From the NCBI RefSeq assembly GCF_018613195.1, contig NZ_JAGGQQ010000008.1:1-64000 (forward strand): a stretch of DNA of 64,000 bases, given 5' to 3'. Within the stretch, counting starts at the first letter, position 1. Each line of letters opens with the position of its first letter. A program made the translations under genes and the position numbers. Positions 1 to 64,000 of this stretch are shown piece after piece. Source of the DNA: Bacillus sp. ISL-45 (GTDB lineage Bacteria; Bacillota; Bacilli; Bacillales; Cytobacillaceae). The notes beneath the pieces are model-generated. The model was given only the letters and a program-made list of their open reading frames with translations, was not told the DNA's origin and did no database searches.

Positions 1-208
1 ATAATGTGCGGATAAATCGTATGGGAAGTAAATTATCGTTACATAAAAGAGGATAATGTGCGGATAAATTGTATGGGAAGTAAATTATCGTTACATAAAG
101 GAGAATAATGTGCGGATAAATCGTGTGGGAAGAGAATGATCGTCACATAAGAGAGGATAATGTGCGGATAAATTGTATGGGAAGTAAATTATCGTCACAT
201 AAAAGAAA
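1..208. repeat. 52-bp tandem repeat, four units
   Basis: Four head-to-tail units begin at 1, 53, 105 and 157, each exactly 52 bp. The shared core is ATAATGTGCGGATAAA, then ATGGGAAG, then ATTATCGT and ACATAA. Units differ by a few substitutions. Each unit has an imperfect dyad (TGTnnnGATAA near its left end, TTATCGTTACA near its right end). A 52-bp period is not a multiple of three, so it is unlikely to be coding. The array lies 3' of the tautomerase gene and is cut by the window start, so the unit count is a minimum. Confidence 0.9.
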
Positions 209-232
209 AAAGCCCAGAATCCTCTGAGCTTT
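201..232 (-). terminator. Rho-independent terminator of the tautomerase gene
   Basis: On the minus strand a 10-bp stem (AAAGCTCAGA pairing with TCTGGGCTTT, one G-T pair) with a 4-nt loop is followed by a T-rich run. It sits about 10 nt after the stop codon of the tautomerase gene. Confidence 0.85.
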
Positions 233-241
233 ATGTCCATT

Positions 242-427
242 CTATTCGTCACTCAAACGCTTGCCTGCTACGGCGTAGTGGTTCTTTGACATTTCCTCGA
301 TGAACACGACGACTTTCTCTTTAGGTGCACCTGTTGTTTCGCTGACTGCATCGGTTACTTTTTCAACTAGTGCTTTCTTTTGATCTTCTGTGCGGCCTTC
401 AATCATTTTTACTGTTACGTATGGCAT
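242..427 (-). CDS. 4-oxalocrotonate tautomerase family protein (YwhB-like)
   Basis: This 61-residue protein has the size of single-domain 4-OT tautomerases, which assemble as hexamers and use the N-terminal proline exposed after Met removal as general base. Pro2 is present (MPYVTV), and Arg12 in the EGRT segment is a plausible second catalytic residue. A strong ribosome site (AGGAGG) precedes the ATG. It is divergent from the M50 protease gene, as ywhB is from ywhC in B. subtilis. The physiological substrate of YwhB is not known; promiscuous keto-enol tautomerase activity is what the family predicts. Confidence 0.9.
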   Translation of the reverse strand: MPYVTVKMIEGRTEDQKKALVEKVTDAVSETTGAPKEKVVVFIEEMSKNHYAVAGKRLSDE

Positions 428-520
428 ATGTTTTGCCTCCTCCTAAATGATGATGATTAGATCTAAATTGAGTTTTTCATAATTCGCGGAAATTCGCAAG
501 TCCGGTGGGAGATTGTCTTT

Positions 521-549
521 TTCACATTCGCATAAATATGAGTTATACT
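521..549 (+). promoter_or_regulatory. Sigma-A-type promoter of ywhC-ywhD
   Basis: TTCACA at 521-526 and TATACT at 544-549 are separated by 17 bp and lie about 30 bp before the ywhC start. Confidence 0.6.
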
Positions 550-580
550 TTAAGGAAAAGACAAAAAAGGGGAATGGAAT

Positions 581-1219
581 GTGAGCTTACCCTATTCGTT
601 AGAGGAAATTCCGTTTGTAGCAGTGGCGCTGATGATCGCTTTTGCGGTCCATGAGTTCGCGCACGCCTGGGTGGCGTATAAGTTTGGCGACCCTACTGCC
701 CAGAGACAGGGGCGGTTGACACTGAACCCGATCAAGCATTTGGATCCGCTCGGAACCATCTTGATTTTCATCGCTGGATTCGGCTGGGCAAGACCGGTTC
801 CGGTCAATCGTTTCATGTTCAAAAATCCGAAGCTTGCCGGAGTGCTTGTATCGGTTGCCGGGCCAGTCAGCAATCTTATTCTGGTCTTCCTGGCATTTGC
901 TATCTGGTACATATTTGTCATGCTTGGGCTGGCACCTGGGATTCCGGATTTTTTCCTGAATTTCCTCAATATCTTCATCGGGCTGAATGCGATGCTTTTC
1001 GTCTTCAATTTATTGCCGTTTCCGCCGCTTGATGGCTACCGGATCATCGAGGACCTGGCACCAGCGGGCATCAGGGCAAAAATGACCCAGTATGAAGCGT
1101 ACGGCTCGATCATTTTCTTGATCCTGGTCATCACGCCACTCGATCAATATACAATTCAGCCGATTTTCTATTATTTAATTCCTGCTGTGACGGATGGAAT
1201 ATACAATCTATTTTTCTGA
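581..1219 (+). CDS. Site-2 protease family (M50) membrane metalloprotease, YwhC-like
   Basis: A 212-residue polytopic membrane protein of the M50 family, zinc proteases that cut substrates within the membrane. The zinc motif HEFAH is at residues 24-28 and the third ligand is probably Asp151 in NLLPFPPLDG. Hydrophobic segments near residues 10-30, 55-70, 85-115 and 125-150 fit the compact S2P core without PDZ or CBS domains. The start is GTG at 581, preceded by AAAAAGGGGAA; nearby ATGs are out of frame. It is probably co-transcribed with ywhD 23 nt downstream. The substrate is unknown. Confidence 0.92.
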   Translation: MSLPYSLEEIPFVAVALMIAFAVHEFAHAWVAYKFGDPTAQRQGRLTLNPIKHLDPLGTILIFIAGFGWARPVPVNRFMFKNPKLAGVLVSVAGPVSNLILVFLAFAIWYIFVMLGLAPGIPDFFLNFLNIFIGLNAMLFVFNLLPFPPLDGYRIIEDLAPAGIRAKMTQYEAYGSIIFLILVITPLDQYTIQPIFYYLIPAVTDGIYNLFF

Positions 1220-1242
1220 TTCATTTTAAGGAGGTTTCCAAT

Positions 1243-1755
1243 ATGGAAGAAAAAAAGGGCAAGAATATTGGCTTCAATATCATCAAAAATGACCCGATGG
1301 ATGGCCATAAGGGTTTTGGAAAAGGTGTTCTCACACTTGATAATGTCTCGCCCGTCATCATTGATGTCGATGCGGGAGAGGCAGCTGTAGAAGTAGGTGC
1401 AATGCATGCGCGGAGTGCTGTCGAGAAAGGGATAAAGTTTCTTCCTGACCGAAATGAAGTGCCTGATGCAAAGTCATACTGGGTTGTCTGGGTGACAATC
1501 GACAGGAAGGAAGAGGGGCCTTATTACGCTGGTGTCACTGCCTGCGAAATGACCGTCAACCGTGAAATCCGCCGCGGCTACAAGTCGCTGCCGGAGCATG
1601 TGAACCGTCTCGATAAGTCGATCAAGCGTCATATCATCGTAGATCATATGGATGAAAAATCCAAAAACATCCTTGCTGACTTCCTGAAAAAACATGATTC
1701 AGGAATGTGGGAACGGTCTGGAGAAAAGCTAAAAACCGACTTGCTAGCCAATTAA
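1243..1755 (+). CDS. ywhD: YwhD family protein
   Basis: This 170-residue soluble protein matches B. subtilis YwhD in length, sequence character and position directly after ywhC. An AAGGAGG ribosome site sits 8 nt before the ATG. There is no signal peptide or membrane segment. The region around residues 85-125 (YWVVWVTIDR, then CEMTVNREIRRGYKSLPEH) is the most motif-like part. No biochemical function is established for the family, so none is assigned here. Confidence 0.88.
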   Translation: MEEKKGKNIGFNIIKNDPMDGHKGFGKGVLTLDNVSPVIIDVDAGEAAVEVGAMHARSAVEKGIKFLPDRNEVPDAKSYWVVWVTIDRKEEGPYYAGVTACEMTVNREIRRGYKSLPEHVNRLDKSIKRHIIVDHMDEKSKNILADFLKKHDSGMWERSGEKLKTDLLAN

Positions 1756-1890
1756 TATATTTGGATAATTTTCCTAATAATTTGTCTAAATTGTGACACT
1801 TCTTAGCAAGTGACAATATCTGGCTTGCTCAAATGCAATAAAAAAAGTAAACTGATATCAGCGTAAAACACATTTTATGCTAGGACGAGA

Positions 1891-1924
1891 AAACCCCGGA
1901 GGCTTGCTTCCGGGGTTTTTCTTT
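1891..1924 (+). terminator. Terminator after ywhD
   Basis: A 10-bp perfect stem (AAACCCCGGA / TCCGGGGTTT), 8-nt loop and T-rich tail. It lies between the convergent ywhD and pbpG genes and could work in both directions. Confidence 0.85.
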
Positions 1925-1998
1925 TGGCCTTGACGCTAAGGTTTTCCTTATTATAGTGAGATAATTGTTGTTGACACATTATGTTATAGGAGGTTGCT

Positions 1999-4062
1999 TT
2001 ACCACCCGAAAATCCGCTTGTACCATGGCTTCTTTTCCTTAACTGCCTCAGGTTTTTCTTCCTTATGTTCTTCGTGATCCAAATGGTCTGTGCAGTATTC
2101 AGTAGGTTCTGTTCCTGCAGCAAATAATGTCAGTCTTTTTACAGGACATCCATCAGAAGCGAGCATGCCATTTGCTGGATCAACATAGACGGCTACCGTT
2201 CCTTTTGCTGCCTTGAATTTTTTCGCAGGCTCATTATCAAGTGCTTTTTCCATAAAATCCAACCAGATATTCTTCGCATAGGATTTCTCCACTGTCAGCT
2301 CAATTGGCTTTCCTTTATCGTAACCTGTCCAGACGGCGGAAACGAGCTGAGGAGTATAGCCAATCATCCAGCTGTCTGTTTCGGTCGTTCCAGACTTGGC
2401 CGCGTATGGTCTTGTCATCTTTTTAATCAGCGTGCTTCCTGTTACGGAAGAATAGCCATTCAATTTTTTATCAAAAATGCCTGTCAGCATATGGGTCATC
2501 ACGGAGGCAAGTTCGGGCTTCAAAACCTCTTCTCTCTCAGCCTTGTACTCGTATATCACTTCGCCTTTATGGTTTTCGACCTTCTTGATCAGCACCGGGT
2601 CGACCTTCTTGCCGCCGTTCGCGAGAATACTGTAGGCGTTGGCCATATCAATCACCCTTACACCGGATGTGCCGAGGGCAAGTGATGGAACCTTGTCCAT
2701 ATCCGTCTTGATCCCAAAACGTTTCGCTGTTTCAACAAGAGTTTCCTCTCCCAGGAACAGATGGGTTTTCACGGCATACACGTTATCGGATAACGCCAGA
2801 GCCTGCGCCATCGTAATATCATCCTCGGCGTATTTATTGTTAAAATTGTGCGGCGTATACTCTGAACGTCCATCATCGAACATAAAAGTCGTCAGCTGGC
2901 TTTTCATTGTGGAAGATGGAGTGAAGCCATTTTCAAGTGCCGCATAATACAGAATCGGTTTCATAGTCGATCCCGGCTGCCTGACAGCCTGTACAGCACG
3001 GTTGAACGGGCTATCTTCATAATTCCTGCCGCCGACAAGCGCAACCACATGTCCATTTTTCGGATTCATCGCCACAAACCCTGCCTGGATCTCTGAGTCG
3101 GAAGCAATCATTTTGTTGATCGACTTTTCCGCGATTTCCTGCTGGTCAAGATTAAGTGTCGTATAGACCCTCAATCCGCCGAGCGAAATGGTCCGGTCAT
3201 CGAAATTCAATGAATTCTTGAGCGCATTCTGGACAGCGTCCTGGAAGTATGGCGCCGCTCCAATCCGGGAATGCTGGTGCTCTCCGACAAGCTTCAGATT
3301 TTCTATGCTCGCTTTTTGTGCGGCAAGTTCGGTGATATAACCGTTTTCCTTCATCGTCCTTAAAATGGTCCGCTGACGCTGCTTTGCTTTTTCCGTAGAA
3401 GCGAAAGGAGAGTAAATGCTGGGACCTTTTGGGATTCCCGCAAGCATAGAAGCTTCCGCCAGGGATAAATCCTGCGCGTCCTTGCCAAAATAATAACGGC
3501 TTGCAGCCTGGACGCCGTACGCACCATTGCCATAATAAATCGTATTCAAATAGCCTTCCAGGATCTCGTCCTTGGAATAATTCATTTCCAGTCGCAAAGT
3601 GTACAGCGCTTCTGTCGCTTTCCGCTTCCACGTCTTGTCATGTTCAAGATAGAGGTTCCTTGCATACTGCTGGGTAATCGTGCTCGCCCCCTGGACCTTG
3701 GCCATTGCCTTTATGTCAGCAAGCGCAGCACCGGCAATCCGCTTATAATCAAACCCATTATGGGTAAAAAAGGTTTTATCCTCTATAGAAACCGTTGCAT
3801 TTATCAAATGGGGAGAAATATCCTTGAGCGCAACCCAATAGCGCTTTTGGCCGGAGTGACTCTCGCCAATCACCGTTCCATCATCTGAAAAAAACAAAGT
3901 CGATTGCGGCACAGCCAGGGGAGGCGGTCCCTGAAGTTTCGCGTAGCCAATCAGGAAAAAATAGAGTATTGTCGCCAAAGCAAGCCCCGCAAGCGCGAAA
4001 AAGATCAAAGCACGCAAATATTTAATTGTCTTGCGAAACCGCTGGTCTGTCATCAGCTCCAT
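1999..4062 (-). CDS. pbpG: Class A penicillin-binding protein (PBP 2d type)
   Basis: A bifunctional peptidoglycan synthase of 687 residues. Residues 1-16 are cytoplasmic and 17-40 form the membrane anchor. The glycosyltransferase 51 domain holds Glu94 in VSIEDKTFFTHNG and the GASTITQQ segment at 125-132. The transpeptidase domain shows the SxxK serine Ser365 (QPGSTMKP), SDN at 425-427 and KSGT at 556-559. The C-terminal tail is rich in Glu and Lys. The position next to ywhD matches pbpG (ywhE) of B. subtilis, a forespore-expressed PBP used in spore germ-cell-wall synthesis. No clear sigma-F or sigma-G promoter could be read upstream, so the sporulation role rests on synteny. Confidence 0.93.
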   Translation of the reverse strand: MELMTDQRFRKTIKYLRALIFFALAGLALATILYFFLIGYAKLQGPPPLAVPQSTLFFSDDGTVIGESHSGQKRYWVALKDISPHLINATVSIEDKTFFTHNGFDYKRIAGAALADIKAMAKVQGASTITQQYARNLYLEHDKTWKRKATEALYTLRLEMNYSKDEILEGYLNTIYYGNGAYGVQAASRYYFGKDAQDLSLAEASMLAGIPKGPSIYSPFASTEKAKQRQRTILRTMKENGYITELAAQKASIENLKLVGEHQHSRIGAAPYFQDAVQNALKNSLNFDDRTISLGGLRVYTTLNLDQQEIAEKSINKMIASDSEIQAGFVAMNPKNGHVVALVGGRNYEDSPFNRAVQAVRQPGSTMKPILYYAALENGFTPSSTMKSQLTTFMFDDGRSEYTPHNFNNKYAEDDITMAQALALSDNVYAVKTHLFLGEETLVETAKRFGIKTDMDKVPSLALGTSGVRVIDMANAYSILANGGKKVDPVLIKKVENHKGEVIYEYKAEREEVLKPELASVMTHMLTGIFDKKLNGYSSVTGSTLIKKMTRPYAAKSGTTETDSWMIGYTPQLVSAVWTGYDKGKPIELTVEKSYAKNIWLDFMEKALDNEPAKKFKAAKGTVAVYVDPANGMLASDGCPVKRLTLFAAGTEPTEYCTDHLDHEEHKEEKPEAVKEKKPWYKRIFGW

Positions 4063-4150
4063 ACTGCTTCCCCCTCAAAAAGATAGATAATATCAGTATG
4101 AAAAAAAACAGCAGGTTTTAAACATAGAATCAAAGTTAATTAAATTTTGC

Positions 4151-4178
4151 TTGCATTTTTGCTAGATTCAACTATACT
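4151..4178 (+). promoter_or_regulatory. Probable promoter of speE
   Basis: TTGCAT at 4151 and TATACT at 4173 have a 16-bp spacer. The leader to speE would be about 310 nt and would contain the dispersed repeat at 4228-4398. Confidence 0.5.
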
Positions 4179-4227
4179 TTTTCTGATGTTTGTATTTGTG
4201 ATGTTGGGGAAGTATAAAATAAAGAAA

Positions 4228-4398
4228 TGCAGAGGCGACTGCTCAGCTCCGACAAGCGTTGCCCGCCTATAACGCCACGTCCTGTGGCTGGCGGGTCTAG
4301 CACATCGTGTGCCACGGAGGGCCGGACATTGAAGTCGCTCTTTCACTTCATTGGCAGGACCGAAACGTCTCGAGGAGCTAGGAGCCGCAGCTGGACAC
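4228..4398 (-). repeat. Dispersed repeat family A, copy 1 (inverted)
   Basis: Read on the minus strand, this matches the copies at 37840-38017 and 62042-62221. Shared segments on the plus strand include GACAAGCG, GGAGGGCCGG, TGAAGTCGCTCTTT, ACTTCATTGG and GGACCGAA. About 55 bp near 4259-4312, with the hairpin-like GCCACGTCCTGTGGC, are specific to this copy. It lies in the probable speE leader. It encodes no credible protein. Confidence 0.85.
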
Positions 4399-4491
4399 AT
4401 ATAGAAGCTTTTGATAGTTTGAATTGCTATCTAACAAGAAATATTCGCCGCATCATAACGGAAATTTTTTTGCCGAAAGGAAGGAAGAAAA

Positions 4492-5319
4492 ATGGGTCTT
4501 TGGTTTACAGAAAAGCAGACAGAGAACTTTGGTATCACAATGAAAGTGAACAAGACGTTACATACAGAACAGACAGAATTCCAGAAGCTTGATATGGTGG
4601 AAACAGAAGAGTGGGGCAATATGCTTCTTCTTGACGACATGGTCATGACTTCTGTTAAAGATGAATTCGTTTACCACGAAATGGTTGCGCATATTCCATT
4701 ATTCACTCACCCAAACCCTGAGCATGTACTAGTTGTTGGAGGCGGCGACGGAGGCGTAATCCGTGAAGTGCTTAAGCACCCTAGCGTGAAAAAGGCGACT
4801 CTTGTTGATATCGATGGAAAGGTAATCGAGTACTCCAAGAAATACTTGCCTGAAATCGCAGGCAAGCTAGATGACCCGCGCGTTGATGTCCAGGTTGGCG
4901 ACGGCTTCATGCATATCGCTGAAAGCGACAATCAGTATGATGTCATCATGGTTGACTCTACTGAACCAGTCGGACCGGCTGTAAACCTGTTCACAAAAGG
5001 CTTCTATGCTGGAATTTCAAAAGCATTGAAGGAAGACGGTATTTTCGTTGCACAGTCTGACAACCCATGGTTCAAGTCTGACCTTATCCGCAATGTCCAG
5101 AAGGATGTGAAGGAAATCTTCCCGATCACACGCCTTTACATCGCGAACATCCCAACATACCCAAGCGGAATGTGGGCATTCACACTTGGATCAAAGAAGC
5201 ATGACCCGCTTGAAGTGAGCGAAGACCGCTTCCACGATATCGAAACAAAGTACTACACGAAAGAACTTCACAAAGCCGCTTTCGTATTGCCTAAATTCGT
5301 TGGCGACCTTGTAAAATAA
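4492..5319 (+). CDS. speE: Spermidine synthase
   Basis: A 275-residue aminopropyltransferase that moves the aminopropyl group of decarboxylated S-adenosylmethionine onto putrescine. The nucleotide-binding motif [16 protein letters not shown] and the acidic [17 protein letters not shown] segment are in the canonical order, followed by the catalytic [11 protein letters not shown] region. An AAAGGAAGG ribosome site precedes the ATG. It is followed by speB, so the two make putrescine from agmatine and then spermidine, as in B. subtilis speEB. The 136-nt gap to speB contains a possible terminator, so expression may be partly separate. Confidence 0.96.
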
Positions 5320-5338
5320 TTAAGCACAATATTTATTC

Positions 5339-5362
5339 GGCTTCCCGGTAAATCCGGGGGCC
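5339..5362 (+). terminator. Possible weak terminator or attenuator between speE and speB
   Basis: An imperfect GC-rich stem (GGCTTCCCGG / CCGGGGGCC) is followed by ATTTTAAT. The short U-run suggests partial termination at best. Confidence 0.45.
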
Positions 5363-5372
5363 ATTTTAATGT

Positions 5373-5393
5373 GAAAAGCGTTGGAGCTAGATA
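5373..5393 (-). repeat. Fragment of dispersed repeat family A
   Basis: The minus-strand sequence TATCTAGCTCCAACGCTTTT resembles the conserved left end of family A (TGTCTAGCTCCAGCGCCTAG). It is too short to be sure and may be a decayed end. Confidence 0.4.
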
Positions 5394-5455
5394 ATTCTCA
5401 AAGTGATATAGAACTTTGAATTGTAATAAAACATTTTTTGAAAGAGGTGCTTGAT

Positions 5456-6328
5456 ATGCGTTTTGATGAAGCCTATTCTGGCAATGTTTTTATCGGCAGC
5501 CATTCAAACTATAAGGAAAGCAAGGCAGTTCTTTACGGTATGCCTATGGACTGGACTGTCAGCTACCGTCCTGGATCACGCTTTGGCCCGACCCGTATCC
5601 GCGAGGTATCGATTGGCCTTGAAGAATACAGCCCTTATCTTGACCGCGAGATGGCTGACCTGAACTATTTCGATGCAGGGGACATCCCGCTGCCATTCGG
5701 CAATGCCCAGAAAAGCCTTGATTTGATTGAGGAATACGTGGACAAGCTTTTGGCTGAAGAGAAATTTCCGCTTGGCATGGGCGGAGAGCATCTGGTATCC
5801 TGGCCGGTCATGAAGGCAATCGCGAAAAAGTATGAAGACCTTGCCATCATCCACTTTGATGCGCATACAGATCTTCGCGAACATTATGAAGGTGAACCAT
5901 TGTCGCACTCAACGCCGATCCGCAAGATTGCTGAGCATATTGGACCGAAAAATGTGTACTCATTCGGAATCCGTTCTGGCATGAAGGAAGAATTCGAGTG
6001 GGCAAAGGAAGCGGGCATGCATATATCCAAGTTTGAAGTTCTTGAACCTTTAAAGGAAGTATTGCCGAAGCTTGCAGGCCGTCCGGTATATGTAACGATC
6101 GACATTGACGTTCTTGATCCTGCACATGCACCTGGAACAGGAACAGTTGACGCTGGCGGAATCACTTCCAAGGAGCTGCTTGCATCAATCCATGCAATCG
6201 CAAACTCCGGCGTGAACGTAGTCGGAGCAGACCTTGTCGAAGTCGCGCCAATCTATGATACATCCGAAATGACCGCAAACACTGCAAGCAAAATCATCCG
6301 TGAAATGCTGCTTGGGTTTGTGAAATAA
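5456..6328 (+). CDS. speB: Agmatinase
   Basis: A 290-residue ureohydrolase that splits agmatine into putrescine and urea using two Mn ions. Metal-ligand motifs are GGEHLVSW, FDAHTDLRE and DIDVLDPAHAPGTG, all intact. The ATG at 5456 is chosen over an upstream TTG because AAAGAGGTG is spaced 6 nt before it and the protein then begins MRFDEAYSGN, as in B. subtilis SpeB. Together with speE it forms the arginine-to-spermidine branch. Confidence 0.96.
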   Translation: MRFDEAYSGNVFIGSHSNYKESKAVLYGMPMDWTVSYRPGSRFGPTRIREVSIGLEEYSPYLDREMADLNYFDAGDIPLPFGNAQKSLDLIEEYVDKLLAEEKFPLGMGGEHLVSWPVMKAIAKKYEDLAIIHFDAHTDLREHYEGEPLSHSTPIRKIAEHIGPKNVYSFGIRSGMKEEFEWAKEAGMHISKFEVLEPLKEVLPKLAGRPVYVTIDIDVLDPAHAPGTGTVDAGGITSKELLASIHAIANSGVNVVGADLVEVAPIYDTSEMTANTASKIIREMLLGFVK

Positions 6329-6337
6329 TAGTAGCAG

Positions 6338-6370
6338 CCGCTCTCTTTTTAAAAAGGGAGCGGTTTTTAT
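6338..6370 (+). terminator. Terminator of speB
   Basis: A 13-bp stem with one mismatch (CCGCTCTCTTTTT / AAAAAGGGAGCGG) followed by TTTTTATTTT. Confidence 0.85.
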
Positions 6371-6485
6371 TTTGCGAAAAAATAGTGACCAGTTACCAAT
6401 AGTTACTTTCATAGGGAGGAATATTCAGAATAATATAGAAAATATAATGATTATGTAAGTAATCACTAATAAGGAGGTAAAAAGG

Positions 6486-7805
6486 ATGAAAACATTGGTT
6501 TCTTTTTTCAACCGCATCATGCAGCGGTATTTGCCTGACCCGTTTCTTTTTGTCATCATCTTAACTTTTGTTGTATTTGGATTAGGCCTTATTTTTACCG
6601 ACAGCGGTCCGTACCAGATGGCCCAGCACTGGGGAGGCGGCTTCTGGAGCTTGCTGACATTCTCGATGCAGATGGTGCTTGTCCTTGTGACAGGCCATGT
6701 TCTCGCGAGCAGCCATATTTTTAAAAAGGGTCTTGGATCACTTGCTTCACTGGCAAAATCGCCAGGACAGGCGATTGTCATTGTTACTGTCGTATCGATG
6801 ATTGCAAGCTTGATCAACTGGGGCTTCGGTTTGGTCATTGGTGCTCTTTTCGCGAAAGAGCTGGCGAAAAGGGTTCAAAATGTGGACTATAGGCTGTTGA
6901 TTGCAAGCGCTTACGGAGGGTTCATCGTCTGGCATGGAGGTATTTCCGGGTCAATTCCGTTGACGATTGCCACGGAAGGTCACTTCTCTCAAGAATTGAT
7001 TGGTGTTATCCCGACAGATCAGACCATTTTTGCCAGCTTCAATCTGCTGATCATCTTAATCATGCTTCTCGTATTGCCAGTGGTTAACCGCCTGATGATG
7101 CCATCAAAGGATCAAACGGTCACTGTCGACCCTGTACTGCTTGAAGCGGATGTTCAAGCAGCAACAATCGAGCAGGGAGCGATGACACCTGCTGAAAAAC
7201 TGGAAAACAGCAAAATCATTTCTTTGTTAATTGGTATTCTTGGCCTTGTTTTTCTATTTTACTATTTTGCAACAAACGGATTTAAGCTGAACCTTGATAT
7301 CGTCAACTTTCTGTTCCTGTTCCTCGGGATCCTGTTCCATGGCACGCCAAAGCGTTTCCTTGAGGCGGTCGTGAACGCGGTAAAAGGAGCGAGCGGGATC
7401 ATCATTCAATTCCCTTTTTACGCGGGAATCATGGGAATGATGACAGCATCTGGCCTGGCAGCAGTCATGTCAGAAGGCTTTGTATCAATTTCGAATGAAT
7501 TCACCTTCCCATTCTTTACCTTCCTGAGTGCTGGTGTGGTAAACTTCTTCGTTCCATCAGGCGGGGGACAATGGGCAGTACAGGCACCTGTCATGCTTGA
7601 AGCAGCCCAAACCCTCGGAGTATCCATTCCGAAAACGGCAATGGCCGTTGCCTGGGGCGACGCATGGACCAACCTGATCCAGCCATTCTGGGCACTGCCT
7701 GCACTGGCGATTGCCGGCTTGAAGGCAAAAGACATCATGGGATATTGTGTACTGATGCTGATTGTTTCCGGGGTTATCATCTCGGTTGGAATGCTATTTT
7801 TCTAA
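6486..7805 (+). CDS. Short-chain fatty acid transporter, AtoE family
   Basis: A 439-residue integral membrane protein with roughly twelve hydrophobic segments. The N-terminus (FNRIMQRYLPDPFLFVIILT), the NWGFGLVIGALFAKELA and WHGGISGSIPLTIAT segments and the late FVPSGGGQWAVQAPVM motif are typical of the AtoE/TIGR00366 family, which includes the E. coli short-chain fatty acid uptake protein. An AAGGAGG site precedes the ATG. Substrate assignment (butyrate, acetoacetate) is by family only. It could feed the acyl-CoA cluster 9 kb downstream, which is inference. Confidence 0.85.
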   Translation: MKTLVSFFNRIMQRYLPDPFLFVIILTFVVFGLGLIFTDSGPYQMAQHWGGGFWSLLTFSMQMVLVLVTGHVLASSHIFKKGLGSLASLAKSPGQAIVIVTVVSMIASLINWGFGLVIGALFAKELAKRVQNVDYRLLIASAYGGFIVWHGGISGSIPLTIATEGHFSQELIGVIPTDQTIFASFNLLIILIMLLVLPVVNRLMMPSKDQTVTVDPVLLEADVQAATIEQGAMTPAEKLENSKIISLLIGILGLVFLFYYFATNGFKLNLDIVNFLFLFLGILFHGTPKRFLEAVVNAVKGASGIIIQFPFYAGIMGMMTASGLAAVMSEGFVSISNEFTFPFFTFLSAGVVNFFVPSGGGQWAVQAPVMLEAAQTLGVSIPKTAMAVAWGDAWTNLIQPFWALPALAIAGLKAKDIMGYCVLMLIVSGVIISVGMLFF

Positions 7806-7816
7806 AAAGAAGATTT

Positions 7817-7846
7817 AAGGAGGAGCTGATTGCTTCTCCTTTTTTA
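7817..7846 (+). terminator. Terminator of the AtoE-type transporter
   Basis: AAGGAGGAGC pairs with GCTTCTCCTT (one G-T), 5-nt loop, then a T-run. Confidence 0.75.
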
Positions 7847-7873
7847 CTGGAAAAAATCGATTAATTTCAAGTT

Positions 7874-7961
7874 CGCGAATTAATGCTATTATTTTGCGAA
7901 TAAACAACCATTAATGCGAATAAAACAAGATAATTTGCGAATAAATGACGATTTTTGCGAT
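7874..7961. repeat. Periodic spacer array, 20-21 bp units
   Basis: Five units start at 7874, 7895, 7915, 7936 and 7956 with the consensus TGCGAATAAA followed by a variable A/T-rich half. Steps are 21, 20, 21 and 20 bp. The array lies between convergent genes. Confidence 0.8.
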
Positions 7962-8008
7962 GAACAAGATACGATGTGATGTTCGTCATTGAATCACAGA
8001 ATTCCAGT

Positions 8009-8045
8009 CAAAAAATAAAAACTGGGAGGCAAATTTGCCTTCCAG
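8009..8045 (-). terminator. Terminator of the DUF1540 gene
   Basis: A near-perfect palindrome (CTGGGAGGCAAA / TTTGCCTTCCAG) beginning 9 nt after the stop codon, with a T-rich tail on the minus strand at 8009-8020. Confidence 0.85.
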
Positions 8046-8054
8046 CTCTTAAAA

Positions 8055-8207
8055 TTACATCTTTTCAAACGTATCACAGATGGTTTCTTTTTCATTCACT
8101 GCCTGATTGCCTCTTTTGGCTACGACCATGATAGAGTCAGCCACACATTGATCGCCTTCTGCCCAGTATTTACAGTTTTCTACTTCGCATTTTACTTCGA
8201 TTCTCAT
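8055..8207 (-). CDS. DUF1540 domain mini-protein
   Basis: A 50-residue protein read from 8207 down to 8055. It has four conserved cysteines spaced CEVENC, DQC and TIC, and the pattern V-x-C-x-V-x-x-C-x-Y-W typical of DUF1540, a family of small predicted metal-binding proteins frequent in Firmicutes. AGGAGGTG stands 5 nt before the ATG, which makes it a convincing gene despite its size. Function is unknown; zinc binding by the four cysteines is inference. Confidence 0.85.
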   Translation of the reverse strand: MRIEVKCEVENCKYWAEGDQCVADSIMVVAKRGNQAVNEKETICDTFEKM

Positions 8208-8321
8208 GTGAGCACCTCCTTAAAGGTCTTGATAATCAATACCCGATTATGAGGGGGGACAAACCCTATACGTTATTCCCGGACTCCCCCTGGTGATTCA
8301 TATGGCAATTCGATGCGAACC

Positions 8322-8350
8322 TTGCACTTTCAAAGGAGAATATTTATACT
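8322..8350 (+). promoter_or_regulatory. Promoter of ywiB-argS
   Basis: TTGCAC and TATACT with an exact 17-bp spacer, about 90 bp before ywiB. Confidence 0.65.
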
Positions 8351-8439
8351 TATAAAGTTATAATGAAGATAGAAAAGCATCAGCTATTTGATAAGAACCG
8401 AATAAGTGCTGAGCTGGATTAGAAAAGGGCGTGTTAACG

Positions 8440-8883
8440 GTGTCTAGTAAACCCGCTGATCAGATTCCTGTCAAAGTGACGGTAAAAACGGCAATTTACA
8501 GTGGCAAAGAGAAGGAAACTTTTGAATTGACTACTTTTGGCCGATACTATACAAAGGCGAACAGCTCTTACCTCCAATATGATGAAGTGATGGAGGAAGG
8601 AGATGTCCATACGACGGTAAAAATATCAGGAGACGAAGTGCTGATTTTGCGCAGCGGCGCGATCAAGATGAGGCTTCATTTTCTGCTGAATAAAAAAACT
8701 CCGGGTAACTATAAGACTCAATATGGTCTTCTCGGGACCTCGGCGCTCACGAAGCGGCTCGATACTGATTTTAATGAGACAAAGCAGGAGGGCCATGTGG
8801 ACCTGCTTTATGATATGGCCATCCAGGGCGCGAGTGCAGGTACATACCATTTGACGATCAATTATAAGGAGGAAGGCAAATGA
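8440..8883 (+). CDS. ywiB: DUF1934 domain protein, YwiB-like
   Basis: About 147 residues forming a beta-rich calycin-like fold typical of DUF1934. The GTG at 8440 lies 11 nt after AAAAGGG, whereas the GTG at 8431 leaves only 2 nt, so the former is preferred but not certain. The stop codon overlaps the argS start (ATGA), so the genes are translationally coupled, as in B. subtilis. The function of YwiB is unknown. Confidence 0.85.
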
Positions 8884-10550
8884 ATATAGTTGAACAGGTT
8901 CAATTGAAGCTGAAGGAAGAAATCAAGCAGGCAATCATCAAAGCTGGACTAGCCGAGGAAGCCGAAATTCCGGCGGTGATCCTGGAGACGCCCAAGGAAA
9001 AAGCGCACGGGGATTACTCCACGAATATGGCGATGCAGCTTGCTCGTGTGGCGAAAAAGGCGCCAAGGCAGATTGCAGAGCAGCTGATTGAGAACTTTGA
9101 TAAAAGCAAGGCATCCATCGAGAAAATTGAAATCGCCGGACCCGGCTTCATCAACTTTTACATGGATAACAGCTATTTGACGGATTTGATTCCAGCGATC
9201 CTGGAAGCAGGAGACAGCTATGGTGAATCGAAGGTAGGAAATGGACAGAAGATCCAGATCGAGTTCGTTTCTGCCAACCCGACCGGTGACCTTCACCTTG
9301 GCCATGCGCGCGGCGCTGCGGTAGGTGATTCACTGTGCAATGTGCTTGCTAAGGCTGGATACGATGTTTCCCGCGAGTATTATATCAATGATGCGGGCAA
9401 TCAGATCAATAACCTGGCACTGTCTGTTGAGGCACGTTATTTCCAGGCGCTGGGCATGGACAAGCCGATGCCTGAGGATGGCTATCATGGTGCTGATATC
9501 ATCGGGATCGGGCACAAGCTCGCTGAAGAGTTCGGCGATAAGTATGTGAATGTTCCGGACCAGGAGCGCTTCGATGCATTCCGTGAGTACGGTTTGAAAT
9601 ATGAAATGGAAAAGCTGAAGCAGGACCTTGAGAACTTCCGTGTCAGATTCGATGTTTGGTACTCAGAAACTTCTCTATATCAAAATGGTAAAATCGACGT
9701 GGCGCTAGATGCACTGCGTGCGAATGGCCATATCTATGAAGAGGACGGCGCGACATGGTTCCGTTCATCAGAGCTTGGCGATGACAAGGACCGCGTGCTG
9801 ATCAAGCAGGATGGCTCTTATACGTATTTGCTTCCGGACATTGCCTACCATAAGGACAAGCTTGAGCGCGGCTTTGAAAAGCTGATCAACATCTGGGGAG
9901 CGGACCACCACGGTTATATCCCTCGGATGAAGGCAGCGATTGAGGCACTTGGCTATGATCGTGAGGCGCTTGAAGTCGAAATCATCCAGCTCGTCCATCT
10001 GTACAAGAACGGTGAGAAGATGAAGATGAGTAAGCGTACAGGTAAGGCTGTCACAATGCGTGACCTGATTGATGAAGTAGGTTTGGATGCAGTTCGTTAC
10101 TTCTTCGCAATGAGAAGCGCGGACACTCATATGGACTTCGACCTTGACCTGGCCGTATCCCAGTCCAATGAAAACCCAGTTTTCTACGCACAGTATGCAC
10201 ATGCACGTATCAACAGCATTCTGCGTTCTGCTGCAGAACAAGGTTTGATCTTCGACATCGAGGCAGATTTCAGGCATATCCAGTCCGAGAAGGAAATTGA
10301 CCTGCTTAAGAAGCTGGGTGAATTCCCGCTGGCCGTTGCCGAAGCAGCCCAGAAGCGCATGCCGCACCGAATCTCCAACTACATTTTCGAGCTGGCATCC
10401 GTATTCCACAGCTTCTACAACGCTGAGAAAGTATTGGATTTGGAGAATAAAGAAAGAACAGTGGCACGCCTGTCGCTGATCAAGACAGCACAGATCACTT
10501 TAAAGAATGCACTTGAGTTGATTGGGGTTTCGGCTCCAGAGAAGATGTAA
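8880..10550 (+). CDS. argS: Arginine-tRNA ligase
   Basis: A 556-residue class I aminoacyl-tRNA synthetase. The HIGH-type signature appears as HLGHARG in [17 protein letters not shown], and the KMSKR loop as [12 protein letters not shown]. The N-terminal additional domain (about residues 1-100) and the C-terminal DALR anticodon-binding domain with [12 protein letters not shown] are present. AAGGAGG precedes the ATG, which overlaps the ywiB stop. Confidence 0.97.
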
Positions 10551-10558
10551 AAAAACTT

Positions 10559-10600
10559 AGGCATAAGCCCCTTAAACAAGGGGCTATTATGCCTTTTTAT
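10559..10600. terminator. Bidirectional terminator after argS
   Basis: A long stem (AGGCATAAGCCCCTT / AAGGGGCTATTATGCCT, one bulge) with T-rich flank on the plus strand and A-rich flank on the other. It can serve both argS and the convergent small membrane protein gene. Confidence 0.85.
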
Positions 10601-11007
10601 AATAGGATCGTCATAAACCCGGAAAAAGCAAGGAAGAGAAATAAAGTTCCTGGCCCTCCTAGTAAAACGATGATGAGGACAACTTCAACTACCTTGTTAA
10701 GTTTAAAAGCAAAATAACTTCTTCCGGCTTTTCTTTCTTTAAACAGGAACCAAAGTGTTTTTAAGCTCACTATTCCCAGGAATAAATACAGTCCTATTAA
10801 CAAAAAGTCTATTAAAATTTCAAAGCCTGAAATGATAAGTGGATTCCATCCTTTTTTAACAAAAAGTTCTCCACCTCCTCCTTTAAAGCAGCCAATTAAT
10901 AAACCAACAATGGCAATAGGAATAACAAAAGCCAGGTTATATAAAATGTCGCCTATTCTCTCCCGGAATGTACGTGCTGGACCTGGGCCCTTAGCTGTTT
11001 TTGCCAC
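10597..11007 (-). CDS. Small membrane protein, unknown function
   Basis: This 136-residue protein is not recognised. It has three strong hydrophobic stretches (about residues 22-43, 56-85 and 107-136) and a basic N-terminus (MAKTAKGPGPARTFRER). It is convergent with argS and divergent from a membrane-embedded M48 protease, so a link to envelope quality control is possible but only inferred. Confidence 0.6.
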   Translation of the reverse strand: MAKTAKGPGPARTFRERIGDILYNLAFVIPIAIVGLLIGCFKGGGGELFVKKGWNPLIISGFEILIDFLLIGLYLFLGIVSLKTLWFLFKERKAGRSYFAFKLNKVVEVVLIIVLLGGPGTLFLFLAFSGFMTILL

Positions 11008-11197
11008 GCTACAATTCCCCTCCGAAAATCAGGATAACAAACTCATTTTACGATTTTTTTCATTCAGTGCGCGTTCACTCATGTAAAACCCACGAAAATT
11101 CAATTAAGGGAAAAAATACCTGTATATACTCTGGTTTTTTTTATTTTCAATAATCTGTTAATAGCTTACTATATCAATATATTCAACAGATTGGGAG

Positions 11198-12475
11198 TTG
11201 GGGGAAATAAGTATTTTACATAATGAACATGCCTGTCCTGACTGCAGTTCAGCTATTCCTTTCAATAAAGGGTATGTTTCATGGTGCGATTGCGGATATA
11301 ATATGGATCATTCACCATCAGAAAAGACGGACTCAAAATTAAATGCTTTATATGAAAAACTGGGAAGTAAACGTGGTCTAAGAGTTTTTCAAGAACTGGC
11401 TTCCCAACAGGAACTTCGGCAGGGGGTTTCTTTTACAAAAAGCTTAGCTTTCATGGCAGCTACTTTTGTGCACTTAATTAGCATCAGTTTATTTTTACTG
11501 GGCTTATACTTGCTTATTTTCCAAAACGCTAATTTCATGTTCATAGCTGCAGGCTTAATTCTTTTGGGTATAGCCTGGCTGGCCAGGCCAAGAGTGCCGA
11601 AGCTGGACAAAGATGAGCATTTGATTGCCCGTCAGGAATTTCCGTTTTTATTCGAGGCTGTGGACCAGTTAGCTGATGCTATGCAGGTAAAAAGGATTGA
11701 TGGAATCATTATTGATGATGAATTCAATGCGTCAGTGGCGCAAATTGGCTGGAGAAGAAGGAAAATCATTAAGATAGGGTTGCCGTTATTTTCTCTTTTG
11801 GAACCAGAAGAGCAGCTGGCAATCCTCGCGCATGAATTTGGCCATATATCAAATGGCGATTTAACCAGATCATTTTATATTGGAACCGCCTTATATACGC
11901 TGCAGACATGGTATGAGCTTTTAAATCCTGTGCCAATCGATGAATATGACAGCATGGGCTTTTTTGAAATACCTGTATATTATTTTATGGCATTTCTTGC
12001 ATTAATCCCTTACTCAATATTCTTATTACTAGTGCACCTGTTGTTTGACGATTCCCAGAAGGGTGAGTATTTAGCCGATGAAAGGGCTGCAAAGGCAGTA
12101 GGCTATAAACATTTAATCTCATCAATGGAAAAATTCCAATACGCTGATACCTTTTATCTAAAGATAAGGGAGTTAGCGGTGAGGAAAAACACAATTAATT
12201 TATTTAATGCTGTTCATGAACAAATCAAAATAATGCCAGGCCGTGAGAAAGAACGGCTCTCCCGCCTTGCACAACTTGAGACATCTAAACTGGATTCGAC
12301 TCACCCGTCAACAGCCTACCGCATCAAGCTGCTTGAAAACTTGAAAGCTTCTCCTTCTTCTATAGCTGTAGGTAAAGGTACTTTAGCAAAGATGCAGAAG
12401 GAGCTTGAAACGCAGCAAACCAGAATTCAAGAGGAAGTAGTCGAAAATTACCGGTATGTTTTGAATATGTATTAA
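11198..12475 (+). CDS. Zinc-ribbon M48 family membrane metalloprotease
   Basis: A 425-residue protein. The N-terminus has CPDC and CDC cysteine pairs resembling a zinc ribbon (residues about 10-35), followed by two membrane segments near 85-130. The gluzincin motif HEFGH appears in AILAHEFGHISNGD, and GEYLADERAA supplies the third zinc-ligand Glu. Two further membrane segments lie between them (YYFMAFLALIPYSIFLLLV). This is the HtpX/Ste24-like layout, fused to a zinc ribbon. The TTG at 11198 is an uncertain start, with only a weak GGGAG before it. Confidence 0.85.
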   Translation: MGEISILHNEHACPDCSSAIPFNKGYVSWCDCGYNMDHSPSEKTDSKLNALYEKLGSKRGLRVFQELASQQELRQGVSFTKSLAFMAATFVHLISISLFLLGLYLLIFQNANFMFIAAGLILLGIAWLARPRVPKLDKDEHLIARQEFPFLFEAVDQLADAMQVKRIDGIIIDDEFNASVAQIGWRRRKIIKIGLPLFSLLEPEEQLAILAHEFGHISNGDLTRSFYIGTALYTLQTWYELLNPVPIDEYDSMGFFEIPVYYFMAFLALIPYSIFLLLVHLLFDDSQKGEYLADERAAKAVGYKHLISSMEKFQYADTFYLKIRELAVRKNTINLFNAVHEQIKIMPGREKERLSRLAQLETSKLDSTHPSTAYRIKLLENLKASPSSIAVGKGTLAKMQKELETQQTRIQEEVVENYRYVLNMY

Positions 12476-12481
12476 TAAAGG

Positions 12482-12500
12482 CTGCTGGATGGTCCAGCAG
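12482..12500. terminator. Stem-loop between the M48 protease gene and uvsE
   Basis: CTGCTGGA and TCCAGCAG form a perfect 8-bp stem with a 3-nt loop between convergent genes. The U-run is weak in both directions. Confidence 0.5.
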
Positions 12501-12508
12501 TCTTCAGC

Positions 12509-13465
12509 TTATTTCCATTCCAATACAGCGCCGCCAATCCGTTTCACTCCGCGGATTTTGGCCAAATCCTCGACCAGTTTTAAAGCTGCTTTGTCCTTCT
12601 CCTTCGCTTCAATCATGAAATCGACATCCCGGCCGATGCCACGGAGAATATCGATCAATGGCAGGATGAATTCAGGGTCAACGTAATCCGCGTGCGATCG
12701 ATACGCTTTTTCTGTTTTAGGGGAAGAAATATGGATCTTAGGCTTCAAGCCAGTCCGTTCCCAGGTAGCGAAGCCATCCGGAAGCAGTTTTTCCAAAGAC
12801 TCTTCACAACGATTTGCCATGTGGTGGTGATAATCGAACATGAAGGGGACGTCTTCCTTCAAACAGGCAGTGAGTGTTTCTTCTGCATTGTACGTTTTAT
12901 CATCATTCTCAAGCGTGGTGATTTTTTTGATATGCTCTGGCAGTTTGGCGAAGTTTTCATGGAAGCGCAAGATCGTTTCTTCTTTGTTACCGTATGCCCC
13001 GCCAATATGGATGTTGATTAGCGCTTCATTTTCCAGTCCCATCGCTTCGAGCATGCCATAATGGTATTCCATATCGATGATTGCATTAGCCGTCACTTCC
13101 TCCCTCGGAGAAGTGAACAGCGTGTATTGATTTGGATGGAAACTTGTCCGGATTCCATGCTTCTTCACCAATGCACCGATTTCGAGCCATTTGTCGCGGA
13201 ACGGCGTGACATAGTCCCATTTTACCTCCGGGTGGGTGGCGAGCGGCGCAATCGAGCTTGAGAACCGATACAAAGGTATATCGTGGGCGATATTGTAATG
13301 AATCATTCTTTTTGTGTTCACAAGGTTCTGGCAGGTTACGGAATGCAGCTTTTCACGCCGTTCGTCTTCAGGCAGCTGTCCATAACGGGCGAATGTAAGT
13401 GCCTTGGATGGAGATGCATCCCACAGGCTGATGGCGGTGGATACATAGCCCAACCGAATAATCAT
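12509..13465 (-). CDS. uvsE: UV DNA damage endonuclease
   Basis: A 318-residue TIM-barrel endonuclease that nicks DNA 5' of UV photoproducts as an alternative start of excision repair. The start [37 protein letters not shown] and FDYHHHMAN segments carry the His/Glu/Asp metal ligands of the UVDE family. In B. subtilis the orthologue (ywjD) also neighbours ywjE and ywjF. Spores of related species rely on several UV-repair routes. Full length, no damage seen. Confidence 0.93.
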
Positions 13466-13508
13466 AGAGACACTCCTTTATTGTCGAGCAGTCCGGTTCA
13501 TTATAAAA

Positions 13509-13694
13509 GGCTGTTTTCGTAAAGATTATTGTTAAAATCCTAAAGCCGATTTTAACGTGACAGTAAGCCATTTTGTAGGTCGGTATTAAGTTTTCAAGCT
13601 CTTTTCTCATAAAATGCTTTAATTTTGTGAAGAAACATAGGCCATTCAATCCTATTTTGTAGCCAATAGCAACAAAGTTTGAGAAAAGAGCCTT
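13509..13694 (+). repeat. Dispersed repeat family B, copy 1
   Basis: About 185 bp that match the reverse complement of 46721-46903 over nearly the whole length. Highly conserved stretches are CGTAAAGATT, GTTAAAATCCTAAAGCC, GATTTTAACGT, GGTCGGTATTAAG and CAATCCTATTTTG. The right part is bounded by a 12-bp inverted repeat, GCTCTTTTCTCA (13598-13609) and TGAGAAAAGAGC (13680-13691). It abuts the clsB stop codon. It contains an accidental open frame but no credible gene. Confidence 0.88.
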
Positions 13695-14880
13695 ATAAAA
13701 AATAGGAAATGGTACTCGCGGCTTTTTCCTTCAGCAGGGCACGGTTGAAGTCATCCAAAGCAGCCTTCCTTGAGTTCAGAATATCTTCCGTAAGGATCCG
13801 CTTCACTTTTTTGATAAAATCGCCATCATAAATCAGGCAGTTCAATTCATAATTTAAAAACATGCTTCTTTTATCAAAATTAGCGGTGCCAATGTCACAA
13901 ACCGTATCATCCACGAGCAGGGCCTTTGAATGATAAAAGCCATTTAAGAACTGATAGACTTCGGCGCCATCCCTGATCAGAGTCCTCAGATAAGGATAGG
14001 AAGCTTCTTTAACAAGAGCATGGTCGGAAACGAGCGGGACTAGAACCGTTACTGAAACACCTCTTTCGATCGCATCCCGCAATAAGTTGAATACCCTTTT
14101 GCTCGGGATGAAGTACGGTGTCCCAATAAAAATAGAAGTCATTGCATTGCTGATCAGGTCAGACATCATTTCCTCCAGCAGAATGCCTTCAGTGGGAACA
14201 AGCTGCTGACGGATCGTGCCTTTTTCGAGGGCAGGGAAATAGGCTTTATTTTGCAGCAAGTTGACTTTTGCAGCTGCATGCCAATCCTCAAGGAACTCCG
14301 ATTGCAGATCGGCAACGCCTTCCCCGGTCATTTTTAAGTGATAATCGCGCCATGGCGACAGCTTTGAATCCTGATTGTTATATTCCTTACCAATATTGAA
14401 GCCGCCGAGATAACCGATCTTTCCGTCAATGACGGTGATTTTCCTGTGGTTCCGCACCTGGGACGAGTAAAATAAGAACGGCAATTTAGGCATTTGGGAA
14501 TAAGCGAATTCCACGCCGGCAGCCTTCAGCGATTTAATCGTCTTGCGCTTCAGTCCGCTGCCCACCCAATCGACCAAAAGGCGCACCTCGACCCCAGCCT
14601 TCACCCGTTCTTTTAATATAGAGAGAAATTCCTGGCTGATTTTATCATCCTGGACGATATAAAATAAAATATGAATGTGCTGCTTTGCGTTTTTTAATTC
14701 GGAAAAAAGGTCGTCGAACAATTTAGGGCCTTCGGCAAAAATGGCAAGGTTACTCTCCCGGACAGGCAGCATATTCGTTTTGGCACTTGCCAGATGCTTT
14801 TTCCTGCCAAGCATGAAGTCAGCATAGACCCATAGGAACAGCCCCGCTATTATCGCAATTAAAATCCATCCAAAATCCAT
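13693..14880 (-). CDS. clsB: Cardiolipin synthase-type phospholipase D family protein
   Basis: A 395-residue membrane-anchored enzyme with one N-terminal membrane segment (residues 2-24). Two PLD catalytic motifs are present: HRKITVIDGKIGYLGG and HSKALLVDD, each HxK-x4-D. Cardiolipin synthases join two phosphatidylglycerols. Position between uvsE and ywjF corresponds to B. subtilis ywjE (clsB), and the single N-terminal membrane helix fits that class better than the two-helix ClsA. The exact symbol rests on synteny. Confidence 0.9.
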   Translation of the reverse strand: MDFGWILIAIIAGLFLWVYADFMLGRKKHLASAKTNMLPVRESNLAIFAEGPKLFDDLFSELKNAKQHIHILFYIVQDDKISQEFLSILKERVKAGVEVRLLVDWVGSGLKRKTIKSLKAAGVEFAYSQMPKLPFLFYSSQVRNHRKITVIDGKIGYLGGFNIGKEYNNQDSKLSPWRDYHLKMTGEGVADLQSEFLEDWHAAAKVNLLQNKAYFPALEKGTIRQQLVPTEGILLEEMMSDLISNAMTSIFIGTPYFIPSKRVFNLLRDAIERGVSVTVLVPLVSDHALVKEASYPYLRTLIRDGAEVYQFLNGFYHSKALLVDDTVCDIGTANFDKRSMFLNYELNCLIYDGDFIKKVKRILTEDILNSRKAALDDFNRALLKEKAASTISYFL

Positions 14881-14936
14881 AGCAATTCGGCTCCCTTAAA
14901 AGTAAATTATCAAAGTATGCCCTGGCTCACCTCGAT

Positions 14937-14960
14937 CAGTGTCCAGCTGCAGCGCTTCCG
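14937..14960 (+). repeat. Fragment of dispersed repeat family A
   Basis: GTGTCCAGCTGCAGCGC resembles the left terminus of family A, especially copy 1. It is a probable decayed remnant in the clsB-ywjF intergenic region. Confidence 0.4.
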
Positions 14961-15054
14961 CATTTCATATTATTTTTGCCGAAATCGCCTCATATATGTT
15001 AACTTCCTGATAAAGAGGGAGTATAAACAATTTTCAGAAATGAAAGGAAATGAG

Positions 15055-15082
15055 TTGACTGAATGCTCATTCATTATATAAT
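15055..15082 (+). promoter_or_regulatory. ywjF promoter overlapped by a FadR-type operator
   Basis: The promoter is TTGACT (15055-15060), 16-bp spacer, TATAAT (15077-15082). The 18-mer at 15056-15073, TGACTGAATGCTCATTCA, matches 14 of 16 fixed positions of the B. subtilis FadR box TGAATGANTANTCATTCA. B. subtilis FadR represses the ywjF-acdA-rpoE unit, so the site is expected. It covers the -35 element and the spacer. Confidence 0.8.
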
Positions 15083-15155
15083 GTAGTTAAAGGTATATTC
15101 AGAAAATTTGTTTGGTTAAAAATTTTCGTCCAAAAATCAGCATCGAAAGGGGTAA

Positions 15156-17276
15156 ATGATTTTTATGAACGGTCTGCTATGGATTAATCTTATTGCGTTC
15201 CTTCTTGTAACCGCTTACGCCATCAGCTTGTTTGTTTATGTCGTGAAGACGAGAATCGAATACATCAAGCTCGGCAAGAAATCTGAGTTTGATGATGATA
15301 TCAAGGACCGCTGGAGGAGAATCCTTGTCCATGTATTTGGCCAGAAAAGGCTTTTGAAGGATAAGAAAAGCGGCGCGATCCACGTTATGTTTTTTTATGG
15401 ATTCCTTCTTGTCCAGTTTGGTGCAATTGACTTTATCTGGAAGGGGATCAAGCCAGGTTCGCATTTGCCGCTAGGTCCGCTATATCCAGGCTTCACATTT
15501 TTCCAGGAAATCGTTACGCTAACAATTCTCGTAGCGGTTGTATGGGCTTTTTACCGCCGTTATGTTGAGAAACTTGTCCGTCTGAAGCGCGGCTTTAAAA
15601 ATGGACTTGTGCTTCTGTTCATTGGCGGGCTGATGCTTTCAGTATTGCTTGGAAACGCGATGAGCATGATCTGGCACGGTCATGAAGGTACATGGACTGA
15701 ACCGGTCGCATCTCTGATTGCGGCAGCATTCAGCGGAATTCCTGAGGCAGCTGCCATCACGATTTTCTATATCGCATGGTGGATTCACCTATTATTCCTG
15801 CTTGCATTCCTGGTATACGTACCACAATCCAAGCATGCTCACTTGATTGCCGGACCAGCCAATGTATATTTAACAAGGGTTGATTCGCCAGGGAAGATCA
15901 CAAAGATCGATTTTGAAGATGAAACACAGGAAACATTCGGTGCTGGAAAAATCACGGATTTCAGCCATGAGCAGATGATCGACTTTTATGCTTGCGTAGA
16001 ATGTGGACGCTGTACCAATATGTGTCCGGCAACAGGCACTGGAAAAATGCTGTCGCCAATGGACCTGATTGTCAAACTGCGTGATCATCTGACGCTTCAC
16101 GGCGCAGCTGTCACTTCCAAGCAGCCCTGGGTTCCGACATTTGCTTTTTCCAACACAAAGGGCAACCAGATTGCAATGGCAGCTGCAGGGCAGGGTGTCA
16201 ATGAATCAGCTGCAGCTCTTGCTTATAGCCCGAGCATGATCGGCGATGTCATCACCGAAGAAGAAATCTGGGCATGTACAACTTGCCGTAACTGTGAAGA
16301 CCAGTGTCCGGTTATGAACGAACACGTTGACAAAATCATCGACCTCCGCCGCTACCTTGTTTTGACTGAAGGTAAGATGGATGCTGACGCACAGCGCGCG
16401 ATGACGAATATTGAGCGCCAGGGCAACCCTTGGGGCTTGAACCGTAAGGAAAAGGAAAACTGGCGCGAGCTCCGCGACGATGTTGTCATTCCTACGGTTA
16501 AAGAAATGAAAAAGGCAGACGAAGAATTCGAATACTTATTCTGGGTTGGCGCGATGGGTTCATTTGACAACCGCAGCCAGAAGATTGCCCTTTCGTTCGC
16601 TAAACTATTGAACGAAGCAGGCGTCAAGTTCGCAATCCTTGGAAACAAGGAAAAGAACTCCGGCGATACACCGCGCCGCCTTGGCAACGAGTTCCTATTC
16701 CAGGAGCTTGCGACCAAGAATATTGAAGAATTCGAGAAAAATGAAGTGAAGAAGATCGTGACGATTGACCCTCACGCATACAATATCTTTAAGAACGAAT
16801 ATCCTGATTTCGGCTTTGAAGGTGAGGTATACCACCACACCGAGCTTCTTGCAAAGCTCGTGAAAGAAGGAAAGCTAGTTCCGAAGCATGCAGTGAACGA
16901 AACGATCACTTTCCACGATTCCTGCTACCTTGGACGCTATAACGAGGTTTATGACGCACCGCGTGATATCCTCAAGGCGATTCCAGGGGTGGATCTTAAG
17001 GAAATGGAACGCAACCGCGATACAGCAATGTGCTGTGGAGCAGGCGGCGGCTTAATGTGGATGGAAGAAGAAACAGGACACCGAATCAATGTATCACGTA
17101 CAGAACAAGCACTTGAAGTGAACCCATCCGTCATCAGTTCCGGATGCCCATACTGCCTGACAATGCTCTCTGATGGAACAAAAGCAAAGGAAGTAGAAGA
17201 AAACGTCGATACACTGGACGTAGCAGAACTGCTTGAAAAATCCGTGTTTGGTGAAATCAAAGCGCTTGTATCTTAA
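15156..17276 (+). CDS. ywjF: Membrane Fe-S oxidoreductase (YwjF; heterodisulfide reductase-like)
   Basis: A 706-residue redox protein. The N-terminal ~230 residues form about six membrane helices. They are followed by two [4Fe-4S] motifs, CVECGRCTNMC and CTTCRNCEDQC, and then two cysteine-rich CCG domains (the second is CCGAGGGLMW). The family is thought to pass electrons between ETF/acyl-CoA dehydrogenases and the quinone pool, which fits its place at the head of the beta-oxidation cluster. Start is ATG 15156 or ATG 15165; spacing from GAAAGGGG is imperfect for both, and MNGLLWINL at the second aligns well with B. subtilis YwjF. Confidence 0.93.
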   Translation: MIFMNGLLWINLIAFLLVTAYAISLFVYVVKTRIEYIKLGKKSEFDDDIKDRWRRILVHVFGQKRLLKDKKSGAIHVMFFYGFLLVQFGAIDFIWKGIKPGSHLPLGPLYPGFTFFQEIVTLTILVAVVWAFYRRYVEKLVRLKRGFKNGLVLLFIGGLMLSVLLGNAMSMIWHGHEGTWTEPVASLIAAAFSGIPEAAAITIFYIAWWIHLLFLLAFLVYVPQSKHAHLIAGPANVYLTRVDSPGKITKIDFEDETQETFGAGKITDFSHEQMIDFYACVECGRCTNMCPATGTGKMLSPMDLIVKLRDHLTLHGAAVTSKQPWVPTFAFSNTKGNQIAMAAAGQGVNESAAALAYSPSMIGDVITEEEIWACTTCRNCEDQCPVMNEHVDKIIDLRRYLVLTEGKMDADAQRAMTNIERQGNPWGLNRKEKENWRELRDDVVIPTVKEMKKADEEFEYLFWVGAMGSFDNRSQKIALSFAKLLNEAGVKFAILGNKEKNSGDTPRRLGNEFLFQELATKNIEEFEKNEVKKIVTIDPHAYNIFKNEYPDFGFEGEVYHHTELLAKLVKEGKLVPKHAVNETITFHDSCYLGRYNEVYDAPRDILKAIPGVDLKEMERNRDTAMCCGAGGGLMWMEEETGHRINVSRTEQALEVNPSVISSGCPYCLTMLSDGTKAKEVEENVDTLDVAELLEKSVFGEIKALVS

Positions 17277-17298
17277 TACAATCAATACTTAAAACATG

Positions 17299-17378
17299 AA
17301 TAGTAGAAGTTGACTCACAGTAAAAATTCGACATAAGACAGAATTTTTAGCAAAGTGTTTCAATTTCTACTATTTTTA
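17299..17378 (+). terminator. Nested stem-loop after ywjF (terminator or attenuator)
   Basis: An outer stem AATAGTAGAA (17299) / TTCTACTATT (17365) encloses an inner stem AAAAATTC (17322) / GAATTTTT (17341). Each 3' arm runs into T-rich sequence. It may end ywjF transcripts or reduce read-through into the thiolase gene. Confidence 0.6.
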
Positions 17379-17395
17379 AAGTAAAATGAATAATA

Positions 17396-17411
17396 TGATA
17401 AAGCGCTTACA
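17396..17411 (+). promoter_or_regulatory. Possible CcpA (cre) site upstream of the thiolase gene
   Basis: TGATAAAGCGCTTACA contains the quasi-palindromic AAGCGCTT core and matches 12 of 14 positions of the TGWAANCGNTNWCA-type cre consensus. The thiolase gene starts 162 bp downstream. The rest of this 296-bp intergenic region holds the stem-loop above and no other clear signal. Confidence 0.5.
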
Positions 17412-17572
17412 TTATTCTTCAGCAAGAAATCACCTAAGAACCCCACAAAAAAACAACTGCTTGCTTCTTTTTTTGGACCAGTTTCGAGCGAGCGTTCAGT
17501 CACTCAAAGACAGTGGCAACGAGATTAATTTTTCATTTTCAAAAATTAATAGATTGAAAGGGAGAGAAGACA

Positions 17573-18760
17573 ATGGGGAAAACAGTCATTTTAGCAGGTG
17601 CAAGAACACCGTTTGGCAAGCTTGGCGGAGCATTGAGCAGTTTTTCAGCCAGTCAATTAGGAGGAATTGCCGTAAAAGAGGCCCTGTCACGCGCGGAAAT
17701 TAAGCCTGAGGAGGTCGGCGAGGTCATTCTTGGCACAGTGCTGCAGGGAGGCCAGGGACAGCTGCCATCACGACAGGCTGCAAGAGAAGCTGGAATCCCA
17801 TGGGAAGTAAAAACGGAAACAATCAATAAGGTCTGTGCATCAGGAATGCGCAGCCTGACTCTAGGTGACCAGATCATCCGCGCGGGAGACGAAGAAGTCA
17901 TTGTCGTCGGCGGAATGGAGTCGATGAGCAATGCGCCATATATTCTTCCGAAAGCACGCTGGGGCTTCAGGATGGGCGACGGCCAGGTGAAGGATTTGAT
18001 GATTCATGATGGATTAACCTGCAGCTTCAAGGGAGTCCACATGGGCACTTACGGAAATGAAGTAGCGAAAGAATATGAAATCAGCCGCCAGGAACAAGAC
18101 GAATGGTCATATCGCAGCCACCAGAAGGCGATTGAAGCAATAGAATCAGGCAAGCTTGCTGAGGAAATCGTTCCGGTTGAAGTGCCGCAGCGAAAGGGCG
18201 ACCCAATACTTGTCGAGCATGATGAAGCACCAAGGAAGGATACTTCAGTTGAAAAGCTGGCGAAGCTTGGTCCGGTATTCAACTCTGACGGCACGATTAC
18301 TGCAGGTAATGCACCTGGTGTCAATGACGGTGCGGCGGCCCTCGTACTGATGAGCGAAGAGCGTGCCCAGCGTGAAGGCAGGACACCGCAGGCAGTCATC
18401 TTTGGGCATGCAGCCATCGCAACAGAAGCGAAGGACTTCCCGAAGACACCCGGAATCGTCATTAACGAACTGCTGAAGAAAACAGGTAAGTCACTTGAGG
18501 AAATTGATCTTTTTGAAATTAACGAAGCTTTTGCTGCAGTCGCATTAACAAGCGGACGAATTGCGAACCTTGATACTGAAAAGGTAAATGTGAATGGCGG
18601 TGCGGTTGCCCTCGGACACCCTATCGGAGCGAGCGGGACACGCATCATCCTTACTTTGATGCATGAACTTAAGCGCCGCGGCGGCGGGGTCGGCATTGCG
18701 GCGATCTGCTCGGGCGGCGGCCAGGGAGACGCAGTGATGATTGAGGTTCCGAAGCAATAA
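17573..18760 (+). CDS. Acetyl-CoA C-acyltransferase (thiolase)
   Basis: A 395-residue thiolase for the last step of beta-oxidation or for acetoacetyl-CoA formation. The nucleophile is Cys88 in INKVCASGMRS, and the catalytic His and second Cys are in GGAVALGHPIGASG and CSGGGQGD near the C-terminus. Together with the dehydrogenase genes that follow it resembles B. subtilis mmgA. Biosynthetic versus degradative use cannot be told from sequence; context favours degradation. A clear GGGAG ribosome site precedes the ATG. Confidence 0.93.
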   Translation: MGKTVILAGARTPFGKLGGALSSFSASQLGGIAVKEALSRAEIKPEEVGEVILGTVLQGGQGQLPSRQAAREAGIPWEVKTETINKVCASGMRSLTLGDQIIRAGDEEVIVVGGMESMSNAPYILPKARWGFRMGDGQVKDLMIHDGLTCSFKGVHMGTYGNEVAKEYEISRQEQDEWSYRSHQKAIEAIESGKLAEEIVPVEVPQRKGDPILVEHDEAPRKDTSVEKLAKLGPVFNSDGTITAGNAPGVNDGAAALVLMSEERAQREGRTPQAVIFGHAAIATEAKDFPKTPGIVINELLKKTGKSLEEIDLFEINEAFAAVALTSGRIANLDTEKVNVNGGAVALGHPIGASGTRIILTLMHELKRRGGGVGIAAICSGGGQGDAVMIEVPKQ

Positions 18761-18827
18761 CGATATGGATGGAAGGGCATTGTGAGAGCTGCCCTTCCTT
18801 AATATGACTTTAATAGGAGGAGTAAGC

Positions 18828-19679
18828 ATGAGTGTAAAAACGATAATGGTAATTGGCGCGGGACAAATGGGCTCAGGAATCGCACAGGTGTGCGCGCAGG
18901 CTGGATACAGTGTGTTTTTGAATGACCTGAAGCCAGAATTTGTTGAACGCGGTCTGGCTGGAATCAAGAAAAACCTTAACCGTCAGGTGGACAAAGGACG
19001 AATGACAGCTGAACAACTGGATGTGATTGTTGGCAGAATCACGGCTTCAACTGATCTCCAGGATGCCGGAAAGACGGACCTTGTTATCGAAGCAGCTGTC
19101 GAGAACATGGACATCAAAGCGAAAATCTTTTCCCAGCTTGATGAAATTGCACCTGAACATACAATCCTTGCTTCTAATACCTCATCATTGCCAATCACGG
19201 AAATCGCTGCAGCAACAAAGCGTCCGGAAAAAGTCATTGGCATGCATTTCATGAATCCGGTGCCTGTCATGAAGCTCGTTGAAATTATCCGCGGGCTGGC
19301 GACGGCTGACGAAGTCTATCAAACAATCGAAGACATTACCAAAACATTGGAAAAAGTCCCTGTGGAAGTGAATGACTTCCCTGGCTTCGTTTCTAACCGC
19401 ATCCTGATGCCAATGATCAATGAAGCCATCTACACACTGTACGAGGGAGTAGCCACGAAGGAAGCAATCGACGAAGTCATGAAGCTAGGCATGAACCACC
19501 CAATGGGACCGCTAACACTTGCAGACTTCATCGGCCTTGATACTTGCCTCTACATCATGGAAACACTTCACGAAGGCTTTGGCGATGACAAATACCGCCC
19601 TTGCCCGTTGTTAAGGAAATATGTAAAAGCAGGCTGGTTAGGCAAAAAATCAGGCCGCGGTTTCTACACGTACGAGTAA
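18828..19679 (+). CDS. 3-hydroxybutyryl-CoA (3-hydroxyacyl-CoA) dehydrogenase
   Basis: 283 residues using the ATG at 18828, which follows AGGAGG by 7 nt; an upstream ATG at 18804 has no ribosome site. The NAD-binding motif [13 protein letters not shown] is at the N-terminus, and the catalytic His lies in [17 protein letters not shown]. The C-terminal domain begins near [12 protein letters not shown]. It is similar in form to B. subtilis MmgB and clostridial Hbd. It acts on the product of enoyl-CoA hydration, although no hydratase gene is present in the cluster. Confidence 0.94.
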
Positions 19680-19738
19680 TAATTTTTCGTGAATCCGTCC
19701 TTACATAAATTTTTGTCTGGGCGCGGGGAGGGTTAAAA

Positions 19739-20869
19739 ATGAATCTGAGATTTACAGAAGAGCAGGAAATGATGCGCAAAATGGTCCGGGATTTCGCACA
19801 GACCGAAATTGCACCATTTGTTGAAAAAATGGAAGAGGGCGAGTTCCCAAGGGAGATTTTAAGAAAGATGGGCGAGCTTGGCCTGATGGGAATACCTGTG
19901 CCTGAAGAGTATGGCGGATCGGAGATGGATTTTATCTCCTACATCATAGCGATCCATGAAATCTCAAAGGTCAGCGCCACGGTTGGCGTCATCCTTTCCG
20001 TCCATACTTCCGTCGGAACGAATCCAATCTTGTATTTTGGTACGGAAGAGCAAAAGAAGAAATATGTGCCTAAGCTTGCTGCAGGCGAATATCTTGGGGC
20101 ATTCTGTCTGACTGAACCAAGTGCCGGATCGGATGCAGCCAGCCTGAAAACACGGGCCGTCAAGAAAGATGGACACTATGTGTTGAACGGCTCGAAGGTG
20201 TTCATCACAAACGGCGGCGAAGCGGATGTCTATATTGTTTTCGCTTCGACTAATCCGGAAGCTGGTACTAAAGGTGTCTCCGCTTTTATCGTTGAAAAAG
20301 ACACCCCAGGCTTTATCGTCGGCAAGGATGAGCACAAAATGGGGCTTTACGGCTCACGCACAGTCCAGCTGACATTTGAAGACATGAAGGTTCCGGCAGA
20401 AAACCTGCTTGGCCAGGAAGGCGAAGGGTTCAAAATCGCGATGAGCAACCTTGACTCCGGTCGAATTGGTATCGCCGCACAGGCCCTTGGTATTTCAGAA
20501 GCTGCATTGGAAGCGGCGACTGACTATGCAAAGGAAAGAGTCCAGTTCGGCAAGCCAATCGCTGCCCAGCAAGGCGTCGGCTTCAAGCTGGCTGATATGG
20601 CAACATCCGTCGAAGCTGCAAAACTATTAATCTATCGCGCTGCCCAGTTACGCTCAGAGGGCCAAAAGTGTGGGCTGGAAGCATCCATGGCAAAGCTGTT
20701 CACATCACGGACAGCAGTAGAAGTCACCACAGAAGCCATCCAGGTATTCGGCGGCTACGGCTATACGAAAGAGTATCCGGTCGAACGCTACTTCCGCGAC
20801 GCCAAAGTAACCGAGATTTACGAAGGCACAAGCGAGATTCAGAAGATTGTTATTAGTAAGCAGTTGTAA
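19739..20869 (+). CDS. Acyl-CoA dehydrogenase
   Basis: A 376-residue FAD enzyme that desaturates acyl-CoA at C2-C3 and passes electrons to ETF. The signature [11 protein letters not shown], the ITNGG segment and [20 protein letters not shown] are typical, and the catalytic base is the Glu in IYEGTSEIQ. It is paralogous to the next gene in the same operon. Two copies side by side suggest different chain-length or branched/straight specificity. The ribosome site GGGGAGG is strong. Confidence 0.94.
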
Positions 20870-20880
20870 GGCTGGTATTA

Positions 20881-21088
20881 TGACAGGTTTGACCGTGAAA
20901 GCCGAAAAGCTGTCAAGAAAAGCCCGGAATCGTGACAGGTTTGGCAGTGGAAGCCGAAAAGCTGTCAAGAAAAACCCATAATCGTGACAGGTGTGACCGT
21001 GAAAGCCGAAAAGCTGTCAAGAAAACCCCGTAATCGTGACAGGTTTGACCGTGGAAGCATCAAAGTAGTCAAGAAAATCCGGGAATCA
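20881..21088. repeat. 52-bp tandem repeat, four units
   Basis: Units begin at 20881, 20933, 20985 and 21037 with an exact 52-bp step; the last one is diverged at its end. Each carries the arm TGACAG followed about 24 bp later by CTGTCA, giving a conserved hairpin-capable dyad in every unit. The array fills the gap between two paralogous acyl-CoA dehydrogenase genes in the same operon and would be transcribed. Confidence 0.9.
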
Positions 21089-21147
21089 GCAAGTTGTATT
21101 AATAGCTATTTATATAACCTAATCCAACAGTAACGGAGGAAACAAAA

Positions 21148-22287
21148 ATGAATTTTCGATTATCCGAAGAACATGAAATGATCAGGAAAATGGTCCGTGA
21201 TTTTGCGAGGAATGAAGTGGCTCCGACAGCTGCAGAGCGTGATGAAGAGGAACGCTTTGACCGCGAGATCTTTGATAAGATGGCGGAACTTGGCCTGACT
21301 GGTATTCCGTGGCCTGAAGAGTACGGCGGAATCGGCTCTGACTATCTTGCATATTGCATCGCAGTTGAAGAGCTGTCCCGTGTTTGTGCATCTACAGGCG
21401 TGATGCTGTCAGCACACACATCGCTTGCTGGCTGGCCGATCTACAAGTTCGGAAACGAAGAGCAGAAGCAAAAATACTTGCGCCCGATGGCTGAAGGAAA
21501 AAGTATTGGCGCATACGGCCTGACTGAGCCGGGCAGCGGTTCAGATGCAGGTGCAATGAGAACGACGGCAAAAGAAGACGGCGATCACTATGTGCTTAAC
21601 GGTTCAAAAATCTTCATCACAAATGGCGGCGTAGCGGATATCTATGTTGTGTTCGCATTGACTGATCCGGAAAGCAAGCATAAGGGAACGACTGCATTCA
21701 TCGTCGAAAGCGACTTCGCTGGATTCTCTGTCGGCAAAAAAGAGAAAAAGCTCGGTATCCGTTCATCTCCAACAACAGAAATTATCTTTGAAGACTGCCG
21801 CGTTCCAAAGGAAAACATCCTAGGTGAATTTGGCGAAGGCTTCAAAATCGCTATGATGACGCTTGATGGCGGCCGCAACGGCATCGCTGCACAGGCTGTG
21901 GGAATCGCTCAAGGTGCGCTTGATGCAGCAGTCGATTATGCGAAAGAACGTCAGCAATTTGGCAAGCCAATCGCGGCGAACCAGGGAATCGGCTTCAAGC
22001 TTGCAGATATGGCAACTTCTGTTGAAGCTTCAAGGCTATTAACCTACCAGGCAGCATGGCTGGAGTCTGAAGGCCTTCCATACGGCAAGGAGTCTGCGAT
22101 GTCCAAGTTATTTGCCGGCGACACCGCGATGAAAGTGACAACTGAAGCTGTCCAGGTTTTCGGCGGCTACGGATACACGAAGGATTATCCAGTTGAACGC
22201 TTTATGCGCGACGCGAAAATCACGCAAATCTACGAAGGAACACAGGAAATCCAGCGCCTCGTGATCTCAAGGATGCTGACGAAATAA
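21148..22287 (+). CDS. acdA: Acyl-CoA dehydrogenase (AcdA)
   Basis: A 379-residue acyl-CoA dehydrogenase, the same length as B. subtilis AcdA, which also belongs to the ywjF unit. Motifs [21 protein letters not shown] and [20 protein letters not shown] are present, with the base Glu in IYEGTQEIQ. It has a GGAGG ribosome site. The upstream array separates it from its paralogue. Presumed substrates are short or branched acyl-CoAs, given the isobutyryl-CoA mutase downstream. Confidence 0.93.
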
Positions 22288-22305
22288 CAAGGCGGGTAGA
22301 TGTTG

Positions 22306-22941
22306 ATGAAAAAGCGAGAAGTGCAGGCGTCGGTAAAAGATGAGCGACTTGTGAAAAAGAGGCGCGACCAGATGATCAAAGGGGCCGTAACCCTTTTCAA
22401 GCAGAAGGGCTTCCACCGAACGACGACCAGAGAGATTGCCCGGGCTTCAGGCTTCAGCATCGGCACCCTTTATGAATATATCCGCACGAAGGAAGATGTG
22501 CTATATCTTGTTTGTGACAGTATCTATGACGAGGTTCGCGACCGCCTTCAGGAAAATCTCGACACGAATCAGGGAACACTCGAGAGCCTGAAGGTTGGGA
22601 TCGCCAATTACTTTAAAGTAATGGACGATCTGCAGGATGAAGTGCTTGTCATGTATCAGGAGGTAAAGTCGCTGACAAAGGATGCTCTTCCTTACGTGCT
22701 GAAAAAAGAAATCGAGATGGTGGGGATGTTCGAGGATGTCATCCAGCGCTGCGTCGAAAATGGCGAGCTTGACCTGGATGAAAGACATGTCAAAATCATT
22801 GCCCATGATATTTTCGTTCAGGGGCAGATGTGGGGATTCCGCCGCTGGGCGCTGAGAAAGCTGTATACGCTTGAAGAGTATACAGAGCTGCAGACCGAAC
22901 TGCTTTTCAAGGGGATAAAGGGGTCGGGAATGAAATTATGA
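22306..22941 (+). CDS. TetR/AcrR family transcriptional regulator
   Basis: About 211 residues. The N-terminal helix-turn-helix is [33 protein letters not shown] (residues about 40-72), followed by an all-helical ligand domain. The ATG at 22306 is preferred because AAGGCGGG is 9 nt away; an ATG at 22300 is closer. The stop overlaps the region before icmF, so it is co-transcribed with the mutase and may sense an acyl-CoA and control this operon. It is not an obvious FadR orthologue. Confidence 0.88.
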
Positions 22942-22955
22942 ACAGGGGGAACAAA

Positions 22956-25900
22956 ATGAGTATGCCGGAAATGTATAAGCCAAAGAATCATATTCGCTTT
23001 GTGACAGCTTCAAGCTTGTTTGACGGCCATGATGCCTCAATCAATATTATGCGCAGGATTATCCAGTCATTGGGCGGCGAGGTCATTCATCTTGGCCACA
23101 ACCGTTCTGTTGAGGAGGTCGTCAATGCCGCGATCCAGGAGGATGCACAGGGGATTGCGATTTCATCCTATCAGGGCGGCCACGTAGAATATTTTAAGTA
23201 TATGTACGATCTCTTGAAGGAAAAAGGAGCACCGCATATCCGCATTTATGGCGGCGGCGGCGGCGTCATCATTCCGCGGGAAATAAAAGAGCTCCATGAA
23301 TACGGAATCGCCCGGATTTTTTCACCGGAAGACGGCCGGAAATACGGCCTTAATGGCATGATCGAACAGATGATCAAGGAATGTGATTTCCCGACAGTTA
23401 CTCCAGAAGGTGTCGAGGAAATCGAGAAGCTCGAAGCAGGTGACCCGAATGCGGTAGCAAAGCTGATCACTCTTGCCGAACAGCATGTCGGTTCGGAAAA
23501 AGAAACAGCCGCCGCTGTTGAAACATTGATGGAAAAAGTAAAGTCGATGACGAAGGCTGTGCCGGTAGTCGGGATCACGGGTACGGGCGGAGCCGGAAAA
23601 AGTTCATTGACTGACGAGTTGATCAGAAGATTCATCAATGAAATTCCTGAAAAAAGAGTAGCGATTTTATCAGTCGACCCTACAAAGCAAAAAACAGGCG
23701 GAGCACTTCTCGGAGACCGGATCCGGATGAACGCGATATTCTCTCCGCGCGTTTATATGCGCAGCCTTGCAACAAGACAATCCAGGTCCGAACTATCGCT
23801 GGCAATCAAAGATGCCATCGACGTTGTGAAAGCAGCAGGCTTCGACCTGGTCATCGTCGAAACAAGTGGAATCGGACAGGGGAACGCTGGAATCACCGAT
23901 GTCTGCGATGTATCGATGTATGTCATGACAAGCGAATTCGGTGCGCCGTCCCAGCTTGAAAAAATTGACATGATTGATTACGCGGACCTGATTGTCATCA
24001 ATAAATTTGAGCGAAAAGGTTCGGAGGACGCTAAGCGCCAGGTGCAGAAGCAGTACCAGCGCAGCCACATGTTTTTTGACAAAGAACTTGATGAAATGCC
24101 AGTGTACGGAACAATTGCCAGCCAGTTCAATGACCCGGGTACAAACGCGCTGTTCGCAGCCCTGGTCAATAAAATCAATGAAAAGGCAGGTACAGACTGG
24201 ACGACATCTTTCTCTACCAGTGCAGTAGTCGAAAAACAGAATGTCATCATCCCGAATGACCGCCGTTACTACCTGCGTGAAATTTCGGAAACGGTACGCG
24301 GTTATCATAAGCATGCGGTCGAGCAGGCAGACCTCGCCCGCAGATTGTTCCAGCTTGAAGGGGCAATCGAGGCGGTAAAAGAACGTGAAACAAACAGCGA
24401 AGTGCTGTCTTCTCTTCAGGTACTAAAAGAGGAAGTAGAGTACAAGCTGACGCCAGAATCGAAACATATCATTGAAAACTGGGAATCCCTCAAGGAAAAG
24501 TACAGTGCGGACCAGTTCGTGACGAAGATCCGCGACAAGGAAATTGTTACTGAGCTGAGGACTAAGAGCCTGTCAGGTTTGAGCATCCCTAAAGTGGCCT
24601 TGCCGAAGTACAAGGATTATGGCGAAATTTTGCGCTGGGTATACCTTGAGAACGTACCGGGAAGCTTCCCGTATACAGCGGGTGTATTCCCGTTCAAGCG
24701 TGAGGGTGAAGATCCGAAGCGCCAGTTTGCCGGGGAAGGGACACCGGAACGGACGAACCGCCGTTTCCATTACTTGTCCAAAGACGACAGCGCGAAGCGT
24801 TTGAGCACAGCTTTTGACTCTGTTACTTTATACGGGGAAGATCCTGATTACCGTCCGGATATTTACGGTAAGGTCGGCGAGAGCGGGGTCAGCGTTTGCT
24901 CGCTTGATGATATGAAAAAGCTGTATGCAGGATTTGATCTTTGCCACCCATCAACATCCGTGTCGATGACGATCAACGGACCGGCGCCAATCATCCTGGC
25001 CATGTTCATGAACACGGCAATTGAACAGCAGGTACAAAAGCAGGAAGCAGAGCTTGGCCGCAAGCTGAATGACGAAGAGTTCGCGCAAGTGAAGGAAATG
25101 ACGCTCCAGACAGTTCGCGGAACAGTGCAGGCAGATATTTTAAAAGAAGACCAGGGACAGAATACTTGTATCTTCTCAACTGAATTCGCACTGAGAATGA
25201 TGGGCGACATCCAGCAGTATTTTATCGACGAGAAGGTCCGGAACTACTATTCTGTATCGATTTCCGGCTATCATATTGCTGAAGCAGGAGCGAACCCGAT
25301 TTCACAGCTGGCCTTCACGCTTTCAAATGGCTTCACGTATGTTGAATACTATTTGAGCAGAGGCATGAACATCGATGATTTCGCGCCAAACTTGAGCTTC
25401 TTCTTCTCAAACGGTCTCGATCCTGAGTATTCTGTGATTGGCCGTGTTGCCCGCCGCATCTGGTCGACAGTCATGAAGAACAAATACGGCGCAAATGAGC
25501 GGAGCCAGAAGCTCAAGTATCATATCCAGACTTCCGGCCGTTCACTTCACGCACAGGAAATCGACTTCAACGATATCCGTACGACGCTGCAGGCATTGAT
25601 GGCCCTGCATGATAACTGCAACTCGCTTCATACAAATGCTTATGACGAAGCAATCACAACGCCGACGGAAGAATCTGTCCGCCGCGCGATGGCCATCCAG
25701 ATGATCATCACGAAGGAGCACGGCTTGACGAAGAACGAAAATCCTCTGCAGGGTGCGTTCATCATCGAAGAGCTGACGGATTTGGTAGAGGAAGCGGTAC
25801 TTCAGGAATTCGAACGGATCAATGACCGCGGAGGCGTGCTTGGCGCAATGGAAACACAGTACCAGCGCGGAAAAATCCAGGATGAGTCGATGTACTATGA

Positions 25901-26222
25901 GATGAAGAAGCATTCAGGGGAGCTGCCGATCATCGGTGTGAACACATACCTGAATCCTAATCCCCCATCCGAGGAAGAAATCGACAAGATGGAGCTGGCA
26001 CGTGCGACGAAAGAGGAAAAAGAAACCCAGATTCAAAATCTTGAAGCCTTCAAAGGTAAAAATAAGGATCAATCCGAAGAGGCACTAAAGCGTCTGAAAG
26101 AAACAGCCGTCAGCGGAGGCAACATCTTCGCTGAACTGATGGAAACGGTAAAATACGCAAGCCTGGGACAAATAACCAGGGCGCTATATGAAGTAGGCGG
26201 CCAGTTCCGCAGGAATATGTAA
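22956..26222 (+). CDS. icmF: Fused isobutyryl-CoA mutase / GTPase
   Basis: A 1,088-residue adenosylcobalamin enzyme that interconverts isobutyryl-CoA and n-butyryl-CoA. The N-terminal B12-binding domain has the axial His25 in FDGHDASI. The middle G-protein chaperone domain has the P-loop GTGGAGKSS and NKFERKG. The C-terminal mutase barrel has [20 protein letters not shown] and SMTINGPAP. The ATG at 22956 follows AGGGGGA, better than the ATG at 22938. The fusion order (B12, GTPase, mutase) matches IcmF of Geobacillus and others. It links valine or iso-fatty-acid breakdown to beta-oxidation. Confidence 0.96.
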
Positions 26223-26337
26223 GTTAAAAATCTATTGTCAATTGTAAATTGTAAAATTGGCTGTAGTGCAAATAGCAAATTTAGGTTAAGGTTGATTCAT
26301 AAAGATTATGGTTAGAAAATGAATTATTAATAAATAA

Positions 26338-26588
26338 GTTGATTGGAACGGAAGGTGCGAGACTCCTCCGAAAATGCTAACGCATTTCCATCGTGCGTGG
26401 GCGGATTCGTGGAAGCCATTCAATGTCCTGCGGGATCAGCGGGACAGGTGAGACCCCGCAGGCGATTTAGCGCTGAGGAGGCTCACCGCACGCCCCAAGG
26501 AAGAATTTGACTTTTGAAAAAGCCGGCAGGTGGGCTTTTTCATAATTCTTCCCAGCGGAAAGCGAAGCATCCTGGAGTGGAAATCAAC
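26338..26588. repeat. 251-bp structured repeat element with inverted ends
   Basis: The ends GTTGATTGGAAC and GTGGAAATCAAC form an imperfect terminal inverted repeat. The inside is GC-rich and foldable (GACAGGTGAGACCCCGCAGG, GAGGAGGCTCACCGC, GCGGAAAGCGAAGC). A nested 54-bp stem (GGAAGAATT / AATTCTTCC enclosing GAAAAAGCC / GGCTTTTTC) interrupts CGCCC and GCGGAAAGC. It resembles a repeat I recall as common in Bacillaceae genomes, not verified here. No gene was seen in 26223-26936; near 26741, AAGCTCTTTTTCGTAAAAT may be a family B remnant. Confidence 0.75.
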
Positions 26589-26936
26589 TCATTAAATTTA
26601 ACAAGTATAAAAATCAGTATAGTTTAAATTCATAAGAGATTGTGTATAAAGGTAGGACGTGGCATTAGAGAATTTTTGCAATGGACCTGGATTGGGCAAG
26701 GTGGCTTGTAGGAAAACTATGAGCCATCTTGCATTTTGTTAAGCTCTTTTTCGTAAAATAGCATTAGGTATTGGCTGCTGTGAACCGCTTTTTACAAGAG
26801 AGCAAGAATGTAAGGTGAGATTTGGTCCGGAAAAAACATCATGCAATTACAACTTTTATAGAAATTTTGCATCTCATTTACCAAATAATCTTATATAATC
26901 TAGGTATCAGCTAATACATACGACCTACTTCAGGAT

Positions 26937-27152
26937 GTGAAATTTGTGAGATCTGTGTTGTTATCGGCAGGAGCTGTTATGGCAGCTGCAGCCATGTATT
27001 ATCTTTACCAGCGTCAGCTAGGTGCGATATCTTTTTTCATTCTTTCGATTGTCTTTTTTTTCATGGCATATGCCCAGCTTAAAAAGCGAAAAAGGACTGG
27101 CAGCGGGAAAGTGGACGATGAAAGCGAAAAAAGGCAAGAAAACGACAGATAA
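26937..27152 (+). CDS. Small membrane protein, unknown function
   Basis: This 71-residue protein has two hydrophobic segments (about residues 6-24 and 30-47) and a highly charged C-terminal tail. It is not recognised. A TATAAT is seen 40 bp upstream without a good -35. It lies alone between icmF and rpoE. Coding status is likely but not certain. Confidence 0.55.
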   Translation: MKFVRSVLLSAGAVMAAAAMYYLYQRQLGAISFFILSIVFFFMAYAQLKKRKRTGSGKVDDESEKRQENDR

Positions 27153-27269
27153 AACTGGCATAAAGGTTTAGAATTTGTTTATAATGTAGAATATGCATTC
27201 TGGGATATTTTCCTTGTTTTCGGACGCAGGGCCGGGTAAGGCCTGGAATAGAGAAAGGAAGTGCGGAGA

Positions 27270-27836
27270 TTGAGTTTAAGTCAATACTCAAAAGAAGAGC
27301 TTCAAGAAATGTCATTGATTGAAGTTGCCTTCGAAATTTTAAAAGAAAAGAAGCAAGCGATCACGTTCCAAGAGCTGATGACTGAAATCAAGAGCATTCT
27401 TAAGTTGGACGAGGCCGATATTAACGAAAAAATGGTTCAGTTCTATACAGATATAAACATAGATGGACGTTTCATGTCCCAGGGGGAAGGCCGCTGGGGA
27501 CTTCGCGTCTGGTATCCTGTTGACCAAATCGAAGAAGACAATGTCACGACAGTCAAGCCTAAGAAAAAGAAATCGAAGAAGGCTGTTGATGAGGATGACC
27601 TCGATCTTGACGAATTCGATGAGATTGATGAGGAAGATCTTGATTTCGATGACATCGACGAATTTGATGAAGATGATGACGATGATGCCCTGGACGAAGA
27701 TGATGATGAAGAAGAATTCGATGAGGACCTTGAAGACACTGACGACTTTGAAGACGATGACGAGTTGTTAAAAGACGAAGAGGAAGACGAAGAGCTGGCA
27801 CTGGAAGATGAAGAGGACGAGGACGAAGAACTGTAA
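27270..27836 (+). CDS. rpoE: RNA polymerase delta subunit
   Basis: 188 residues from the TTG at 27270, 9 nt after AAGGAA; the in-frame GTG at 27261 touches that site. Residues 1-90 form the folded HARE-HTH domain (FQELMTEIKSIL, then QFYTDINIDGRF and WGLRVWYPVDQ). The rest after a KPKKKKSKK basic patch is an Asp/Glu-rich disordered tail. Delta raises RNA polymerase recycling and promoter selectivity in Firmicutes. In B. subtilis rpoE likewise stands before pyrG. Confidence 0.95.
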   Translation: MSLSQYSKEELQEMSLIEVAFEILKEKKQAITFQELMTEIKSILKLDEADINEKMVQFYTDINIDGRFMSQGEGRWGLRVWYPVDQIEEDNVTTVKPKKKKSKKAVDEDDLDLDEFDEIDEEDLDFDDIDEFDEDDDDDALDEDDDEEEFDEDLEDTDDFEDDDELLKDEEEDEELALEDEEDEDEEL

Positions 27837-27844
27837 TTAACAGC

Positions 27845-27887
27845 TTGACTTTTACCAGGACCGGCTGTAGAATACTTTTTGGGCTCC
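27845..27887 (+). promoter_or_regulatory. pyrG promoter with GGGCTCC start region
   Basis: TTGACT (27845-27850), exact 17-bp spacer, TAGAAT (27868-27873), then 7 nt to GGGCTCC at 27881. In B. subtilis pyrG, low CTP causes repeated addition of G at such a GGGC start. Confidence 0.88.
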
Positions 27888-27920
27888 TTAAAAAAGGACG
27901 ATTATGTAAAACAGCACCAA

Positions 27921-27960
27921 AACGCTCCCCATACTATGTATGCGGGGCGTTTTTTTTATT
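27921..27960 (+). terminator. pyrG leader attenuator / rpoE terminator
   Basis: AACGCTCC pairs with GGGGCGTT around a CATAC/GTATG inner stem with one C-C mismatch, followed by eight T. The 5' arm CGCTCCCC could pair with an extra poly-G leader end, which is how CTP-controlled antitermination works in B. subtilis pyrG. Confidence 0.88.
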
Positions 27961-28026
27961 TTGTCAGGAAAGCTGAAAACCCCCGGTCAAATAGGTTTGC
28001 TGGTGAAAAGCAAACCACCGAAATAG

Positions 28027-29700
<1,674 letters not shown>

Positions 29701-29717
29701 CCCGCGGGGAAATAAGT

Positions 29718-29746
29718 AAAAAGCCGGTGAAATCACCGGCTTTTTT
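29718..29746 (+). terminator. Terminator of pyrG
   Basis: A 12-bp perfect stem (AAAGCCGGTGA / TCACCGGCTTT) with a 2-nt loop and T-run. Confidence 0.92.
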
Positions 29747-29806
29747 GTGTGTATATGGATTTTCAGTTGGCTTCATTGCAATACCTGTTGTCCCAAACCC
29801 ACTCTG

Positions 29807-30328
29807 TTAGTACTCCTCCAAAATCTCCTCAATCGTGAATTTCAGCCCGAAGTAAATGAATAATGCGACGATGGAAGTAGGATAGCCGACTCTGTTGCCC
29901 ATTTCATCAGGAAGGAGCCCTTTTTTGATTCTTAAATCGATGTGCACGTCAGCCAGAGTATCCAGACTTGCAGCTTCTTGATCGTCGCGAATAGTGGAGA
30001 TGGACACAAATGGAATCCCTTTTCCCTGCAAGTCAAGCGCTGCTTCCACAGCTTCTATGTCATCTGCATACCTGCTTACAATCAGAACGCGATCAGCAGC
30101 CTCTAATTCTACTTCCTCTGTGAAAATCGCAGCAGATTGCAGAGGCTCCTCGCCATAGACGGCCTCAAGGGCAACTGCCTGCATCTCCTTCGTCCCTAAA
30201 ATATAAATTGTGCCCTCACCAGCTGAAGCTTGTGCCAGCAGGCGCGCTCCATCCTCGATTGAAAATTCTTCTTTTTCCTGAAGTCTGTTGAACAAACCTG
30301 TCAGCTGTGTCGAAAACATTTTTAACAT
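29807..30328 (-). CDS. ywjG: DUF2529 family protein (YwjG)
   Basis: A 173-residue soluble protein matching B. subtilis YwjG in size and location, divergent from spo0F. The alternating beta/alpha pattern (GTIYILGTKEMQAVALEAV, then DRVLIVSRYADDIEAVEAA) resembles a SIS-like sugar-phosphate-binding fold, which is inference. Function unknown. The start is preceded by GGAGGTGCTGTT on the minus strand. Confidence 0.87.
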   Translation of the reverse strand: MLKMFSTQLTGLFNRLQEKEEFSIEDGARLLAQASAGEGTIYILGTKEMQAVALEAVYGEEPLQSAAIFTEEVELEAADRVLIVSRYADDIEAVEAALDLQGKGIPFVSISTIRDDQEAASLDTLADVHIDLRIKKGLLPDEMGNRVGYPTSIVALFIYFGLKFTIEEILEEY

Positions 30329-30391
30329 AACAGCACCTCCGTTTTTGCCAATACTGATTATAAAGTACTACAATGGGAATGAAAAAGCATC

Positions 30392-30444
30392 TGTCGAAAA
30401 ATAAGTTTGAAAATATGGGAGGAATTTCAAGCATTTTAACGAAT
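30392..30444 (+). promoter_or_regulatory. spo0F promoter: sigma-H element and Spo0A box
   Basis: A perfect 0A box TGTCGAA is at 30392-30398. GGAGGAATT (30418-30426), 11 bp, then AACGAAT (30438-30444) matches the sigma-H consensus RNAGGAWWW-N11-12-RNNGAAT at every fixed position. B. subtilis spo0F is transcribed by sigma-H and controlled by Spo0A~P. Confidence 0.88.
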
Positions 30445-30526
30445 TGTGTAAATGGGGATAAGACGAAACCGTTTCCTGGACAAATACATTTAACAACATA
30501 CTACATTATTAGGGGGAAGAGGCGGC

Positions 30527-30895
30527 ATGAAAGAAAAAATACTTATTGTAGACGACCAGTTTGGCATCAGAATTCTACTTAATGAAGTGCTGCAAAAAGA
30601 AGGTTATCAAACGTATCAGGCTGCAAATGGCGTCCAGGCCCTGGATATCGTGAAAAAGCATCCACCTGATCTCGTTCTTTTGGACATGAAAATTCCTGGT
30701 ATGGACGGAATTGAAATTCTAAAAAGAATGAAGGTAATCGATCCGGATATCCGCGTAATCATCATGACCGCTTACGGCGAACTCGATATGATCCAGGAAG
30801 CAATGGATTTGGGTGCGCTGACCCACTTCGCGAAGCCGTTCGATATCGACGACATCCGGGCAGCTGTAAAGAAATACTCACAAACCGTTTCGTGA
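30527..30895 (+). CDS. spo0F: Sporulation phosphorelay response regulator Spo0F
   Basis: A 122-residue single-domain response regulator without an output domain. The acidic pocket is Asp9-Asp10 (LIVDDQFG), the phosphoacceptor Asp53 ([11 protein letters not shown]), with Thr81 and Lys103 conserved. It receives phosphate from sporulation kinases and gives it to Spo0B, leading to Spo0A~P. A GGGGGAAGAGG ribosome site is present. Gene context (ywjG, pyrG, fbaA) is as in B. subtilis. Confidence 0.97.
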
Positions 30896-30915
30896 ATTTT
30901 ATACAGTTTACATAG

Positions 30916-30950
30916 AAATGCCCTCTCGAACTTTCAGAGGGCATTTCCTT
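30916..30950 (+). terminator. Terminator of spo0F
   Basis: An 11-bp perfect stem (AAATGCCCTCT / AGAGGGCATTT), 9-nt loop, U-rich tail. Between here and fbaA (about 265 bp) only a TATGAT-type -10 near 31074 was noticed. Confidence 0.9.
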
Positions 30951-31215
30951 TTAAAAAGAAGAGGAAAACCCAGTTTCCAGACTAGTGAAACTATTGGTAG
31001 CGCTTGCTTTATAGCATTTTTATGACACTTGCAAAAACAAGGCTAGAACAATGGCAATTCTGATTTTCTTTTGGTATGATACTTATGAATTCCACAGGAT
31101 CATTTCGTTTTGATGAATGCCATCTCGGGTACATAATCAAAAGCAGAGAAGGAAAACCTTTTAAAGGGTAGCATAGTCAAAAAGACGATTGATCATAAAT
31201 GAAGGAGGAAATGAT

Positions 31216-32073
31216 ATGCCTTTAGTTTCAATGACTGAAATGCTGAAAAAAGCGAATGCAGAAGGCTACGCTGTAGGGCAGTTTAACTTAAATAACCTTG
31301 AATTTACTCAAGCGATCCTTCAGGCTGCAGAAGCTGAGAAGTCACCAGTAATCCTTGGTGTTTCTGAAGGTGCTGCACGCTACATGGGCGGCTTCAAAAC
31401 AGTAGTAAAAATGGTAGAAGGATTGATGGAGGACTACAAAACAACAGTTCCTGTCGCAATCCACTTAGACCATGGTTCAAGCTTTGATAAATGTAAAGAA
31501 GCAATCGACGCAGGCTTCACTTCTGTCATGATTGACGCTTCACACGGTCCTTTCGAAGAGAATGTTGAAATCACTTCTAAAGTGGTAGAATACGCTCACT
31601 CAAAAGGTGTTTCTGTTGAAGCTGAATTGGGAGTAGTTGGCGGACAGGAAGATGATGTCGTTGCTGACGGAGTTATCTATGCAGATCCTAAAGAGTGTGA
31701 AGAACTTGTCCAGCGCACTGGCATCGACTGCCTGGCTCCAGCACTAGGATCTGTTCACGGCCCTTACAAAGGCGAACCGAACCTTGGCTTCAAGGAAATG
31801 GAAGAAATCAACAAGACTGCAGGCGTACCATTAGTATTGCACGGCGGAACTGGAATCCCTACAAAAGATATCCAGAAAGCTATTTCTTTCGGTACAGCTA
31901 AAGTCAACGTTAATACTGAAAACCAAATTGCTTCAGCTAAAGCAGTACGCGAAACTCTTGCTGCAAAGCCTGAAGAGTATGATCCACGTAAATATCTTGG
32001 ACCAGCTCGTGACGCAATCAAAGAAACTGTAATCGGCAAAATGCGCGAATTCGGTTCTTCTAATAAAGCGTAA
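31216..32073 (+). CDS. fbaA: Class II fructose-1,6-bisphosphate aldolase
   Basis: 285 residues beginning [10 protein letters not shown], very close to B. subtilis FbaA. The ATG at 31216 is spaced 7 nt from GAAGGAGG; an upstream ATT/ATG-like start has none. Zinc ligands are in [23 protein letters not shown] and VLHGGTG. It splits fructose-1,6-bisphosphate in glycolysis and works in reverse with the downstream GlpX phosphatase in gluconeogenesis. Confidence 0.97.
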
Positions 32074-32098
32074 TAGCATTAAAATTTTGTTATAATTA

Positions 32099-32126
32099 AA
32101 ACCGCCTTACAATAAGGCGGTTTTTG
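32099..32126 (+). terminator. Terminator of fbaA
   Basis: ACCGCCTTA / TAAGGCGGT, 3-nt loop, five T. Confidence 0.92.
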
Positions 32127-32173
32127 TCCATTTATATCAGACTGAAAATTTTGTCGACTGGAGGCGTTTACAA

Positions 32174-32821
32174 ATGAAGTTTTTTATCGATACTGCGAAT
32201 ATGGAAGAAATCCGCGAGGCCTATACTCTTGGAATCTTATCCGGGGTTACAACTAACCCGTCACTTGTGGCAAAAGAAAAGAATGTGAAGTTTGAAGACC
32301 GCTTGAAGGAAATTACTGAACTAGTTCCTGGTTCCGTCAGCGCGGAAGTCATCGCGCTAGATGCAGAAGGTATGATCAGAGAAGGAAAAGAGCTAGCTGC
32401 AATCGCTCCTAACATCACGATCAAAGTTCCGATGACACCAGAAGGTTTGAAGGCCGTATCTGTTTTTTCTAAAGAAGGAATTAAGACGAATGTAACATTG
32501 GTCTTCAGTGCGAACCAGGCATTGCTTGCAGCTAGGGCGGGAGCTACATACGTTTCACCATTCCTGGGCCGCCTGGATGATATTGGCCATAACGGCCTCG
32601 ACCTGATTTCAACGATTGCCGACATCTTCACCATCCACGGCATCGACACAGAAATCATCGCCGCGTCCATCCGCCACCCACAGCATGTAACAGACGCAGC
32701 ACTAAGAGGCGCACACATCGCAACCGTACCATACAAAGTCATCCAGCAAATGTTCAACCACCCGCTGACAGACAAAGGCATCGAAGCATTCCTGAAAGAC
32801 TGGGAATCTCGCGGGCAGTAA
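32174..32821 (+). CDS. Transaldolase / fructose-6-phosphate aldolase family protein
   Basis: 215 residues with the compact TalB-like barrel of the FSA/transaldolase subfamily. The Schiff-base lysine is Lys84 in [14 protein letters not shown]. The N-terminus [16 protein letters not shown] and GGVTTNPS-like segment ([10 protein letters not shown]) are standard. The B. subtilis orthologue (ywjH) acts as a transaldolase of the pentose phosphate pathway, which is the better guess here. The ribosome site GGAGGCG precedes the ATG. Confidence 0.94.
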
Positions 32822-32830
32822 ATCGCAACA

Positions 32831-32889
32831 CACATTAACGCATTACAGCACTGGGGGTCAGACCCCCAGTAGTTTAAAGTGTTAATGTG
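32831..32889 (+). terminator. Long inverted repeat after the transaldolase gene
   Basis: The inner perfect stem CTGGGGGTC / GACCCCCAG has a 1-nt centre. The outer arms are CACATTAAC and GTTAATGTG. It lacks a U-run directly after the inner stem, so it may be a transcript-end structure or a small palindromic repeat rather than a typical terminator. The rest of the 306-bp gap to murA shows no clear signal. Confidence 0.6.
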
Positions 32890-33127
32890 ATGCTCGTTAG
32901 GAAGTTTTACCCAATTTAAACTTTTTTGCATTTTATTACATGAATTTGGGAATATCGTGTAAACTAAAGGAATAGAAAACTCCCGGAATCTGAGTATTTT
33001 TAATGGAAAAATGTTCCTTGTTGATTTCGGTAATCAAATCTAAGTAGAGCCTATATCGGTCTTAGCTGTAAAAAGTTTGCATCTCCAGCTTGACCTTAAT
33101 ACATCACGGCTTAGAAGGGAGTCAAAA

Positions 33128-34414
33128 ATGGAAAAGCTTAAGATTGCAGGCGGCTATCCTTTAAAAGGGACTGTTAGGGTCAGCGGCGCAAAAAACAGTG
33201 CAGTGGCCTTGATCCCAGCAACGATTTTAGCTGAATCGCCTGTGACCATTGAAGGTTTGCCGGATATTTCCGACGTTCATATGCTCAAGGACTTGATGGA
33301 GGAGATCGGCGGTTCTGTTGAATTCTCGAACAATGAAATGACGGTGGATCCGTCTTCCATGATTTCCATGCCTTTGCCGAATGGAAAAGTGAAAAAGCTG
33401 CGAGCTTCATACTATTTAATGGGAGCGATGCTGGGCCGTTTCAAAAAGGCTGTCATCGGACTGCCGGGCGGCTGCCATTTGGGCCCAAGGCCAATCGACC
33501 AGCATATAAAAGGATTCGAAGCACTTGGTGCAAGCGTGACGAACGAACAGGGCGCGATTTACCTGCGTGCTGACGAGCTTCGCGGTGCGAGGATTTATCT
33601 TGACGTCGTCAGCGTTGGGGCGACGATCAACATCATGCTTGCTGCTGTCCGGGCAAAAGGGCGCACAATCATTGAAAATGCAGCAAAAGAGCCGGAAATC
33701 ATTGATGTAGCAACCTTGCTTACCAATATGGGTGCGAAAATCAAAGGTGCTGGAACGGATGTCATCCGTATCGATGGTGTCGACGAACTTCACGGCTGCC
33801 GACATACGATCATTCCTGACCGGATCGAGGCAGGGACGTACTTGATCCTTGGCGCTGCCATTGGTGATGGTGTGACGATCGATAATGTCATTCCTCAGCA
33901 TATTGAGTCACTTGTGGCCAAGCTGAAGGAAATGGGCGCTAAAATTGAAGCAAGCGATGAGCAAATTTATGTTGCGCCGTCGGAAAAATATAAAGCAATC
34001 GATATCAAGACGCTTGTGTACCCTGGCTTCCCGACCGATTTGCAGCAGCCATTCACTGCGCTTTTAACCAGAGCGGAGGGCTCAAGTGTCGTGACGGATA
34101 CCATTTATGGCGCACGCTTCAAGCATATTGACGAACTGAGAAGAATGAATGCCAACATCAAGGTCGAGGGCAGATCGGCGATCATCAGCGGACCGGTCAA
34201 GCTTCAGGGAGCTAAAGTAAAGGCCAGTGACCTCCGTGCCGGAGCTGCGCTTGTCATTGCCGGACTGATGGCTGAAGGCGTCACTGAAATCACCGGTGTT
34301 GACCATATCGATCGCGGCTACAGCCATATCGTTGAAAAACTCAATGGACTCGGTGCCACGATTTGGCGTGAAGATATGACATCTGAAGAGCAAGAAGAGG
34401 TAAAAAAATCATAA
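33128..34414 (+). CDS. murZ: UDP-N-acetylglucosamine 1-carboxyvinyltransferase 2
   Basis: 428 residues from ATG 33128 (GAAGGGAG before it). It transfers enolpyruvate from PEP to UDP-GlcNAc, the first committed step of peptidoglycan synthesis. The PEP-binding, fosfomycin-target Cys116 lies in [12 protein letters not shown]. The KNSAVALIP and DRIEAGTYL motifs are intact. Location between tal and glpX/rho corresponds to murAB (murZ) of B. subtilis, the second paralogue; murAA would lie elsewhere. Confidence 0.95.
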
Positions 34415-34641
34415 AAAGTATAGTACAATAGAGCTGTACAATACAAAAAGTGGTGCTATTGCTTATCGGAATCGTAGAATAGTATAACCTATTTGACTGT
34501 CTAGCCGCCAACTGCGGCAGCATCAAAGTTTCGCTTTCTATACAGTTCCGCAGACATAATCGGCTAATGAGGAGAAAGCTGATAAATGGAACGGACTGAA
34601 TAGGAAGGGATTTAGAGGTATGTTATTTCGGTAGGCATTAG

Positions 34642-34661
34642 CCCCTTTCATGATTAGGGGA
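34642..34661 (+). promoter_or_regulatory. Hairpin sequestering the glpX ribosome-binding site
   Basis: CCCCT (34642-34646) can pair with AGGGG (34656-34660), which is the Shine-Dalgarno core located 8 nt before the glpX ATG. The stem is only 5 bp. Confidence 0.4.
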
Positions 34662-34668
34662 TGATCAT

Positions 34669-35631
34669 ATGGAACGTAGCTTGACGATGGAGCTTGTCCG
34701 CGTGACAGAGGCGGCGGCGCTTGCTTCAGCCCGCTGGATGGGACGCGGAAAAAAAGACGAAGCTGACGATGCTGCAACGTCGGCAATGAGAGATGTGTTC
34801 GACACCATCCCGATGAAAGGCACAGTCGTAATCGGTGAAGGGGAAATGGACGAAGCGCCGATGCTGTATATCGGTGAAAAGCTTGGGACAGGCTATGGCC
34901 CGCGTTTGGATGTTGCTGTCGATCCTTTGGAAGGAACGAACATTGTCGCATCTGGCGGCTGGAACGCCCTTGCAGTCCTTGCGGTAGCAGATAACGGCAA
35001 CCTGCTTCACGCACCGGATATGTATATGGATAAACTTGCCGTTGGTCCTGAAGCGGTCGGAATGGTCGATATCAATGCTTCTGTTCTTGATAATCTGAAG
35101 GCAGTGGCTAAAGCGAAGAACAAGGATATTGAAGATGTTGTTGCGACGGTATTGAACCGTCCTCGCCATGAACATATCATTGCCCAGCTTCGTGAAGCAG
35201 GTGCAAGGATCAAGTTAATCAATGACGGAGATGTTGCTGGCGCCATCAATACAGCGTTTGATACTACCGGCGTGGATATCCTGTTCGGTTCAGGCGGAGC
35301 ACCTGAGGGTGTCATCGCAGCAGTAGCGCTGAAAAGCCTCGGCGGCGAAATCCAGGGTAGATTGCTTCCACAAAATGACGCAGAACTTGAGCGTTGTAAA
35401 AAAATGGGCATCGATGTCAATAAAGTCCTCCTTATGGAAGATTTCGTCCGCGGTGACGATGCCATTTTCGCCGCAACAGGCGTAACCGATGGCGAACTGC
35501 TTAAAGGAGTCCAGTTCAAAGGCTCTTACGGCTCAACCCACTCAGTCGTCATGCGCGCAAAATCAGGCACTGTCCGCTTCATCGAAGGACAGCACAGCCT
35601 GAAGAAAAAGCCGCATTTGGTAATGAAATAA
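34669..35631 (+). CDS. glpX: Class II fructose-1,6-bisphosphatase
   Basis: 320 residues of the GlpX family, Mn-dependent phosphatases of gluconeogenesis. The metal site residues lie in [25 protein letters not shown] and DPLEGTN. The family length is about 320-336, so it is complete. In B. subtilis glpX also lies between murAB and rho. The SD is partly in a hairpin. Confidence 0.95.
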
Positions 35632-35669
35632 TTTTATTTTTTTAAGAAGAACCGTAACCCTTACAAAAC

Positions 35670-35705
35670 AGCTCCCTTTGCGGCGTAGTGCGGCTAAAGG
35701 GAGCT
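35670..35705 (+). terminator. Stem-loop after glpX
   Basis: AGCTCCCTTT / AAAGGGAGCT, a perfect 10-bp stem with a 16-nt loop. It lacks a T-run, so termination may be Rho-linked or incomplete. Confidence 0.6.
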
Positions 35706-35719
35706 GATAAATAAAAAGA

Positions 35720-35749
35720 TTGATTATTTTTCCTGTTTAAGGGTAAAAT
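35720..35749 (+). promoter_or_regulatory. Possible rho promoter
   Basis: TTGATT, 18 bp, TAAAAT. It would give a leader of about 170 nt before rho. Confidence 0.5.
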
Positions 35750-35926
35750 GAAAATTGTTTTACTGCTCATGTTGATTAGAATGAACACAAATCAGTTGTA
35801 CACCTTCATTAATTCCTTCTTACAACCTTCAAAGGTAACTCATTTCTTCTTTTTCCATCCATACGCTGATATTCTTAATACATTTTTTATGGGGGAAATC
35901 GAAATATTTTAAGGCGTGGTGACATT

Positions 35927-37198
35927 ATGGAAGTTAATATTTCAAGCTTAGAAAATATGAAATTAAAAGAGCTTTATGAACTCGCAAAGGAGTATAAAGT
36001 CTCTTACTACAGCAAATTAACGAAAAAGGAACTTATTTTTGCTATTTTAAAAGCGCGTGCAGAACAACAGGGCTATTTTTTCATGGAAGGTGTCCTGGAA
36101 ATCATCCAATCAGAAGGCTTCGGTTTCCTGCGTCCGATCAATTATTCGCCAAGCTCTGAAGACATCTATATTTCGGCTTCGCAGATCCGCCGTTTTGATT
36201 TAAGGAACGGGGATAAAGTATCAGGAAAAGTCCGTCCTCCTAAAGAGAATGAACGTTATTTCGGCTTGCTCCAGGTTGAGGCAGTCAATGGAGATGATCC
36301 TGAATCGGCTAAGGAAAGGGTTCACTTCCCAGGATTGACGCCATTGTATCCTGATCGCCAGATGAAGCTGGAAACCACGCATAACAAAGTGTCAACAAGG
36401 ATCATGGATGTCATCGCTCCAGTCGGTTTTGGCCAGCGCGGCTTAATCGTTGCTCCGCCAAAGGCCGGTAAGACGATGCTTTTAAAAGAAATCGCCAACA
36501 GTATTACAACGAACCATCCGGAAGCAGAACTGATCGTGCTATTGATCGATGAGCGTCCGGAAGAAGTAACAGATATCGAACGTTCCGTTGCCGGCGATGT
36601 TGTCAGCTCAACTTTTGACGAAGTGCCTGAAAACCACATCAAGGTTGCTGAACTTGTGCTTGAGCGCGCGATGCGTCTAGTTGAGCACAAGCGCGATGTC
36701 ATCATCCTGATGGACAGCATCACCCGTCTAGCGCGTGCCTATAACCTTGTCATCCCGCCAAGCGGACGTACATTGTCCGGCGGTATCGACCCTGCGGCGT
36801 TCCACCGTCCGAAGCGCTTTTTCGGTGCTGCCCGTAATATCGAGGAAGGCGGCAGCTTGACAATCCTGGCGACAGCGCTTGTTGATACAGGCTCACGCAT
36901 GGATGATGTCATTTATGAAGAATTCAAGGGAACGGGTAATATGGAACTTCACCTTGATCGTTCACTTGCCGAAAGAAGGATCTTCCCGGCCATCGACATC
37001 CGCAGATCCGGAACGCGTAAAGAAGAACTTCTTATTCCAAAGGATCATCTGGACAAGCTGTGGGCTATCCGCAAATCGATGTCAGATTCGCCGGATTTCG
37101 CGGAAAAATTCCTGCGCAAGCTGAGATTGTCCAAGTCGAATGAAGATTTCTTCGCTGTCCTTGGCGAAGAAATGAAGGGCAATAACAAGCGTTCTTAA
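35927..37198 (+). CDS. rho: Transcription termination factor Rho
   Basis: A 423-residue hexameric RNA helicase. The N-terminal helix bundle (residues 1-45) is followed by the RNA-binding OSB domain with GFGFLRP and [10 protein letters not shown]. The ATPase core has Walker A in [10 protein letters not shown] and Walker B in [16 protein letters not shown]. No insertion domain is present, as in other Bacilli. Good match in length and order of motifs to B. subtilis Rho. Confidence 0.97.
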
Positions 37199-37225
37199 TA
37201 CTAAAATTTGGTTGTAAAAACTGAC

Positions 37226-37254
37226 TTGAATTATATAGTTGGACTTGTTATAAT
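37226..37254 (+). promoter_or_regulatory. rpmE promoter
   Basis: TTGAAT, exact 17-bp spacer, TATAAT, followed by a leader of about 80 nt. Confidence 0.75.
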
Positions 37255-37341
37255 GAGGTCAGTGTGTTTTTCCAATAACGGTATAACCGTTGATTATAAC
37301 TCTGTTTCGGATATGATTCAGGGCGGAAGGAGATGAAAAGA

Positions 37342-37551
37342 ATGAAATCAGGAATTCATCCAAACTACAAAACAGTTAAGGTGACTTGCGCTTGCGGAAA
37401 CGAATTCGAAACTGGTTCTGTAAAGAACGAGATTCGCGTTGAAACTTGCTCTGAGTGCCACCCATTCTATACTGGACGTCAGAAGTTTGCTGAAGCTGGC
37501 GGACGTGTTGACCGCTTCAACAAGAAATACGGTCTTAAAGACAACCAGTAA
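37342..37551 (+). CDS. rpmE: 50S ribosomal protein L31 (zinc-binding form)
   Basis: 69 residues starting [10 protein letters not shown] at the ATG 37342, spaced 9 nt from GGAAGGAG; the ATG at 37333 abuts it. The four zinc-binding cysteines Cys16, Cys18, Cys36 and Cys39 (CACGN, CSECH) mark the Zn-containing C+ type. In Bacillus this form is replaced by a zinc-free paralogue under zinc limitation, so a second L31 gene is expected elsewhere. Confidence 0.96.
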
Positions 37552-37571
37552 TAGTAATATAAGAAACGACC

Positions 37572-37608
37572 AAACAGGCAAGAAGCTTTGTGACTTGCCT
37601 GTTTTTTA
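37572..37608 (+). terminator. Terminator of rpmE
   Basis: An 11-bp perfect stem (AAACAGGCAAG / CTTGCCTGTTT) with 11-nt loop and T-run. From here to 37840 only a TATAAT at 37703-37708 with no good -35 was noted. Confidence 0.92.
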
Positions 37609-37839
37609 TTTTGCTTTTTTTGAAAAGCTGCCTGTGTTTTGGGTACATAAATTTATTTTCGTGAACTTTAATATTGAGTCTGGATTCAGCACTGATTTTT
37701 GTTATAATGGAAAAAGCTGAAAAAAGTGTCGAACTTTTAAACAGGCTTTTTTCGTACCTTTATGGCATGAAGAAGCCGTAAAAATACGAAAACAGCTTAC
37801 TTAGTGTAAGATAAGATTTTAATTTTTCGAATTTAAAAA

Positions 37840-38017
37840 TTGTCTAGCTCCAGCGCCTAGCCAGTTTTCATCTATGACTAAACATCCTAGAGTATCTTGC
37901 GAGAAGCGTTAGCTTTAAGCAGCTAGAGTCGCTTCGGTCCGCTCGATGAAGTCAAAGAACGACTTCACCGTTCGGCCCTCCAGCGCTTGTCGCGGCTGCC
38001 CAAGGGCTTGCGTTTCC
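37840..38017 (+). repeat. Dispersed repeat family A, copy 2
   Basis: Begins TGTCTAGCTCCAGCGCCTAG and ends TCCAGCGCTTGTCGCGGCTG plus GCTTGCGTTT. It matches 62042-62221 over nearly the entire length (for instance GTATCTTGCGA, AAGCGTTAGCTTT, GAGTCGCTTCGGTCCG, ATGAAGTCAAAGA). It ends about 15 bp before the tdk ribosome site. Confidence 0.92.
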
Positions 38018-38048
38018 AAATTCGCCACCGAGGAAGGAGAGGCCGACC

Positions 38049-38669
38049 ATGTACGTTATGAAACAAAGCGGTTGGATCGAACTGATCTGCGGCAGCATGT
38101 TCTCGGGTAAATCCGAGGAACTAATCCGCCGCGTGCGCAGAACTCAATTCGCCAAGCAAAAAATTGCTGTATTCAAGCCTGCGATTGATAACCGCTACAG
38201 CGAAGAATCGGTTGTATCACACAACGGAACTGCAGTTACTGCAAAGCCTATTGCCAACTCTACTGATATTTTCAAGCATATCAACCCTGATATCGATGTC
38301 ATTGCCATTGATGAAGTGCAATTTTTTGACAATGAAATCCTGCAGGTAATCCAGCATCTTGCAGACAGCGGGTACCGTGTGATCGTTGCCGGCCTGGATC
38401 AGGATTTCCGCGGCGAGCCATTCGGACAGATGCCTGCGTTAATGGCGGTCGCCGAAAATGTGACCAAGCTTCAGGCTGTTTGTGCGGTCTGCGGTTCGCC
38501 ATCAAGCCGTACACAGCGTTTGATCAACGGCAAGCCAGCCTCTTATGATGACCCGATCATCCTCGTTGGCGCGTCTGAATCCTACGAACCGCGGTGCAGA
38601 CACCACCATGAAGTACCAAAATCACCAAATGAGCTGAAAATCGAGAAAACGACTGAAAGCTTAAAATAG
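38049..38669 (+). CDS. tdk: Thymidine kinase
   Basis: A 206-residue type II thymidine kinase salvaging thymidine. The P-loop is [10 protein letters not shown], the second motif is AIDEVQFFD, and the zinc site is formed by CAVCG and a late C-R-H-H. AGGAAGGAGAG lies 8 nt before the ATG at 38049. The gene sits directly behind a dispersed repeat. Confidence 0.96.
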
Positions 38670-38678
38670 AATGTTTTG

Positions 38679-38707
38679 ATCCTCCCGTGAGCGGGGGGAT
38701 TTTTTTG
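38679..38707 (+). terminator. Terminator of tdk
   Basis: ATCCTCCC / GGGGGGAT-type 8-bp stem with a tight loop, followed by seven T. Confidence 0.88.
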
Positions 38708-38716
38708 CGGTATTCT

Positions 38717-38845
38717 TCCTATATTTGGATGACGGCACGATTATCCGTCTTTTTTGGGCAATTATTGCTGAACATGGAAAGATTATTGGCCAACTTCGGG
38801 AAAATATCACTTATCTTCGGGCAATTATCCAACTTGAGTAAGAGA
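38717..38845. repeat. Periodic spacer array, 21-bp units
   Basis: Units begin at 38741, 38762, 38783, 38804 and 38825: exact 21-bp steps with the pattern TTATCnnnCTTCGGGCAA. The 5' flank is TCCTATATTTGGA (38717-38729), overlapping the 19-mer GGATGACGGCACGATTATC (38727-38745), which is found as its exact reverse complement at 53732-53750. The same unit recurs there inverted. Confidence 0.82.
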
Positions 38846-38993
38846 ATAATTTTTCCAGTTAAGGATTCCTGCAAAAAAAAATACTTTTTCTGAGAAAAAG
38901 CACCAATATTTTAATCAAATTGAGCAGCATTCTTACCGAAAACGCATGATACATCCTTGAAAAGGGCAACTTAACCACGGGAGGTGCCATAAT

Positions 38994-39443
38994 TTGAAAA
39001 AATTACTCATGTTGCTTGTGTTTGTAGTGGTTATGGTCGCGGGATGTGGTCAGGATAATACCGAATCAGTTTATGACAAGGATGAAGACCAGGCTGGCAT
39101 GGATTTGAATAGAGATGATGATGGAGTCCGCGAAGGAGACGGTCCGAATTTCACGAGGGACCAGGATGACGGCATGACAATGACCGACCAGAACCCGAAT
39201 TTGCTGAACACCGATAACGAAAACCACTATAGCTTTTCCCAGGACGTCCAAAAAGCGAAGGATGTCATTTCTGATGCAGGCTATGAGCCGGGCTCGATCT
39301 GGATCAACGGCGGCGAAATGAACGTTACTGCACAACTTCAAGGCCGCGTGACCAGAAAAGACCGTGAAAATGCCCAAAAGACACTGCAGGAAAAGCTGAC
39401 CAGAGCATTGCCGCGTTATGACATTAACGTTGATATTCAATAG
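38994..39443 (+). CDS. Predicted sporulation-type lipoprotein (YhcN/YlaJ-like)
   Basis: 149 residues from the TTG at 38994 behind GGGAGGTG. The N-terminus is a lipoprotein signal with lipobox VMVAGC (Cys21 or nearby). An acidic, Asp/Asn-rich linker follows to about residue 75. The C-terminal part (SQDVQKAKDVISDAGYEP, then VTRKDRENAQKTLQEKL) resembles the YhcN/YlaJ spore lipoprotein family. This assignment is by pattern only. A location upstream of prfA is not diagnostic. Confidence 0.65.
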   Translation: MKKLLMLLVFVVVMVAGCGQDNTESVYDKDEDQAGMDLNRDDDGVREGDGPNFTRDQDDGMTMTDQNPNLLNTDNENHYSFSQDVQKAKDVISDAGYEPGSIWINGGEMNVTAQLQGRVTRKDRENAQKTLQEKLTRALPRYDINVDIQ

Positions 39444-39455
39444 AAGTTCGCAGTG

Positions 39456-39494
39456 CAGCAGCATGCTCGTAAAAAGGGCATGCTTTTTCCGTTA
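39456..39494 (+). terminator. Terminator after the lipoprotein gene
   Basis: AGCATGC / GCATGCT stem followed by T-rich sequence; a second hairpin AAGGTGCC / GGGCACTT stands close behind. Confidence 0.8.
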
Positions 39495-39622
39495 TAAGGT
39501 GCCTGTACAAGGGCACTTTCGTGTTTCTGCATTCATAAGAAAGTTAACCTTTTCACTCCAGTTCTATTACTTGCCGAGGCTGACCTGACAGAGGCGTTTG
39601 CACTCTTCTAGTCACAATGGCT

Positions 39623-39651
39623 TTGACTGAGGGTGTCACCTATACTATAAT
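39623..39651 (+). promoter_or_regulatory. Promoter of prfA-prmC
   Basis: TTGACT, exact 17-bp spacer, TATAAT. Confidence 0.82.
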
Positions 39652-39756
39652 TAGAATGTTATGCTATGTAATTGCACTTATTGAATAACCGGTAATACAC
39701 AATGTGAATAGAGGAATAATCCATTTAAAAGGATATTAAAATAGAGGTGAATGTCC

Positions 39757-40830
39757 GTGTTTGATCGTCTTCAAGCAGTTGAGGATCGTTATGAAAGATT
39801 GAATGAGCTATTGAGTGACCCGGAAGTTGTCAACGACTCCAAGAAGCTCCGCGAGTATTCAAAAGAGCAATCCGACATCCAGGAAACCGTCATGGCTTAT
39901 CGTGAATATAAAGAAGTCAAAGAACAGCTGACAGATGCAAAAGCGATGCTCGAGGAAAAGCTCGATGCTGAGATGCGCGAGATGGTAAAGGAAGAAATTT
40001 CTGAGCTAGAACCGCGAATCGAGGAGCTTGAAGCTCGCATCAAGGTCCTTCTGATCCCTAAAGATCCTAACGATGACAAGAACGTTATCATGGAAATCCG
40101 CGGCGCTGCAGGCGGCGATGAAGCTGCTCTGTTTGCCGGCGACCTTTACAGGATGTACAGCCGTTATGCGGAATCACAGGGCTGGAAAACGGAAATCATC
40201 GATGCCAGCACCACGGGCGTGGGCGGTTTCAAAGAGATCATCTTCATGATCAATGGGAATGGCGCATATTCCAAAATGAAGTTCGAAAATGGCGCGCACC
40301 GCGTCCAGCGTGTTCCGGAAACAGAATCAGGCGGCCGTATCCATACTTCAACAGCTACTGTTGCATGCCTTCCTGAAGCAGAAGAAGTGGAAATCGAGCT
40401 GCATGATAAAGACATCCGCTTTGACGCATTTGCGTCCAGCGGTGCAGGCGGACAGTCTGTTAACACGACCATGTCAGCTGTACGTCTGACGCATATCCCA
40501 ACTGGAATCGTCGTCTCATGCCAAGATGAAAAATCCCAGCATAAAAACAAAGACAAGGCGATGAAGGTACTTCGTGCCCGCGTCTATGACAAGTTCCAGC
40601 AGGAAGCGCAGGCAGAGTATGACCAGGTCCGTAAATCTGCTGTAGGTACAGGGGACCGCTCTGAGCGTATCCGCACGTACAACTTCCCGCAAAACCGCGT
40701 GACCGATCACCGTATCGGCCTGACGATCCAGAAGCTTGACCAGATCCTTCAGGGCAAGATGGATGAGATCATCGAAGCGCTTGTTATGGAAGACCAGTCT
40801 CAAAGGCTTGAGAGTGCAAACAATGAGTAA
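39757..40830 (+). CDS. prfA: Peptide chain release factor 1
   Basis: 357 residues from GTG 39757, 7 nt after GAGGTG; the ATG at 39751 directly abuts that site, so it is rejected. It ends translation at UAA and UAG. The catalytic GGQ is in [12 protein letters not shown] and is the methylation target of PrmC, encoded next and overlapping by 8 bp. The tripeptide-type codon recognition motif lies in the middle domain. Confidence 0.96.
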
Positions 40831-41689
40831 TGTCAGGATATTTGAAGCCCTCAATTGGGCTTCTTCTTTTTTAAAAGAACATAATCGTGAGGAGTTCGCC
40901 GGCGAGCTATTGCTGCGGCACTATTCGGGGCTGTCCCGCACTTCCATGCTGATGAAGATGCGCGATGGACTGGATGACGAAGTATGGACCGAGTTCCAGA
41001 CTGCTGTAAAAAGGCATACAGCTGGCGAGCCGATTCAATATATCATTGGCAGCGAGGAGTTTTACGGCCGCCGTTTTGAAGTAAATGAACATGTGCTGAT
41101 TCCCCGGCCGGAAACGGAAGAACTTGTTTATGGAACACTCCAGCGGCTGGACCGCCTTTTTCCGGAAAGCAATCAAATGGACCTTGTCGATGTCGGCACC
41201 GGCAGCGGCGCGATTTCAGTTACCTTGAAGCTGGAAAAGCCAGAATTGAAAGTGACAGCGGTTGACCTTTCCAAAGACGCTCTCGAGGTGGCGCGGAAAA
41301 ATGCCAGCGAGCTTGGTGCTGAAATCGAGTTTTTACATGGCGACCTGCTCCAGCCGCTCATTTTACAGGGAAAAAAAGTCGATGCGGTCATCTCGAACCC
41401 GCCATATATACCAGTTGCGGACCTGGAGTGGATGTCAGACATCGTCACTGAGCATGAACCGCATATGGCGCTTTTTGCAGGAGAAGATGGATTGGACCTG
41501 TATCGCCGGTTCATGGAGGAACTTCCGCATATTTTAAAAGAAAAAGCATTGGTTGGCTTTGAAATCGGCACTGGCCAGGGTGAAGCAGTAAGAGGATTGC
41601 TGGAAAAAACCTTCCCGCATGCCAAAGTTGAGATTGTTTTTGATATTAATGGCAAGGACCGGATGGTTTTCGCTGAGTTGGACTCCTGA
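40823..41689 (+). CDS. prmC: Release factor glutamine methyltransferase
   Basis: 288 residues. It methylates the GGQ glutamine of RF1 and RF2 using SAM. SAM motif [14 protein letters not shown] and catalytic NPPY in ISNPPYIPV are intact; the N-terminal helical domain covers residues 1-85. ATG 40823 overlaps the 3' end of prfA, so they are translationally coupled. A GTG at 40814 is an alternative. Confidence 0.95.
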
Positions 41690-41779
41690 TAAAAAAGGGG
41701 TCCATTTTTTTCAAAATTACTAGTTTAAGAATCTATCAAACTGTCCACACTGTTTACTAGTGAAGGGACGGTGCGAGAG

Positions 41780-42484
41780 ATGATGATGAAAAAATCAGCC
41801 GCTATTATATACATATTATTACTATGTGCAGGTACAATTTTAAGTTTATATACACCAAAAAATGAAGTGACCGCGAAGGAAGCGATGGTTATTCCGAATG
41901 AGGCGATCCGCTTGAGGATCCTCGCCGACAGTGACCTGGAAAAGGACCAGAATATCAAACGCCTGATCCGCGATGAAGTGAACAAAGAAATCACGACTTG
42001 GGTCCAGGAGCTGACGTCAATCGAGGCAGCGAGGGAAGTCATCCAATCCAGGCTTCCGGAAATCCAGGCAATCGCGGAAAGAGTTGTCGCCGCTGAAGGC
42101 TCAAATCAATCTGTAAAAACGGAGTTTGACAAAGTCCAGTTTCCTACTAAATTATATGGTCAGTTCCTCTATCCAGCAGGCGAGTACGAAGCAATCCTGA
42201 TCACGATTGGCGAAGGCGAAGGTGCGAACTGGTGGTGCGTCCTCTATCCGCCCCTATGCTTCCTTGATTTCTCAAACGGTGAAGCAACAAGCGAAGGCTT
42301 CGATGAGAACGACAGCAAAGGTGATGTAAAAGCGGATGCAGAAGACGAGTCTGCTGATGCCAAGCTTGATGATGAGAAAAAAGATAGTAAAAAAGGCAAG
42401 AAAAAGGTATATGAAGGCGGCGAAGAAGAAGAGGTTGAGGTATCATTCTTCCTCGTCGAGATCTGGAACAGGATTTTCGGATGA
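41780..42484 (+). CDS. spoIIR: Stage II sporulation protein R
   Basis: About 234 residues; starts at 41771 (GTG), 41780, 41783 or 41786 are all possible. An N-terminal hydrophobic segment for export is followed by the conserved core IPNEAIRLRILADSDLEKD and then PTKLYGQFLYPAGEYEAIL and WWCVLYPPLCFLDFSNG. A variable Asp/Lys-rich stretch and a conserved end FFLVEIWNRIFG follow. SpoIIR is secreted from the forespore to trigger SpoIIGA processing of pro-sigma-E. Position after prfA-prmC is conserved. Confidence 0.94.
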   Translation: MMMKKSAAIIYILLLCAGTILSLYTPKNEVTAKEAMVIPNEAIRLRILADSDLEKDQNIKRLIRDEVNKEITTWVQELTSIEAAREVIQSRLPEIQAIAERVVAAEGSNQSVKTEFDKVQFPTKLYGQFLYPAGEYEAILITIGEGEGANWWCVLYPPLCFLDFSNGEATSEGFDENDSKGDVKADAEDESADAKLDDEKKDSKKGKKKVYEGGEEEEVEVSFFLVEIWNRIFG

Positions 42485-42519
42485 AATAAACCCCTGCGCA
42501 GGCCGCAGGGGCTTATTTA
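42484..42519. terminator. Bidirectional terminator after spoIIR
   Basis: CCCCTGCG / CGCAGGGG, an 8-bp perfect stem with A-rich left and T-rich right flanks, between convergent spoIIR and the cupin gene. Confidence 0.85.
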
Positions 42520-42571
42520 TGGTATTCCTCGATTTTTTCGAACAGCTAACTAATGTCGAGCTTTGCTTCTA

Positions 42572-42913
42572 TTAAATATTCTGTGCAAACCGCTCATCTG
42601 GAATCTTGTTGAGCATCACATAAAGTGTGACTGGCTCAGATCCGGTGTTTTTATAGGCTAGTTCCTCGGTGCCGCCCAGGTGGACGGTTTCGTTTGCTGC
42701 TGCCGCGATCTCTTCACCGTCGACTATGAAAGTGCCTTCGCCCTGCATCGTTAAAATGAACACTTCCGTACCTGGATGTGTGTGCTTAGGCAGCTCCTGC
42801 CCTGGCATGAAGTTCAGCAGGAAGACAGTACTGTCACCTTTTTTAAATACAATCCTTTTCGTAAAACGTTCTTCGCTGAATTCCTGGTATTGTTTCAATG
42901 ATTGTTTTTCCAT
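42572..42913 (-). CDS. Cupin domain protein
   Basis: 113 residues forming a single cupin barrel. Motif 1 is HTHPGTEVFILTMQGEG with the metal His residues and Glu, and motif 2 is HLGGTEELAYKN. No enzymatic assignment is possible. It follows a truncated globin gene by 14 nt in the same direction and probably shares its promoter, so a role under low oxygen or nitrosative conditions is inferred. Confidence 0.88.
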   Translation of the reverse strand: MEKQSLKQYQEFSEERFTKRIVFKKGDSTVFLLNFMPGQELPKHTHPGTEVFILTMQGEGTFIVDGEEIAAAANETVHLGGTEELAYKNTGSEPVTLYVMLNKIPDERFAQNI

Positions 42914-42927
42914 CGTAAAATTCCTCC

Positions 42928-43305
42928 CTATTGCCTGTTGATCATTATAGGTGCAATCTGGCTCAAACGCTCGAACAGGGCTTTCCCGCCGTCGGTTTCA
43001 TTCAAGCCTGTTTCCGTAAGAGTTTCGTGCATCAGCTTCAGCCATGCCTGGGCGCGCGCCGGTGTTATTTCGAATGGCATATGCCGCACTCTCATATTAG
43101 GCGGCCCGAATTCCTCGCTGTAAAGGGCGCCGCCTCCGGTCAGTTGCGTGAGGAACATCCACTGCTTCCGTTTGATTTCCTCCATATCACCCTCGAACAA
43201 GGGGCTGAGTTCCTCATTTTCGTATACCTTTGGATAAAAAGTATCGACAATTTTTCGGATCGATTCGTCTCCGCCAATCCGTTCATATATTGTTTTGATT
43301 TCCAT
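42928..43305 (-). CDS. Truncated hemoglobin (group II-like)
   Basis: A 125-residue 2/2 globin. Conserved features are TIYERIGGDESIRKIVDTFY (helices A-B), WMFLTQLTGG, the GPPNMRVRHMPFEI region containing the proximal His, and a late WLKLM helix. This pattern fits the group II family found in Bacilli (YjbI/GlbN type), which binds oxygen or NO. The gene is first in a two-gene unit with the cupin. Confidence 0.9.
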   Translation of the reverse strand: MEIKTIYERIGGDESIRKIVDTFYPKVYENEELSPLFEGDMEEIKRKQWMFLTQLTGGGALYSEEFGPPNMRVRHMPFEITPARAQAWLKLMHETLTETGLNETDGGKALFERLSQIAPIMINRQ

Positions 43306-43348
43306 CTCGTACCCCCTTTTTGAGAAAGGTTTTCAATTGATTACCTTT

Positions 43349-43391
43349 ATTATAACCATACAAAATGGCTCACATAGTGACTTAAATCACT
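43349..43391 (-). promoter_or_regulatory. Crp/Fnr-type site and -10 element of the globin-cupin unit
   Basis: The minus-strand -10 is TATAAT (43349-43354) with a poor -35. The palindrome AGTGACTTAAATCACT (43376-43391, one mismatched pair) resembles TGTGA-N6-TCACA and is centred about 41.5 bp upstream of the expected start, the class II activator position. Confidence 0.7.
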
Positions 43392-43611
43392 CACTTATGA
43401 ATTTTTCACTATGAGAAGCTAGGTAACATTTGCTAGCTTCTCGTAAGAAATACTTGGTAAAAGAGGAAAAATGTTTGTTAGAATTTCCAAAAATATTACA
43501 GTGTTGGAACAAGCATATTACATTCCCCTAATACTAGTTTGATAATGGGAGAATCCGGATATTTAAAGTAGTGTAACATCAAAACTTAGATTTCAAGGAG
43601 GATGATTTAAA

Positions 43612-44013
43612 ATGGCTAAAAATAATCGAAACAATAATAATGAAGATAAGATGTCTCGAGAAGAAAGAGGTCGCATGGGTGGCGAAGCAACAGCTGAGAA
43701 CCATGGCAGCGAATTCTACCAGGAAATAGGCAGAAAAGGCGGCGAGGCGACAGCTGAAAGTCACGATAAAGAATTCTACCAAGAAATCGGTAAAAAGGGT
43801 GGAGAAGCTACTGCTGAAAGTCATGATAGCGACTTCTACCAGGAAATCGGTAAAAAAGGTGGCGAAGCAACATCCGAAAGCCACGATAAGGAATTCTATC
43901 AGGAGATCGGCCGCAAAGGCGGAGAAACGACTTCTGAAAACCACGACCGAAGCTTCTATGAAGAAATCGGCGAAAAAGGCGGCAATGCCCGCAATAACAA
44001 CAACAATAACTAA
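43612..44013 (+). CDS. KGG-repeat general stress protein (GsiB-like)
   Basis: 133 highly hydrophilic residues with five to six copies of an approximately 20-residue repeat built on FYQEIGKKGGEAT and E-S/N-H-D. The KGG motif is typical of desiccation- or stress-associated proteins such as B. subtilis GsiB. It is predicted to be disordered and Asn-rich at both ends. No sigma-B promoter (GTTTAA / GGGWAW) could be read upstream. A strong AAGGAGG site is present. Confidence 0.85.
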   Translation: MAKNNRNNNNEDKMSREERGRMGGEATAENHGSEFYQEIGRKGGEATAESHDKEFYQEIGKKGGEATAESHDSDFYQEIGKKGGEATSESHDKEFYQEIGRKGGETTSENHDRSFYEEIGEKGGNARNNNNNN

Positions 44014-44047
44014 TCTGTTGGCTTAAAAAGCCTGGAATTTAAGGATG

Positions 44048-44092
44048 CACGGCAGCTTTCATTTTTAATGGAGGCTGCCGTGTTTTCTTTTT
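44048..44092 (+). terminator. Terminator of the KGG gene
   Basis: CACGGCAGC / GCTGCCGTG, a perfect 9-bp stem, and T-rich tail. Confidence 0.9.
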
Positions 44093-44164
44093 GTCCTTTT
44101 TAGGTTCTACTTTTTCATGTCTCTCATATCTATTTACTAGAATCTTATTTTTGAGGTGATAGAT

Positions 44165-44608
44165 ATGACGTGGAAAATCAGGAGTGCGAATCAAGAGGAT
44201 TTACCAAAGCTGGAGGCTTTTTTAACAGAGGCAGGAGTGAGCCCGGAAGGATTGAGTGACTCAATCAAAAACTTTTCACTAATGGAAAACCAGGACGGTG
44301 AGCTTAAGGCATGTCTTGGAGTAGAGCCAGTGGATCAAGCAGGCTTGCTCCGTTCATTTGTCGTATCCCCGCAAATTGGCCAGCCGGATTTGATGCTTCT
44401 GTTTAAACGGGCATTCCTAACAGCGAAAAATCAGGAGCTTGAAGAGCTTTATCTGGTTACGAACAAGATGAGTGCGGTATCTTTCTTCAGCAGCCTGGGA
44501 TTTGAGATGGTAAACCAATCAGAGCTTCCCGATTCTCTTCTTGAAAAAAGCCATTTAAAACAAGTTCTAACTGTGGATAACTCCGCAATTATGAAAATAA
44601 TTCTGTGA
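44165..44608 (+). CDS. ywlB: GNAT-like N-acetyltransferase (YwlB-type)
   Basis: 147 residues from the ATG at 44165, 6 nt after GAGGTGA. Fold signs are the start WKIRSANQEDLPKLEAF, the beta-4 stretch GLLRSFVVSP and the NKMSAVSFFSSLGFEMV helix. The classic acetyl-CoA loop is not clearly conserved, so activity is uncertain. Location before ywlC corresponds to B. subtilis ywlB. Confidence 0.75.
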   Translation: MTWKIRSANQEDLPKLEAFLTEAGVSPEGLSDSIKNFSLMENQDGELKACLGVEPVDQAGLLRSFVVSPQIGQPDLMLLFKRAFLTAKNQELEELYLVTNKMSAVSFFSSLGFEMVNQSELPDSLLEKSHLKQVLTVDNSAIMKIIL

Positions 44609-44610
44609 AT

Positions 44611-44809
44611 TGTGGATTAATCCACAAAGTTATCCACGGAATCGTTAAAACTATACACAATTTGTGGATAAAAACTTGAGTTCTGCTTATTCTTCTTTTA
44701 TACTTTCATAGAAATAGACTAGTTTAGCGAGAAGTAAAAGGTGGATGTACATGCAAACACAAATGTGGACAGTGGATAAGAATGTGGATAATTTAAAAAC
44801 ATATCCACA
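44611..44809. promoter_or_regulatory. DnaA-box cluster at ywlC
   Basis: Against TTATNCACA, perfect boxes are at 44663-44671 and 44783-44791. One-mismatch boxes are at 44611, 44618, 44630, 44651, 44771 and 44801. A further perfect box is at 45111-45119 inside the gene. B. subtilis has a DnaA-binding cluster at its ywlC locus that titrates DnaA. Confidence 0.88.
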
Positions 44810-45794
44810 AATCAGCGAAGCTGGACAAAAACTGAAGCAAAATGAAGTCGTCGCTTTTCCGACAGAAACGGTTTATGGTCTCGGCGGGAACGCCAAAAGC
44901 GATGAAGCTGTCTTGAAAATATTCGAAGCAAAAGGAAGACCTGGGGATAACCCATTGATTATCCATATCGCCAATCGTGAGCAAATTCATGCCTTTGTAA
45001 AAGAAATCCCCAATCAGGCACAAGTGCTCATGGATGCTTTTTGGCCTGGTCCGTTGACCATCATCCTGGAAAAGAAGGATGGTGTGCTTTCAGAAAAAGC
45101 AACGGCAGGGTTATCCACAGTTGCCGTCAGGATGCCCGACCATCCGGTAGCTCTGGCGCTCATTGAAGCATCTGGCTTGCCGCTGGCTGCCCCAAGCGCA
45201 AATCTGTCAGGCAAGCCAAGCCCGACGACTGCTGATCATGTTGCCGATGATTTGACCGGCCGGATTGCCGGGATTGTCAATGGCGGAGCGACCGGCGTCG
45301 GCCTTGAATCCACAGTGGTCGATTGCACCGGCAAGATTCCGGCGATTTTAAGGCCGGGCGGCGTCACGAAGGAACAGCTTGAAGCAGTAGTCGGCGAGGT
45401 CTCGGTAGATCCGGCCCTGAAGGATTCAGACCAGGCGCCAAAATCCCCCGGGATGAAATATCGCCATTATGCACCGAATGCTCCATTCTATCTTGTTGAC
45501 GGAAAAAGAGAAGAAATCCAGCAGCTCGTGAATGAAAAGCGGAGCGAAGGCATGAAAGTCGGCGTGATGACAACCAAGGAAAACAAAGAGTTTTATGATG
45601 CCGATATTGTGATCGCCTGTGGTGAAAGAGCCAGACTGGAAGCAGTGGCAGAAGCTCTTTATGACACACTTCGGGCCTTCAACCTGGAGGATCTCGATAT
45701 CATTTTCGGCGAAATTTTCCCGGAACGTGGCGTCGGCCAGGCCATCATGAACCGGCTGTCAAAAGCATCCGGACTGCCGCTTATTAAAAAATAA
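44751..45794 (+). CDS. ywlC: L-threonylcarbamoyladenylate synthase
   Basis: 347 residues. The N-terminal YrdC/Sua5 catalytic domain carries KQNEVVAFPTETVYGLGG, the PLAAPSANLSG and TVVDCTG motifs, and a C-terminal Sua5 domain follows after PKSPGMKYRHYAP. It makes threonylcarbamoyl-AMP for t6A tRNA modification. ATG 44751 is 6 nt behind AAAGGTGG; ATG 44745 touches it. Its 5' codons contain DnaA boxes. Confidence 0.95.
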   Translation: MQTQMWTVDKNVDNLKTYPQISEAGQKLKQNEVVAFPTETVYGLGGNAKSDEAVLKIFEAKGRPGDNPLIIHIANREQIHAFVKEIPNQAQVLMDAFWPGPLTIILEKKDGVLSEKATAGLSTVAVRMPDHPVALALIEASGLPLAAPSANLSGKPSPTTADHVADDLTGRIAGIVNGGATGVGLESTVVDCTGKIPAILRPGGVTKEQLEAVVGEVSVDPALKDSDQAPKSPGMKYRHYAPNAPFYLVDGKREEIQQLVNEKRSEGMKVGVMTTKENKEFYDADIVIACGERARLEAVAEALYDTLRAFNLEDLDIIFGEIFPERGVGQAIMNRLSKASGLPLIKK

Positions 45795-45806
45795 TACATT
45801 ACAGAG

Positions 45807-45836
45807 AAGCGCTTCAATTATGAGGCGCTTTTTATC
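45807..45836 (+). terminator. Terminator of ywlC
   Basis: AAGCGCTTCA / TGAGGCGCTT with one G-T pair and a T-run. Confidence 0.85.
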
Positions 45837-45905
45837 GTAAAAAGGCCCCCTTGTGGAGGAAGTATTGGTTGAGAAGGATGAAATATTGTAAGGAGGCGAT
45901 TTAAT

Positions 45906-45997
45906 ACCAGTTGGTGAAAATATATTACCAGTTGAGAGCATTTTAATAACAGTTGAAAACGATATAATACCAGTTGAAAATAATATATTACCAGTTG
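45906..45997. repeat. Periodic spacer array, exact 21-bp units
   Basis: The motif ACCAGTTG (one copy AACAGTTG) recurs at 45906, 45927, 45948, 45969 and 45990, an exact 21-bp step. The rest of the unit is A/T-rich and variable. It lies between ywlC and mntP. Confidence 0.88.
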
Positions 45998-46126
45998 AAG
46001 CGAATTCCCCTCCTTGGAAACATTCCTTTGAACAAGACTCTTGATCAATTCAAACTGGAAAAATCCTGCTTCTAAATCCTATTGGACGTGCATATGCTGA
46101 ATTAGCAAGTCCGAGGGGGCGAAGAC

Positions 46127-46681
46127 ATGACAGCAATAGCCGGCGAATTATTCACACTGATGTTGATGGCATTCGCGTTGGGGATGGATGCCTTTTCCGT
46201 AGGTCTCGGAATGGGCATGTTCAGACTGACGAAAAGGCATATTTTTAAAATTGGCGTTACGATTGGTTTGTTCCATGTGTGGATGCCGCTGCTGGGAATG
46301 GTGGCAGGGAGATTTTTGTCCGAGCAGTTCGGAGCAATAGCAGGATATATTGGAGGCCTGCTTCTGATCGTGCTGGGTGTCCAGATGATTTGGGCAAGCT
46401 TCAAGGAAGATGAGACTAGCGTGATTACCCCGGTTGGCAAGGGTTTATTTATTTTTGCCCTTAGCGTCAGCCTTGACAGTTTTTCAGTAGGATTGACCCT
46501 TGGAATCTACGGCGCAAGGACGCTGCTTGTTCTGATTTGTTTTGGAGTCGCGGCAATGGTCCTTACGTGGGCGGGCCTCCTGATTGGAAAAAGGGTACAG
46601 GGATGGCTTGGTACATACAGTGAAGCATTGGGTGGCAGCATTCTGCTCGCTTTCGGCCTCAAATTACTTCTTCCGCTATAA
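46127..46681 (+). CDS. mntP: Manganese efflux pump MntP
   Basis: A 184-residue, six-helix membrane protein with internal duplication. The paired conserved acidic helices are [14 protein letters not shown] and [14 protein letters not shown]. It exports excess Mn2+. No yybP-type Mn riboswitch is apparent in the upstream 330 bp, which instead holds the repeat array. The position between ywlC and ywlE matches ywlD. Confidence 0.93.
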
Positions 46682-46689
46682 AATTTTAC

Positions 46690-46717
46690 GCACCTGTTCG
46701 TCAGGTGTATTTTTTTT
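46690..46717 (+). terminator. Terminator of mntP
   Basis: CACCTG / CAGGTG stem, 5-nt loop, and eight T. Confidence 0.85.
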
Positions 46718-46720
46718 GCG

Positions 46721-46903
46721 AAGCTCTTTTCTCAAACTTTATTGCTTTTGACTGCAAAATAGGATTGATATCCTATTTTTCTTTGCAAAGTTGACACTAT
46801 TGTGAGAAAAGAGCATGCAAACTTAATACCGACCTGCAAAATGGCCTTCTATTACGTTAAAATCGGCTTTAGGATTTTAACAACAATCTTTACGAAAACA
46901 GCA
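46721..46903 (-). repeat. Dispersed repeat family B, copy 2
   Basis: This is the reverse complement of the copy at 13509-13694, about 85% identical by eye. The inverted repeat is GCTCTTTTCTCA (46723-46734) and TGAGAAAAGAGC (46802-46813). Its interior makes an open frame fused in phase to ywlE, which would give a false long N-terminus. Confidence 0.9.
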
Positions 46904-46972
46904 TTTTTCGAAAATGAAATTGCTGAACGATTATCATATAATGAAGAAAAGTCATTCACAGGAGGGACAAGC

Positions 46973-47410
46973 ATGGCGCGCATTTTATTTGTCTGTACCG
47001 GAAACACATGCCGCAGCCCAATGGCGGAAGCGATTTTAAAAAGCAAACAGCTCCCTGGAGTAGAGGTGAAATCGGCAGGAGTATATGCCCCGAATGGAGC
47101 TGAAGCTTCTGCGAACGCGAAGACCGTTCTCGAGGAAAACGATATCAGCCATGATCATCGTTCCTCGATGTTAACAAGGGATGAAATCGACTGGGCAACC
47201 CTGGTTCTGACGATGACACAAAGCCATAAAGGGCTGGTCATGAACCAATATCCATTCGCTGCGGATAAAATTTTTACCTTAAAAGAATTTGCTGAGGAAA
47301 CGGGAAACCTGGATGTAGCAGATCCGTTTGGCGGAAATGAACAAATTTATCGTGAAGCTTTTAAAGAAATTCAAAAAAGTATCGAAAGAATCCTCGATAA
47401 AATCCGATAA
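46973..47410 (+). CDS. ywlE: Low-molecular-weight protein phosphatase (arginine/tyrosine; YwlE-type)
   Basis: 145 residues. The P-loop C-x5-R-S appears as CTGNTCRS (Cys8, Arg14, Ser15), and the general acid is Asp in VADPFGG. Thr12 after the Asn fits the arginine-phosphatase subtype seen in B. subtilis YwlE, which reverses McsB protein-arginine phosphorylation. ATG 46973 sits behind AGGAGGG. The longer open frame starting at 46802 derives from a repeat element and has no ribosome site. Confidence 0.93.
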   Translation: MARILFVCTGNTCRSPMAEAILKSKQLPGVEVKSAGVYAPNGAEASANAKTVLEENDISHDHRSSMLTRDEIDWATLVLTMTQSHKGLVMNQYPFAADKIFTLKEFAEETGNLDVADPFGGNEQIYREAFKEIQKSIERILDKIR

Positions 47411-47452
47411 AACCCTTGAGGAGTTTTTATTATTTTTTCAGGGGGATTATCA

Positions 47453-48748
47453 GTGGGGTCTAAACGCAGCTACAAAATGGGGTTAAGAAAGAAAATGGTC
47501 ATGCTGACGACTGTGTTGGCGATCATCACTTATTCAACGAGCGCATTTTTTATTTATTTCCTGCAGCCTTATGTCCAGAGTTTAATCGAAGTAAATTCGG
47601 TCGTTTATAACGTAGCGGTTCTTGGAATGGGGATTTTCTGGTCAGGCCTGCTAGCGTATATGGCTGCCGGATTGATCATCAAGCCATTGCAAAAGCTGGA
47701 GCAATCTGCATTAAAAGCAGCACAGGGTGAAATTGGCGAGGATGCGGAAGTCTCGAAATCGGATGATGAAATCCGCTCTTTGGGAATGGCCTTCAACAAT
47801 ATGCTCGCAAACCTGCGTGAAATGGTCAGTCAGATTGATAGTAACTTCAAGGAAACAAATGAAAAAGTCATCCAGATATCCGGACAATCTGCGGCAGCAT
47901 CTGAGCAGGCGTCGATTATCTCGACAACGATCAAGGAAATTGCCGCGGGAGCTGATTCTTCGGCATTGTCAACACAGACAACTGCTGAGTCTGTGGATGA
48001 AGTCATCCGGATCGCCGAGGATGTCCAGGAAAAAGCGCGGACATCTGAATCAATTTCCGTGGAAATGGTCAAAGACCTGCAGGAATCGAAGAATGCGATT
48101 CACTCGCTGATTTCCGGCATCGAGACACTGGCAAATGATAACCGTGAATCACTGGGCACGGTAAAACGATTGGAAGAGAACGCGACGAAAGTAGAGCAAA
48201 TCATCCAGCTTGTTGGCGATATTGCGGCTCAAACAAACTTGCTTGCCTTGAACGCATCGATTGAGGCAGCTCGTGCTGGCGAGCATGGGAAAGGATTTGC
48301 TGTGGTTGCCGAAGAAGTCAGGAAGCTGGCAGACCAGAGTGCGGGCGCTGTCCAGGGAATATCCGAACTGATCCAGAACATCCAGTCTGAAGTCCAGAAC
48401 GTTGTCGGACAGATCGGCAGACAGGTCGAAACCGCGAACAGAGAAGCGAAAAAAGGCGAGAGAACGAACCAGGTGATCGACGCAATGACATCCACGATTC
48501 ATGAGATGGCTGACGTCATCCACGCAATCGCCGCGCTGGTCGAGACCCAAATGGAAACCATCCAGCATACATCCACCCAATCGCAGGAAATGGCGGCAAT
48601 CGCAGAAGAAACCTCAGCCGGAGCACTCAGCGTAGCATCAGCAGCAGAGCAGCAGGCAGAAGTCATCTCCAATGTCGAAGACCTCGCCGTTGAACTGAAG
48701 AATCAGGCGGAAAAACTAAAAGGCACGATTACGAAGTTTTCGTTATAA
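47453..48748 (+). CDS. Methyl-accepting chemotaxis protein lacking a large extracellular sensor
   Basis: 431 residues from GTG 47453, 6 nt behind AGGGGGA. Two membrane segments (about 15-37 and 46-70) are separated by only about 10 residues, so no extracellular sensing domain is possible. HAMP-like residues 70-125 follow, and then the signalling coiled coil with the conserved hairpin tip [32 protein letters not shown]. It probably senses membrane state or acts with a partner. The gene is an insertion between ywlE and rpiB relative to B. subtilis. Confidence 0.9.
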
Positions 48749-48755
48749 TTTCTGG

Positions 48756-48784
48756 ACCACAGCTGCGTGCTGTGGTTTTTGTTT
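48756..48784 (+). terminator. Terminator of the chemoreceptor gene
   Basis: ACCACAGC / GCTGTGGT perfect stem, 5-nt loop, T-run. Confidence 0.9.
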
Positions 48785-48820
48785 TAATTCACTGGAAAAA
48801 ATGAAGCGGAATTTCCAATT

Positions 48821-48940
48821 CGCTATAAAAATGAAAAAGTCGCTATAAAAAATAGAAACTCGCTATAAAAATGAAAAAGTCGCTATAAAAATGAAAAAGT
48901 CGCTATAAAAGATAAAAACTCGCTATAAAATTTTTCTTGA
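48821..48940. repeat. Periodic spacer array, exact 20-bp units
   Basis: Six units of CGCTATAAAAATGAAAAAGT begin at 48821, 48841, 48861, 48881, 48901 and 48921. The first ten bases are invariant; the rest is nearly so except in the last unit. It lies between the chemoreceptor gene and rpiB. Confidence 0.93.
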
Positions 48941-49072
48941 TCCGATTTGTGTATGAACAGCTAAAATATCGACGCAAACCAACTCGTTTTCTTTATAAAT
49001 CGAAGCGATTATGAGAAAATAACGATAGATTTGATCGCCCCGCAAGCCGGGAATACATAGGAGGATTTTACA

Positions 49073-49513
49073 ATGAAAGTTGCTATTGCTTCAGACCATG
49101 GCGGAGTGAATATCCGCGAAGAAATTAAGAATTTGATGGACGAAATGAATATCCAGTATGAAGATTTCGGCTGCGAATGCGGTACATCTGTTGACTATCC
49201 AGACTATGCGCTTCCGGTTGCCGAGAAAGTGGCGAACGGTGAGTTTGACAAAGGGATCCTGATTTGCGGAACAGGAATCGGCATGAGCATTGCCGCAAAC
49301 AAGGTAAAAGGAATCCGCTGCGCGCTCGTGCATGACGTATTCAGCGCAAAAGCGACACGCCAGCATAATGACAGCAATGTCCTGGCGATGGGCGAACGTG
49401 TAATTGGACCAGGACTGGCGCGTGAAATCGCAGCCGTATGGCTTTCAGAAGAATACGAAGGCGGCCGCCACGAAAACCGAGTCGGTAAAATTAAGGAGTA
49501 TGAAAATAAATAA
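49073..49513 (+). CDS. rpiB: Ribose-5-phosphate isomerase B
   Basis: 146 residues of the RpiB/LacAB family. The N-terminal MKVAIASDHGGVNIREEI and active-site ILICGTGIGMSIAANK with its cysteine are standard, and NDSNVLAMGERV completes the site. It interconverts ribose-5-P and ribulose-5-P. B. subtilis orthologue ywlF. AGGAGG is upstream. Confidence 0.95.
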   Translation: MKVAIASDHGGVNIREEIKNLMDEMNIQYEDFGCECGTSVDYPDYALPVAEKVANGEFDKGILICGTGIGMSIAANKVKGIRCALVHDVFSAKATRQHNDSNVLAMGERVIGPGLAREIAAVWLSEEYEGGRHENRVGKIKEYENK

Positions 49514-49552
49514 CTTCCAGCCTATTTGCAAGGAATATCAAATACCAATGTA

Positions 49553-50134
49553 ATGGAGGCGTTACAACTGGCTATCGAACAATGGAAAGCAGAATTGAAC
49601 TCCATCCTTACTGAATTTAATGAACAGGTGCAGCTGAAAAAAGGCCAGGTGCTGGTCGTCGGCTGCAGCACGAGTGAAATCATCGGCAAGCGGATCGGCA
49701 CAGCCGGTACGGATGAGGTGGCGGAAATGGTCTTCAGCCAGCTCCGCGAACTCCAGAAGAAAACGGGCGTCCAGCTGGCATTCCAGTGCTGCGAGCATTT
49801 GAACCGGGCGATTGTCGTCGAGAGGGAAACAGCACACCAGAAGCAGCTGGAAGAAGTGACGGTCATTCCAGTCAGGACCGCGGGCGGCGCAATGGCAGCT
49901 TACGCCTATCAAAACCTCGGAGATGCAGTGGTCGTCGAGTTCATCAAGGCTGACGCCGGCATCGATATCGGCGATACGCTGATTGGCATGCAAATGAAGC
50001 ATGTCGCTGTGCCAGTAAGAGTGAAGCAAAAAAGCATCGGTCATGCTCATGTTACCCTGGCGAAGACGAGACCGAAGCTGATCGGCGGCACCCGTGCGGT
50101 TTACGAACAAACAAAAGAAAACGAGTCTTGCTGA
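49553..50134 (+). CDS. ywlG: TIGR01440/UPF0340 family protein YwlG
   Basis: About 190 residues. The conserved core is [33 protein letters not shown] and [15 protein letters not shown], matching YwlG. The start is unclear: ATG 49553 lacks a ribosome site, while CTG at 49568 is 8 nt after GGAGG and a TTG lies at 49526. A paired cysteine (QCCEH) and the acidic loop suggest a small-molecule site, but function is unknown. It neighbours glyA as in B. subtilis. Confidence 0.88.
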
Positions 50135-50281
50135 CAGGGGAAAGGCAATGGAGGAAAACACAGGCCTGATAATCAGTTTTCCTTTTACCTTCTTCCTTTC
50201 CTTTCATTATAATATCGGCTAAAATAAGAATGAATTTTCTAATAACGGAACCACGCAATACATATAAGAGGGGGAACTTAA

Positions 50282-51523
50282 GTGAAGCACTTGTCACAGC
50301 AGGACAGCCAGCTATATGCTGCAATGCAGGATGAATTGAAGCGTCAGCGCACGAAAATCGAATTGATAGCATCAGAGAACTTTGTCAGCGAAGCCGTAAT
50401 GGAGGCACAGGGGTCTGTACTTACAAATAAGTACGCAGAAGGCTATCCGGGCCGCCGCTATTATGGCGGGTGTGAATATGTCGATGTTGCCGAAAACATC
50501 GCCCGCGACCGCGCGAAGGAAATTTTCGGCGCCGAGCATGTCAATGTCCAGCCGCACTCAGGCGCGCAGGCCAATATGGCCGTTTACTTCACGATTCTTG
50601 AGCATGGAGACACTGTGCTTGGGATGAATCTTTCACACGGCGGACATTTGACGCACGGAAGCCCGGTAAACTTCAGCGGCGTTCAGTATAATTTCGTTGA
50701 GTATGGTGTTGATGAAGATACTCATATGATCAACTATGATGTCGTTCTTGAAAAAGCTCGCGAGCATAAGCCGAAGCTGATTGTTGCCGGTGCGAGTGCT
50801 TACCCGAGAGCGATCGACTTCAAGCGATTCCGTGAAATCGCCGATGAAGTGGGCGCATACCTGATGGTCGATATGGCGCATATCGCTGGACTGGTCGCAG
50901 CAGGCCTGCATCAGAATCCGGTGCCGTATGCTGACTTTGTTACAACGACTACTCATAAAACTCTTCGCGGCCCGCGCGGCGGAATGATCCTCTGCAAAGA
51001 AGAATTCGCGAAGAAAATTGATAAGTCCATCTTCCCTGGCATCCAGGGCGGCCCGCTGATGCACGTCATCGCTGCTAAAGCAGTTGCATTCGGTGAAGCG
51101 CTCCAGGATTCTTTTAAAGAATACGCACAGAATATCATTTCCAATGCGAACCGCCTTGCAGAAGGCTTGAAGAAGGAAGGCATCGACCTTGTATCGGCCG
51201 GTACAGACAACCATTTGCTATTGGTTGACCTGCGTTCACTTGGCCTGACTGGGAAAGTAGCGGAAAAGGTTCTTGATGATATCGGCATAACCGTCAATAA
51301 AAACACGATTCCATTCGATCCAGAAAGCCCATTTGTAACAAGCGGAATCCGCATCGGTACAGCCGCCGTCACAAGCCGCGGCTTCGGACATGCAGAAATG
51401 GACGAAATCGCATCACTCATCGCCTTCACATTGAAAAATCACGAAGACGAAGCGAAGCTGGAAGAAGCGAAGAATCGCGTCGAAGATCTAACTAGCAAGT
51501 TCGAACTATATCCAGAGAGATAA
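50282..51523 (+). CDS. glyA: Serine hydroxymethyltransferase
   Basis: 413 residues, GTG start behind GAGGGGG. A PLP enzyme that converts serine and THF into glycine and methylene-THF. The Schiff-base Lys is in [14 protein letters not shown], and [25 protein letters not shown] and [12 protein letters not shown] are conserved. It is the main supply of one-carbon units. No purine-type riboswitch is seen in the short leader. Confidence 0.97.
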
Positions 51524-51534
51524 GTTTTCACCCG

Positions 51535-51565
51535 GCGGTCCTCCATGAATGAGGGCCGCTTTTTC
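51535..51565 (+). terminator. Terminator of glyA
   Basis: GCGGTCCTC / GAGGGCCGC with one G-T pair, 7-nt loop, five T. Confidence 0.88.
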
Positions 51566-51591
51566 AGGGGAAAATCATTAGGCTGTAGCGG

Positions 51592-51620
51592 TTGCTTGTC
51601 CAGAGGTTTTTCTGTAAAAT
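51592..51620 (+). promoter_or_regulatory. Promoter of upp
   Basis: TTGCTT, exact 17-bp spacer, TAAAAT. Confidence 0.65.
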
Positions 51621-51701
51621 TAGACGAAGTGTGATTCAACAAATCTTACATATAACATACAGGTGTTCACTACTCACTTACCTTTAAAAGGAGCGATACA
51701 C

Positions 51702-52331
51702 ATGGCAAAAGTATACGTATTTGACCATCCATTGATCCAGCATAAACTTACTTATATCCGCGAAAAAAGCACAGGCACGAAGGAATTTCGCGAGCTTGTA
51801 GATGAAGTAGCAACGCTGATGGCGTTCGAAATCACGCGTGACATGCCGCTTGAGGAAATTGAAATTGAAACACCGGTCGAAAAGACAAAATCGAAGGTAT
51901 TATCAGGCAAGAAGCTTGGGATTATCCCGATCCTTCGCGCAGGCATCGGAATGGTTGACGGCATCCTGAAATTGATCCCGGCAGCGAAGGTAGGACATAT
52001 CGGACTTTACCGCGATCCGGAAACATTGATGCCGGTTGAATACTATGTAAAACTTCCAAGTGACGTGGAGGAGCGCGATTTTATCGTCGTCGATCCAATG
52101 CTTGCGACAGGTGGATCTGCCGTCGAAGCAATCAACTCTCTTAAAAAGCGAGGCGCGAAGCATATCAAATTCATGTGTTTGATTGCGGCTCCAGAAGGGG
52201 TAGAAACGGTAAAAGAAGCGCACCCTGATGTTGACATTTACATCGCTGCCCTCGATGAAAAGCTGAATGACCACGGATACATCGTACCTGGACTAGGAGA
52301 CGCAGGAGACCGTTTATTCGGGACAAAATAA
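51702..52331 (+). CDS. upp: Uracil phosphoribosyltransferase
   Basis: 209 residues, identical in length to B. subtilis Upp. It makes UMP from uracil and PRPP. The PRPP motif is [14 protein letters not shown] and the uracil site is near the C-terminal [15 protein letters not shown] 51702 follows AAAGGAG. The downstream mnaA starts 13 nt after the stop. Confidence 0.97.
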
Positions 52332-52343
52332 GGAGTGTTTGAA

Positions 52344-53486
52344 TTGAACAAGCCAATTAAAGTAATGACAATTTTTGGGACACGCCCGGAAGCAATTAAA
52401 ATGGCTCCGCTTGTCCTCGAATTACAGAAACACCCTGAACACTTTGAATCAATCGTAACGGTAACCGCCCAGCACCGCCAAATGCTGGACCAGGTACTGA
52501 ACATTTTCAATATCACGCCAGACCACGACCTCAACATCATGAAGGATCGCCAAACTTTGATTGATGTAACGACTAGAGGTTTGGAAGGCCTGGATAAAGT
52601 AATGAAGGAAGTCAAGCCGGACATCGTGCTTGTCCATGGAGATACGACAACGACATTTGTGGCCAGTCTTGCGGCGTATTATAACCAGATTGTTGTCGGC
52701 CATGTCGAGGCAGGCTTGAGGACTTGGAATAAGTATTCTCCATTCCCTGAGGAAATGAACCGCCAGCTGACAGGAGTCATGGCCGATCTTCATTTCGCGC
52801 CGACTTCCAAATCAGCGGCTAATTTGCTGCAGGAAAACAAATCTGAAGAGAATATCTTCGTAACTGGCAACACGGCCATCGATGCACTGACGACGACAGT
52901 AAAAGAAACCTACCAGCATGAAGTTCTCGATAAGCTAGGCAATGACCGCTTGATCCTGATGACGGCACACCGACGCGAAAACCTTGGTGAGCCAATGCGC
53001 AATATGTTCCGCGCCATCAAGCGTATTGTCGATGAGCAGCGTGATGTACAAGTTGTTTATCCTGTTCACTTGAATCCTGTGGTTCGTGAACTAGCAGACG
53101 AGGTGCTGGGCAATGACCCGCGCATCCATTTGATCGAGCCTCTCGACGTCATTGATTTCCATAACTTCGCTTCACGCGCGCATCTCATCCTGACTGATTC
53201 AGGCGGCGTGCAGGAAGAAGCACCGTCACTAGGCGTGCCTGTACTCGTTCTTCGCGACACAACAGAGCGTCCGGAAGGCATCGAGGCAGGAACATTGAAG
53301 CTCGCTGGAAACGAAGAGCAGCCAATTTACCAAATGGCAACAGAACTGCTGACTGACCAGCAAGCATATGAAAAAATGGCCAAAGCCTCAAATCCATACG
53401 GAGATGGCCGCGCATCAGAACGTATTTGCGAAGCGATTCGATACTACTTCAAGCGCACCGAAAATCGTCCTGAACAATATAAATAA
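52344..53486 (+). CDS. mnaA: UDP-N-acetylglucosamine 2-epimerase (non-hydrolysing)
   Basis: 380 residues from the TTG at 52344, 8 nt behind AAGGAG. It interconverts UDP-GlcNAc and UDP-ManNAc for teichoic acid linkage units. Motifs MTIFGTRPEAIKMAPL, VHGDTTTTF, HVEAGLRT, TAHRRENLGEP and LTDSGGVQEEAPSLG are intact. It sits between upp and the atp region, and is likely co-transcribed with upp. Confidence 0.96.
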   Translation: MNKPIKVMTIFGTRPEAIKMAPLVLELQKHPEHFESIVTVTAQHRQMLDQVLNIFNITPDHDLNIMKDRQTLIDVTTRGLEGLDKVMKEVKPDIVLVHGDTTTTFVASLAAYYNQIVVGHVEAGLRTWNKYSPFPEEMNRQLTGVMADLHFAPTSKSAANLLQENKSEENIFVTGNTAIDALTTTVKETYQHEVLDKLGNDRLILMTAHRRENLGEPMRNMFRAIKRIVDEQRDVQVVYPVHLNPVVRELADEVLGNDPRIHLIEPLDVIDFHNFASRAHLILTDSGGVQEEAPSLGVPVLVLRDTTERPEGIEAGTLKLAGNEEQPIYQMATELLTDQQAYEKMAKASNPYGDGRASERICEAIRYYFKRTENRPEQYK

Positions 53487-53495
53487 GAACCTTTT

Positions 53496-53532
53496 AAACA
53501 CCTCTTTTTTCAAAAAAAGGGGTGTTTTCTTT
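53496..53532 (+). terminator. Terminator of mnaA
   Basis: AAACACCTCTTTTTT / AAAAAAAGGGGTGTTT, 15-bp stem, then TTCTTTTT. Confidence 0.92.
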
Positions 53533-53647
53533 TTGGTGAAGGGTTGGCATGGGGAAGTAACAGGTGAAAACAGCTGTAAATTACCCCAAAACACTGCTTG
53601 AAAAGGCCTAAACGCGTGCTGGAAAAAATTTTAAATCCCTTCCACGA

Positions 53648-53760
53648 GATAATTCCCCGAAACTCACCGATATTCTCCTGATTAAACACAATAATCTCCC
53701 GAAAAACCAGATTAATTGCCCGAAACTCGGTGATAATCGTGCCGTCATCCTATATTTGGA
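53648..53760. repeat. Periodic spacer array, 21-bp units (inverted kin of the tdk array)
   Basis: The CCGA end of the unit GATAATTnCCCGA ends at 53660, 53681, 53702 and 53723, exact 21-bp steps, with a fifth diverged unit up to 53745. Its reverse complement TTCGGGCAATTAATC is the unit of the array at 38741. It ends in GATAATCGTGCCGTCATCC (53732-53750) and TCCTATATTTGGA (53748-53760). Confidence 0.82.
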
Positions 53761-53799
53761 AAAAAGTCACCCGAAACTGAAAACATTTATATTCATTAA

Positions 53800-53907
53800 T
53801 TGCAGGAAACCCAATAGTAATTGCACCCTCAACTCAAATACTTGCACCAAAACCCTCTATAATTGCACCAACATTAGTGGTAATTGCGCGTTCACCCTAT
53901 TTTTGGA
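53800..53907. repeat. Periodic spacer array, exact 21-bp units
   Basis: TTGCA or TTGCG recurs at 53800, 53821, 53842, 53863 and 53884, an exact 21-bp step, in the context TAATTGCACC. It closes with CCCTATTTTTGGA (53895-53907), 11 of 13 bases the same as the flank of the previous array. It lies in the leader of the S8 protease gene. Confidence 0.85.
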
Positions 53908-53970
53908 ATACAAACCCCGTATATTGGCACCCATTAATTGAAACGCTAATGGAAAAAGGGGGATTCCGTC

Positions 53971-56250
53971 TTGCTGAAGCGTACGATCTTAATCATTTTT
54001 CCAATATTGCTGATACTCGCTGCTTTCCAACAACCGCAAAAACTGCAGCTCCCGCCGATTCCTCAGGAAGATCCCCAAACCGAAAAAGTAGCGATCGTAT
54101 TAACGAAACGCCAGCCCAAAGAACACGAAATTCACTCTCAGCTAAAGAAACTCAAGAGCACAAAGCTCCGCCGCATCTTCACGCATGCAGTCACTGGATA
54201 CTCTGTTAAAGGTCCGGTTTCCGAGCTTCAAAAATTAAAAGAGTTGAATGACATCCAACTTCTATCTGAAGTGAATACGTACAAGGTGGAAAACTCAGCC
54301 CATCTTCCAACCCGCTACACACGAAGCGAAAGCTTTATCGATCATTTTGAATTGATTGGAACGGATGCGGTCCATGGAATTCTTGATGAAAAAGGCAATC
54401 GCCTGACGGGCAAGGGTATAACCATCGGGGTAATTGATACGGGGATCGATTATGAGCATCCTGACTTGAGAAGGAGTTTTGGCGGTGGTCATGACCTTGT
54501 TGATGGGGATGATGACCCGATGGAAACGAAGGGCGCCGGATTTCGGAGCACCTTGCACGGCACGCATGTGGCAGGCGTCATCGCGGCAAACGGCAGGATG
54601 AGAGGGATTGCTCCCGATGCGAAATTGGTTGCCTACCGGGCGCTTGGCCCAGGAGGAAGCGGCACGACAGAGCAGGTCATCGCCGCTATTGATGAAGCGA
54701 TCAAGGATAAAGTCGACATCCTCAATCTATCACTCGGAAATGATGTCAATGGTCCGGACCTGCCCATTAGCCTCGCGCTTAACAAGGCGGTGGATGAAGG
54801 AATCGTCGCGGTCACTTCATCAGGAAACTCTGGTCCTAATCGATGGACTGTAGGATCACCAGGCACCGCTTCAAAGGCAATCTCGGTTGGTGCGTCAACT
54901 CCTCCAATGAATGTGCCGTATCTCAACGCCCCAGGCATATCTAAGGAGATAAGGCTCGAACTATTACAGGGATCGGATAATTGGAATATTACCCAAAGTG
55001 AAAATCTTGTTTTTGCTGGACTCGGCACGAACGAAGAGATGAAAGATGTTAGGGATAAGATTGTACTCGTCGAACGGGGGAAGCTTACTTTTACAGAAAA
55101 AGCAAAGAACGCACTTGAAGCTGGCGCAATCGGTGTGATCATCTATAACAATACGAAGGGAACTTTCTTTGGCAACCTGGAAGAGAGACTGCCGATTCCC
55201 GTGGCCGCGATCAGTAAAGAAGAGGGATTGGCGCTTAAAAAACAGCTAGATAAAAATTCGATTCTGATCCGCATGAATTTAATAGAAGAAAGAGATATTC
55301 TTGCTGACTTCAGCTCCCGCGGTCCGGTGACGGTCACATGGGAAATCAAGCCTGATATCGTTGCGCCCGGCGTGGCAATTAACAGCACAATACCTGGAGG
55401 TTACCAGCCGCTTCAGGGAACGAGCATGGCCGCGCCACATGTTGCAGGAGCGGCAGCCCTGATCAAGCAGGCCCATCCAGACTGGACACCGGCTGAAATC
55501 AAGGCGGCCATCATGAACACGGCTAAGGATATAACCGACCGTGACGGCAAGAGATACCGGACATTCGAGCAAGGAGCAGGAAGAATCCAGCTGGAGGCAG
55601 CAATCAATACCGAAAGCCTGGTCATTCCGGGATCTCTGCAATTTGGCAAATTCCAGCTTGCCGATAACATGCACAGGCATAGTGCAAAGCTGACAGTCAA
55701 AAATACAGGTCCAGCCAGAAAAACCTATTCATTTTCCATTCCAAAAAAAGAACAGGGGATAGAGTGGGAGCTTCCAATGAGCTTTTCGCTCGAACCGAAG
55801 GAAGAAAAAGACGTGGAGATCGCGATGATAGCCGATCCTGCCCTGCTGAAAGATAAAATCCATGACGGGGGCCTTTTTATAGATGATGGAAAAAATAAAA
55901 TCAGGATTCCATATATATACGTTGTCGAAGAACCGGACTACCCAAGGGTGATGGGCTTCGACTTCGCGCCGGCGGACAATGGGGAAGCGTATCGCTATGA
56001 AGTCTATTTGCCTGGTGGAGCTGAAGAATTTGGCATCGCTCTATTTGATCCGGACCAATACCGATTCGTCGGATTCCTTGATTGGGGAAGGAAGCTTGAA
56101 AAGGGAATGGTCGGAAAAGAAATACCACTGGAAAAACTGCCGGATGAAGGAATGTACCTCGCGAAGGTGTTCGCAAGAAAGAAAGGACGGGAGAGCACGA
56201 TTGACGCAATGATTTTCATAAGTAAAAATGCAGCGGCCGGACATAGGTGA
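53971..56250 (+). CDS. Secreted subtilisin-family serine protease with PA domain (Vpr-like)
   Basis: 759 residues from TTG 53971, behind AAAAAGGGGGA. A signal segment (residues 4-20), then an inhibitor-like propeptide to about 110. The catalytic triad is Asp156 (VIDTGID), His196 (HGTHVAG) and Ser485 (GTSMAAPH), with oxyanion Asn286. A protease-associated domain (about 325-440) is inserted between His and Ser, as in Vpr. The tail (560-759) is beta-rich. It is shorter than B. subtilis Vpr. Probably secreted or wall-associated. Confidence 0.92.
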   Translation: MLKRTILIIFPILLILAAFQQPQKLQLPPIPQEDPQTEKVAIVLTKRQPKEHEIHSQLKKLKSTKLRRIFTHAVTGYSVKGPVSELQKLKELNDIQLLSEVNTYKVENSAHLPTRYTRSESFIDHFELIGTDAVHGILDEKGNRLTGKGITIGVIDTGIDYEHPDLRRSFGGGHDLVDGDDDPMETKGAGFRSTLHGTHVAGVIAANGRMRGIAPDAKLVAYRALGPGGSGTTEQVIAAIDEAIKDKVDILNLSLGNDVNGPDLPISLALNKAVDEGIVAVTSSGNSGPNRWTVGSPGTASKAISVGASTPPMNVPYLNAPGISKEIRLELLQGSDNWNITQSENLVFAGLGTNEEMKDVRDKIVLVERGKLTFTEKAKNALEAGAIGVIIYNNTKGTFFGNLEERLPIPVAAISKEEGLALKKQLDKNSILIRMNLIEERDILADFSSRGPVTVTWEIKPDIVAPGVAINSTIPGGYQPLQGTSMAAPHVAGAAALIKQAHPDWTPAEIKAAIMNTAKDITDRDGKRYRTFEQGAGRIQLEAAINTESLVIPGSLQFGKFQLADNMHRHSAKLTVKNTGPARKTYSFSIPKKEQGIEWELPMSFSLEPKEEKDVEIAMIADPALLKDKIHDGGLFIDDGKNKIRIPYIYVVEEPDYPRVMGFDFAPADNGEAYRYEVYLPGGAEEFGIALFDPDQYRFVGFLDWGRKLEKGMVGKEIPLEKLPDEGMYLAKVFARKKGRESTIDAMIFISKNAAAGHR

Positions 56251-56267
56251 TTCCTTTCCGGCCTTTT
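56235..56267 (+). terminator. Terminator of the S8 protease gene
   Basis: GGCCGGA / TCCGGCC with a 15-nt loop containing the stop codon, and TTTT. Confidence 0.7.
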
Positions 56268-56438
56268 GCAATTTTTTGGGCGTTTCAAAATAGAGATTCG
56301 CATGAAAGAAACCATATTTATGGAAAAAATCCAGAAAAAAATAAAGGTAAAAAAAATGCTTTAATAATATAATACTAAAATAGGGTTAATGGTATATATT
56401 CACAGTGAAAACTTTGTGAATTTTTTCACCCCAATGGA

Positions 56439-56467
56439 TTGACATTGACAATTGCCTATTGTATGCT
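56439..56467 (+). promoter_or_regulatory. atp operon promoter
   Basis: TTGACA, exact 17-bp spacer, TATGCT. About 15 bp upstream, TGTGAATTTTTTCACC (56415-56430) resembles a Crp/Fnr-type palindrome. Confidence 0.8.
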
Positions 56468-56598
56468 TACAAAGGGCATAAAATGATAAGGTTTTCAACG
56501 TTGATATGCAAGCTTTTTTTAGTGAAAATATTGTTTTTTCGAAAAATGATTTTTCACCCCCTGAAGCTCCCATTCTCAAAAGTGAGGATGCGTTTTTT

Positions 56599-56820
56599 AT
56601 GCGCCGAAACAACCGCCACCCTTTTCAAGCGATGGCACTCATGTCCGCTATACTATCTCAATTGGTAGGCTCCATTTTAATTGGCATTTTCTCCGGAAGA
56701 TGGCTTGACCGTACTATTGGTACAGAGCCACTTTTCTTAATATTCGGATTGCTGATCGGATTGGCGGCAGGTGTTTATGCCATGCTCCGCCTCATCCAAC
56801 ACTTCTTTTCGGGAGACTAG
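56599..56820 (+). CDS. AtpZ/ATPase_gene1-type small membrane protein of the atp operon
   Basis: A 73-residue protein with two membrane helices (about residues 13-32 and 42-66) and the motif SGRWLDRTIGTEPLFLIFGLLIGLAAG. This fits the AtpZ (AtpQ, gene 1) family encoded ahead of atpI in many operons, linked to assembly or to Mg2+/Ca2+ transport with AtpI. ATG 56599 is 11 nt from GAGG; an open frame extends further upstream without a ribosome site. B. subtilis lacks it at this place as far as I recall. Confidence 0.82.
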   Translation: MRRNNRHPFQAMALMSAILSQLVGSILIGIFSGRWLDRTIGTEPLFLIFGLLIGLAAGVYAMLRLIQHFFSGD

Positions 56821-56826
56821 CCATCT

Positions 56827-57195
56827 ATGGAAATACAGGACTTGTTTATTCGTCAGCGCAAATACATATTCACCTTGTTGTCTTTATACGTACTCGGGTA
56901 CGGCTTTACAAGCTATCAATCTGTTTTTGCCGGATTGATCTTTGGTACAAGCCTGAGCCTTTTTAATTTATGGCTGCTTGCGAGGAAAATGAACAACTTC
57001 GGGGATTCGGTGGTACAGGGGAAGAAGGTGCGCTCGCTCGGCTCGCTGTCGAGGCTTGCGACAGGTGCGCTTGCAGTAATCGTTGCGATGGAATATCCTG
57101 ATCGCATTGACCTTGTATTTACGATTTTGGGATTAATGACAGCTTATATTGTCATTATGATAGATTTTTTTGTCCAGTCTTTTTTACGTAAATAG
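56827..57195 (+). CDS. atpI: ATP synthase protein I
   Basis: 122 residues with four membrane helices; begins MEIQDLFIRQRKYIFTLL, with GYGFTSYQSVFAGLIFGTSLSLFNLWLLARK and ending in GLMTAYIVIMIDFF. AtpI helps c-ring assembly. It starts 6 nt after the previous stop and is followed 24 nt later by atpB. Confidence 0.9.
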   Translation: MEIQDLFIRQRKYIFTLLSLYVLGYGFTSYQSVFAGLIFGTSLSLFNLWLLARKMNNFGDSVVQGKKVRSLGSLSRLATGALAVIVAMEYPDRIDLVFTILGLMTAYIVIMIDFFVQSFLRK

Positions 57196-57216
57196 CGGGG
57201 AAGAGAGGTGAATTAA

Positions 57217-57930
<714 letters not shown>

Positions 57931-57986
57931 TATATACCTGTTCATTTAATGAACAAAACTTAAAAAAACATTTTTTCATACATTAA

Positions 57987-58214
<228 letters not shown>

Positions 58215-58230
58215 TAAATAAGAATTAAAG

Positions 58231-58264
58231 ATGGCGAAGATCATTCCGCGCGAACCTTCGCCAT
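58231..58264 (+). promoter_or_regulatory. Stem-loop after atpE
   Basis: ATGGCGAAG / CTTCGCCAT, a perfect 9-bp stem with a 16-nt loop and no U-run. It looks like an mRNA stability or processing element. The following region to 58496 is GC-rich and structured (GCCGG-TACAAT-CCGGC), with no convincing gene. Confidence 0.65.
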
Positions 58265-58343
58265 TCTATTATGTAGGCTTGGTGCCGGTACAATCCGGCG
58301 CGGAGCATACCTGAATTTGAATGTAAGCAATCGTTTGAAATAA

Positions 58344-59539
<1,196 letters not shown>

Positions 59540-59548
59540 GATTCGTAG

Positions 59549-61072
<1,524 letters not shown>

Positions 61073-61142
61073 TCGTGAATAATTAGCAGTGCCAGCATTC
61101 CTTTTTAAAAAAGGACCTGGCTCCTGCTTACACTTGGACTAA

Positions 61143-62036
<894 letters not shown>

Positions 62037-62041
62037 ATTTA

Positions 62042-62221
62042 GTGTCTAGCTCCAGCGCCTAGCCAGTTTTCATCCCTGATATTACTTCTTCGAGTATCTT
62101 GCGATAAGCGTTAGCTTTGAGCAGCTCGAGTCGCTTCGGTCCGTCCAATGAAGTCAAAGAGCGACTTCACTGGCCGGCCCTCCAGCGCTTGTCGGGGCTG
62201 GACAAGGCGCTTGCGCTTTTC
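62042..62221 (+). repeat. Dispersed repeat family A, copy 3, inside the atp operon
   Basis: Begins GTGTCTAGCTCCAGCGCCTAG at 62042 and ends GGCGCTTGCGCTTTTCT. Matches copy 2 almost throughout. It sits 5 bp after the atpG stop and 83 bp before atpD, so the element is expected to be transcribed within the polycistronic atp mRNA. Confidence 0.95.
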
Positions 62222-62228
62222 TAAATGA

Positions 62229-63716
<1,488 letters not shown>

Positions 63717-63735
63717 TAACGGACCAGGAGGGTAA

Positions 63736-64000
<265 letters not shown>

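What the first reader, a model, noticed from the sequence alone, without database searches (positions are those of the whole stretch)
7874..53907. Locus-specific spacer arrays whose periods are whole helical turns (20, 21, 52 bp)
At least eight intergenic arrays were read by eye: 1-208 (52 bp x4), 7874-7961 (20-21 bp x5), 20881-21088 (52 bp x4), 38741-38845 (21 bp x5), 45906-45997 (21 bp x5), 48821-48940 (20 bp x6), 53648-53745 (21 bp x5) and 53800-53890 (21 bp x5). Unit sequences differ from locus to locus, yet the step length is almost invariant. 20-21 and 52 bp are close to two and five turns of B-DNA, so equivalent bases face the same side of the helix. None is a multiple of three throughout, so they are not coding, and they do not split into repeat plus spacer as CRISPR does. 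All lie 3' of genes. This suggests a shared generating or selecting mechanism that sees DNA periodicity rather than sequence, for example a phased nucleoid-protein or transcript-end platform.
Basis: partly seen in the sequence, partly recalled or inferred. Interest (0 to 1): 0.85.

Follow-up and report, generated by a model that had tools for sequence, protein, structure and literature searches.

The report
Fixed-length satellite DNA between bacterial genes
This Mesobacillus-type bacterium carries many short repeat arrays between its genes whose repeat length is fixed (about 20 or about 52 letters) while the letters change; this kind of satellite was already described, but here the 52-letter ones are also found to point the way the chromosome is copied, which gives a first handle on what they might do.

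Summary
All eight arrays are real. In 708 kb of this Mesobacillus-type genome 54 of 453 intergenic segments carry a significant period, against 2 of 453 shuffled; 47 of the 54 have periods 20-22, 40-41 or 51-53. The class is published: Subirana & Messeguer describe constant-length (20-21, 52 nt), variable-sequence repeats, including B. selenatarsenatis of this genus, and mention two helical turns and nucleoid proteins (PMC8161180). The arrays are not locus-specific, not confined to 3' ends, and not 'any whole turn' (none of 54 at 30-32 or 61-64).

Added here, not found in the parts I read: (1) 52-bp units carry inverted half-site pairs (z 11.9 own, 15.3 published consensuses). (2) TCGC-core arrays carry a 25-bp palindromic cap: 9 of 11 such palindromes sit on an array. 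(3) One locus can hold different families in different species. (4) 52-bp arrays are polarised by replication: GACAG family 62 of 63 arrays in four genomes; in one genome 37 of 39 52-bp arrays are purine-rich on the leading strand, control 154 of 239. 20-bp arrays are not (40 of 56, as genes). This favours a DNA-level, replication-linked role over RNA; no protein was identified.

The parts
1..208 (+). 52-bp array, 4 units, TAATGTGCGGATAA..TTATCGTNACATAA half-sites; starts at the contig end
7847..7871 (+). degenerate palindromic cap (CTGGAAA..TTTCAAG) before the 20-21-bp array
   Evidence: read from sequence by eye
7874..7978 (+). 20-21-bp (41-bp) direct array, core GCGAATAAA
20881..21088 (+). 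52-bp array, 4 units, GACAG..CTGTC inverted half-sites; purine-rich on the inferred leading strand
38741..38845 (+). 21-bp array, degenerate core TTCGGGCAATTA; five relatives carry GTGCAATTA at the same place
45906..45999 (-). 21-bp array, core TAATACCAGTTGAA (reverse strand CAACTGGTATTA)
48793..48817 (+). 25-bp palindromic cap TGGAAA-N13-TTTCCA
48820..48939 (+). 20-bp array, 6 copies of core TCGCTATAAAA
53648..53745 (-). 21-bp array, core TAATTGCCCGAAA (reverse-strand form of the 38741 core)
53795..53899 (-). 21-bp array, core TAATTGCACC

Best explanation
The arrays belong to the published class of constant-length bacterial tandem repeats and most likely act as DNA, not RNA. Two kinds are present. 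The 20-21-bp kind is a row of short direct cores (for example TCGCTATAAAA) every two helical turns, in the TCGC subfamilies usually capped by a 25-bp palindrome; most likely a DNA-binding protein assembles along one face of the helix. The 52-bp kind is a row of inverted half-site pairs with a 52-bp ruler and a purine-rich side that faces the leading strand; most likely it is built or read in a direction-dependent way by something that travels with or after the replication fork. Shown: fixed rulers, inverted pairs, cap, family exchange at a fixed locus, replication polarity. Inferred: the existence and identity of the protein(s), and any benefit to the cell.
For: Periods 20-22, 40-41 or 51-53 in 47 of 54 arrays; only 2 of 453 shuffled segments passed the threshold. 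In nine arrays of lag 20, read at fixed 20-bp steps, the 12 core columns have a majority share of 0.911, the 8 spacer columns 0.696. Inverted half-sites against mononucleotide shuffles: 14 own families, summed stem 105 vs 66.3 (sd 3.2); 27 published consensuses, 176 vs 110.2 (sd 4.3); singly 11 of 25 arrays at p<0.05. In the 18 arrays of stem 6 or more and 3 or more units, arm columns are 94.3% and other columns 89.6% identical to the array consensus. Cap: 9 of 11 perfect TGGAAA..TTTCCA palindromes in 708 kb sit on a core array, all nine 25 bp long, the other two 20 and 21. Polarity: GACAG family 62 of 63 arrays, the exception at 0.489 of the way round, beside the assumed terminus, vs TCGCTATAAA arrays 40 of 56; G008 37 of 39 52-bp arrays purine-rich on the leading strand, 154 of 239 array-free segments (p 9e-6). 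With both neighbours head-on 7 of 7, control 17 of 29.
Against: No binding protein was identified or sought. Half-sites differ widely between families, which one sequence-specific protein would not tolerate. Arm spacing within the 52-bp unit varies, unlike an ordinary dimer site. In G000 the purine polarity (20 of 25) is not significantly above the array-free share measured in G008 (p 0.07), with exceptions at C1:80507, 221771, 243852 and C12:40202, 222559. The head-on evidence is small (7 of 7 vs 17 of 29). 20-bp arrays show no polarity beyond that of genes, so one explanation may not cover both kinds. Presence at a locus is labile (beside pirin: own genome only of 19; chrA 3': 2 of 8), which argues against a strong local function. 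14 of 25 arrays do not reach p<0.05 singly for the inverted pair.
Confidence: 0.48

Rival explanations
1. Neutral or selfish satellites. Hairpin-forming units expand by slippage or template switching, preferentially on the exposed lagging-strand template; the 52-bp length and the orientation reflect what the replication machinery copies or tolerates, with no benefit to the cell.
For: Polarity with replication. ssDNA of 8 of 10 52-bp arrays folded better than shuffles on at least one strand (e.g. z -3.4, -4.3, -4.0, -7.2), and the purine-rich strand was the more stable in 8, tied in 1, less stable in 1. Copy number and presence/absence vary fast; a 42-bp duplication is visible in the 21-bp array of L022 (by eye).
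Against: Slippage alone does not fix the length at 52 and 20-21 or keep cores while spacers drift. Two of the ten arrays (17048, 222559) did not fold better than shuffles on either strand. Within arrays GT and AC mismatches in arms are similar (17 vs 22) and compensated pairs rare (9, against 49 other mismatches).
Confidence: 0.29
2. Spread by a single-strand-dependent mobile machinery (HUH/Y1-type, as recalled for REP elements), which would explain orientation with the fork and replacement of one family by another at a locus.
For: Dispersed families at many loci; orientation with replication; family replacement at cydB 3' (11 GACATTTC-type, 2 ACCCTTAT-type, 4 none of 17 loci).
Against: Families are many and unrelated; no transposase was looked for; no common boundary was seen by eye in the few loci printed.
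Confidence: 0.1
3. Transcribed repeats acting as small RNAs, sponges or 3'-end hairpins (suggested in PMC8161180 and PMC8625621).
For: Published RNA-seq reads over 52-nt repeats in B. coagulans (passages); inverted arms could fold; moderate excess of 52-bp arrays in convergent regions of G008.
Against: No wobble or compensation signal; several arrays lie beyond a terminator-like hairpin (by eye); core orientation of 20-bp arrays between co-directional genes is mixed (10 with, 7 against by eye; two arrays without a clear core left out); 7 of 7 52-bp arrays between head-on genes still face the leading strand.
Confidence: 0.08

Closest known systems
Constant-length variable-sequence tandem repeats of Bacillus (Subirana & Messeguer, PMC8161180)
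   Same: Periods 20-21 (40-41) and 51-53, many families per genome, non-coding, species-specific, short conserved signals; B. selenatarsenatis (30 of 20-21 nt and 49 of 51-53 nt among 82) is of this genus; two-turn and nucleoid-protein ideas stated.
   Different: The paper notes only that short signals 'and their reverse' are often in the same repeat. Term searches of its main text found leading, orientation, polarity, replichore 0 times and leader, hairpin, palindrom 0 times; family exchange between species at one orthologous locus was not in the parts I read (1-3 of 5 and the table section).
Eukaryotic satellite DNA
   Same: Length kept while sequence turns over; array-wide homogenisation (recalled).
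   Different: Short intergenic arrays dispersed over a bacterial chromosome.
REP/BIME elements
   Same: Intergenic, inverted arms, clustered (recalled).
   Different: Many unrelated families with a 52-bp ruler; no single consensus.
Strand-biased architecture signals (AIMS; KOPS/SRS recalled)
   Same: Orientation tied to replichore (recalled; for AIMS only the start of an abstract was seen).
   Different: 52-bp arrays rather than single 8-mers; enrichment towards the terminus not tested.
CRISPR arrays
   Same: Core plus spacer look in the 20-bp arrays.
   Different: Core about 11-12 bp, spacer about 8-9 bp, dozens of loci.

Membership tests
Constant-length tandem repeats (Subirana & Messeguer) | Repeat length 20-21 or 51-53 nt predominates | tested here: met
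   47 of 54 arrays at 20-22, 40-41 or 51-53
Constant-length tandem repeats (Subirana & Messeguer) | Several sequence families of the same length in one genome | tested here: met
   14 families of 52-bp units among 25 arrays, grouped by eye
Constant-length tandem repeats (Subirana & Messeguer) | Non-coding | tested here: met
   52 and 20 are not multiples of three; the array search itself was restricted to segments outside ORFs, so it is no independent test
Constant-length tandem repeats (Subirana & Messeguer) | Taxon-restricted sequence | tested here: met
   20881 array matched in 17 of 21 genomes of the genus (own included), 0 of 40 of other genera
Constant-length tandem repeats (Subirana & Messeguer) | Short conserved signals in repeats | tested here: met
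   core columns 0.911 vs spacer 0.696; GACA+TGTC in 10 of 38 families
CRISPR | Near-identical repeats of over 20 bp with unique spacers of similar length (recalled) | tested here: not met
   core about 11-12 bp in a 20-bp step; cas genes not searched
REP/BIME | One conserved palindromic consensus (recalled) | tested here: not met
   arms differ between families
REP/BIME | Associated RAYT transposase (recalled) | not tested
   no search made
AIMS/KOPS-like signals | Orientation biased by replichore | tested here: met
   62 of 63 GACAG arrays
AIMS/KOPS-like signals | Density rises towards the terminus (recalled) | not tested
   positions are but were not analysed for density
Phased protein-binding arrays | A protein that binds them | not testable with these tools
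   needs pull-down or ChIP

The most novel reading that the evidence does not exclude
The 52-bp satellites are a replication-oriented chromosome element: a 52-bp (about five-turn) ruler with inverted half-sites and a purine-rich leading-strand face, made or read by a machine coupled to the replication fork or to directional chromosome segregation, whose half-site specificity is re-set from lineage to lineage.
Probability: 0.35. Interest if true: 0.85.

Novelty: new member of a known kind. Interest (0 to 1): 0.6.

Why it matters
PMC8161180 states that these repeats have no obvious function. Replication polarity, a widespread inverted-pair plan and family exchange at a fixed locus narrow it towards DNA-level, fork- or segregation-linked processes, and give simple tests (invert an array; shift a unit by half a turn).

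Tried and rejected
RNA-hairpin reading: arms conserved, but little compensation and no GT/AC asymmetry (18 of 25 arrays usable). 3'-end platform: no general 3' restriction, but a moderate convergent excess in G008. 'Any whole turn': none of 54 arrays at 30-32 or 61-64. Coding arrays (60-bp repeat in ORF 43612-44013, acidic repeats within ORF 27261-27836) set aside. Rfam at gathering threshold finds only an L31 leader at 37300-37332. (arrays at orthologous loci) was wrong because minus-strand loci were not reoriented; redone. In one search the clustering lumps families and orients some wrongly, because inverted arms make orientation ambiguous; composition and the polar word GACAGGTT (19 of 19 arrays agree) were used instead. 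One search used a wrong gap range and says nothing. One search's per-column table was core-selected, so its invariant columns are by construction; one search replaces it. One search counted each palindrome on both strands (22 sites); one search counts 11. The 1-208 family has 9 places in four genomes; from the listed positions 7 agree with their replichore and the 2 others lie at about 0.48 and 0.50 of the way round (reckoned by hand); in the own genome its C12 match is on the strand opposite to the C27 and C1 ones, so it is not strictly polarised. The polarity count left out G019 for GACAG (listing cut after five places, all +); G008 (GACAG) and G015 (TCGC) listings were cut; lengths of G016, G018 and G019 were rounded. 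The terminus was taken as the point opposite dnaA, about 2.25 Mb in G008; leading strand in G000 was inferred from GC skew and gene direction. Gene contexts rest on ORF-based calls. G007 gave no usable lag statistic (threshold spoilt). Paper searches returned nothing; 30 and 34 led to the Subirana papers; others listed no paper on polarity of such repeats. PMC8161180: parts 1-3 of 5, the figure/table section and two term searches; PMC8625621 and PMC6749651: passages only; the J Bacteriol 2020 paper is not held, nothing of it was seen, and it may contain some of what I call added here.
Full report
Observation. All eight arrays exist where stated and beat 500 Markov shuffles each (p 0.002-0.006). 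I read stretches totalling 708 kb of the same genome (window, contig C1, C12:1-320000). Of 453 intergenic segments 54 carry a significant best lag, against 2 of 453 shuffled; lags 20-22: 14, 40-41: 8, 51-53: 25, others 7 (14, 18, 19, 34, 34, 57, 112). In another genome of the genus, G008 (40 stretches of 20 kb), 67 arrays passed, 55 of them at 20-21, 40-43 or 52-53. In 19 short stretches from other genera 6 of 157 segments passed (2 of 157 shuffled), one of them at 21. The 20881 array matches 17 of 21 genomes of the genus (own included) and 0 of 40 others; two genomes without such a match still show 52-bp arrays in 80-kb samples (G002 one, G014 three).

Prior art. Subirana and Messeguer (PMC8161180) describe this class in Bacillus: 781 repeats of 20-21 nt and 1886 of 51-53 nt among 4029, many families, with B. 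selenatarsenatis (of this genus) having 30 and 49 of 82. They remark on two helical turns, nucleoid proteins and small RNAs. The finding itself is therefore known.

Anatomy of the 20-bp kind. Direct cores (TCGCTATAAAA, TCGCCAATAAAA, GGTCGATA, AACCGTTAATAAA, TTCGGGCAATTA, GGTGCAATTA, CAACTGGTATTA, GCGAATAAA) at 20-21-bp steps with drifting spacers. In nine lag-20 arrays read at fixed steps the 12 core columns have a majority share of 0.911, the 8 spacer columns 0.696. Of 14 TCGC arrays with three or more cores, 10 carry a TGG..TTCC-type palindrome before the first core by pattern. Of 11 perfect TGGAAA..TTTCCA palindromes in 708 kb, 9 sit on a core array, all 25 bp long; the other two are 20 and 21 bp.

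Anatomy of the 52-bp kind. Units contain an inverted pair of half-sites. With one array per family (one of the 14 rests on a single unit), the summed stem score is 105 against 66.3 (sd 3.2) in mononucleotide shuffles; 27 published consensuses give 176 against 110.2 (sd 4.3). Singly, 11 of 25 arrays reach p<0.05 and 14 do not. GACA together with TGTC anywhere in the unit is the most over-represented word pair: 10 of 38 families against 0.63 expected (6 of 24 published; 4 of 14 own, where the shuffle maximum also reached 4 and CCGA scores higher); ATGA (9 vs 1.33) and AAGG (6 vs 0.55) follow. Arm spacing varies while the period stays 52. In 18 usable arrays arms are better conserved than the rest (94.3 vs 89.6%), with no wobble asymmetry (GT 17, AC 22) and little compensation (9, against 49 other mismatches).

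Evolution. At orthologous places the period stays and the letters change: downstream of tdk the core is GGGCAATTA here and GTGCAATTA in five relatives; before rpiB it is TCGCTATAAAA in the window and five relatives, GGTCGATAAA in L018, and L023 shows no such array (by eye). Downstream of cydB 13 of 17 loci carry a 52/53-bp array, 11 of one family and 2 (L127, L130) of another; 4 carry none (18 of 21 genomes had a match, one split and not used). Beside pirin only this genome of 19 loci has its array, two others having a different 52-bp array some 800-900 bp upstream; downstream of chrA 2 of 8.

Replication polarity. The polar word pair GACAGGTTTG..GAAAAGCTGTC lies on the strand expected from the replichore in 62 of 63 arrays of four genomes (G018 18/18, G016 18/18, G015 10/10, G008 16/17 with a cut listing; ori from dnaA); the one exception sits at 0.489 of the way round, beside the assumed terminus (p 3e-6 against the 78% of genes). 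The 20-bp TCGCTATAAA arrays agree in 40 of 56, no more than genes do (genes co-directional 465 of 596 in G008). In G008 37 of 39 52-bp arrays are purine-rich on the leading strand (23 of 25 and 14 of 14 on the two replichores; mean 0.624), against 154 of 239 array-free intergenic segments (mean 0.517, sd 0.043); 19 of the 39 carry the GACAGGTT word at least twice, and 18 of the other 20 are purine-rich too; 20-bp arrays 10 of 16. In G000 it is 20 of 25 (p 0.07 against 154/239) and 16 of 23. Where both neighbours run against replication 7 of 7 52-bp arrays still face the leading strand (purine 0.58-0.73), against 17 of 29 array-free head-on segments (means 0.505 and 0.511): small numbers, but they argue that neighbours' transcription does not set the orientation.

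Mechanism and limits. I favour DNA docking or maintenance elements with two rulers; the 52-bp kind is made or read directionally with the fork. A hairpin-driven, orientation-dependent neutral satellite is the main rival and fits much of the ssDNA folding. No protein was identified. Polarity was tested in one genus only, and whether it is already reported elsewhere could not be checked beyond the searches.

Noticed in passing
G000 contig ends C27:1, C24:10, C1:51, C2:3: Several contigs of the assembly begin in or next to 52-bp arrays, so array number and length in draft genomes may be underestimated.
   Followed up: no
43612-44013: ORF with a 60-bp x5 coding repeat (GGEATAES..KGG); resembles the 60-nt general stress protein repeat family named in PMC8161180.
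   Followed up: no
L023, intergenic tdk-lipoprotein gene: A more distant relative shows about 11-bp steps of a GATTTCNG core at the place where others have 21-bp arrays (by eye).
   Followed up: no
C1:173244-173358 (L043): An intergenic array with a 34-bp period, one of the few that fit neither ruler.
   Followed up: no
37300-37332: L31-Firmicutes ribosomal leader (RF03156).
   Followed up: no
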